The notes below the pieces were generated by a model, which did no database searches, was not told the origin of the DNA, and saw only the letters and a program-made list of their open reading frames with translations. The position numbers and the translations under genes are program-made. From contig JAIQZU010000049.1 of the NCBI GenBank assembly GCA_021776915.1, positions 1 through 38,516 of the forward strand: DNA of 38,516 nucleotides, in the 5' to 3' direction. Source of the stretch: Candidatus Scalindua sp. Its GTDB lineage: Bacteria > Planctomycetota > Brocadiia > Brocadiales > Scalinduaceae. Position 1 is the stretch's first letter, and each line of letters begins with the position of its first letter. Of the stretch, positions 1 to 38,516 are shown piece by piece.

Positions 1-147
1 GAAAACGGTTTCATGCAAGAGTCTGTTGCATTGATTTTTCAATTGCGTGCAATCGATCAGAAAAGGCTGAAGAAAAAGATTGGAAGTCTTGATCAAAAGA
101 TTTTGAATAAAATTGATGAGATGATTAAGGATATACTGAAATTGTAA
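1..147 (+). CDS. MazF/PemK-family toxin, C-terminal fragment
   Basis: Frame 1 is open from the first base to a TAA at 145-147 and gives the last 48 residues of a protein whose start lies outside the window. The motif QLRAIDQKRLKKKIGSLD followed by a short C-terminal helix matches the end of MazF/PemK mRNA interferases, where an Arg-Ala-Ile-Asp segment and a KKIG turn are typical. Such toxins cleave mRNA at short sequence motifs and are paired with an antitoxin, usually encoded just upstream and therefore not visible here. It lies outside the glycan genes and probably marks an accessory junction. Family assignment is fairly secure; activity cannot be judged from a fragment. Confidence 0.75.
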   Translation, partial: ENGFMQESVALIFQLRAIDQKRLKKKIGSLDQKILNKIDEMIKDILKL

Positions 148-189
148 ATATTATCATGACTCGTGTTTATCAAGAAGGTTAGGCAATAA

Positions 190-327
190 TTAACGATAGT
201 TAAGCCAGCAGCAGACCCCTTTGACGGAGGAATCCCTAAATTCCTGAATCCTTAAGTTGTTTTTAATTTGGTTGCCGGCCCGACGTGCTTTTTGGCGGGT
301 CTGACCGACTTTCAGACGGACGGCCAT
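190..327 (-). other. GC-richer spacer with a 45-codon minus-strand open frame
   Basis: The 280-base spacer between the toxin and the fucose gene is visibly richer in G and C around 265-335 than its surroundings. On the minus strand it holds an ATG-started frame of 45 codons, beginning MAVRLKVGQTRQKARRAG, with no clear ribosome site. A perfect 6-bp inverted repeat (299-304 with 312-317, 7-base loop) lies inside it. I do not recognise a protein family. It may be a piece of a dispersed repeat or a decayed element rather than a gene. Confidence 0.25.
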
Positions 328-421
328 GCCGCTCTATGTATCATGTCAAGACCTGACACTGGTATTCTGGTATTCAACAGATATTAAAGAGTTTCAAGCT
401 TGTAATGAATTTACTATTTAG

Positions 422-1510
<1,089 letters not shown>

Positions 1511-1538
<28 letters not shown>

Positions 1539-2821
1539 ATAAACTGATTAATCAATTAATTCCTGGAGGAGCACATACTTATAGTAAATGTGACGACCAA
1601 TTTCCATCAAATGCGCCAAAGTTCTTAGCTAAAGGGGAGGGTTGTTACTGTTATGATGTTGAAGGCAATAAATTTATAGATTGGGGAATGGGGCTGGGAT
1701 CAGTAATTTTAGGGCATTGTTATCCCAGAGTTGTCGATGCGGCTGTTGAGCAAATAAAACTTGGAGCCAACTTTTCACGTCCTTCTCCGGTTGAGCTTGA
1801 GTTAGCGGAACTTCTTGTCGAAATCATTCCGTCGGCGGAAATGTGCAAATTTGCAAAGAATGGATCGAATGTGACAACTGCTGCTGTTAAACTTGCCAGA
1901 GCATACACTAAACGTGATTATGTTGCCTTGTGTGGAGACCACCCTTTTTTTAGTTTTGACGATTGGTTCATAGGAACGAAAGTATGTAATGCTGGAATTC
2001 CAGATGTAATAAAGGAGTTAAGCTTAACTTTTAGATATAACAATGTTGAAAGTTTAAAGGAATTATTTGTTAAATATCCAGGGAAAATAGCAGCAGTCAT
2101 TTTAGAGCCGGTCACATTTTATCCTCCTGAAAAAGATTATTTGCAAAATGTTCAACAAATTGCTAATGAAAATGGCGCTGTCCTGGTTTTTGATGAGATG
2201 TTAACAGGATTTCGGTGGCATTTATCAGGAGCACAAAAATTTTTCGAGGTTACTCCCGATATTTCAACCTTTGGCAAGGCTTTAGGTAACGGATTTTCCG
2301 TTTCTGCTATAGTGGGCAAAAAAGATATTATGGAATTAGGTGGTATCAAGAATAAAAAAGAAAGAGTCTTCCTTTTATCAACAACGCATGGAGCGGAAAC
2401 CCATTCATTATCAGCTGCTATAGCCAATATAAATGAATTAAGAGACAAAAATGTTATACAGCATATCTGGCGAATAGGTAAAATGTTACAAGATTGTATA
2501 AAAGACTTAATAGATGAGAAAAAATTAAACAAATATTTTGAGATTATTGGATACCCTTGCCGCCCTTTACTGGTTTTTAAAGAAAGTTCCGCAGGCACCG
2601 CATTAGAACTAAATACATTATTCTTGCAGGAGATGTTTGAACAAAATATCTTAATTCAAGGTTTTATGATTACTTATTCTCATGGTGAAACTGAAGTTAA
2701 GGAAACTTTGTCTGCTATTGATAAAGCTTTAACGGATTGTAGCATTGCTATTAAAAAGAATTCAATATTAGAATCATTAGATGGCCCGGTTATAAAACCT
2801 GTTTTTCGGACATATAATTAA
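1511..2821 (+). CDS. Class III PLP aminotransferase, glutamate-1-semialdehyde aminomutase-like
   Basis: This 436-residue fold-type I PLP enzyme resembles HemL. The start is supported by AAGGG at 1498-1502, about 8 bases before ATG 1511. Visible elements are the GGAHTYS N-terminal substrate loop, NGSNVTTAAVKLAR around residues 117-130, Glu199 in ILEP, Asp228 in VFDEMLTGFR (contacting the PLP pyridine) and the likely Schiff-base Lys256 in STFGKALGNGF. Real HemL lies with haem genes. Copies inside surface-sugar loci next to NeuB and SpsF genes are common and are thought to aminate or isomerise a sugar precursor. Here it sits four genes upstream of the synthase and probably feeds that sugar. The exact substrate cannot be read from the sequence. 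Confidence 0.85.
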
Positions 2822-2855
2822 AAATAAAAGTATTTTTGCAACTAAATCGTAAATC

Positions 2856-3854
2856 ATGGGGCGTGGGCCTACCAAAAAATATTATCAGGTAATGAATCAG
2901 AATTATGTAGAGGGTACTCTCACCTGCCTTAAACCTGAAATAGTTAAATCCAAGATTACAAATGAATTTCCATTGGTTTTGAATATTGAACCTACTAATG
3001 CATGTAACGCTAAGTGCTACTATTGTACTCACGATAAAGTGGTTAAGAATCAAGGGACTAATTTCCTGAAAATAGATGATTTCAAAAAAATAATTGATCA
3101 AGTCGCTTCCCATAAACTTATTATGTTGAATCTTCATAAAGATGGAGAACCTCTTCTGCATAAAAATCTTCCGGAGATGGTAGAATATGCTAAGAAAAAA
3201 GACGCTGCACAAGTGATACATTTTAATACTAACGGCATATTGATTAACTCAAATGTCGGGCGAGCTGTTATTGCGGCAGGAATTGATGATATTACTATCA
3301 GTATCGATGCGGCCAGGGAAGAAACCTATTATCAGTTCAAAAAACAAAAGGGGCTTGATAAGCTGGAAGAAAATATCAAAAGAGCCATTGATTACAGAGA
3401 CAAGATTAGTAGTAAAACTATGATAAGAGTTAAAATTATGGAATTTGATGATATAAAACATGATGAAATTGAGTTATTTCATAAAAAGTGGAATGGAGTT
3501 GCAGACGAAGTTCAAGTGACTGGTGTTCACAGTTGGAGTGGGGCCGTTGATGTTAAAGTGACGGATGAGGAAACTAAAACTAGATATCCATGTGTATTGT
3601 TGTGGTATATGCTGGCAGTAAACAGTAATGGGGACGTCAGTGTCTGTAATGTAGATTGGGATTATTCAGGAGTGGTGGGCAATATATACCGCCAAAGTAT
3701 TAATGAAATCTGGAATAGCAAGCTTTTAAAAAATATCAGAAGAGCACAATTAAAAGAGGATTGGTGCAATCCATCGGTGTGTAAGCAGTGTGTCGTCTGG
3801 GTTAGTGTAGGAAATTTATGGGAGTTTTTAAAGGAAAAACGGGAGTTTATTTGA
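2856..3854 (+). CDS. Radical SAM / SPASM-domain protein
   Basis: This is a 332-residue radical SAM enzyme. The cluster motif CNAKCYYC supplies Cys50, Cys54 and Cys57, preceded by NIEPTNA, and KDGEPLLHKNL is the usual glycine/glutamate SAM-binding strand. The C-terminal third has Cys246, Cys264, Cys304, Cys309 and Cys312, in the pattern of a SPASM domain that binds additional iron-sulfur clusters. The motif GNIYRQSINEIWNS is typical of that region. SPASM proteins modify peptides or sugars or oxidise alcohols. In glycan loci their substrates are mostly unknown. The ATG at 2856 has no clear ribosome site and an in-frame ATG at 2892 is an alternative. It lies between the aminotransferase and GT2 genes and probably acts on the same sugar or its carrier. 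Confidence 0.85.
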   Translation: MGRGPTKKYYQVMNQNYVEGTLTCLKPEIVKSKITNEFPLVLNIEPTNACNAKCYYCTHDKVVKNQGTNFLKIDDFKKIIDQVASHKLIMLNLHKDGEPLLHKNLPEMVEYAKKKDAAQVIHFNTNGILINSNVGRAVIAAGIDDITISIDAAREETYYQFKKQKGLDKLEENIKRAIDYRDKISSKTMIRVKIMEFDDIKHDEIELFHKKWNGVADEVQVTGVHSWSGAVDVKVTDEETKTRYPCVLLWYMLAVNSNGDVSVCNVDWDYSGVVGNIYRQSINEIWNSKLLKNIRRAQLKEDWCNPSVCKQCVVWVSVGNLWEFLKEKREFI

Positions 3855-3873
3855 AAAACTCTTAGGTTCTATT

Positions 3874-4521
3874 ATGGAAATTAGTATCGTCATTACATGT
3901 CATAATTACGCGCAGTACCTGGGGAGATCAATCAGAAGCGCTATAAATCAAACATTTCCCAGGAATCAATATGAAATTCTGGTAATCGACGATGCTTCTA
4001 CCGATGAGACAAAAGATGTAATGGATTCCTACTCGGGATACATCAGGCCGATACATTTAAAGAAAAATGCTGGGCTTTCTGTCGCCAGAAATACAGGGAT
4101 AAAAATGTCAATAGGTAAGTACGTAGTAGTAGTTGATGCGGACGATTATATTGGAGAAAATCTCCTTTTAATAGAATCATTATTTTTATCCGATCATAAA
4201 GAATGGGATGCTGTCAGTTGTGACTATGATTTGATTGATGACGCAGGAAATGTTTTTGATAGAAAAAGTGGCAAAGAAGAACCGATAGCCTGCGGCATTC
4301 TTTTCAAAAAAGATAAATTATTTGATATCGGTCTTTATAATCCAAAATATAAAGCTATGGAAGAAGTAGAGCTTAGACAACGGTTTGAAGAAAAACATAG
4401 GATAGAGAATGTTAATCTTTCTCTTTATAGATATAGAAAACATGATAATAATCTGACTAATAATCAACAACTAATGGATCATTATTCAACATTATTGAAA
4501 AAAGACAATTCAGGGTTATGA
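3874..4521 (+). CDS. Short GT2-family glycosyltransferase
   Basis: This is a 215-residue GT-A fold protein. It begins MEISIVITCHNYAQYL, has ILVIDDASTDET at residues 35-46 (nucleotide-binding aspartates 39-40), LSVARNTGIKMS around 69-79, and the DAD metal-binding motif at Asp88-Asp90 followed by DY. It is shorter than most GT2 enzymes and keeps little beyond the catalytic domain. No membrane segment is seen. It would transfer a sugar from a nucleotide donor in the cytoplasm. Its stop overlaps the next start by 4 bases (ATGA), so it is probably translationally coupled to the NeuB-type synthase. That coupling hints that it uses the acidic sugar made by its neighbours. Confidence 0.85.
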   Translation: MEISIVITCHNYAQYLGRSIRSAINQTFPRNQYEILVIDDASTDETKDVMDSYSGYIRPIHLKKNAGLSVARNTGIKMSIGKYVVVVDADDYIGENLLLIESLFLSDHKEWDAVSCDYDLIDDAGNVFDRKSGKEEPIACGILFKKDKLFDIGLYNPKYKAMEEVELRQRFEEKHRIENVNLSLYRYRKHDNNLTNNQQLMDHYSTLLKKDNSGL

Positions 4522-5564
4522 AAAGTCCGGAGATCATTGCAGAAATCGGGGTTAATTATTACGATGTATCCAGAAAATTAAAGATATCTTTAATTGATTC
4601 CGTTAAAAAAATGATATCCGAGAGTAAAAAGGCCGGCATTAAAACAGTAAAATTTCAAACATATAAAGCCGAAAAATTAGCGGCAGATCACTCACCCTCA
4701 TATTGGGATTTAAGCGAAGAACCCATAACTTCTCAAAAGGAATTGTTTTCAAAATTCGATAAACTATCGGAATCGGATTATAAAGAAATAGCAGAATATT
4801 GCAGAGAAATAGATGTTGAGTTTATGTCAACTCCCTTTGACTTTGAAAGCGCCGATTTTATTAACAAAATTGTTTTAAGACACAAAGTGGCTTCCGCTGA
4901 TATCACACATTTTCCACTTTTAAAAAGAGTAGCGAAATATGGCAAGCCTATTATATTATCGACAGGAGCATCCAGGCTTGAAGAAATCACAGACGCAGTG
5001 AATCTTTTAAGGTTGGAAGGGTGTAAGGACATCACTTTATTACATTGTGTTCTATCTTACCCCACAGCTTTAGAAAATGCTAACTTATGGAAAATTCAGT
5101 CACTTAAGAAGAATTTCCCTGATTGTAAAATAGGTATTTCAGACCATACGAAGTTTTCTTTGGATGTTTTAACCGGCGCATGGCTATTAGGGGCGGAGGT
5201 CATAGAAAAGCATTTTACTATTGATAAAACACTTAAAGGCAATGATCATTACCATGCCGCCGATTGTGATGATTTTGTATTATTAAAGGATAAGATTAAT
5301 GTATTAGAAAAAATTTACGGTCGGAAAGCGGATAACTGGCTATTTGATTGTGAAAAAGACGCTTACACCAATGCCAGACGAGGAGTATATGTCAACCGGA
5401 AAGTGACAAATGGGGAAACGTTAAAGTTAGAACATTTTTCTTTTTTAAGACCACAATTAAATGGTATAAGCCCCAAACAATTAATTATGTATTTAGAAAG
5501 AAAATCATCATATGCTGAAAATATTGAAAAAGGAACGTTGATAGAAGAAATTCACATTATTTGA
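4518..5564 (+). CDS. NeuB/SpsE-family nonulosonic acid synthase
   Basis: This 348-residue protein has an N-terminal NeuB TIM barrel (about 1-280) and a C-terminal SAF antifreeze-like domain (about 285-348). Visible family motifs are IAEIGVNYY at the start, KTVKFQTYKAEKL (43-54), FMSTPFDFESADF (102-114), ILSTGAS (146-152), LLHCVLSYP (174-182), GISDH (196-200), EKHFTID (220-226) and DHYHA (233-237), which include the metal-binding histidines. The family condenses phosphoenolpyruvate with an N-acyl-hexosamine to form sialic, legionaminic or pseudaminic-type nine-carbon acids. Which product is made here cannot be decided. The next gene encodes an SpsF-type cytidylyltransferase, so the pair resembles the spsE-spsF pair of Bacillus spore-coat loci. 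Confidence 0.9.
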   Translation: MKSPEIIAEIGVNYYDVSRKLKISLIDSVKKMISESKKAGIKTVKFQTYKAEKLAADHSPSYWDLSEEPITSQKELFSKFDKLSESDYKEIAEYCREIDVEFMSTPFDFESADFINKIVLRHKVASADITHFPLLKRVAKYGKPIILSTGASRLEEITDAVNLLRLEGCKDITLLHCVLSYPTALENANLWKIQSLKKNFPDCKIGISDHTKFSLDVLTGAWLLGAEVIEKHFTIDKTLKGNDHYHAADCDDFVLLKDKINVLEKIYGRKADNWLFDCEKDAYTNARRGVYVNRKVTNGETLKLEHFSFLRPQLNGISPKQLIMYLERKSSYAENIEKGTLIEEIHII

Positions 5565-5627
5565 CGTTGAAAAGATATAAGGAAAATTTTGGTTTTATGA
5601 ATTTGGTATTAAACTTCTTTTAAACAA

Positions 5628-6389
5628 ATGGTAGCTGCTATTATTCAGGCGAGAATGGGTTCCACAAGACTTCCTGGCAAAGTCTTGATGGATATTAATG
5701 GAAAACCTTTAGTTCAACGTGTTATAGATAGGGTTAAGTATGCCACTTTGGTAGACAAAATAATCCTGGCGACTACTCTTGATAGGAGCGATAACAAATT
5801 AGCGGATCTTGGGAAAGCAATGAATGTCGATCTGTTTAGAGGCAGTAGGGATGACGTTTTAGACCGCTATTACCAAGTTGCAAATACTTTTGGAGTTGAT
5901 GTTATTGCGAGGATTACGGCAGATTGTCCGCTGATTGATCCTTCAATAATTGATCAGGCAATAACTACTTTTCTTGACGGTGATTACGACTATGTAAGCA
6001 CTGCTTATCCGGATGCAAGCTTTCCTGATGGTCTGGATGTTTGTATTTTCTCTATTTGTACCCTTGAAAAAGCATGGAAAGAGGCTTTAATGCCCTCGGA
6101 GCGTGAGCACGTAACGCCGTATATCTGGAAAAATCCTAGGATTTTTAGAACAAAAAATATTAAACATACTGAAGATCTATCAGCAATGCGTTGGACCGTG
6201 GATGAAGAAAGTGATTTGGAATTTGTTAGAGAGGTATATCATAGTTTAGATGACAATACAGGAAGTATGTTTTACATGTCAGAAATTTTAGATTTAATTA
6301 ATAAACATCCGGAGATTCTTAAAATCAATCAAGGAATAGAACGCAACAAGGGATATCATATATCTCTAAAGGAAGATAAACAAATTTAA
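5628..6389 (+). CDS. SpsF-type cytidylyltransferase (first copy)
   Basis: This 253-residue protein belongs to the CTP_transf_3/SpsF group related to NeuA and KdsB. The nucleotide-binding loop IIQARMGSTRLPGK covers residues 5-18, followed by DCPLIDPSIID near 98-108 (acidic metal-binding residues) and a C-terminal RWTVDEESDLEFV segment characteristic of SpsF. The group activates acidic sugars as CMP derivatives, so it most likely uses the product of the upstream NeuB-type synthase. The ATG at 5628 has no strong ribosome site. A second intact SpsF lies at 10196 and a decayed one at 11921, so cytidylyl transfer is over-represented relative to the single synthase. Confidence 0.87.
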   Translation: MVAAIIQARMGSTRLPGKVLMDINGKPLVQRVIDRVKYATLVDKIILATTLDRSDNKLADLGKAMNVDLFRGSRDDVLDRYYQVANTFGVDVIARITADCPLIDPSIIDQAITTFLDGDYDYVSTAYPDASFPDGLDVCIFSICTLEKAWKEALMPSEREHVTPYIWKNPRIFRTKNIKHTEDLSAMRWTVDEESDLEFVREVYHSLDDNTGSMFYMSEILDLINKHPEILKINQGIERNKGYHISLKEDKQI

Positions 6390-6410
6390 TTTCAAACATA
6401 ACTATTTGTC

Positions 6411-6416
6411 GAGGGG
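6411..6416 (+). promoter_or_regulatory. Strong ribosome-binding site that fixes an ATT start
   Basis: GAGGGG lies 5 bases before an ATT codon at 6422-6424. No ATG, GTG or TTG stands at the proper distance in the frame that encodes the complete epimerase N-terminus, so this site is the main reason to place translation initiation at ATT. Confidence 0.6.
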
Positions 6417-6421
6417 AATCC

Positions 6422-7459
6422 ATTAATTATTTAGTAATAGGAGGTGCTGGATTTATCGGGTGCAATGTTGCTGAATTTTATTCTAAACAAGGCAACAATG
6501 TAATAGTATTTGATAATCTTAGTCGTCTAGGTTCCATTCTAAATCTTAATTATTTACAAGAGAATTATTGTAATGTAAAGTTTATTTATGGTGATATTCG
6601 AAATCAATATGACCTGGTAGATGTATTTCGTAAGTCTAAATTTGACGTAGTTTTCTTACTCGCTTCCCAAGTTGCTGTAACTACCTCCATCATTACTCCA
6701 AGAGAAGATTTTGAAATAAATGCTTTAGGGACGCTCAACGTCTTAGAAGCAATGCGCGTTTCTAAATCAAATGCAGTTCTTATATATTCTTCTACAAATA
6801 AGGTTTACGGTGCGATGAAAGATAAATTTATAATTGAACAGGAAGATCGTTACGAGTACCGCGATTTTCCTGATGGTATCTCAGAAGACCAGTGTCTAGA
6901 CTTTTATTCCCCTTATGGTTGTTCTAAGGGGGCTGCAGAACAATATGTTATTGATTACAGCCGCATATATGGTTTGCGCACGATCGTTTTTCGGCAATCA
7001 TGTATTTATGGTTGGAGGCAATTTGGTATTGAAGACCAGGGATGGGTGGCTTGGTTTACAATTGCTGCAGCGTTAGGTGTATCAATTAATATATATGGTA
7101 ATGGCAAGCAGGTTCGTGATGTGCTTTTTGTTGAAGATCTTATAGAAGCTTACGATTTTGCAATACACAATATTGAAAGGACTAATGGGCAAGCATACAA
7201 TATTGGAGGGGGAGATTTCCATATGTCACTTTTGGAACTGTTAGAATTTCTCAATGAATTTTCTGAAATAGTAATTCCAGTGACTTATGGTGATTGGCGC
7301 CAAGGGGATCAACGCATCTATATTTCCAATATAACAAAAGCTAAACGGCATTTTGGATGGAAACCTAAAACTCCAGTTAGAGAGGGTGTTCAAAAACTTT
7401 TTCTTTGGGTAAAAAAAAATAAAGACATTTTTGTGAAACTTGGTTTGATTCAACAGTAG
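6422..7459 (+). CDS. NAD-dependent sugar epimerase, CDP-paratose/tyvelose 2-epimerase-like
   Basis: This SDR-family protein has 345 residues if read from an ATT start at 6422. The first standard start in frame, ATG 6752, would remove the whole Rossmann motif. From 6422 the protein begins with YLVIGGAGFIG, then VIVFDNLSRLGS, a GDIR segment and LASQVAVTTSI: an intact NAD-binding half. Later STNKVYG, SPYGCSKGAAEQY (catalytic YxxxK), RQSCIYGWRQFGIEDQGWV and GKQVRDVLFVEDL match CDP-paratose 2-epimerases (TyvE/RfbE). Those enzymes invert C2 of CDP-linked dideoxyhexose. The upstream CDP-glucose pathway genes are not in the window, so the true substrate may differ. GAGGGG at 6411 supports the ATT start. 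Confidence 0.85.
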   Translation: MNYLVIGGAGFIGCNVAEFYSKQGNNVIVFDNLSRLGSILNLNYLQENYCNVKFIYGDIRNQYDLVDVFRKSKFDVVFLLASQVAVTTSIITPREDFEINALGTLNVLEAMRVSKSNAVLIYSSTNKVYGAMKDKFIIEQEDRYEYRDFPDGISEDQCLDFYSPYGCSKGAAEQYVIDYSRIYGLRTIVFRQSCIYGWRQFGIEDQGWVAWFTIAAALGVSINIYGNGKQVRDVLFVEDLIEAYDFAIHNIERTNGQAYNIGGGDFHMSLLELLEFLNEFSEIVIPVTYGDWRQGDQRIYISNITKAKRHFGWKPKTPVREGVQKLFLWVKKNKDIFVKLGLIQQ

Positions 7460-7561
7460 GCTGAAGCAATAATAATTGTTACGAATTACAACAAACACTA
7501 CAAGGAAAAACCGCAACTAAGGCAAATTAATTATGAATCGGAAGGTTAAATAGAAAATATT

Positions 7562-8422
7562 ATGCCAGAGACTCTTGATCTTTCCGTTACCGTTTGCACA
7601 TTAAATGAAGAGGAAAATATTGGGAAATGCCTTGAATCACTTTGGGAGCAGCATCCACGCGAGATTATTGTTATTGATGGTGGGTCAGATGATCGAACTG
7701 TGCAGATTGCAGAAAATTTTAGGGCGAGGGTCATAAATGCAGGACGTAAAGGGCTTGCATACCAACGCAAATTAGGTGTTGAAACTGCGCGATTCAAGTA
7801 TATAGCTTTGATTGATGCAGACCATCGACCTGATAAGAATTGTTTTGCTATTCTCATTCGTGAACTTGAAGAGATTGGGTACGATGGAATTGAAGCACAA
7901 ATAATAAGTGTATCCAATAAAGGCTATTGGGATTGGGCTATGGAATTGAACTTCAGATTAACTCACAATATTCCAGGCCGAAGAATAATGATTGGTACTC
8001 CATGTATTTACAGGAGAAAAGTATTGAAAAAAGTCAACTTTGATCCTTTTTTTACGGGACCTTCTGACGATACTGATTTGTGTTACAGGCTATGCAAAGC
8101 AGGCTATAAGCTAGGAGTAGGCACTCCAATTGTGAGGCAAGAACATCGTAGTGATTTTAAAACTTTTGTTAGAAAATGGATATGGTATGGTAAGGGAGAT
8201 GCGCAATTTGCTTGGAGACATCCAGAAAGGCTATACAGCATTGTAAAGCATGAATTATATAATTACCCTATAAAAAAAAGTTTTGTTGCTATTAGGAGTA
8301 AGCAGTTCAAAGTGATTCCATTTTTTGCTTTATGTGGAATGTTTCGTCATTATGGTTTTCTGAAAGAGCTGATTAAAATGATAATGGGTCAGAGAGTAGA
8401 CAGGAATATTTATAAAACGTAG
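7562..8422 (+). CDS. GT2-family glycosyltransferase
   Basis: This 286-residue GT-A protein begins with LSVTVCTLNEEENIGKCLES. It has IIVIDGGSDDRTVQIAE at about 35-51, DADH at Asp85-His88 (metal-binding DxD), and FTGPSDDTDLCYRL later as the acceptor-site acidic motif. After about residue 200 comes a positively charged amphipathic stretch (RKWIWYGKGDAQFAWRHPER) with no clear transmembrane helix. This suggests peripheral membrane contact with a lipid-linked acceptor. Its 102-base upstream spacer is the largest in this part of the cluster apart from decayed regions, and holds nothing I recognise. The donor sugar cannot be inferred; the neighbouring epimerase and radical SAM genes are the likely sources. 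Confidence 0.87.
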   Translation: MPETLDLSVTVCTLNEEENIGKCLESLWEQHPREIIVIDGGSDDRTVQIAENFRARVINAGRKGLAYQRKLGVETARFKYIALIDADHRPDKNCFAILIRELEEIGYDGIEAQIISVSNKGYWDWAMELNFRLTHNIPGRRIMIGTPCIYRRKVLKKVNFDPFFTGPSDDTDLCYRLCKAGYKLGVGTPIVRQEHRSDFKTFVRKWIWYGKGDAQFAWRHPERLYSIVKHELYNYPIKKSFVAIRSKQFKVIPFFALCGMFRHYGFLKELIKMIMGQRVDRNIYKT

Positions 8423-8516
8423 ATACTTGTGCTGCGTTTTATATAAGCATCAGTTTGTAAATGGTTTTGCTTAAGCATAAATTTGTGAAAATGATAGAGT
8501 AGAATTTGGAATAAAA

Positions 8517-10181
8517 TTGATAATTAAGAATAGTAATAAGTTAAGGGTTATGCTTATTAATCCAATTTGTGCACCAAGCGTTTCAACTTTGATTGAGGAC
8601 GGAAAGAAGAAAAAGACAAATGCAGATGAGCCATTAGGATTAGCTTATATTTCATCATGGATTCAGAAGAAGGTACCAGGAATCAATATAAATATTTATG
8701 ATCATCACATAGACTGCTTGAAACTGATTCATAATAATAGCATTGTTACAGAAGAAAATCTTATTAGTTTGCTGAGAGTTAGAATAGAAGAATGTCAACC
8801 AAAAGTTGTGGGCATTAGTGTTCTCTACCACATGAACTCAAATATTGCACATATTACTGCCAGGATTATAAAAGGATTTGATCCAAACATTGTTGTTGTA
8901 ATGGGAGGCATTTATCCAACAGCATCACCTGATGAAGCATTACGAGATCACAATATAGACTTTATAATTCCTGGTGAAGGAGAAATACCGGTTCAGAACT
9001 TTTTAGAATATCAATTGGGCGCGAGGAATATTGATGAACTGCACTCCATAGGATATCGCTGTCGAGAATCTAATAAAATTATATTTAGGAAAACAAGTGC
9101 CTTTATAGCAAGGTTAGAAGATCTAGGATTGCCGGATAGAACAATGCTTCCCATAGGAAAATATTCAACATGGGGACGTATATGTGTAGAGCGTTTTTAT
9201 CGTGAGAAATGTGTTGTCGCTGCTATACAACCATCGAGAGGATGTCCATTTAGATGTACTTTTTGCTCAGGACACACGATTACACTAAGAAAATATAGAA
9301 CACGTGATGTGAAAGATATTGTTGCAGAAATGAGATATTTGCGAGATGAATATGGTATGCAAGTTTGTACCTTTAATGATGAAAATGCTAATGCCGACCC
9401 CAAGTGGTGTATAAAGCTATACAACGAAATAATTAAGTCAAAACTTGGAATAAGATGGATTCATTCCGGCGGATTCTATGTTCACTTGATGAATGAAGAG
9501 TTGATTGAGAAGGCTATCGAAAGTGGCCTGATTATGTTTAATCTTGCCATTGAATCTGGCAGTTCCAATATTTTGAATTTAGTTAAAAAGTCAATTAAAA
9601 TCATTGATAAAGCGCCAAATGCAATTGAGATGATCCGAAAATGCAACCCTGAAATATATGTGGAAGGGTTCTTTCTTACAGGGTTTCCTTTTGAGACTCG
9701 TGAAGATTTGGAAAAAACCATCAAATTTGCATTAAGCCTTGATTTAGATTGGGCGCTCTTCAATATTTTTCAACCTTTTCCAGGGACTGAATTATATGAT
9801 TATTGTGTTGACAATGGGCATCTTCATCCAGATGCATTCTCTTACAATAATTTAGTACACTACATGTCAACACAGCTAAAAAACACTTTGATTCCGACTA
9901 AAGAATTAGAGACTACTACTTACATGGCAAATCTGTCTAAAAACTTTGTAAATTCTCGGACGCTTCGGACGGGTAATTATAAACAGGCAGTAAGAGATTA
10001 CGAACATGTTACAGATATTGCACCAGATCATGCGTTAGCTCATCTGTGCCTTTCAAAGGGTTATGAAGGATTGAAACGTTTTGATGAAGCGAAGCAAGAG
10101 AGAGAAATTGTTTCGGCAATTGCAAGAAAAGATGATATACAGGCAGATTACTTAAAACATTTTAATTTGATGGTTACTTGA
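8517..10181 (+). CDS. B12-binding-type radical SAM protein with C-terminal TPR
   Basis: This is a 554-residue protein. Residues about 8-175 form a cobalamin-binding-like Rossmann domain (VMLINP start, then VVGISVLYH, VVVMGGIYPTASPDE and FIIPGEGE). The radical SAM core follows, with RGCPFRCTFC giving Cys243, Cys247 and Cys250. Near the end, residues about 487-532 read as one or two tetratricopeptide helices pairs (NYKQAVRDYEHV, then ALAHLCLSKGYEGLKRFDEA). The classical DxHxxG cobalamin ligand is not evident. Relatives include methyltransferases and ring-modifying enzymes, usually acting on unactivated carbon. TTG at 8517 is used, with GGA about 6 bases upstream; ATG 8550 is an alternative. Its place between a GT2 and an SpsF gene suggests a sugar or lipid-carrier substrate. 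Confidence 0.85.
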   Translation: MIIKNSNKLRVMLINPICAPSVSTLIEDGKKKKTNADEPLGLAYISSWIQKKVPGININIYDHHIDCLKLIHNNSIVTEENLISLLRVRIEECQPKVVGISVLYHMNSNIAHITARIIKGFDPNIVVVMGGIYPTASPDEALRDHNIDFIIPGEGEIPVQNFLEYQLGARNIDELHSIGYRCRESNKIIFRKTSAFIARLEDLGLPDRTMLPIGKYSTWGRICVERFYREKCVVAAIQPSRGCPFRCTFCSGHTITLRKYRTRDVKDIVAEMRYLRDEYGMQVCTFNDENANADPKWCIKLYNEIIKSKLGIRWIHSGGFYVHLMNEELIEKAIESGLIMFNLAIESGSSNILNLVKKSIKIIDKAPNAIEMIRKCNPEIYVEGFFLTGFPFETREDLEKTIKFALSLDLDWALFNIFQPFPGTELYDYCVDNGHLHPDAFSYNNLVHYMSTQLKNTLIPTKELETTTYMANLSKNFVNSRTLRTGNYKQAVRDYEHVTDIAPDHALAHLCLSKGYEGLKRFDEAKQEREIVSAIARKDDIQADYLKHFNLMVT

Positions 10182-10195
10182 AAGGTGTGTGATGT

Positions 10196-10945
10196 TTGTA
10201 TAAGACTAAAGCTGGCGTGAGGATTGTTGCAATAGTTGAAGCACGTATGACGTCCACACGTCTACCAGGAAAGCATATGTTGGTAGCCAATGGAAAGCCC
10301 ATGATCCAACATTTGATAGAGCGACTAAAAATGGTTTCATCTCTTGATGAAATCGTGTTAGCGACAACAATTAATGATACAGACGAACCATTAATCTCTT
10401 TGGCGAAGAAACTCGAAATAGCATACTTTCGTGGAAGCGAAGAGGATGTAATGAATCGTGTGATAGGAGCTGCGGAGTCCGTTGATGGCGAAATCATTGT
10501 TAGCATTACCGGTGATTGTCCAATCCTTGATCCATCACTAGTTGAACAAACAATTCAAATGTTTTTAAACAATAAATGTGCTTATGTGAATAACGCAGCC
10601 ATTGCAAGTTATCCCGGAGGCATGAATACTCAGGTTTATGAAGTCGAAACATTGAAAAAATCAGCTTTGATAACTGAGGACCTGCTAGATCATGAACATG
10701 TGACTTCCCACATTATGAGAAATCCTGAATTGTTCCTTCCGATTTATCTAGTTGCTCCACCTGATTTATACTGGCCTGAATTGAGACTGGAGCTCGATGA
10801 ACAGGCTGATTATGAATTCTTAAAAAGGATTATTGAATATTTTGGTGATAAGAATCCTTGTTTCTCTTGTAATGATGTTATTGAGCTTTTGCGGCAAAAG
10901 CCTGGTTGGGTTGAGGTTAATCAGGATGAAAGAAGGTTTTCTTAA
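10196..10945 (+). CDS. SpsF-type cytidylyltransferase (second copy)
   Basis: This 249-residue SpsF homologue has VEARMTSTRLPGKHMLV (residues about 14-30) as the CTP-binding loop, GDCPILDPSLVE at about 103-114, and the C-terminal LRLELDEQADYEFLKRI. It is clearly diverged from the copy at 5628, with a different N-terminus and a WPELRLELDE segment. TTG at 10196 is the only reasonable start, preceded by AAAGG about 10 bases upstream; a nearby ATG in another frame stops at once. Its stop codon directly abuts the ATG of the sulfotransferase gene. With only one NeuB-type synthase in view, this copy may activate a different acid sugar, possibly one made by radical SAM or oxidoreductase steps nearby. 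Confidence 0.85.
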   Translation: MYKTKAGVRIVAIVEARMTSTRLPGKHMLVANGKPMIQHLIERLKMVSSLDEIVLATTINDTDEPLISLAKKLEIAYFRGSEEDVMNRVIGAAESVDGEIIVSITGDCPILDPSLVEQTIQMFLNNKCAYVNNAAIASYPGGMNTQVYEVETLKKSALITEDLLDHEHVTSHIMRNPELFLPIYLVAPPDLYWPELRLELDEQADYEFLKRIIEYFGDKNPCFSCNDVIELLRQKPGWVEVNQDERRFS

Positions 10946-11920
10946 ATGCAAAAAAAATCAAACGTGAAGAACACTCTTCTTGAGAAGCCACTTCTGGTAT
11001 TTGTTCATATTAGTAAGTGTGGCGGAACAACGATGATGGATATCTTAGGAAATTTATATTATCAACATGGATCTTTGGATAACAAACGGGAATCATTTAG
11101 GTTAAATAATGGGCATATCTATAAAAACGGAGTTGTTTTGAGGCCCTGGGGCAAAACACCAGTTTCGGTTGCTGAATATCACCAGCTTCCCCAGAGAATA
11201 AAGAATGATATACTTGTTATACAGGGAGGTCTTGGTACTCATCATGAAATAAATAGAGCATGCAAATATATTACAATTCTCCGACACCCTGTAGAGCGTG
11301 TAATTTCATATTATTATTGGGCTGTCAGAAGAGGGAAGGTAGGCGCAAACTCTATAGGTGAATACATAATAAATAACAAATTATCTCTTTTGCATCATAT
11401 AGGAGAAGGTGTAGATGTTGAACATGATAATATGATGACTCGGCATCTGGTTAATGCTAAAGAAGATCTAGGATTCGGTAAGCTATCACCAAATCATCTC
11501 TACCAGGCAAAGAAGAATTTAGATAAGTATTTTGATGTGGCTGGCATCATGCAAAGGTATGATGAGTCTCTTGTTCTTATGAAGAATATTCTTGGATGGA
11601 ATCTTATGCCAACTTATGAAAAGAAAAAAGTTGGCAGCTATAGAGAAGAGATTGATAAGGAAACCATGGGAGCAATAATTGATTGTATACTAGATATAAA
11701 ATTATATGATTATGCAGTTGGAAAATTGAACAGATTAATTAAAGAAAATAAATATTCATTTAATAGAGACATGGAAAAATTCGAAAAAATCAATAAATCA
11801 TATCAATTAAGAAGGCATATTCAAAATAGAGTGTCTTCTTTTATTGATTCAAAGCGTATTTTTCAGTTTTTCATGCGGCACTCCAAAGATTTAATGTTAT
11901 TCCTAAGAACTCAGAAATGA
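10946..11920 (+). CDS. PAPS-dependent sulfotransferase (Sulfotransfer_2-like)
   Basis: This is a 324-residue protein. FVHISKCGGTTMMDIL (residues 19-34) is the 5'-phosphosulfate loop seen in heparan-type 2-O/6-O sulfotransferases, with Lys24 as the likely catalytic lysine. ITILRHPVERVISYYYW (109-125) is the 3'-phosphate motif, with Arg113 and Ser121. The rest is basic and helical, with a lysine-rich C-terminus. It would transfer sulfate from PAPS to a hydroxyl of the glycan. PAPS-making genes are not in the window. It directly follows the second SpsF copy and is followed by a decayed SpsF copy, so sulfotransferase plus SpsF may have been inserted or duplicated here. Acceptor unknown. Confidence 0.85.
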   Translation: MQKKSNVKNTLLEKPLLVFVHISKCGGTTMMDILGNLYYQHGSLDNKRESFRLNNGHIYKNGVVLRPWGKTPVSVAEYHQLPQRIKNDILVIQGGLGTHHEINRACKYITILRHPVERVISYYYWAVRRGKVGANSIGEYIINNKLSLLHHIGEGVDVEHDNMMTRHLVNAKEDLGFGKLSPNHLYQAKKNLDKYFDVAGIMQRYDESLVLMKNILGWNLMPTYEKKKVGSYREEIDKETMGAIIDCILDIKLYDYAVGKLNRLIKENKYSFNRDMEKFEKINKSYQLRRHIQNRVSSFIDSKRIFQFFMRHSKDLMLFLRTQK

Positions 11921-12155
11921 TATATTTATGTGAATCCAGAACTGTTTACATCCATATACTTCCGCCATCTGATTTGTACTAGCCGGTGTTCAATTTGGAG
12001 CTTGATGAGCAGGCTAGCTACGAATTGCTGAGAAAAGTAATCGATCATTCGGTGGTGAGAATTTCTGATTCTCATGCGAAGAGTTCGTTGTTCTATTAAA
12101 TGAAAAGTAGGATTGGGTTGCGACCAGCCGTAAAGTAAAAAGGGAACAGTTTTGA
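11921..12155 (+). pseudogene. Decayed SpsF-type cytidylyltransferase, 3' relic
   Basis: The spacer between the sulfotransferase and oxidoreductase genes translates, across three frames, into the C-terminal third of an SpsF protein. Frame a from 11921 gives NPELFTSIY. Frame b from 11962 gives PPSDLY, a TAG where SpsF has Trp (11980-11982), then FNLELDEQASYELLRKVID. Frame c gives VVLLNEK, a TAG, and DWVATSRKVKREQF ending at 12155. The intact copy at 10196 has NPELFLPIY, PPDLYWPELRLELDEQADYEFL and GWVEVNQDERRF in the same order. At least two frameshifts and two stops make it non-functional. The identity level suggests an old paralogue, not a fresh duplication. The remnant still overlaps the next start codon by 4 bases (TTGA). 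Confidence 0.8.
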
Positions 12156-13120
12156 ATAAATTATCGGCTACTGTTGTTGGTCTCGGTCAGATTGGTCAGG
12201 GATACGATTACGATAGTAAGGACAATTCTGTAATTCTTACCCATTCCACTGCGCTTTCCCTGCACCGTGGATTTAAATTGATTGCGGGCGTAGACTCAGA
12301 TCCCGCTCAACGCGAGCGTTTTGAAAGGAAATTCTCAAAGCCTGCTTACTCTGTATTAGAAGAACTTCGACAATATCACAATCCTGATATTATATCTCTT
12401 GCCATACCCACAGAAATGCACTTTTCTATTTTTAATGACGCATTAACACTTCAACCCATAGGTATTGTCTGCGAAAAGCCTCTGGCAAGAAGTATCGAGG
12501 AGGCGAGGCTGATGATTAATGACGTTGAAGCATTAAATTGCGCTGTTACTGTGAACTATCTGCGGCGTTTTAATCCGGCGCTGGGAAAGCTGAAGGAGAT
12601 GATGGATGCATCTGAGTTTGGTGTGATTTACAAGGGCACAGTTTGGTATACGAAGGGTATACGAGAGAACGGTTCACATTTTATAGACCTGTTCATCTAT
12701 CTGTTGGGCGAAGTACAAAATGTCCGGATATTGAAGACAGGAAGAAAGTGGGACAATTACGACCCCGAACCAGACCTGCTCATTCGTTTTGGAGAGACGG
12801 ATATATGTATGTTGGCCGGCCGTGAAGAGCGCTATTCTTTGGGCCAATTTGAATTGATTGGTACAGATGGTGTGGTGCGGTATGAAGATGGTGAACCAAT
12901 AAAGATCAGATATGCACAGGATGACCCGGTTTATGGGGGTTACAGGAACCTGGGGGAGCAAATAGAGATTGAAAATCCAGGTGAGAGGAATATTTGGTTT
13001 ACCTACGATAACCTGGCAGAACATCTGGAAAAAGGAGCGGTTTTAAAATCAACCCTGGAAACAGCCACGAATACATTAAAAATAGTTGAAGAAATCATTT
13101 CACGGTTAGAAGGTAAGTAA
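12152..13120 (+). CDS. Gfo/Idh/MocA-family oxidoreductase (first)
   Basis: This 322-residue protein has an N-terminal NAD(P)-binding domain, ATVVGLGQIGQGYDYD at residues 6-21, the conserved CEKPLARSIEEA at about 108-119 with the catalytic-region EKP, and NGSHFIDLFIYLLG (about 177-190), where the GSHFIDL histidine/aspartate pair binds the sugar. Members oxidise or reduce hydroxyls of nucleotide sugars; in amino-sugar pathways a dehydrogenase of this family often supplies a 3- or 4-keto sugar. TTG at 12152 is the start, overlapping the decayed SpsF stop. The next gene starts immediately at the stop (TAAATG) and encodes a DegT aminotransferase, so oxidation followed by amination of one sugar is likely. 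Confidence 0.87.
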   Translation: MNKLSATVVGLGQIGQGYDYDSKDNSVILTHSTALSLHRGFKLIAGVDSDPAQRERFERKFSKPAYSVLEELRQYHNPDIISLAIPTEMHFSIFNDALTLQPIGIVCEKPLARSIEEARLMINDVEALNCAVTVNYLRRFNPALGKLKEMMDASEFGVIYKGTVWYTKGIRENGSHFIDLFIYLLGEVQNVRILKTGRKWDNYDPEPDLLIRFGETDICMLAGREERYSLGQFELIGTDGVVRYEDGEPIKIRYAQDDPVYGGYRNLGEQIEIENPGERNIWFTYDNLAEHLEKGAVLKSTLETATNTLKIVEEIISRLEGK

Positions 13121-14398
13121 ATGAAAGAGAAGCTCGCGATATTTGGCGGTCAAAAAGCCTTTGATGAAGAGGTTGTAAGGTACAATACGATGGGCCCTGA
13201 AGAAGTACTTGCTGCCAAGCAGGTGGTGCAGTCAGGCGTGCTATCCCAGTATCTGGGTGAGTGGGATCCCGATTTTTACGGAGGTCCTAAAGTGAAAGAA
13301 TTTGAAGAACGATGGACAGATCACTTCAGGGTAAAGCATTCAATAGCAGTAAATTCATGCACATCGGGTTTAATGGTTGCTGTTGGAGCTATTGGAATTG
13401 AACCTGGGGATGAAGTAATTGTAAGTCCTTGGACAATGGCGGCGACTGCAACTTCTGTGCTTGTTTGGAATGCGATTCCTGTATTTGCAGATATTGAAGA
13501 TGAAACATTTAACCTGGATCCTGTATCCATTGAACAAAATATTACATCTTATACAAAAGCAATTGTTGTGACGAATATTTTTGGTCATGCAGCAAGGCTT
13601 AATGAGATAATGTTGATAGCAAGAAAGTACAATTTAAAAGTAATAGAGGACAATGCTCAGTCTCCAAATGCACTCTATCATGGAAAATATACTGGGACGA
13701 TTGCTGATATTGGCGTTTTCAGCCTGAACTATCATAAGCACATTCATACAGGAGAAGGTGGAGTTTGTGTTACAGATAACGATGAATTGGCTGAACGGAT
13801 GCAGCTTATTCGTAATCATGCAGAAGCCGTGGTTGAGGGGAAAGGTGTTTCTAATCTTGTAAATATGATTGGCTTTAACTTCCGCATGCCAGAGATGGAA
13901 GCTGCCATTGGCATAGAACAATTAAAGAAACTACTATTTTTTGTCGATGAAAAAATTGAACTTGCAAATGTATTGACCCATGGCATTAAAGATTTGCCTG
14001 GGTTGAGAGTTCCAATCGTCAAAGAAAAGTGTACGCATGTTTATTATGCATATCCATTAATTGTTGATGAGAATAAGACAGGGGTGTCAAGAGATAGGAT
14101 TTATGAGGCCTTACTTGCTGAAGGAATGCCTGCATTAGCAAAAAGATTTACGGTTTTGCATCTATTGCCCATGTACCAGAAAAAGATTGCCTATGGGTCT
14201 AAGGGGTTTCCATGGACAGCTAAGTTTTATGATGGCAGTGTATCGTACGAGAAAGGGATATGTCCGGTTTCAGAGAGTATGATTGATACTAGGTATATGA
14301 ATATTGGTATCAGTTTATTTAAGTTTGATAAACAAAAGATCCAATATATTATTAATGCCTTTAAGAAAGTCTGGGATGCTCTTCATTTGTTGAAATAG
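13121..14398 (+). CDS. DegT/DnrJ/EryC1/StrS sugar aminotransferase
   Basis: This 425-residue fold-type I PLP protein of the StrS/AHBA synthase group is a little longer than the usual 370-400. Visible residues are NSCTSGLMVAVGAIG (78-92, phosphate-binding turn), Asp177 in VIEDNAQS with Gln180, Lys206 in FSLNYHKHIHTGEGG (Schiff base), and NFRMPEMEAAIGIEQLKKL. The family transfers an amino group from glutamate to keto sugars bound to nucleotides, or less often dehydrates them. A Lys rather than His at the key position argues for a true aminotransferase. It abuts the Gfo/Idh/MocA gene, its likely source of keto sugar. It is unrelated to the class III enzyme at 1511, so the locus probably makes at least two amino sugars. 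Confidence 0.88.
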   Translation: MKEKLAIFGGQKAFDEEVVRYNTMGPEEVLAAKQVVQSGVLSQYLGEWDPDFYGGPKVKEFEERWTDHFRVKHSIAVNSCTSGLMVAVGAIGIEPGDEVIVSPWTMAATATSVLVWNAIPVFADIEDETFNLDPVSIEQNITSYTKAIVVTNIFGHAARLNEIMLIARKYNLKVIEDNAQSPNALYHGKYTGTIADIGVFSLNYHKHIHTGEGGVCVTDNDELAERMQLIRNHAEAVVEGKGVSNLVNMIGFNFRMPEMEAAIGIEQLKKLLFFVDEKIELANVLTHGIKDLPGLRVPIVKEKCTHVYYAYPLIVDENKTGVSRDRIYEALLAEGMPALAKRFTVLHLLPMYQKKIAYGSKGFPWTAKFYDGSVSYEKGICPVSESMIDTRYMNIGISLFKFDKQKIQYIINAFKKVWDALHLLK

Positions 14399-14463
14399 TT
14401 ATTTAAGGTCTTGGAAAATACAAATATGTTGTATACTTATGTATTTAAAGCAACGTTTTTATA

Positions 14464-15792
14464 ATGTACGAGCAAGAAAAATATTCTTCAAGTAAACGTT
14501 TTATTATGGACAATTTGTCTAAGATTGCAGAATTGCCTCGGCATCTTATAAGTGACGGATACGATGATGCACTTGAAATCATTACAGAAATAATAGAGGA
14601 ATTAGGATTGACCTATAAAATCCATTCTTTTCAAACGGGTTATGACTGCGGAACATGGGTTATTCCTGAGAAGTGGACATTGAGAAGAGCTCAATTGAAG
14701 AATAAAGAAGGCCTTGTTCTGATTGATACCATAAACGAACCTTTAGCCTGTTTAGCTTACTCGTTGCCATTTGAGGGCATGATTTCCAGAGATAATTTGA
14801 TAGAGCATCTGTATACGAGTCCCTATTGCCCGGAGGCGGTTCCTTTTGTTTTTAAATACTACGACAGAGACTGGGGGCTTTGTTGCAAACAAGAACTCAA
14901 AGATAGCTTAACAGAAGATGAGTATTATGTGTCCATTGATGCAGAGTTTGCTCCCGGTGAGCTTAAAGTTTGTGAAATTATAGTAGAAGGGGAATTTGAG
15001 GAAAGCTTTGTTATTGCTTCTCATTTGGACCATGCTTACCAAGTTAATGATGGTCCAATCGGCATTTTCCCTGTATTGGAAATACTATCACATTTAAATC
15101 AGAAATCCCCCCATTATACATATCGTCAATTAATTGTGCCTGAGAATATAGGAAGTGCGGCTTGGCTATCAAGGAATAAGGAGTTGATTCCTAAACTTAG
15201 AGGTGGATTATTTGTTGAGATGCTGGGTACTGATTTGCCAATGTGTTTACATCGTTCGTTTAAAGGGAATACTTTAGTTGACAAACTCTTTGAAGACATT
15301 ATGCATAATAATAATAAAAGTAATGTAATTGATGATTTTGTTCACGCAAATGATGAACGTCAATTTAATGGGCCAGGTATTGGAATGCCGATGCTCGGTT
15401 TAAACCGTATGTCAACTCACCGAAAAGAATTTCTGGCATTTCCTTATTACCACACAGATTTTGATAATATGGAAAATGTCAATGTTGATAATTTGATGGA
15501 ATCTACAGCGGTGTTGCAAGCTTTAATTACCGCTTTTGACGAGTATCTTATCAGGCCTGTTCCCAATTTTATAGGAGAGCCCTTTTTGCATCGTTATAAC
15601 TTACACGTAGATGCTTTTGAAGGAACCAAGAAAATGTCAGATAATATAGAAATGATGAATATTATATTTATGACGGGCGAAAATATTACTATTTATGAGA
15701 TTGCAAGAAGACTTCAATTTTCCATTACAAAAGTGAAACAGGTACTAGATAAATGTGCTGAAAAAGGGTTGTTTGCATTTAAGCCAATATAG
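14464..15792 (+). CDS. DUF4910 aminopeptidase-like metalloprotein with C-terminal winged helix
   Basis: This 442-residue protein matches the DUF4910/M28-like family. Probable zinc ligands are His190 in SHLDHAYQVND with Asp196, Glu227 in VPENIGSAAWLSRN, and His330 in YHTDFDN. The order and spacing fit the family's CHP-NN, PETIGS and HTSLDN motifs, although the first motif here reads LDH. The last ~50 residues (GENITIYEIARRLQF to LDKCAEKGLFAF) look like the winged-helix domain normally fused to these proteins. Family members occur in polysaccharide loci, but their substrate is not firmly known to me. An amide or N-acyl hydrolase acting on an amino-sugar intermediate is a possible role. No signal peptide is seen, so it should act in the cytoplasm. 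It follows the DegT gene by 65 bases. Confidence 0.75.
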   Translation: MYEQEKYSSSKRFIMDNLSKIAELPRHLISDGYDDALEIITEIIEELGLTYKIHSFQTGYDCGTWVIPEKWTLRRAQLKNKEGLVLIDTINEPLACLAYSLPFEGMISRDNLIEHLYTSPYCPEAVPFVFKYYDRDWGLCCKQELKDSLTEDEYYVSIDAEFAPGELKVCEIIVEGEFEESFVIASHLDHAYQVNDGPIGIFPVLEILSHLNQKSPHYTYRQLIVPENIGSAAWLSRNKELIPKLRGGLFVEMLGTDLPMCLHRSFKGNTLVDKLFEDIMHNNNKSNVIDDFVHANDERQFNGPGIGMPMLGLNRMSTHRKEFLAFPYYHTDFDNMENVNVDNLMESTAVLQALITAFDEYLIRPVPNFIGEPFLHRYNLHVDAFEGTKKMSDNIEMMNIIFMTGENITIYEIARRLQFSITKVKQVLDKCAEKGLFAFKPI

Positions 15793-15840
15793 ATGAATAA
15801 ATTCATTCGTTTATTGGGAGTGGAAATAAATTTTAAATAA

Positions 15841-16995
15841 ATGGTCGATTGTGACAATAATAAAATTCTTGCAGTTGCGGGTGCTGTAGGTGCTGCAAGT
15901 TCACTTATTCCGATTATCCGTGAATTAGTGACCCGGGAAATAGATGTTCACATTATTGCCACTGATATAGCATTTCAGATATGTAAAGGAAAAAAATTGT
16001 GTAGTATATCACAACTAGAAGATACATTTAGTGAAGAAAATGCAATTAAATATATGGAAGAGAATAAACCATGTATAATTGTAAGCGGCGCAGGGGGCAA
16101 TAATAAAATAGAGCCAACTTTTAGACGTGCTGCTAAAAAACTTGGTATTTTTTGTTTTGCTTTCGCGGATATGTGGTGCCATCCTGCTAGACGTTTTTTT
16201 CAAGTTGGTAGTAATGGTGAGCTGATTTATTCTATTCCTGATTTAATAGGCGTAAGTGATGAAAGAAGTTATAATGAGATAATAGGAGATGAAAGATTCG
16301 ATTCAAATAAAATCGTTATTGTTGGTATGCCTCATGTTGAGGAAACAGTGAGGGAAGTTGTAGCTGCCTCAGATGAGGAAATCACTCATTTGTTTGCCAC
16401 ATATAATTTACACAAATGTATTACTACTTTTGTTTTCTTTTCTGCTCCGGTAGAAAGGGAGATATGGGATGAAATTGCAGGACTGCCAGATATTGGCTAT
16501 AGTGAGACAACGATTTTATGTCGTATTATTCAAACGATCTCACAATTATGTGAGCAATACAAAAAACCTGCCCAGTTGATTGTCAAACCGCATCCATCCG
16601 AATCGAGCAGTTTTTTAGCTCAAGCATTAGAGTCGACTCAAATGGTAGATTCTCTAGATTGTAGAATCATTGAAAACGGTAATACAAAGGATATGATTTG
16701 TATGGCAACTGCGGTATTAGGCATGACATCCACTGCATTGTTAGAAGCGGCACTAAGTAATAAACCAGTATTCAGTGTCAAGATTGGCTTAAATCATTCT
16801 TATGATGATAGGTATTTTAATAGCATTGACGGAATAACATCTGTCTATGATTTAGGAAGTTTACGTCGTGAGATTGAAGACGTTTTATGTGAGCGGCAAT
16901 TATTTCGAAATCACTCTGTAGATTTGGGTAAATTTCAGGCTACCAACAAAATAGTTAATATTCTTCTTAAATATTTGTCAGGAGTTAAGCAATGA
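15841..16995 (+). CDS. GT-B-like protein of polysaccharide locus
   Basis: This is a 384-residue protein. The N-terminal half looks like a Rossmann domain (NKILAVAGAVGAASSLIPIIREL, then PCIIVSGAGGNNK). The C-terminal half has LIVKPHPSES and LGMTSTALLEAALSNKPVFSV, the nucleotide-binding loop arrangement of capsule-type glycosyltransferases and CDP-glycerol transferase-like proteins. I cannot assign a donor or acceptor. A related KPHP protein lies at 31844 but is longer. Its stop overlaps the next start by 4 bases (ATGA), so it is probably co-translated with the second Gfo/Idh/MocA gene. The ATG at 15841 has no clear ribosome site. A glycosyltransferase role is an inference from fold motifs and context. 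Confidence 0.65.
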   Translation: MVDCDNNKILAVAGAVGAASSLIPIIRELVTREIDVHIIATDIAFQICKGKKLCSISQLEDTFSEENAIKYMEENKPCIIVSGAGGNNKIEPTFRRAAKKLGIFCFAFADMWCHPARRFFQVGSNGELIYSIPDLIGVSDERSYNEIIGDERFDSNKIVIVGMPHVEETVREVVAASDEEITHLFATYNLHKCITTFVFFSAPVEREIWDEIAGLPDIGYSETTILCRIIQTISQLCEQYKKPAQLIVKPHPSESSSFLAQALESTQMVDSLDCRIIENGNTKDMICMATAVLGMTSTALLEAALSNKPVFSVKIGLNHSYDDRYFNSIDGITSVYDLGSLRREIEDVLCERQLFRNHSVDLGKFQATNKIVNILLKYLSGVKQ

Positions 16996-18014
16996 GCGAT
17001 ATTATTCGCTGGGGTATGATTGGTTGTGGTGATGTTGCCGAGAACAAGAGTGGGCCAGGGTTATCTAAAGCTGAGGGATCCAGCTTAGAAATGGTTATGA
17101 GTCGTGATGCTGCCAAAACTGAAGATTTTGCGAAACGCCATGGTATTAAGCGATGGACTACTGAGGAGGATGAAATTATCTCGGACACGAATGTTGATGC
17201 TATATATGTGGCAACTCCTCCTGATTCACACTGTTATTACTCGAAATTGGTTGCCGCAGCGGGTAAACCGCTTCTTGTTGAGAAACCTATTGCGCGTAAT
17301 ATAAAAGAAGCAGAAGAGTTAATCGATTGTTGTAATAGTGCAGGGGTCCCTCTGTTTGTAGGATATTATCGACGTGCTATGCCACGATTTAACATGGTCA
17401 AGGAGTGGATTGATACAATGCTTATTGGGGCTCCACGCTTCGTTCATGTTCAACACAGTAGTTGCCCTGAAAATCATCCGGTTTCTCCAATCGATTCAAA
17501 GAACGCACCTCCATTGGAAGATATTCCATGGCGTTTCATTCCTGAAATAAGTGGTGGAGGTAATTTTGTAGATTGTGCAACACATATGATCGATATGGTA
17601 GACTATCTATTGGGTCCATTAACAGAAGTGGAGGGTCGAGCATTAAATTATTGTGGATTATATCCGGCAGAAGATACCGTTTCTGGGAGCTTTTTGGTGG
17701 ATGACAAAATCCCTGGTACAGGCCAATGGTGTTATGCTGCAGGGACAGAAGTTGATCGCATTGAAATTGTAGGAGATAAAGGAGCGATCAGGTTTAGTTG
17801 CTTTAACCACACTCCACTTGAATTAGAGACCGCTTCCGGCATAGAATACGTGGAAGCCAAGGACCCTTATGTTCACCAGCCATTAATTCAGACTGTAGTT
17901 GATGCTCTGCATGGAAAAGGGGTTTGTCCGAGTTCTGGAGAGAATGCCCTGAGAGCCATACGCGTACAGAGCCGTCTTTTGTCAGGATACTACGATAGGC
18001 CCCCCGGAAGCTAG
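16992..18014 (+). CDS. Gfo/Idh/MocA-family oxidoreductase (second)
   Basis: This 340-residue NAD(P)-dependent sugar oxidoreductase has IRWGMIGCGDVAENKSGPGL near residues 5-24, YVATPPDSH (about 72-80), LLVEKPIARNIKEAEEL (about 93-109) with the EKP motif, and a C-terminal half with GGGNFVDCATHMIDMVDYLLG, where the aspartate/histidine pair sits. It overlaps the GT-B-like gene by 4 bases. The two Gfo/Idh/MocA proteins in the window are different subgroups, with different lengths and glycine loops. They are therefore unlikely to be duplicates and probably act on different sugars or positions. Substrate not predictable. Confidence 0.87.
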   Translation: MSDIIRWGMIGCGDVAENKSGPGLSKAEGSSLEMVMSRDAAKTEDFAKRHGIKRWTTEEDEIISDTNVDAIYVATPPDSHCYYSKLVAAAGKPLLVEKPIARNIKEAEELIDCCNSAGVPLFVGYYRRAMPRFNMVKEWIDTMLIGAPRFVHVQHSSCPENHPVSPIDSKNAPPLEDIPWRFIPEISGGGNFVDCATHMIDMVDYLLGPLTEVEGRALNYCGLYPAEDTVSGSFLVDDKIPGTGQWCYAAGTEVDRIEIVGDKGAIRFSCFNHTPLELETASGIEYVEAKDPYVHQPLIQTVVDALHGKGVCPSSGENALRAIRVQSRLLSGYYDRPPGS

Positions 18015-18102
18015 GGTATTAGTGATTTAGCGGAGACGACGCGTAAATAACGGTAGACAATGCCGTACATCTAACCCAACCATATTACCTGGAGATTAAG
18101 AA

Positions 18103-19530
18103 ATGAAAGTACTATTAATCGCACCATATTATTTTACCAATGCTGATGATCGTTCCGATAGTATAGATAAGAGAGAAGATTTCCTTCCATCATCTGCATT
18201 GATGTTTCTTGGAGCGGTATTGCGAGAGCATAATCATGAACCAATCCTTCTTGACCTTAACTCATCATACGTACATAAGAAGGTAGACAAAAAGCAATAT
18301 TGTTTAAATGTAATTCTAAGTGAAATAGAAAAACAAACAATTCAGTTAGTAGGATTTAATTGTTTGTTTTCCGGTATTTTTCCATCAATTTTGGAATATG
18401 CAGGAAAAATTAAAGAGAAATTTCCAAATGTAAAAATTGCAATTGGTGGTCTCCACCCTACAACATATTCTAAAAAGATTCTAGAGAGTTGTAAAGAAAT
18501 TGACTATGTGGTATTGGGCGAAGGCGAGATTCAGATAGTAAGAATTGCAGACAGCATTGAACAAAACGATTTTATTCATATAGATAAGATAAGCTCGTTT
18601 GCTTATAGGAATGAAGATAATGAAGTTAATATTAACAATGATAGATCATTCATAGATTTCAATGAACTGCCGATGCCAGCATGGGATTTAATAAACTTCA
18701 AGGATTATGAAATTGATTTGAGTCATTACTATAATCCAAAACAACATGCAAGGAGCCATTTAGAGAACATAGTCCCAATATTTTCAAGTAGAGGCTGTCC
18801 GTTCAATTGTAGTTTCTGTGATATGTTCCATGTAATGGGCAAAGAACATAGAAGAAGGGATGCCGTAAAAGTTGTTGATCAAATCGAGTTTATTCATAAA
18901 GAGTACGGAATGAATTATTTTCAATTCTTGGATGATAATTTAACATTAAATAGAGGGCATATACTGGGAATATGTAAAGAAATCAATAATCGAAAACTTG
19001 ATATACAATTTGATACGTCTAATGGGCTTAACATAAATTCATTAAATGAAGAAGTTATTGCGGCTATGGCTAGCGCAGGGCTTGTTGATGCCTGTATAGC
19101 TATTGAACATGGTTCTGATTACATAAGAAATGAAGTTATTGGCAAGAAATTAAAAAGAGAAACAATATATGAAGTAGCTGAGCTATTAAGGAAATATAAA
19201 GTACAGACTGGAGGCTTGTTTATAGCAGGGTTTCCAGAAGAAACCAATGAGACATTGGCTGACTCATATAAAATGATGACAGAGTTAAAATTAGATAGAA
19301 TGGCAACTGGTTGGGCAATTCCCTTTCCCGGAACTGCTCTTTTTGACCAAGTGAGGAAAGATGATTTATTTACAATATCAATTGATTTTGATCAGTTATG
19401 GAAGCAACCTATATCTTTTGTTCAAAAAAAACCTATTATAAAACCTTATAATATGTCTGTCGAAGAGCTGCTTGAATGGAAATCAAAGTTTGAATGTATA
19501 CGTTATAAATATTTTGGTAGGTATCAGTAA
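18103..19530 (+). CDS. B12-binding-type radical SAM protein
   Basis: This is a 475-residue protein. A cobalamin-binding-like domain covers about 1-160 (MKVLLIAPYYF, VGFNCLFSGIFPSI, IAIGGLHPTTY, YVVLGEGE). The radical SAM core follows, with SSRGCPFNCSFCD giving Cys232, Cys236 and Cys239, then FLDDNLTLNR, IEHGSDYIRNEVIGK and GLFIAGFPEETNE. This is the magnesium-protoporphyrin/BchE-like architecture. The start is well supported by GGAG at 18091-18094, 8 bases before ATG. It has no TPR tail, unlike the protein at 8517. An 88-base spacer separates it from the upstream oxidoreductase gene. The chemistry may be C-methylation, ring contraction or a rearrangement of a sugar or lipid; the sequence does not decide. 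Confidence 0.85.
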   Translation: MKVLLIAPYYFTNADDRSDSIDKREDFLPSSALMFLGAVLREHNHEPILLDLNSSYVHKKVDKKQYCLNVILSEIEKQTIQLVGFNCLFSGIFPSILEYAGKIKEKFPNVKIAIGGLHPTTYSKKILESCKEIDYVVLGEGEIQIVRIADSIEQNDFIHIDKISSFAYRNEDNEVNINNDRSFIDFNELPMPAWDLINFKDYEIDLSHYYNPKQHARSHLENIVPIFSSRGCPFNCSFCDMFHVMGKEHRRRDAVKVVDQIEFIHKEYGMNYFQFLDDNLTLNRGHILGICKEINNRKLDIQFDTSNGLNINSLNEEVIAAMASAGLVDACIAIEHGSDYIRNEVIGKKLKRETIYEVAELLRKYKVQTGGLFIAGFPEETNETLADSYKMMTELKLDRMATGWAIPFPGTALFDQVRKDDLFTISIDFDQLWKQPISFVQKKPIIKPYNMSVEELLEWKSKFECIRYKYFGRYQ

Positions 19531-19647
19531 CTGGTGGCATTGGTATAATTACAATATTTTGAGCGTAGCTAAATAATATTGTATTAATGCAACTTAAAAA
19601 AAGAATCGGAGTGGTAAATCCTAATCATAGTAGTTCTAGAATAAATT

Positions 19648-20898
19648 ATGAAAGATTATAATATTGACAATCTGACCAGTATACTAAAATCAAATTCTGC
19701 GACTGTCGTACTGTTTGGCGCTGGAGATTATGGTAAGCTTGCTCTATATGCTCTGAAAACGTTTGGTATTCAGGTCAGTTACTTTTGCGACAGTGATGAG
19801 CGCAAATGGGGAAAGCTTTATTGTGGTGTTAAAACCATTTTTCCCAAGGAATTGCTTGGGCTGAAACCTGATACTCATATTTTTATATGTAACAACTATA
19901 TAATCTCAGTTTCCTCTTTACTTAAACAAATGAATATTGCGAACATATACAGTTGTACGTCTCTTTTGGAAAACACCGATTTCTCCAAAACTGCTTTAGG
20001 TATACAGTCTTGTGATATTCAAAGAAAAATTGCGTTTCATAAAAGAGCATGTCTGAATGCAGACAATATCACATCTGGCGACCTTAATATAGCATGTATA
20101 GATATTGTTGTCACTGAACGCTGTTCTCTAAAATGCAGAGATTGCTCAAACCTGATGCAATATTATGTCGAACCCAGGGACTGCGATTTAAATTTGCTTT
20201 TAAAATCTGTTGACAAAATTATGGAGTGTATTGGCTGGCTTTATGAATTCAGAGTGCTAGGTGGAGAGCCATTTGTGAATAAACAATTGCATAAAGTTAT
20301 AAATGAGCTTGTAAAATACGAGAATGTGGGCAATGTAGTTGTCTATACCAACGGTACAATCATTCCAAGAGGCGAGTATTTGTTATGTCTTAAAAGCAAC
20401 AAGGTTAGGCTTGAAATTACAAATTATGGTGATATTTCAAAGAAATACAGTGAGCTGATTGAAACGCTTAAGGCTTATAACATAGCGCATATAACAAATC
20501 GTGTCAGCAAATGGGATGACTGCGGAAGCATACAGTACCATCAAAGAACAACGAGCGAACTTACTCATATGTTTAGGAACTGTTGCATGAATGATGTGAT
20601 AACATTGTTGCACGGAAAATTATACAGATGTCCTTTCTCCGCTCATGCAATAAATCTTAACGCAATTCCCATTAAAAAGAATGAAGTCATAGATTTTTCT
20701 GATGAAAATACAAGTCTTGATGACTTGAAATACGGAATAAAGCAACTATATAATAATAGTCAATATATAAATGCCTGTAATTATTGTAATGGTAGAGATT
20801 ATAATTCCCTTGAAATTGAGGCAGCTGTACAAGTTAAAGACCCGTTGCTGTTAAATGTTTATTCAGGAGACATCTCAAACCCACAGACCAAAGAATAA
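19648..20898 (+). CDS. Radical SAM protein with N-terminal nucleotide-binding-like domain
   Basis: This is a 416-residue two-domain protein. Residues 17-105 resemble a Rossmann-like domain (ATVVLFGAGDYGKLALYALK, YFCDSDERKWGKLYCGVKTI, IFICNN) of the kind attached to sugar transferases and PglD-like proteins. Residues about 148-360 form a radical SAM core with TERCSLKCRDC giving Cys159, Cys163 and Cys166, then FRVLGGEPFVN. Further cysteines occur near the end (CCMND, CPFSAHA and the CNYCNGRDY motif), so an auxiliary cluster is possible. The N-terminal module resembles the C-terminal module of the broken GT2 at 22537. The following IS transposase lies 181 bases downstream, so this gene and the broken GT2 may have been neighbours before the insertion. 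Confidence 0.82.
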   Translation: MKDYNIDNLTSILKSNSATVVLFGAGDYGKLALYALKTFGIQVSYFCDSDERKWGKLYCGVKTIFPKELLGLKPDTHIFICNNYIISVSSLLKQMNIANIYSCTSLLENTDFSKTALGIQSCDIQRKIAFHKRACLNADNITSGDLNIACIDIVVTERCSLKCRDCSNLMQYYVEPRDCDLNLLLKSVDKIMECIGWLYEFRVLGGEPFVNKQLHKVINELVKYENVGNVVVYTNGTIIPRGEYLLCLKSNKVRLEITNYGDISKKYSELIETLKAYNIAHITNRVSKWDDCGSIQYHQRTTSELTHMFRNCCMNDVITLLHGKLYRCPFSAHAINLNAIPIKKNEVIDFSDENTSLDDLKYGIKQLYNNSQYINACNYCNGRDYNSLEIEAAVQVKDPLLLNVYSGDISNPQTKE

Positions 20899-21070
20899 AT
20901 ATTTATGTTGTTATTCAGTTTTTGATTGGAAATTTACAAGTGTAGTAATTTCTGGTAGTTACGAATATCGAAAGGCATAAAAATTCTTGCAAAATGGGAG
21001 TTATATGATACAATCTTTTTTTATAAGTTGTTGTACAACAAAGGATTATATTAATATTTCCCAAATGCAA

Positions 21071-21075
21071 GGAGG
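21071..21075 (+). promoter_or_regulatory. Ribosome-binding site deciding the transposase start
   Basis: GGAGG lies 4 bases before ATG 21080. The open frame extends upstream to 20987, but nothing there resembles a ribosome site, so the start is placed at 21080. Confidence 0.7.
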
Positions 21076-21079
21076 TAAA

Positions 21080-22429
21080 ATGAGAGCAATTCGAGACACG
21101 CAATTGAGGTTTGAATTTTATCAGAGTGATAGCAAAATGTCAAAGAAACTGGAGAAAATGTCAGATATTTTACAAAAAGACAGAAGTTTTTTAGAGAAAA
21201 TAGCAGAGGATTTCAAGACGCCAAAAGGGTCTCCTGCCGGGGCAAAAGGGATGACAGTAGAACAGGTGGTAAGGGTTGCAATATTGAAACAGCTACGTCA
21301 ATTGGGCTATGAGGAATTATACGATTGCTTGAATGACAATATAAGTTACAGGCACTTTGCAAAGGTTCGCGAAGGCGTGATTCCTAAGAAGGCGACGTTG
21401 AATGAGAATATAAAGAAGATATCTCCAGAAGGATGGGAGGAGATACATAAGGTAATAGTCAAGACCGCGATAGAGATGGGCGTAGAAAAAGGTAAAAGTG
21501 TACGAACGGATTCAACAGGAGTGGAAAGCAATATTCATTATCCGACAGATGGAGAGTTGTTGTGGGATTGTGTAAGAGTAATAGATAGGATAATCGAAGG
21601 AGTAATGGGAGAATATCCTGAAATGGAGATAGAGTATCACAATCACACGACGAGGGCTAAGAAACGGAGATACCGGATAGTCAATACGAGCAGTAAAGAG
21701 AAGAGAGTGGAAGCGTATAAAGATTTACTGAAGGTGTCAAGAGCAACAGCAGAATACAGTGAGTCCTGCATAAAGCAGTTGGAGAAGAAAGTAAAACAGG
21801 GAGATATAGAGGCTGGGGTGTACAAGGAGAATTTAGCAGGATATTTGGAATCATTGAAGATCATAATAAATCAAACAGAGCGTAGGGTATTAAAAGGCGA
21901 GATTGTTGAATCGAAGGATAAGTTAGTATCAATATTTGAGACGCACAGTGATATATTAGCCAAGGGCAAGAGGAAGGTGGTATTTGGTCATAAGATATTG
22001 CTGAGTGGAGGTAAAAGCAATTTGATATTAGACTGTATGATAGAGAGAGGTAATTGGAGTGATGCGGAATATTTTAGAGAAGGGATAGACAGGCTTGAGG
22101 AAAAGTACGGATTTCTTCCGGAGGAGATAACAACGGACGGTGGATTTGCAAGTGGCGATAATTATGATTATGCAGTAGGCAAAGGGATTAAGAAGGTTTT
22201 GTTTACGAAGAAATGCGCATCGAAGATAGTGGAACTTGTAAAGACAAGCAGAGCATATAAGAAGTTAAAAAGGTTTCGAGCAGGGATTGAGGGATGTATA
22301 TCTGCGGCAAAGAGATCGTATGGTTTAAGCAGATGTACCTGGAAAGGATGGCAGAGTTTTCAAAGCTATGTTTGGTTAAGTGTGATAGCTTTTAATCTGA
22401 ATATTCTGTCTGTCGCTTTGTTGAAATAG
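21080..22429 (+). mobile_element. IS transposase, ISNCY-like family, intact
   Basis: This is a 449-residue protein starting MRAIRDTQLRFEF after a strong GGAGG site. It has an N-terminal DNA-binding segment with KGMTVEQVVRVAILKQLRQLGYEEL, a helical middle, and a DDE-type catalytic core: KSVRTDSTGVESNIHYPTDG (first Asp), EITTDGGFASGDNYDYA (second Asp), then IEGCISAAKRSYGLSRC (Glu). That is the pattern of the ISNCY/IS1202-like group. Its regular base use, strong start and full length suggest a recent, active element. I could not find convincing terminal inverted repeats in the 20899-21079 and 22430-22536 flanks, so the ends are undefined; a perfect 14-bp palindrome at 21028-21041 lies inside the likely left flank. 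It separates the radical SAM gene from a damaged GT2 gene. Confidence 0.85.
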
Positions 22430-22536
22430 ATTAAGCAAGAGGTACATATTATAATCAGAGAGTATACTGTGGTTGCGGTGTGTTTAAATCCGGGTAGAAA
22501 GCCTGATTTTCAAGTCTTTCTTGAATTATTGTTAAT

Positions 22537-23885
22537 TTGAAAAATAAAAAAACTGAAAAGCGGATTAAGGCGCGTTTTTAAAGCCTTATTCCCAGACAAA
22601 AACTATTCAGTGTTATTATTCCAATATATAATCAAGAACAGCACATGGCTGAATGTATTCAGAGCATTTTAAAGCAAAATTTCAAAAGCTTAGAGATTAT
22701 TCTGGTAGATGACTGTTCAATTGATAAAAGCAGAGAAATATGTGATTACTTTGCCGAGAATAATAAAAATATAAAGGTAATAAATCACCAAAAGAACTGT
22801 GGGGTTTCTGTTAGTAGAAACACTGGGATAAATGCAGCAAGTGGTCAATTTATTATTTTTGTTGATAGTGATGATTATTTATTTGAAGGGTGTCTTAATG
22901 GCATTGCAAGGCTGATAGAAAAAAACCCGGTGATGGATGTAATTATAGGAAAATATAACGAGGGCCATCAAAATAGTTGTTCTAACGAATGTTTGACAGC
23001 ACTGTCATTAATAGTATTAATCCCAATAATTTCGTAGCACACATATACAATTTAAATTATTACCCAGATCATTGTTGGCATTACGTCATTAACCGTAATT
23101 TTATTATTGCAAAACGTCTTTATTTTGTTAACGTTAAAATTGCTGAGGATCAAGAATATGTCGCAAGACTCTTATGCCTTATGAAAAAATTCTTTATGTA
23201 TGAAGGGCGCTTTTATTATCACAGGCTATCGTCTGCAAGACTAAGTAACTCAGTAGATTATGACGCATGTGTCTCTTTTTTGTATATTGTAATTGAGATG
23301 GCAAAATTTATCAGTAATAATTATCTATCAAACATAAAAAAAGAGTTTATTTATTCAAGAATCAAATATGCTTTAGGATCTTTTTCTGCAATCCTACATA
23401 TGCGAAATCGTGCAGAAATTTATAAGCTTTCTAATGTCATTGAAAACAATATTGATAACCTTCTAATTCTACCTTCCTATGTCATTGATATGTTTTTATT
23501 CGTGAAAACCTATGGAGCATATAAGGGACTTTTATTGTACAAAAGATTTACCTATGAGGAAACAATTTCTCTAATAAATAACAATAACTACAAAGAGATT
23601 TATATTTTTTGTGTAGGTTTATTTGCAGAAGTTACAGCGCAAATATTACAGAATGAAGGATATTGTGTAAAAGGGTTTTTAGATAACAACAAAACATTGG
23701 ATGGTAGCTTTCTTTCGGGTTTGAAGGTAAGTATTCCCTCTGCTTTATCTTATAGATCAAAGGAAGGGTTAAAGGATGTTTTTGTGGTTGTGTGCAATCA
23801 AAAAACAACAACATTTGAAGAAATATCAAGCCAATTGGAAGGATTGGGCTTGAAAAAGGTGCAGATAGCTCAAAAAATATTTTAA
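22537..23885 (+). pseudogene. GT2 glycosyltransferase with C-terminal nucleotide-binding-like domain, broken
   Basis: One GT2 gene is split by two lesions. A TTG at 22537 starts a plausible N-terminus (KNKKTEKRIKARF). An in-frame TAA at 22579-22581 follows, and the same frame then continues through LFSVIIPIYNQEQHMAEC with the GT2 strand, ILVDDCSIDKS and FVDSDDYLFEG. The first ATG (22645) lies inside the conserved region, so it cannot be the true start. Around 22989-22995 the frame shifts by one base: the reading NEC continues as FDSTVINSINPNN if one T is added to a TTT run. The second part holds the acceptor domain and, from about 23598, a Rossmann-like module (IYIFCVGLFAEVTAQILQ, VKGFLDNN). 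Either or both lesions could be sequencing errors. Confidence 0.75.
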
Positions 23886-23970
23886 GTTATCGCAACTCAA
23901 CGGATGTGGTATTGGACAATATAAAAACTAATAGAAATATGCACATGTTAGTTGAATCTAGGTCTGTTTA

Positions 23971-24960
23971 TTGAATAAAAGTTTGATGAATACAAAAGCT
24001 ATCACTGTATATAAAACGGGCGGGCCTGAAGTTCTTACTCTTAATGAAGTGGAGATAAGTCAACTGCAGCAACATGAGGTATTGATCAAGAACGAGGCCG
24101 TCGGGCTGAATTTTATTGATATTTATCATCGTAATGGTATTAATCCTTTACTTTTGCCTTTTATTCCAGGCTTTGAAGGTGCAGGTGTGGTTGAAAAGAT
24201 AGGAGCTGGTGTTAAAGCTTTTCAAGAGGGAGATCGAGTTGCTTATTGTACAGCTACTGTTGGTTCGTATTGTAAGCATAGATCTTTGCCGGCTGATAAA
24301 CTTGTACCGTTGCCTGATGATGTTAGTTTTCAAGATGCAGCTGCAATGCTCCTCAAAGGATTGACTGCTGAGTATCTTGTTCATAGGGCGTACAAGGTTC
24401 ACCCTATGGAAAAAGTTCTTCTTCACGCGGCGGCGGGGGGTGTCGGAACGATACTATGTCAATGGTTAAAAAAGATTGGCGCTACAGTAATTGGAACTGT
24501 TGGTTCTCCAGAAAAAGCTGAGTTTGCAAAGAAACACGGTTGTGATCACACGATACTTTATCAAGAAGAAGATGTCGTCGCTGTTGTCAGCGAGTTAACG
24601 GATGGGCAGGGGGTGCAAGTTGTTTACGATTCAGTGGGAAAAACAACATTTGATGTGTCTTTGAACTGTCTTGGCCGCCGCGGGTATTTTGTCTGTTTTG
24701 GCAATGCTTCTGGCCTGCCTGATCCCATTCCTCCAATGCTTCTTGCACAAAAGGGATCACTTTACTTTACACGTCCAAGACTTGTTGATTATTGTGCTGA
24801 AAGGGATGAATTGCTCGAGGCTGCGGAAACCCTCTTCGAATTTTATCGCAAAGGACTTAAAGTAGAGATAGAACAAAAGTTTGCCTTGGAAGATGCAGAA
24901 CAAGCGCATAGATACCTGGAAAGCCGATTGACAAAAGGGTCTTCTATTCTGTTGCCATAA
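23971..24960 (+). CDS. Zinc-independent MDR oxidoreductase (quinone reductase-like)
   Basis: This is a 329-residue medium-chain dehydrogenase/reductase of the NADPH:quinone reductase type. It has GGPEVLTLNEVEI near the start, VGLNFIDIYHRNG and FIPGFEGAGVVEKIGAGV, AAAMLLKGLTAEYL, and LLHAAAGGVGTILCQWLKKIGA around 148-170 (NADPH-binding AAAGGVG). Catalytic-zinc cysteine/histidine pairs are absent, as expected for this subgroup. It would reduce a quinone, enone or enoyl thioester. Beside an AMP-forming ligase and an acyl carrier protein, reduction of an enoyl group on an acyl chain is a plausible role. TTG at 23971 is supported by AGGT about 7 bases upstream; in-frame ATG 23986 is possible. Confidence 0.85.
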   Translation: MNKSLMNTKAITVYKTGGPEVLTLNEVEISQLQQHEVLIKNEAVGLNFIDIYHRNGINPLLLPFIPGFEGAGVVEKIGAGVKAFQEGDRVAYCTATVGSYCKHRSLPADKLVPLPDDVSFQDAAAMLLKGLTAEYLVHRAYKVHPMEKVLLHAAAGGVGTILCQWLKKIGATVIGTVGSPEKAEFAKKHGCDHTILYQEEDVVAVVSELTDGQGVQVVYDSVGKTTFDVSLNCLGRRGYFVCFGNASGLPDPIPPMLLAQKGSLYFTRPRLVDYCAERDELLEAAETLFEFYRKGLKVEIEQKFALEDAEQAHRYLESRLTKGSSILLP

Positions 24961-25095
24961 TCAGTATTTGATAGCCAGACAATGTTCAGTGATTATCATT
25001 TAATAATAATTGTACTGCCTAAAGCACCTCTGAATAATTATTTGATATATAAACAGTTAAATGGTGTTTATTGATAGATAAGTCCAACATTGAAG

Positions 25096-26538
25096 ATGGC
25101 ACGTTCTAATGAGATTGCGGCTTTAGAAAGTCGTTTCAAAGAAAGTTTTGATGATGTTCTTATCTCTACTCTGGATGGTAAAGACTTTACCTATGGCCGG
25201 TTCTGGGTAAATGCTCAGGGAATTGCTGATAATTGGCGTAACAATGGTATAAAACCTGGAGTCAACATTGCGCTCATATTACCTAATAGTGTCTCTATGT
25301 TAGCGTGTTATCTTGCCTGTGTAATTGGCGGGTATATTGCAAATCCAATTCTAACGACATTATCTCAAGAAGAGATTGAGGCAAGGCTTGCTTTGACTCG
25401 CCCTGTACTGGTGATAAGGGAACCTTTTGAGTTATCTCAAAGTGTTAGCCTATTAGATATTGAAAATGTCAGAATCACTACAGGGTCTGACTCTAGTTTT
25501 TGTGTGATGTTTACGTCTGGAACCACTGGAAAACCGAAGGGAATCTGTCATAGTCTTTCCGGTATGATAGGTAGTGCTCGATCTTTTGCAAATATTGCGG
25601 GGATGAATAAGCAAACTCGTATCTACCATATCTTGCCTATGGCATATATGGCGGGGTTTATTAATACTTTTCTGGCTCCTCTCCTCTCAGGTGGGAGAAT
25701 TATTGAGGGATCGGTAGTTTCTGCTGCTGCCATGCTTGACTTCTGGGAGCGTCCTGTCGACATGAAAGTGAACACTCTGTGTCTGACACCGACGATTGCG
25801 GCTATGTTATGCCGATTAAACCGAAACAGGAAAGATGCTCGAAAATATGCAGCTAACCTGCGAATTATTCTGTCCACGGCTGGCGTTCTGCACAGTGGTC
25901 TTAGAACGGAGTTTATGAGGATTTTCGGAAAACCCCTTCAAGATTGCTATGGTACGACTGAATTAGGGGGGCCACTGACCGTACAGTTTCCAGAAGACGC
26001 TTTAGTTGTCGAAAACTCAGGCTGTCCTATACCTGAGTTGGATTTCTCGTTTCGTCCTGCTCCAGGTGGGGAGAATGAAATGTGGATTCGCTCGCCATAT
26101 ATCATGAAAGGTTATTTGACTGAAGAGGGCTTGAGTCTGCCAGTCGACGAACAAGGGTTTATGGCGACAGGTGACTTGGCAGAAATCGTGGATGGAAACA
26201 TAATTATTACCGGACGGTGCAAGGATATTATTATTCGTGGCGCAGAAAATATTGCCCCTATTGTTATTGAAAATGAAATTAGTGCCGTCGAAGGGGTTAA
26301 AGAAGTTGCAGTGATTGGAATGCCTCACGAATTTTGGGGTGAGATCGTTGTCGTTTGTATCTTGCCGGAAGATAACATAGAAGAGGCGATGTTGCTCAAT
26401 GAAGTTCAGCTACGCGCCTCGGAGTATCTTTCCCCTATGTATCAACCGGACAAGATCATAGCCGTTAAGGAATTTCCGAGGACATTTACAGGTAAAGTTC
26501 AAAAAAACATTCTGAGAAATCAATTAATGATCGCATAG
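25096..26538 (+). CDS. AMP-forming acyl ligase (ANL superfamily)
   Basis: This 480-residue adenylate-forming enzyme has the P-loop MFTSGTTGKPKG (residues 138-149), the A5 motif DCYGTTELGGPL, the A7 motif MATGDLAEIVDG, the A8 hinge GRCKDIIIRGAENI and the A10 motif PRTFTGKVQKNILR with Lys467 as the likely catalytic lysine. It is shorter than typical acetyl-CoA synthetases and resembles acyl-CoA/ACP ligases of natural-product and cyclohexanecarboxylate type. It would activate a carboxylic acid as acyl-AMP and load it onto CoA or the acyl carrier protein at 28013. TTG at 25090 just upstream is an alternative start. A gap of 129 bases follows the MDR gene. The acid used is unknown. Confidence 0.87.
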   Translation: MARSNEIAALESRFKESFDDVLISTLDGKDFTYGRFWVNAQGIADNWRNNGIKPGVNIALILPNSVSMLACYLACVIGGYIANPILTTLSQEEIEARLALTRPVLVIREPFELSQSVSLLDIENVRITTGSDSSFCVMFTSGTTGKPKGICHSLSGMIGSARSFANIAGMNKQTRIYHILPMAYMAGFINTFLAPLLSGGRIIEGSVVSAAAMLDFWERPVDMKVNTLCLTPTIAAMLCRLNRNRKDARKYAANLRIILSTAGVLHSGLRTEFMRIFGKPLQDCYGTTELGGPLTVQFPEDALVVENSGCPIPELDFSFRPAPGGENEMWIRSPYIMKGYLTEEGLSLPVDEQGFMATGDLAEIVDGNIIITGRCKDIIIRGAENIAPIVIENEISAVEGVKEVAVIGMPHEFWGEIVVVCILPEDNIEEAMLLNEVQLRASEYLSPMYQPDKIIAVKEFPRTFTGKVQKNILRNQLMIA

Positions 26539-26839
26539 TATCGTTAGCTTGTTAGGGCTATTAGATCACTGCTATCTAATCGTTTTACGTACATCTGAAT
26601 TAAGTAGCCGTGTTGAATACGCGTTGAATAATACCCTGAATTTAAAATTCATCATCTTGGTGGGCTGAAAGGCTCCTTTGTTTTAGATTGTATTCTAGAA
26701 ATGATGAACTAGGTGAACGGATAGTTTTTTTAAATTTATGTTAACAATGCTGTTTTGCTGTCAGCTACAATCTGCAATATTATTGGGTAAATAATAAGCA
26801 TAAAGTTAACATATTTACCAGGATAAAAGGGGTAATGAA
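26539..26839 (+). other. 301-base spacer with possible transposase relic
   Basis: The gap between the ligase and radical SAM genes is longer than most in the cluster. It carries the weak hairpin above. It also has a short stretch, 26641-26712, whose frame 1 reading (FKIHHLGGLKG then SFVLDCILEMMN) resembles the GHKILLSGGKS to LILDCMIERGN strand of the ISNCY-like transposase at 21080: 7 of 16 aligned residues match in my hand alignment. It then hits a TAG. No intact gene is seen. The last 15 bases contain AAGGGG, the ribosome site for the next gene. Confidence 0.4.
26560..26580 (+). terminator. Weak candidate terminator hairpin
   Basis: A perfect 7-bp inverted repeat (26560-26566 with 26574-26580, 7-base loop) follows the acyl ligase stop by 22 bases and is succeeded by CGTTTT. 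The stem is AT-rich, so as a rho-independent terminator it is weak. Confidence 0.3.
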
Positions 26840-27997
26840 GTGGATAATAAGAGTAATACTGCCACAGTACGTTCAGGAAATCAACTCAATCTGATAATGA
26901 AACTACACCAGCGCTCAGTTGTACATCGTATTAATGAGATCGATTGGGAGAGTGGGTCATCCTCATCTCCATCAGTTGTTGAGCTCGATCCGACAACTGC
27001 TTGCAATTTAGTTTGTCCTGATTGTATCAGCCGTGATCTGCTTAACCAGGGATTTTTTACTCGAAAACGTATGCGTGAACTTACAAAGGAAATTGTAGAT
27101 GCAGGAGTTAAGGCAGTCGTCTTGATTGGAGGGGGAGAGCCGCTTGCCCATCCTGAAATTGGATGGGTTATAGAATATTTAGCTCAAAATAATGTTCATG
27201 TTGGCATTACTACCAATGGACTCTTAATTGACCGATATATTGACTGTATCGCAGAGTATGCCAGTTGGGTTCGAGTGTCAATGGACTCAGCTACATCAGG
27301 TACCTATAAACATATTCGTCCAAGTCAGAGTGGTGTTTCTATGTTTGAAAAGGCATTTCACAATATGAGAAGTTTGGCAAAGATTAAACATGGGAAATTG
27401 GGATATTCCTTTGCACTATTTTCTGAATGTGAATTTGATATCAATGGACATGTGAACGTTAGATTTTCAAATGTACCGGAGATTTACAAAGGAGCTGTTT
27501 TAGCCAAAGAAATAGGATGTGACTATTTTGAGGTTAAGCCAACTTATAATATGGATCATCACTTGATAATTCATCCTGAAGAATTGATGCAGAAGGCAAA
27601 ACATCTGCTTAAACAATCATCAGCTTTGGAAGATAAAAAATTTAGTGTACTGCAGGGGACAAAATTGGGTCATGTTTTAAATTGTGAGTCCGATATCGAA
27701 CCTAAAGATTATAATCGTTGTGCCGTTGCACAGTTACGTACGCTTATAACACCTTCAGGAGTTTATGTTTGCCCATATTTCAGGGGAAGAATAGATAAAA
27801 AATTAGGAGATGCACGGAAAATGTTATTTAATGACATATGGCATGGAAAAGATCGCGCAAATGTTATGGAATCACTTAATCCTTCGAAAGACTGCCTTTT
27901 TCATTGTATTCGCCATGATTCTAATATGGTTATTGAAGATATTATTGCAGGAAAAAGCACTGTGGAGTCTGTAGAGGATTTTGATGAATTTATATAA
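26840..27997 (+). CDS. Radical SAM / SPASM-type protein
   Basis: This 385-residue protein uses a GTG start with AAGGGG 7 bases upstream. VELDPTTACNLVCPDC carries the Cys-x3-Cys-x2-Cys cluster motif (about residues 54-61), and VVLIGGGEPLAHPEI is the SAM-binding glycine/glutamate strand. The C-terminus has CAVAQLRTLITPSGVYVCPYFRG and CLFHCIRHDSN cysteines in the SPASM or twitch arrangement, so auxiliary iron-sulfur clusters are likely. It sits just before the acyl carrier protein gene (15 bases apart), in an acyl-activating neighbourhood. A carrier-bound acyl or amino-acyl group is therefore a possible substrate. I do not recognise a characterised subfamily. Confidence 0.82.
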   Translation: MDNKSNTATVRSGNQLNLIMKLHQRSVVHRINEIDWESGSSSSPSVVELDPTTACNLVCPDCISRDLLNQGFFTRKRMRELTKEIVDAGVKAVVLIGGGEPLAHPEIGWVIEYLAQNNVHVGITTNGLLIDRYIDCIAEYASWVRVSMDSATSGTYKHIRPSQSGVSMFEKAFHNMRSLAKIKHGKLGYSFALFSECEFDINGHVNVRFSNVPEIYKGAVLAKEIGCDYFEVKPTYNMDHHLIIHPEELMQKAKHLLKQSSALEDKKFSVLQGTKLGHVLNCESDIEPKDYNRCAVAQLRTLITPSGVYVCPYFRGRIDKKLGDARKMLFNDIWHGKDRANVMESLNPSKDCLFHCIRHDSNMVIEDIIAGKSTVESVEDFDEFI

Positions 27998-28012
27998 AGT
28001 TTAGTGCTAATA

Positions 28013-28261
28013 ATGACAATTGAAACTCAAACATGGATATTAGATTGGTTCAGAAGACGCAATCCAGGAATTACGATTGATGTTGAACAGGATTATCATC
28101 AACAGGGATTGGTTGATTCGTTTGGTATTATTGAGCTGATCTATGAGCTTGAAGAACATTTTGCCATTCGTTTTGATGATAGCGATTTTAAACTACCTTC
28201 CTTTCGGATCATCCAGGGTTTAGTGAAACTAATAGATAAGAAAACTAAAAATGCACCTTAG
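28013..28261 (+). CDS. Acyl carrier protein
   Basis: This is a small 82-residue acidic protein with the phosphopantetheine attachment motif GLVDSFGIIELIYELEEHFAIRF (split here as GLVDSFGIIEL then IYELEEHFAIRF). Ser36 is the predicted 4'-phosphopantetheine site; Phe replaces the usual Leu after Ser. Downstream the sequence fits an ACP helix III/IV (FKLPSFRIIQGLVKLI). Genuine stand-alone ACPs of 80-85 residues are typical. A GTG at 28004 gives three more residues as an alternative start. It overlaps the AAC(3)-like acetyltransferase gene by 11 bases, which strongly suggests joint expression. The activated acid from the ligase at 25096 would be tethered here. Confidence 0.85.
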   Translation: MTIETQTWILDWFRRRNPGITIDVEQDYHQQGLVDSFGIIELIYELEEHFAIRFDDSDFKLPSFRIIQGLVKLIDKKTKNAP

Positions 28262-29075
28262 TCATCATTTTACTAAAAGAGACATAGAGAAGTGCCTATC
28301 CAATCTGCCTCTAGGGTTGGGCGATATCGTCTATTGTCATAGTGCCATTGGTTATTTTGGTCGCATGGATAAAGCAAAAACTTCTATAGACATGTGCGAG
28401 ACATTTTTTGATTCTATTTTTGAGATTATTGGGCAGTCAGGGACATTAATCGTTCCCACATATACCTATTCTTTCGCAGAAGGCAACGTGTTTGACGTTG
28501 AACAGAGTGTGTCTAATATGGGTCTGTTTTCCGAGTGGATACGATGCCATCCTGATTCCATACGTTCTGTGGATCCAAATTATTCTGTTTCTGTCATTGG
28601 TAAGCATGCGAAGAGATTGATAAAAAACATTCCGGTAAACAGCTTTACGTCAGATTCTGTATTTGGTAGATTTTATAAGGCCGAAGGGAAAGTTCTTTGT
28701 CTTACGTTTCCTGGATGCACTTTTATACACTATGTAGAACGTGCGCTTCAGGTGCCTTATCGATTTGATAAAACGTTTGAAGGGTTTATTCTTAAAAACA
28801 AAGTGCGAAGAAAAGCTCGATCAACAATATATGTCTGTTACAATAGCGATGATGCACTGGAGCACACACCTATAAGTTTTGAGGATCTTGCTAGACAACA
28901 AAGGCTCCAGCATGTACAGAAATTAGGACGTGGGGAGGTATCCCTGATATCTTCCAGTAATGTGTTTGATTTAATTAAAGAGACATTGCCCTCTCGCCCC
29001 TGGTTCTTAACGATGGCAGAAAGACTGGACATTGATAATCCTTGCATTATTGCTGAACCAGCGCAGGCTAACTAG
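28251..29075 (+). CDS. AAC(3)-like N-acyltransferase
   Basis: This 274-residue protein belongs to the aminoglycoside 3-N-acetyltransferase family (antibiotic_NAT). It has DIVYCHSAIGYFGRM near the start, GTLIVPTYTYSFAEGN at about 64-79, and DPNYSVSVIGKHAKRL at about 108-123, corresponding to the HPxxSVAAxG motif, here with Asn-Tyr replacing Thr-His. FPGCTFIHYVERALQVPYR follows. In sugar loci this family usually acylates amino sugars rather than drugs. The 11-base overlap with the acyl carrier gene suggests it takes an acyl group from the carrier and forms an amide on an amino sugar. An aminoglycoside-resistance role is less likely because of the context. Confidence 0.82.
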   Translation: MHLSHHFTKRDIEKCLSNLPLGLGDIVYCHSAIGYFGRMDKAKTSIDMCETFFDSIFEIIGQSGTLIVPTYTYSFAEGNVFDVEQSVSNMGLFSEWIRCHPDSIRSVDPNYSVSVIGKHAKRLIKNIPVNSFTSDSVFGRFYKAEGKVLCLTFPGCTFIHYVERALQVPYRFDKTFEGFILKNKVRRKARSTIYVCYNSDDALEHTPISFEDLARQQRLQHVQKLGRGEVSLISSSNVFDLIKETLPSRPWFLTMAERLDIDNPCIIAEPAQAN

Positions 29076-29223
29076 AGGTCCTGTTGCTGCACATCTAATT
29101 GCCAGACGGAGGCCTGTCTTCATCCAAAAAAAGGCTAAGAATGCAGACAACTCGATAAAATGTACTGAGAAAATAGTAGTGAAGAATATAATTCAACTTT
29201 AAAGTGGGTAGGTGGTATTTCCT

Positions 29224-30732
29224 ATGACATCAACAACCGATTGGTCGTTAGTGGCTGATGAACTCTGTGCAAATGGTAAAATATTTGTTAATGGACGATA
29301 TATTAATGCGCATAACGGAGCAATATTTGTTAAACAGAGTCCTGTTGACGGGCGTAACTTGACTGGTATTTCTTACAGTTCCGAAGTAGATGTAAACAAT
29401 GCTGTCTGTGTTGCTAGAAGTGCTTTTGAAGATGGGCGTTGGTCAAAAAGATTGCCGACGGAACGCAAGGAAATATTACTAAAACTGGCAGAACTTATTG
29501 ATGAGCATAAGGAAAAGCTGGCTATACTGGATACATTAAGCATGGGCAAGCCCATTCGTGACTGCTTAAACAATGATATTCCTTTAGCAGTAACATGTAT
29601 AAAATGGTACGCCGAGTCCATTGATAAGATATATGACGAATGTGTGCCATCACGACCTGATGTGCTGGGAACAATAACCAGAGAACCGCTCGGTGTCGTA
29701 GGGGCAATTACTCCCTGGAATTATCCAATGGAAAACGTTGCATGGAAGATCGCTCCTGCTCTCGCAGCAGGAAATTCGCTGGTATTGAAACCGGCAGAGC
29801 AAGCTTCGCTAAGTGCAATATACCTTGGCCAGCTTGCGGTTGAGGCAGGTATTCCAGATGGTATTTTTAATGTTATACCTGGGATAGGTGAAGTTACAGG
29901 AAAGGCATTAGCTGTGCATAAAGATGTTGATGCTATTTTCTTTACTGGTTCTACTGAAGTGGGTAAACTTATCATGCAATATGCAGGGCAATCTAATATG
30001 AAGCGTGTAGCTTTAGAATGTGGTGGCAAAAGTGCCTTTGTAGTTTTGAAAGATTGTGTACATCTTGATGATGCTGCTAGAGTTTTGGCGCAGAACATAT
30101 TTTCCAATCAAGGCCAAACGTGTACCGCACCATCTCGATTAATAGTTGAAGAGGATGTACATGACGAGTTTATTGATAATCTTATGCAGTATGTACCGGT
30201 TTATCAACCAGGCAATCCGTTGGATGAGAAAACAAATGTTGGAGCAATGGTCAGCCGTAGCCATCTCCATAAGGTACTGGAATATGTAGAAATTGGACAG
30301 AATGAAGGTGCAAAACTGCTGACAGGTGGACAAGAAGCTTATCCAGTTGAAGGAGGGGCATATTTTGAGCCGACAATTTTCGATCAGGTTAAGAATGACA
30401 TGCGGATAGCACAAGAGGAAATATTTGGACCAGTCCTTTCGATTATCAGTGTAAAGAGTGTGGCGGAAGCCATTAAGAAGGCAAATGAATCCAGTTATGG
30501 ACTTGCGGCAGCAGTCTGGTGTGAAAATCTCAGTATGGCTCATCAGGTTGCTCGAAAAATACGTGCAGGATTAGTCCATATCAATAGCTATGGTGATGAT
30601 GATATAACTGCTGCTTTTGGCGGTTATAAACAGTCTGGTAACGGCACTAAAGATAAGTCTTTACATGCACTAGATGAATATGTTGAATTTAAAACAACCT
30701 GGATCCGATTAAATTCACTTGATACGTCTTAA
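29224..30732 (+). CDS. Aldehyde dehydrogenase (PuuC-like)
   Basis: This 502-residue NAD(P)-dependent dehydrogenase starts at ATG 29224 with AGGTGG 8 bases upstream; the in-frame GTG at 29212 overlaps that site. Catalytic residues are all visible: Asn166 in ITPWNYP, Lys189 in LKPAEQ, Glu265 in VALECGGKS and Cys300 in NQGQTCTAPSRL. The NAD glycine loop FFTGSTEVGK is present. It most resembles gamma-glutamyl-aminobutyraldehyde and betaine-aldehyde type enzymes. It probably oxidises an aldehyde to the acid that the ligase activates, or the reverse from a carrier-bound acyl group. It is full-length and intact. A 148-base spacer precedes it and holds nothing recognisable. Confidence 0.88.
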   Translation: MTSTTDWSLVADELCANGKIFVNGRYINAHNGAIFVKQSPVDGRNLTGISYSSEVDVNNAVCVARSAFEDGRWSKRLPTERKEILLKLAELIDEHKEKLAILDTLSMGKPIRDCLNNDIPLAVTCIKWYAESIDKIYDECVPSRPDVLGTITREPLGVVGAITPWNYPMENVAWKIAPALAAGNSLVLKPAEQASLSAIYLGQLAVEAGIPDGIFNVIPGIGEVTGKALAVHKDVDAIFFTGSTEVGKLIMQYAGQSNMKRVALECGGKSAFVVLKDCVHLDDAARVLAQNIFSNQGQTCTAPSRLIVEEDVHDEFIDNLMQYVPVYQPGNPLDEKTNVGAMVSRSHLHKVLEYVEIGQNEGAKLLTGGQEAYPVEGGAYFEPTIFDQVKNDMRIAQEEIFGPVLSIISVKSVAEAIKKANESSYGLAAAVWCENLSMAHQVARKIRAGLVHINSYGDDDITAAFGGYKQSGNGTKDKSLHALDEYVEFKTTWIRLNSLDTS

Positions 30733-30809
30733 GATCACACGTCATTCCTCATAATTCTTCAATTGATTGTTTTCAAGGACAAAAGGGCAAAATTAATAAT
30801 GACTACCCC

Positions 30810-30848
30810 CATGCACAACCCACAAGGTTTTATTTTGGGATGGGCATG
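30810..30848 (+). repeat. Imperfect inverted repeat between dehydrogenase and FemAB genes
   Basis: Two 13-base arms (30810-30822 and 30836-30848) pair at 11 of 13 positions around a 13-base loop. The arms contain CATGC and GCATG ends. No T-tract follows, so a classical terminator is unlikely. It may be an mRNA structure or the remnant of a small mobile repeat. Confidence 0.5.
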
Positions 30849-30867
30849 AACCATTAAGGCCAGGTAA

Positions 30868-31839
30868 ATGAATAATTATGAACTAAAAACATGTGAAGAT
30901 AAAAAGCAATGGAATTCATTTGTATCTACCTCACCACAGAGTGCTATTCATTGTACAACCCCGTTTCTTGATTCCTGGGGGAGAGATTATGAACTTCTAT
31001 TAGTTACAGTAAAAGAAAGAATACAACTTGGTGCTGTATTAGTAAAGCAAAATGGTCAAACTGCTAAGGGTCCTTCTATGTATCATGGTGTGTTATTTGA
31101 TATTTCAATTGCTAATCTCCCTGCTCACAAACGTGTGAAAAAATCTATGAGTTTAATCGATTTCCTTCTGGCAGAACTGGCGCTTCGATACGAAGAGATA
31201 GTTTTCTCATTGCATTATTCTTTTGAGGATTTAAGAAGCTTCCAATGGTTTCATTATCATGAGGCAGGACTTGGTCAATTTGAAATAAATATTGCTTATA
31301 CCTGTGTGTTAAGCCTTTCTACGGTAAGAGATTTTGATGCCATACTTATGAATGCAAGGGCCGTTAGGAGGCAGGAATACCGCAGGAGTTTAAAGGAAGG
31401 ATATACTGTTGAAGAATCAAATGATGTTAATGTTTTAGATTACCTTCATGATTTAACATTTAAAAGACAGGGACTTAAACGTAATGATGGCGAAATATTT
31501 ATGACATCAAGACACGCAGAGTTGGCAATATCTGATGGTTTTGGAAGGTTATTGATTTGCAGGGACAAAGGTCAGAATCCGGTATCTGCAGTTCTATTCT
31601 TATACGATTGCAAATGTGGATACTTTCACATAGGCGCTAATCACCCGGAGTATAGAAAATCCGGTACGGGTACCTATACTTTGTTTAAACAAATCCAATG
31701 GTGCAAGGAACAGGGGCTGTTAGTGGTAGATTTGTGTGGTATTAACTCTCCAAACCGTGGAGATTTCAAGACCAGTTTTAACGCAGTACCTGTACCATAT
31801 TATACTGTTAGCTGGGTTAGGCCAGAAAAGTCATTGTAG
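30868..31839 (+). CDS. FemAB-like aminoacyl/acyl transferase
   Basis: This is a 323-residue GNAT-like protein of the FemAB/peptidoglycan-interpeptide-bridge group (Acetyltransf_6 type). The second half is the most typical part: RRQEYRRSLKEGYTVEES, HDLTFKRQG, GRLLICRDKG, NPVSAVLFLYDCKCGYFHIGA and NSPNRGDFKTSFNA. Close relatives occur in exopolysaccharide (PEP-CTERM/XrtA) loci, where they are thought to attach amino acids or acyl groups to sugars. No membrane segment is predicted by eye. It closes the acyl-modification cassette and is followed after 4 bases by a glycosyltransferase-like gene, so the modified sugar may be handed straight to transfer. Confidence 0.8.
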   Translation: MNNYELKTCEDKKQWNSFVSTSPQSAIHCTTPFLDSWGRDYELLLVTVKERIQLGAVLVKQNGQTAKGPSMYHGVLFDISIANLPAHKRVKKSMSLIDFLLAELALRYEEIVFSLHYSFEDLRSFQWFHYHEAGLGQFEINIAYTCVLSLSTVRDFDAILMNARAVRRQEYRRSLKEGYTVEESNDVNVLDYLHDLTFKRQGLKRNDGEIFMTSRHAELAISDGFGRLLICRDKGQNPVSAVLFLYDCKCGYFHIGANHPEYRKSGTGTYTLFKQIQWCKEQGLLVVDLCGINSPNRGDFKTSFNAVPVPYYTVSWVRPEKSL

Positions 31840-31843
31840 AATT

Positions 31844-33448
31844 ATGGTATCTCGGGTAATTAGAAATATTCTTCTTTTGGTAGCAGATCCGGAATTATTT
31901 TTAAAATATCTTGTCATCCTGAAAGATAGGTGGGTGGTCTCTGGAGGGATACATAGGTTTATAAAACACAATAAAATTGTATGGGATCATTATTCTAATG
32001 TAAATCCTACAGCAGAAATTCTTGTTGATTTTGTGGGTGTACCAGAAACAATTATTACCTATAGCTATTTCGCAAATGTTCTGGCAAAAAAACATAATGC
32101 TTCTATTAAGGTGTTTTCATCTAATAAGAGATCCAGAGATTACGTATTGTATGAGTTGTTCAGGTCATTTCAAATTAAGAGTCATGTTAAACCCAGGCTG
32201 AGTGGGGTTCAGAGAGAAAAGGTTAAAACACTATATACAAATGTGGCTGATAGTATTAAAACAAAGAAAAATGTTTACGAATTAAACGTGTTAGATACAT
32301 GGATTGGGATTGATATATATGAAACCTATCTAAGCCATGGTCACCCAACGATTGATCTCAAGGATTCCTCATTTTGGGAGATAGTCAATGAGGGCATAGA
32401 GTTACTAATATTCTGGCAGGACTATTTTAAAGAGCATAAGGTTGCCGGAGTAATAATCAGTCATGATTATCTCAATCATTTAAATATTCTTGCAAAAGTT
32501 GCCTACCAAAATAGTGTCCCGGTTTATTTGCCTAATGCCAGGGGGATGCATCTTTCCGATAAACCCCACAGAATTTATGAATCACGTTTTATAAATTATC
32601 CAGCGATGTTTAATAAGTTATCATTACAAGAACAGGAGAAGGGGATTCAAAAGGCGAAAACTCAACTTGAACGACGTTTTAGTGGCGAAGTGGGCGTGGA
32701 TATGCATTATTCAACGGATTCTGCGTTCAAACAGATTGATCATGAAAAGCCTGTGATACAAAGAAACGATAAAATTAAAGTGCTTATAGCTACAAATTGC
32801 TTTTATGACAATCCTCATGCTTATGGCGGAGCTCTGTTTGTAGATTTTTATGAGTGGTTGTGTTTTTTAGGAGAGATTACTGAAAAGACTGATTATGACT
32901 GGTATATTAAACCACATCCAGATTATATGCCAGGCACACTGGAGATCCTCAATAAAATTATAGAGAAATATCCGGGAATAACATTAGTTCCGCCTGAAAC
33001 ATCATTCCATCAATTAGGAAAAGAAGGAATATCTTTTGCGCTAACTAGTTATGGTTCAATTGGCCATGAGCTACCGTTGCTTGGCATCCAGGTAGTTAAT
33101 CCAGGATATAATCCGCATGTTGCCTATGATTTTAATTGGCATTCCAGGACCATAGAAGAGTATGAACATTTATTGATGAACCTGGACAAACTTGACAAGA
33201 AAATTGATGTTCAACAATTGTACGAATTTTACTATATGCATTATTATTATACATACGTGGATTATCTTATATATACATCACACAGGCAGATGATGAAGGA
33301 TCTTAGACCGGAAGAACAGATGCGTCCTAAGGCATATGAGTATTTTCTGGATCAGCTTACTGATACCAAACATCAGGAGATTATTGAGAATATGCAAAAA
33401 TTTATTGATTCTGGAGCGCTCAATTTTTTTAGTTATGGACCTGAATAA
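31844..33448 (+). CDS. GT-B-like surface glycan protein
   Basis: This 534-residue protein is read from ATG 31844, 4 bases after the FemAB stop; an upstream open frame to 31736 overlaps that gene and has no support. The C-terminal part holds DWYIKPHPDYMPG and SYGSIGHELPLLGIQVVNPGYNPH, the nucleotide/phosphate-binding arrangement of capsule glycosyltransferases such as KpsC/KpsS and CDP-glycerol-type enzymes. An earlier VDFVGVPETIITYSY and YLPNARGMHL are further recognisable strands. It shares the KPHP and glycine-rich arrangement with the protein at 15841, but is about 150 residues longer. Probably a glycosyltransferase; donor and acceptor unknown. Confidence 0.65.
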   Translation: MVSRVIRNILLLVADPELFLKYLVILKDRWVVSGGIHRFIKHNKIVWDHYSNVNPTAEILVDFVGVPETIITYSYFANVLAKKHNASIKVFSSNKRSRDYVLYELFRSFQIKSHVKPRLSGVQREKVKTLYTNVADSIKTKKNVYELNVLDTWIGIDIYETYLSHGHPTIDLKDSSFWEIVNEGIELLIFWQDYFKEHKVAGVIISHDYLNHLNILAKVAYQNSVPVYLPNARGMHLSDKPHRIYESRFINYPAMFNKLSLQEQEKGIQKAKTQLERRFSGEVGVDMHYSTDSAFKQIDHEKPVIQRNDKIKVLIATNCFYDNPHAYGGALFVDFYEWLCFLGEITEKTDYDWYIKPHPDYMPGTLEILNKIIEKYPGITLVPPETSFHQLGKEGISFALTSYGSIGHELPLLGIQVVNPGYNPHVAYDFNWHSRTIEEYEHLLMNLDKLDKKIDVQQLYEFYYMHYYYTYVDYLIYTSHRQMMKDLRPEEQMRPKAYEYFLDQLTDTKHQEIIENMQKFIDSGALNFFSYGPE

Positions 33449-33507
33449 AAGTAGTATCTAGGATCAGATGAACGTTATGATCTATATGCTTAATCATTCT
33501 TATAAAT

Positions 33508-34203
33508 ATGAAGAAGAAGGTGCGTGCCAAATTGTTGCAGACGCTTAAAAGTATATGGGGGATAAATTATGTTTATGATGTGATTAGTGTTTCTAGTATG
33601 AAGGTATGGATGATGGATTGGGAAATAGATGTTGTTCAGGATGTTATAAAGGAGTTGCAACCAGCAAAATGCTTGGAATGGGGAACCGGGGGGAGTACAA
33701 TATTCTTTACAAAGAGATTGCCAAAAGGCTCAAGATGGGTTTCTGTTGAACATGATAGGAATTGGGCAATCAAGATCAGGCGACAGACAATGTTTCTTCG
33801 TCTTTTGTTACTGAGAGGAGTTGTACAAATCTATCACATACAGCCAAATCATACTCCATGGTCTGATGCTAACGGAGACGGTTCATATTCTGATTTGAAA
33901 GACTATGTAGATTTTCCGGGTAAATTGGGACACTTTGATTTTATCTTTGTAGATGGAAGAGCGAGAAAAGACTGTATAAAAAAGGCATGTGAGCTAGTTG
34001 GTGATAAAGGAGTTGTTATTCTTCATGATGCCGGCAGAAGCTATTATCATGGACCATTTGATTTATACAAGTATAAAGTTTTATTGAGGGATAATAGTGA
34101 TGATGAGAGCGGCTTGTGGCTTGCAAGTAATGGCATAGATATAAAGTCTTTGTTCTTTACAAAGAATGACAAGCGTTATAGTCAATATGTAGTATCTCCG
34201 TAA
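33508..34203 (+). CDS. Class I SAM methyltransferase-like protein
   Basis: This 231-residue protein has a SAM-binding motif I (CLEWGTGGSTIFFTKRL, about residues 53-69), motif II-like WVSVEHDRNWAIKIRR and motif III/IV FDFIFVDGRARKDCI and VGDKGVVILHDAG. These are the signature of FkbM/methyltransferase-24 and related small-molecule methyltransferases. It could O-methylate a sugar hydroxyl. It is followed by two other methyltransferase genes. An ATG at 33508 without a good ribosome site is used. The substrate is not predictable. Confidence 0.75.
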   Translation: MKKKVRAKLLQTLKSIWGINYVYDVISVSSMKVWMMDWEIDVVQDVIKELQPAKCLEWGTGGSTIFFTKRLPKGSRWVSVEHDRNWAIKIRRQTMFLRLLLLRGVVQIYHIQPNHTPWSDANGDGSYSDLKDYVDFPGKLGHFDFIFVDGRARKDCIKKACELVGDKGVVILHDAGRSYYHGPFDLYKYKVLLRDNSDDESGLWLASNGIDIKSLFFTKNDKRYSQYVVSP

Positions 34204-34258
34204 AACAATAAAATCTTTATTACTTTGAAAATTTAAGGGATTTTAGTAAGGGAGAATC

Positions 34259-34321
34259 ATGACGATACGGGCTGGAAAAATAAAAGTTTCAAAAAAACAT
34301 TTCATGTTTCTTACAAAGTAA
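34259..34321 (+). other. 20-codon micro-ORF with good ribosome site
   Basis: In the 154-base spacer before the C-methyltransferase gene, AAGGGAG lies 4 bases before an ATG that opens 20 codons (begins MTIRAGKIKVSKKHF). The signal is unusually good for a spacer, but length and lack of relatives leave it uncertain: a leader peptide, a gene relic, or chance. Confidence 0.25.
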
Positions 34322-34357
34322 TGTAGTAATATGTATTAGAAGATTGAGGTAGAATTA

Positions 34358-35578
34358 ATGAAAAATTGTTTAATATGCAATAAGCCGGTTGAAGCATTTA
34401 TGTCCTTTGGAAAAATGCCAATTGCGAACGGATTCCTTGCAAAGGATCAATTTTCTGAAGAATATTTTTTTGAGATGAAGGTTGCTTCCTGTACTCATTG
34501 CGGTATGTTTCAGTTAATTGAACAGCCTGATCGTGAGAAGATGTTTAATGAAAACTATGCTTTCTTTTCCGGTACGTCTAAAAGCATGGCGTTACACTAT
34601 AAAGAATTTGCAGAATATGTTGGAAGTAACTTTCTTTCTCCCAACGATCCATTTGTTGTAGAAATTGGCAGTAACGATGGAATAATGCTGCAGAACTTTG
34701 ATGCAGCAGGAGTTCGGCACCTCGGTATTGAACCCTCAGAGAATGTCGCAAAGGTGGCGACCGATAAAGGCATACAAACAGTATGTGGATTTTTTGATGA
34801 AGAACTTGCTCGACAAATTATGACAGAGCATGGTCAGGCAGATGCATTTCTTGGCGCCAATGTGATGTGCCATATTCCTTATATACACTCCGTTGTGGAA
34901 GGAATAAAGATTCTTCTAAAGCCAAAAGGCATAGTTCTGTTAGAAGATCCATATTTGGGGGATGTAATTGAGAATACAATCTATGACCAGATTTATGATG
35001 AGCACGTATTCCTATTTTCCGTGTCATCCATAAAGTATCTGTTCGAATTGCACGATATGGTACTGGTTGATATAGAACCTCAAGAGACTCACGGTGGTTC
35101 TATGCGATATGTTATTGCTCACAAGGGAGTACGACCCATTTCTGACAGTGTAAAAAAACAGTTGGATAAAGAGAAAATGATGGGGTTGGACAACCCGGAA
35201 ACATATGAAACTTTTAGAAGAAACTGTGAAGGTTCACGTGATAGCCTGGTATCTCTTTTGAATAATATTAGACAGCAGGGAAAGAGGGTTGTTGGTTATG
35301 CTGCAACTTCCAAGAGTACGACCATTATCAACTATTGCGGTATTACTGCTGATCATATTGAATTTATCAGCGATACAACACCGGTCAAGCAGGGTAAGTT
35401 CAGTCCTGGAGCTCATGTGCCTGTCCGCGCATATGAAGCATTTGTGGATAATTATCCTGAATATGCACTTTTGTTTGCCTATAATCATGCAAAAGAGATA
35501 ATGGTAAAAGAGCAGAAGTTTATGAAATCAGGTGGCAAATGGATTACGTATGTGCCTGAAGTGAAAGTGTTGGGATAG
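34358..35578 (+). CDS. NDP-sugar C-methyltransferase (Methyltransf_13/11/14 architecture)
   Basis: This is a 406-residue protein with three recognisable parts. An N-terminal zinc-binding domain has Cys4, Cys7, Cys45 and Cys48 (CLICNKP and CTHCGMF). A class I SAM domain has VVEIGSNDGIML at about 100-111. The C-terminal domain has the catalytic YxEH motif (Tyr213, Glu215, His216 in IYDEHVFLFS), matching the Tyr222/Glu224/His225 triad of TcaB9, plus Tyr67, which fits TcaB9 Tyr76. HGGSMRY and VVGYAATSKSTTI complete the family signature. Such enzymes transfer a methyl to C3 of a 4-keto-6-deoxy sugar nucleotide to make branched sugars. A keto-sugar precursor gene is needed but is not in view. Confidence 0.87.
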   Translation: MKNCLICNKPVEAFMSFGKMPIANGFLAKDQFSEEYFFEMKVASCTHCGMFQLIEQPDREKMFNENYAFFSGTSKSMALHYKEFAEYVGSNFLSPNDPFVVEIGSNDGIMLQNFDAAGVRHLGIEPSENVAKVATDKGIQTVCGFFDEELARQIMTEHGQADAFLGANVMCHIPYIHSVVEGIKILLKPKGIVLLEDPYLGDVIENTIYDQIYDEHVFLFSVSSIKYLFELHDMVLVDIEPQETHGGSMRYVIAHKGVRPISDSVKKQLDKEKMMGLDNPETYETFRRNCEGSRDSLVSLLNNIRQQGKRVVGYAATSKSTTIINYCGITADHIEFISDTTPVKQGKFSPGAHVPVRAYEAFVDNYPEYALLFAYNHAKEIMVKEQKFMKSGGKWITYVPEVKVLG

Positions 35579-35598
35579 AAACGAAAGGATAATCATTT

Positions 35599-36504
35599 AT
35601 GAAAGAAGTGAACAGGGAAAAAGATATATATGCAAAGTCGAGAACGATTACAGATATTAAAGAATGCGAATTTTACCATGTAATGGATATTCCAAACTAT
35701 GGAATAGTAGGAGAGGAATGGGACTTGCGAAATAGTCTACATGAGTATTTAGGTAATGTAGATTTTAAGGACAAGCGTGTTTTAGAATTAGGGACAGCAA
35801 GTGGATTAATATGCTTTCATATGGAAAAAATGGGTGCACAAGTAGTTGCCTACGATCTTTCAATTGATCAGCAATGGGATATTGTTCCATTTTCGCAATA
35901 TGATTATAAAAAAGATATTCATGAGTATAAGAACCATATAAATAGACTGAATAATGGATTTTGGTTTGCTCATAAAGCCTATGATTCAAAAGCAAAAGTT
36001 ATTTATAATTCAATTTATGAAATTCCTGAAGAAATTGGCCTCGTTGATATTTCAACATTCTGTAGTATTCTTCTTCATGTTCGCGATCCATTTTATGCCC
36101 TTCAGAATGCCTTAAGGCTAACGAAAGAAACCGTAATTATTACGGACATGGCACAATCATTCATTGATATAAAGTTTATTCAAAACATAGTTAATTTCAT
36201 AAATGTTAAACTGTTTAGGAAGAAAAGAGGAATACATAACATAAAAGGTCCTTGGATGAAATTCTTGCCAAATTATGGAACTGTTTCGAATCAGGGATCT
36301 TGGTGGGCGCTATCACCAGAGGCAATCATTAATTTCATAGGTGTATTGGGATTTGAAAAAACAACAGTAACATACCATTGCCAAAAATTTAGAGATGGTA
36401 CATCGAAGAAATTTTTTACAGTCGTTGGTAGACGGACTCGGCCAACTAATGCGTGCTCAACTGAAAAGAGTATTTGTATGAATGCTTCGAAGAATTCCTA
36501 TTGA
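35599..36504 (+). CDS. Class I SAM methyltransferase
   Basis: This 301-residue protein has the SAM motif VLELGTASGLICFHMEKMG at about residues 60-78, followed by VVAYDLS (acidic residue binding the ribose), and LVDISTFCSILLHVRDPFYAL as motif IV. The remaining part resembles the TRM/CmoB or DUF1698-like group loosely, but I cannot assign it. It probably O- or N-methylates a sugar. It lies directly after the C-methyltransferase gene (20 bases), so one branched or methylated sugar may need both. Its stop overlaps the next start as TTGA. Confidence 0.78.
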   Translation: MKEVNREKDIYAKSRTITDIKECEFYHVMDIPNYGIVGEEWDLRNSLHEYLGNVDFKDKRVLELGTASGLICFHMEKMGAQVVAYDLSIDQQWDIVPFSQYDYKKDIHEYKNHINRLNNGFWFAHKAYDSKAKVIYNSIYEIPEEIGLVDISTFCSILLHVRDPFYALQNALRLTKETVIITDMAQSFIDIKFIQNIVNFINVKLFRKKRGIHNIKGPWMKFLPNYGTVSNQGSWWALSPEAIINFIGVLGFEKTTVTYHCQKFRDGTSKKFFTVVGRRTRPTNACSTEKSICMNASKNSY

Positions 36505-37478
36505 AGAATCAACTACTAACTACACCAGTTTTATTCATCATTTTCAATCGCATGGATACTACCAGAAGGGTTTTTAATGCGATAAGAAAGGCAAAGCCTG
36601 TAAAGTTATTTATTAGCGCGGATGGGCCGAGGGAGAATAGAGCCGGAGAAAAGGAACAATGTCAAAAAGTAAAAGATATCGTCTGTGAAGTAGATTGGGA
36701 GTGTGAAGTTTATCATAAATTCAGTGAAAAAAATCTGGGCTGTAGGGTAGCCGTCAGTTCTGCGATAAACTGGTTTTTTGAAAACGTTCATGAAGGAATT
36801 ATACTTGAAGATGACTGTGTGCCAGCAAAATCGTTTTTCAGGTTTTGTCAGGAGTTACTTGAAAAATATAGATATGATGAGCGTATTATGTCGATTAATG
36901 GTAATAATTTTTTGCTTGGTAAAAAGAGAATTAAGGAAAGCTATTATTTTTCAAGGATACCCGGATGTTGGGGGTGGGCAACCTGGAGAAGGGCGTGGAG
37001 GCATTTTGATAAGGATATGAAATGCTTTACAAGATTTCAAGAAGATGATCTAATAAACAATTACCATAGCAATAAAGAAATTAGTAACTGGCACATGAGC
37101 TGCCTGGAGGAAGCTAATAAGCCAAATTGTAGTATCTGGTCAACACAATGGATATATGCGATAATGACTCAAAATGGACTCTGTGTTTATCCAGCAAAAA
37201 ATCTTATTCAGAATATAGGTTTTGCAGCGGATGCCACGCACTGCAAGCATGAAAGTTTCTGGATATATTCAAAATTTGTGCTTGATGAAATAAATAAAAT
37301 AACGCACCCACCTTTTATATTGCCTGATATCGAAGCAGATAGTTTGCATTTCGAAATAATTAAAAAAACAGATCCACGGCTAACTAATAAAAATAGGATT
37401 ATAGTATTAAACATGATAAAGAGAATTATACCTGGTAGAATTCAGAAAATAATAAAAACATTATCACAAAGAGTCTAA
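36501..37478 (+). CDS. GNT-I-like (GT-A) glycosyltransferase
   Basis: This is a 325-residue nucleotide-diphospho-sugar transferase-fold protein. It has PVLFIIFNRMDTTRRVF near the start, LFISADGPRENRAGE, NLGCRVAVSSAINWFFE, GIILEDDCVPAKSFF (the acidic DxD-equivalent EDD) and SRIPGCWGWATWRRAWRHFD, a signature of this family of hemolysin- and GNT-I-like bacterial enzymes. The TTG start at 36501 overlaps the preceding stop by 4 bases. An open frame upstream to 36474 lacks a ribosome site. It would add a sugar to a growing glycan; donor not predictable. Confidence 0.82.
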   Translation: MKNQLLTTPVLFIIFNRMDTTRRVFNAIRKAKPVKLFISADGPRENRAGEKEQCQKVKDIVCEVDWECEVYHKFSEKNLGCRVAVSSAINWFFENVHEGIILEDDCVPAKSFFRFCQELLEKYRYDERIMSINGNNFLLGKKRIKESYYFSRIPGCWGWATWRRAWRHFDKDMKCFTRFQEDDLINNYHSNKEISNWHMSCLEEANKPNCSIWSTQWIYAIMTQNGLCVYPAKNLIQNIGFAADATHCKHESFWIYSKFVLDEINKITHPPFILPDIEADSLHFEIIKKTDPRLTNKNRIIVLNMIKRIIPGRIQKIIKTLSQRV

Positions 37479-37992
37479 AAACCTTTTAGAGATAAAAAAG
37501 CAAGTCAATGCATTGTATGTAAAGCACTTCACTTGTTCATTATTTCTGTACTATAGCAGCTTTCATAATTCGAAGCGGTATTTCTTCAGTTAGTGTTTGA
37601 TATAAGTTTTTTTAATGAAAGAGTGCGGAATGACAGTAACCAGGTAGAGGATAAAAAGCAGATTTGAAAAATGATTCTGATAGTAGATTATATAGGCTGA
37701 TTGTTTGTGCTGGTCCTCGTTTGAGCATATTAGAACAATCTGATTTACTTGCACTTTCAAATGAGTGCTTTAATATGAACAAGTTACAACGAATATATAC
37801 AACCGTGAACTTGTGGAGATGACAGATAAGCAATATTTGAAAGCCTCATTTTGTAGAATAACAAAGCGGGTAATCTGTTTACTCAGTGAATGGTCTTCTG
37901 TGCGACAGAGAGAAGGTTTAGAAGTTCATGATGCTTATTAACCTACTAATATTATTTAATGGTGATATTTCGTTTAAAATAAAGGGGAAAAA
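37479..37992 (+). other. 514-base spacer with a decayed gene fragment
   Basis: No intact gene is seen in this long spacer between the glycosyltransferase and the TylF-like gene. Its middle carries the broken fragment described at 37658. The rest, on either side, shows nothing I recognise. Its last part contains AAAGGGG at 37981-37987, the ribosome site for the next gene. Confidence 0.5.
37658..37822 (+). pseudogene. Possible relic of MptE-like/DUF115 glycan protein
   Basis: Frame 2 is open for 54 codons without a convincing start and reads RLIVCAGPRLSILEQSDLL followed by FNMNKLQRIYTT and LWR before TGA at 37820-37822. This resembles the start of DUF115/MptE-like and sialyltransferase-42-type proteins (a GNGPSL turn, then a NxIY strand), where a glycine-rich nucleotide loop precedes a conserved MN-containing strand. 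The Asn in the GNGPS turn is absent. If right, a whole gene has decayed to its first ~50 codons. Confidence 0.35.
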
Positions 37993-38516
37993 ATGAATTT
38001 GAAGACTTTTATAAGAAAGTATTTCCCTGATATCGTTGTTTCTTTTATTAAATTATTTATTTCGCCTCCTTTTAAATATATTAAATACAAGCCGACATAT
38101 AATGAGGATGGACTTTACACTAATCATAACTGCGATTTTATGGATGATCCATTATTTAAACAGGCATATGATCTAGGTTTTGCGACTGGCTCTACAAAAG
38201 GGTGGCACTTGCACTGGAGGGTTTACGTTGCTTGTTGGTTAGCATATAGAGCAAAGGACATGGTAGGCGATTTTGTTGAATGTGGAACTAATAAAGGCAT
38301 GATAGCTCGTGCCGTTATTCACTATACTGATTTTGGGAATCTAGATAAAAGTTTTTATCTGGTGGATACATTTAATGGTATGTCTGAAAAATATCAATCA
38401 GAATCTGAGAAGAAAAATCTCTTCTGCAACATAAAATATGAAATGTGTTATGAAGAAGTAAAAAGAACATTCTCAGAATTTAATAATGTAATAATTATTC
38501 GTGGAACAGTCCCTGA
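37993..38516 (+). CDS. TylF-like O-methyltransferase, 3' end cut by the window
   Basis: An ATG at 37993, with AAAGGGG 5 bases upstream, opens a frame that is still open at the window end; 174 codons are seen. The N-terminus has a hydrophobic segment (IVVSFIKLFISPPF, residues 14-27). The SAM-binding region follows as VGDFVECGTNKGMIARAV (about 96-113), then FYLVDTFNGMSEKY, which matches TylF/macrocin 3'-O-methyltransferases (motif VEFGVWRGG then LYDTFEGMP). It would O-methylate a sugar. Completeness cannot be judged. A fifth methyl-transfer gene after a decayed spacer adds to the methylation block at 33508-36504. Confidence 0.75.
   Translation, partial: MNLKTFIRKYFPDIVVSFIKLFISPPFKYIKYKPTYNEDGLYTNHNCDFMDDPLFKQAYDLGFATGSTKGWHLHWRVYVACWLAYRAKDMVGDFVECGTNKGMIARAVIHYTDFGNLDKSFYLVDTFNGMSEKYQSESEKKNLFCNIKYEMCYEEVKRTFSEFNNVIIIRGTVP

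Follow-up and report, generated by a model that had tools for sequence, protein, structure and literature searches.

The canonical Neu, Leg and Pse pathways, like the sps pathway of the Bacillus subtilis spore crust (PMC7439481), have in common with the locus described here NeuB, an SpsF-type cytidylyltransferase, a DegT aminotransferase and an epimerase/dehydratase, and the nearest solved chain of its NeuB is SpsE. What sets the locus apart from them is that NeuB has radical SAM genes and a class III aminotransferase as neighbours. The NulO literature found makes no mention of radical SAM, and the literature searched contained no paper joining radical SAM with legionaminic, no mention of spiro-SPASM and no paper linking sialic-acid-like or S-layer glycans of anammox bacteria to radical SAM genes. 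One paper that joins Scalindua with radical SAM is reportedly concerned with secondary metabolites. The closest described radical SAM system is BtrN, the 2-deoxy-scyllo-inosamine dehydrogenase of butirosin, whose auxiliary cluster is held by four cysteine ligands rather than the three of MoaA (PMC9012708). The matrix of anammox granules reportedly contains sialic-acid-like sugars as well as sulfated glycans (Boleij 2020, as cited in PMC10483923), and the S-layer O-glycan of Kuenenia contains an unidentified 174 Da residue (PMC5088730).

Radical SAM genes of the Scalindua glycan locus

The DNA analysed (the window) is one entire contig of 38.5 kb, truncated at either end, from a marine anammox planctomycete of the genus Scalindua. 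Its gene content supports a surface-glycan gene cluster, as the preliminary description had proposed (Table 1). The five radical SAM genes named there are all present as open reading frames with a CxxxCxxC motif and a match to Pfam Radical_SAM, which scored 56 bits for rSAM1, 67 for rSAM2, 69 for rSAM3 and 50 for rSAM5; rSAM4 scored 24.9 bits, under the gathering cutoff of 29.5, with an E value of 2.6e-5. The architectures first assigned to them held in part. B12-binding domains lie above the Pfam cutoff in rSAM2 and rSAM3, while the TPR of rSAM2 (20 bits) and the SPASM domain of rSAM5 (18 bits) fall under theirs, and the Rossmann-like half of rSAM4 matches the NeuD/PglD type weakly. None of the five reaches a curated NCBIfam subfamily cutoff, all scoring far below, a result in favour of the preliminary description.

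Table 1. Features of the window.
Feature	Coordinates	Strand	Evidence or remark
NAD-dependent epimerase/reductase, GDP-fucose-synthase-like	428..1387	+	NCBIfam NF047922 305 bits, cutoff 500 not reached
Class III PLP aminotransferase, glutamate-1-semialdehyde aminomutase type	1511..2821	+	NCBIfam NF004856 583 bits, above cutoff 486
rSAM1: twitch-type radical SAM, NeuB-linked clade, BtrN-like	2856..3854	+	Pfam, PDB profile, AF2 model, NeuB linkage
GT2 glycosyltransferase	3874..4521	+	Counterpart adjoins rSAM1 in L059, L063
NeuB-family nonulosonate synthase	4518..5564	+	Pfam NeuB 248 bits; nearest PDB chain SpsE 1vli
SpsF-type CMP-sugar cytidylyltransferase 1	5628..6389	+	Pfam CTP_transf_3 116 bits
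NAD-dependent epimerase/4,6-dehydratase	6422..7459	+	Open frame, complete only from ATT start; Pfam GDP_Man_Dehyd 167 bits
GT2 glycosyltransferase	7562..8422	+	Counterpart in equivalent place, KSB1 locus L059
rSAM2: B12-binding + radical SAM, TPR-like tail under cutoff	8517..10181	+	Pfam
SpsF-type cytidylyltransferase 2 (SpsF2)	10196..10945	+	Pfam CTP_transf_3 95 bits
Sulfotransferase-like protein	10946..11920	+	Pfam Sulfotransfer_2 28.6 bits, above cutoff 22
Gfo/Idh/MocA sugar dehydrogenase A	12152..13120	+	Pfam
DegT-type sugar aminotransferase	13121..14398	+	PseC/LegC family 220/204 bits, cutoffs not reached
DUF4910/DUF2172, M28 peptidase-like protein	14464..15792	+	
Surface-carbohydrate glycosyltransferase-like protein	15841..16995	+	NCBIfam TIGR04396, weak
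Gfo/Idh/MocA sugar dehydrogenase B	16992..18014	+	
rSAM3: B12-binding + radical SAM	18103..19530	+	Pfam
rSAM4: PglD-like Rossmann N-terminus + twitch-type radical SAM	19648..20898	+	Pfam, sub-threshold
ISNCY transposase, later insertion outside pathway	20987..22429	+	NF033593 403 bits, above cutoff 325
AMP-forming acyl-CoA/ACP ligase-like enzyme	25090..26538	+	Pfam AMP-binding 168 bits
rSAM5: radical SAM with degenerate SPASM/twitch	26840..27997	+	Pfam
Acyl carrier protein, too short for ORF length filter	28013..28261	+	Pfam PP-binding 24.0 bits, above 20.8; VDSF motif
AAC(3)-family N-acyltransferase	28251..29075	+	Pfam Antibiotic_NAT 110 bits
GNAT/FemAB-like acyltransferase	30868..31839	+	
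Sugar C-methyltransferase (Methyltransf_13/14)	34358..35578	+	

Five radical SAM genes in 25.1 kb compare with 0.47 expected from the 71 radical SAM domains of the 3.79 Mb genome, about 10 times the background (Poisson P 1.3e-4; 0.02 such windows expected genome-wide), and among stretches of this size the genome has only one that is denser. Contig C32 of the same genome carries six in 13 kb. The density called unusual in the preliminary description is so by comparison with NeuB loci of other Planctomycetota, but enrichment in radical SAM genes around NeuB is common in anammox relatives and thus a feature of the lineage among the anammox genomes sampled, not of one odd locus. Across nine Brocadiales loci, an unbiased set comprising all NeuB loci found in the order, the NeuB flanks hold 13 radical SAM genes in 173 kb, where the density of the genomes themselves would predict 3.3 (p 4e-5). 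Near NeuB, anammox relatives carry 1.5–1.7 radical SAM genes per 20 kb versus 0.17 in other Planctomycetota, where only 6 of 40 NeuB loci have any, a contrast that may be somewhat inflated by a profile partly trained on Brocadiales. In this comparison, 3 of the 11 Brocadiales loci were chosen through radical SAM hits. Besides an IS element, the locus has a GT2 gene with a frameshift and a remnant of SpsF, and has therefore been reshuffled; a search of the window for inverted repeats at the IS ends found none.

rSAM1 and its relation to BtrN

By sequence profile and predicted fold, BtrN is the closest solved relative of rSAM1. The core cysteines C50, C54 and C57 are invariant across 41 homologs, and C246, C264, C309 and C312, at least 90% conserved in the same set, align to the twitch stretch of BtrN. 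The domain of rSAM1 first described as SPASM is of the four-cysteine twitch form and not the two-cluster SPASM form. In a profile search of the PDB, BtrN ranked first (4e-33), with a match spanning both the core and twitch domains, followed by MoaA at about 4e-16. The AF2 model (pLDDT 93.6) likewise returned BtrN at rank 1 in Foldseek (E 5e-14), and its comparison (VIA) with BtrN gave Z 22.8 and an rmsd of 3.0 over 237 residues; DesII, at Z 21.8 (VIA), trails BtrN by only about 1 Z unit, so the fold alone is not decisive. In both proteins a twitch domain with a single four-cysteine auxiliary cluster follows the radical SAM core, and an aminotransferase belongs to the pathway in both cases. They differ in that identity is only about 20%, rSAM1 has 332 residues with an N-terminal extension (MGRGPT...) versus about 250 in BtrN, and the context of rSAM1 is a NeuB/SpsF surface glycan rather than an aminoglycoside.

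The best NCBIfam match of rSAM1, spiro-SPASM (TIGR04321), was rejected as its family, the alignment to the C-terminal half scoring 91 bits, far under the cutoff of 250. SpsF2 matches the N-terminal half weakly (31 bits, cutoff 250). TIGR04321 describes one fused protein, whereas rSAM1 and SpsF2 are separate genes in the window; since each half matches one of them, the two families may be naturally fused in some proteins.

The NeuB cassette and the other radical SAM enzymes

The assignment of the rSAM1 cassette to a NulO pathway is well supported. Members of the rSAM1 clade adjoin NeuB in nine genomes, which represent six phyla or more: Planctomycetota, Riflebacteria, KSB1, Omnitrophota, Bacillota and Gammaproteobacteria. 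Genes for a PLP aminotransferase and a cytidylyltransferase of the SpsF type are usually there too, so that the co-occurrence survey advised in the preliminary description ties rSAM1 to these genes across phyla. Among loci having at least one flank of 5 kb, NeuB lies within 10 kb of rSAM1 orthologs (at least 43% identity) in 8 of 10 and of distant homologs in 3 of 63 (Fisher p 5e-7), a linkage read from MAG genes whose contigs are in some cases short. Of the two orthologs without NeuB, one (L061) has a contig that ends 1.7 kb beyond the gene start and the other (L135) has a flank of only 5–6 kb. In an IQ-TREE phylogeny, the well-supported rSAM1 clade (starred; 12 rows) is accompanied by a second NeuB-linked radical SAM clade (11 rows, support 100/99), and none of 500 label shuffles clustered NeuB equally. 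This second clade, present in the cassette of most relatives and absent from the window, also returns BtrN first in a PDB profile search (1e-19).

The recurrent operon consists of PIG-L, WbqC, a carbamoyltransferase, rSAM1, a GSA-aminotransferase, SpsF, the second radical SAM enzyme and NeuB, then a protein of 333–363 residues that Pfam places only in DUF354 and that we read as putatively PseG-like. The class III aminotransferase accompanies rSAM1 in 7 other loci and is missing in L059, L063 and L064, and is therefore not obligatory. Its PDB relatives include sugar C-6' aminotransferases, and the genes around it point to a role in a sugar pathway, the glutamate-1-semialdehyde name (PRK06209) being an annotation. 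Aligned across 8 cassettes, NeuB has 43 columns without variation, among them the AExG, KxQT, STP, HC, SDH and EKHxTxD motifs, and two CTP_transf_3 proteins in the window provide for CMP-sugar activation. No UDP-sugar hydrolase of the PseG/NeuC/LegG type was recognised in the window, where the contig is cut at both ends.

For rSAM2–rSAM5, broad phylum searches at strict thresholds returned almost no relatives, so that orthology could not be used, and single-protein scans of viral collections gave no relatives of rSAM2, rSAM4 or rSAM5 and one of rSAM3, at 19%. The B12-binding and radical SAM layout of rSAM2 and rSAM3 is shared with BchE, the Sden_1168/PhpK P-methyltransferase and AprD4, which ranked first, but their scores are only about one third of the cutoffs (177/575 bits for rSAM2 with Sden_1168, its best NCBIfam match, and 169/481 for rSAM3 with BchE). 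rSAM3 has relatives at 40–45% identity in 4 other Brocadiales genomes, within glycan loci and one of them with NeuB, and probably acts on the same glycan as rSAM1. Of the 61 other Brocadiales genomes searched, none yielded a match to rSAM2 at E<=1e-60, and orthology of rSAM2 to the B12-dependent radical SAM genes of other cassettes was rejected at 22–28% identity. rSAM4 has weak relatives in one radical SAM-rich locus (G317:C229). The nearest solved chain of rSAM5 is the cytosylglucuronate decarboxylase BlsE (E 1e-7), through a match to the radical SAM core spanning only about 130 residues, and its relatives reach only 23–32% identity; those in other Planctomycetota (25–30%) lie outside glycan contexts by BLAST annotation and were rejected as a guide to function. 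The acyl carrier protein gene directly after rSAM5 suggests a carrier-bound substrate. No clear orthologs were found tying rSAM2, rSAM4 or rSAM5 to the cassette, and these three are no more than candidates for action on the same glycan as rSAM1.

Proposed pathway and alternatives

We consider it moderately probable that the left half of the window (428–10945) encodes a variant NulO pathway in which rSAM1 takes the place of the usual NAD-dependent redox steps or adds to them. The best reading of the comparison is that rSAM1 would oxidise a sugar carbinol without oxygen and thereby feed a transamination. We infer the reaction and substrate of rSAM1 and the order of the steps as follows, with rSAM2–rSAM5 presumed to act on the same glycan. 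rSAM1 would cleave SAM, and the 5'-deoxyadenosyl radical would abstract the hydrogen of a carbinol C-H in a sugar intermediate; the second electron would pass to the four-cysteine auxiliary [4Fe-4S] cluster, leaving a keto-sugar as in BtrN. The carbonyl would be converted to an amine by the class III or the DegT aminotransferase, NeuB would join the product with PEP to give a nonulosonate, SpsF would convert this to the CMP-sugar, and the GT2 enzymes would move it onto the surface glycan. Decoration may be provided by the sulfotransferase and methyltransferases and by an ACP-dependent acyl module of the AMP ligase, rSAM5, the acyl carrier protein and the AAC3-type acyltransferase.

That the reaction is dehydrogenation, and neither epimerisation nor dehydration, we infer; the sequence tests do not distinguish the three. 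It is rather unlikely that rSAM1 acts on the nonulosonate or a precursor as a redox-neutral radical epimerase, like NeoN of neomycin, or as a lyase for dehydration or deamination, like DesII, even though DesII is the second-best structural neighbour, several sugar-acting twitch/SPASM enzymes are redox-neutral, and epimerisation is the sole difference among many NulOs: in the sequence profile BtrN leads the next family by about 17 orders of magnitude, it also comes first for the second NeuB-linked clade, and the adjacent aminotransferase fits a carbonyl-forming step.

We regard as improbable a chance accumulation of radical SAM genes from separate pathways, with only rSAM1, or none, acting on the glycan. 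The local density and the Brocadiales NeuB flanks, set against the sparse loci of other Planctomycetota, argue against it, as do the rSAM3 relatives in other glycan loci, and these outweigh in our judgement the abundance of radical SAM domains in the genome, the patchy distribution of rSAM2, rSAM4 and rSAM5, which lack orthologs, and the reshuffled state of the locus. Least probable of all, and in our view very much so, is that these enzymes mainly modify, instead of sugars, a peptide, a lipid carrier or a lipid of the hopanoid or ladderane type. Anammox bacteria make ladderanes, and sub-cutoff matches of rSAM2 and rSAM3 include B12-dependent radical SAM lipid families (HpnJ, TIGR04072), but the HpnJ matches are far under the cutoff (124–126/578), no lipid or RiPP precursor gene was recognised in the window, the neighbouring genes encode sugar enzymes, and the nearest solved relative of rSAM1 works on an aminocyclitol; the lipid-carrier substrate raised in the preliminary description found no specific support in the window.

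The linkage of the uncharacterised rSAM1 family to NeuB and its likeness to BtrN suggest an undescribed oxygen-free route to sialic-acid-like sugars. Tentatively, the two BtrN-like clades and the class III aminotransferase might form an undescribed oxygen-independent radical branch of NulO biosynthesis, present in six or more phyla that are mostly anaerobic, whose sugars would have an oxidation or amination pattern other than that of Neu, Leg or Pse and which B12-dependent radical SAM enzymes would elaborate in anammox bacteria. As a set of genes for unusual sugars, the conserved operon coupling a BtrN-like radical enzyme with NeuB is both defined and testable. It widens the range of radical dehydrogenase-like enzymes beyond antibiotic pathways to include cell-surface glycans, and it would give genome annotators a marker of this NulO subtype.

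Radical SAM genes of the window

A single whole contig (C44; 38,516 bp), cut at both ends, makes up the window; it belongs to the 3.79 Mb draft genome (89 contigs, 95% complete) of an anammox planctomycete of the genus Scalindua. All of its main genes run on the + strand, and their products have sugar-nucleotide, glycosyl-, sulfo-, acyl- and methyltransferase functions. The five radical SAM (rSAM) genes named in the preliminary description are all real, against 0.47 expected per 25 kb of host genome (Poisson P 1.3e-4), with 0.02 such windows expected genome-wide. None of the five proteins reached an NCBIfam subfamily cutoff. Several proposed domains were revised: rSAM1 is twitch-type with four cysteines rather than SPASM, the TPR match in rSAM2 and the SPASM match in rSAM5 fall below cutoff, and rSAM4 scores under the Pfam gathering score for radical SAM. 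The SpsF remnant is a sign of past duplication and reshuffling.

Features of the window, with best NCBIfam score and cutoff
Feature	Position	Score/cutoff	Remark
rSAM1	2856	91/250	
epimerase gene	6422-7459		reads as complete only if started at an ATT codon; GAGGGG before the start
rSAM2	8517	177/575	
SpsF remnant	11905-12150		degenerate, like C-terminus of a third SpsF gene; adjoins sulfotransferase-like gene
rSAM3	18103	169/481	
rSAM4	19648	36/284	
split GT2 glycosyltransferase gene	22570-23885		frameshifted, just downstream of ISNCY transposase; C-terminal Rossmann-like segment resembles N-terminus of rSAM4
rSAM5	26840	67/380	
small acyl carrier protein gene	28013-28261		directly after rSAM5; Pfam PP-binding above cutoff; missed by length-filtered ORF lists

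Linkage of rSAM1 to NeuB

The rSAM1 alignment was scanned against 84,980 genomes, and the flanks of the resulting 79 loci were annotated using the window's proteins; the genomes are mostly MAGs, and L058 and L224, loci of the same genome, were counted once. Homologs with at least 43% identity adjoin the gene for the nonulosonic acid (NulO) synthase NeuB wherever the contig permits, usually accompanied by SpsF and a class III aminotransferase, whereas homologs below 40% lie beside NeuB in only 3 of 63 cases (Fisher p 5e-7), a sharp boundary. Hosts of the closer group include Scalindua (with an ortholog on JABHIW010000166 of a second Candidatus Scalindua genome, G008), another planctomycete of the same order, Riflebacteria, KSB1, Omnitrophota, Negativicutes, a gammaproteobacterial symbiont, a deltaproteobacterium and an unclassified bacterium.

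Gene order is near-fixed in five genomes: PIG-L deacetylase, WbqC, carbamoyltransferase, rSAM1, aminotransferase, SpsF, a second rSAM, (B12-rSAM or methyltransferase), NeuB and a protein of 333-363 aa, read from its sequence as putatively PseG-like. The gammaproteobacterial cassette is without aminotransferase and SpsF, and the locus closest to the window, from KSB1, runs rSAM1, NeuB, GT2, SpsF, DegT, GT2, B12-rSAM. In a maximum-likelihood tree of 97 homologs, rSAM1 (12 rows) and the second rSAM (11 rows) each form a starred clade linked to NeuB. On this tree the NeuB label requires 10 changes versus 22.5 with shuffled labels, and 0 of 500 shuffles were as low. Four IMG/VR contigs, filed as viral, also carry rSAM1-like genes: L135 encodes a protein sharing 62% identity with rSAM1 and has a gene for a class III aminotransferase close by, and L138, L149 and L156 have NeuB-like genes.

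Likeness of rSAM1 to BtrN

The top PDB match of the rSAM1 profile is the twitch dehydrogenase BtrN (E 4e-33, covering rSAM core and twitch stretches), with MoaA far behind (about 4e-16); BtrN also ranks first for the second NeuB-linked clade (1e-19). The AlphaFold2 model of rSAM1 (pLDDT 93.6, pTM 0.93) has BtrN as its best Foldseek (5e-14) and VIA (Z 22.8) match, the radical lyase DesII lying about one Z unit away (Z 21.8). BtrN carries out two-electron oxidation of an aminocyclitol alcohol, its likely electron acceptor being a low-potential auxiliary cluster with four Cys ligands, in contrast to three in MoaA (PMC9012708, review). rSAM1 likewise has four conserved cysteines (C246, C264, C309 and C312, each at least 90%). 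Together, the profile and fold matches and these cysteines support, without proving, a dehydrogenase, whose reaction and substrate are inferred.

The carbonyl that rSAM1 would make could then be used by the adjacent aminotransferase, whose solved relatives include C-6' aminotransferases. The window NeuB keeps its conserved motifs; among solved proteins, SpsE is closest to it. Cassette NeuB proteins were observed to form two sub-types (DHYH or GPDQ motif) with rSAM1 common to both, which suggests that the target of rSAM1 is a part shared by two products.

The other radical SAM genes and the anammox lineage

rSAM3 has relatives at 40-45% in four other Brocadiales genomes, with a conserved neighborhood in three; in G333 the genes nearby include a further rSAM, one that is SpsF-like, and NeuB. 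No clear orthologs of rSAM2 or rSAM4 were found in 62 genomes of the order, and relatives of rSAM5 reach only 23-32%. Given the adjoining acyl carrier protein gene and a nearby AMP ligase and AAC3-type acyltransferase, a reasonable guess is that rSAM5 acts on a carrier-bound acyl substrate.

Flanks of all nine NeuB genes found in the sampled Brocadiales genomes hold 13 rSAM genes in 173 kb, where own-genome density predicts 3.3 (p 4e-5); 40 NeuB loci of other Planctomycetota show 0.17 per 20 kb, by an rSAM profile partly trained on Brocadiales proteins. A second host NeuB locus (G000:C83:120001-180000, L052-L054) has seven rSAM genes in 60 kb, mostly B12 type, and G317:C229 (L214, L215), from another Brocadiales genome, has eleven in 30 kb beside sugar epimerase, DegT and glycosyltransferase genes. 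The window locus is thus an instance of a pattern that recurs in anammox genomes. The host genome's densest rSAM stretch (G000:C32:12000-26000, L055; six in 13 kb) has one HpnJ-like member among the six (392 bits, below the cutoff of 578) and also holds a heptose-7-phosphate-kinase-like gene.

In the literature searched, which covers subscription journals little, so that a description elsewhere is possible, the NulO papers found do not mention radical SAM, no paper found joins "radical SAM" with "legionaminic", and spiro-SPASM is not mentioned. Sialic acids and sulfated glycosaminoglycans are reported from anammox-type granular sludge, according to a reference cited in PMC10483923, and the Kuenenia S-layer glycan contains an unidentified 174 Da residue (PMC5088730); no paper found links such glycans to radical SAM genes. 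We read the window cassette as a NulO pathway variant that includes a putative radical step.
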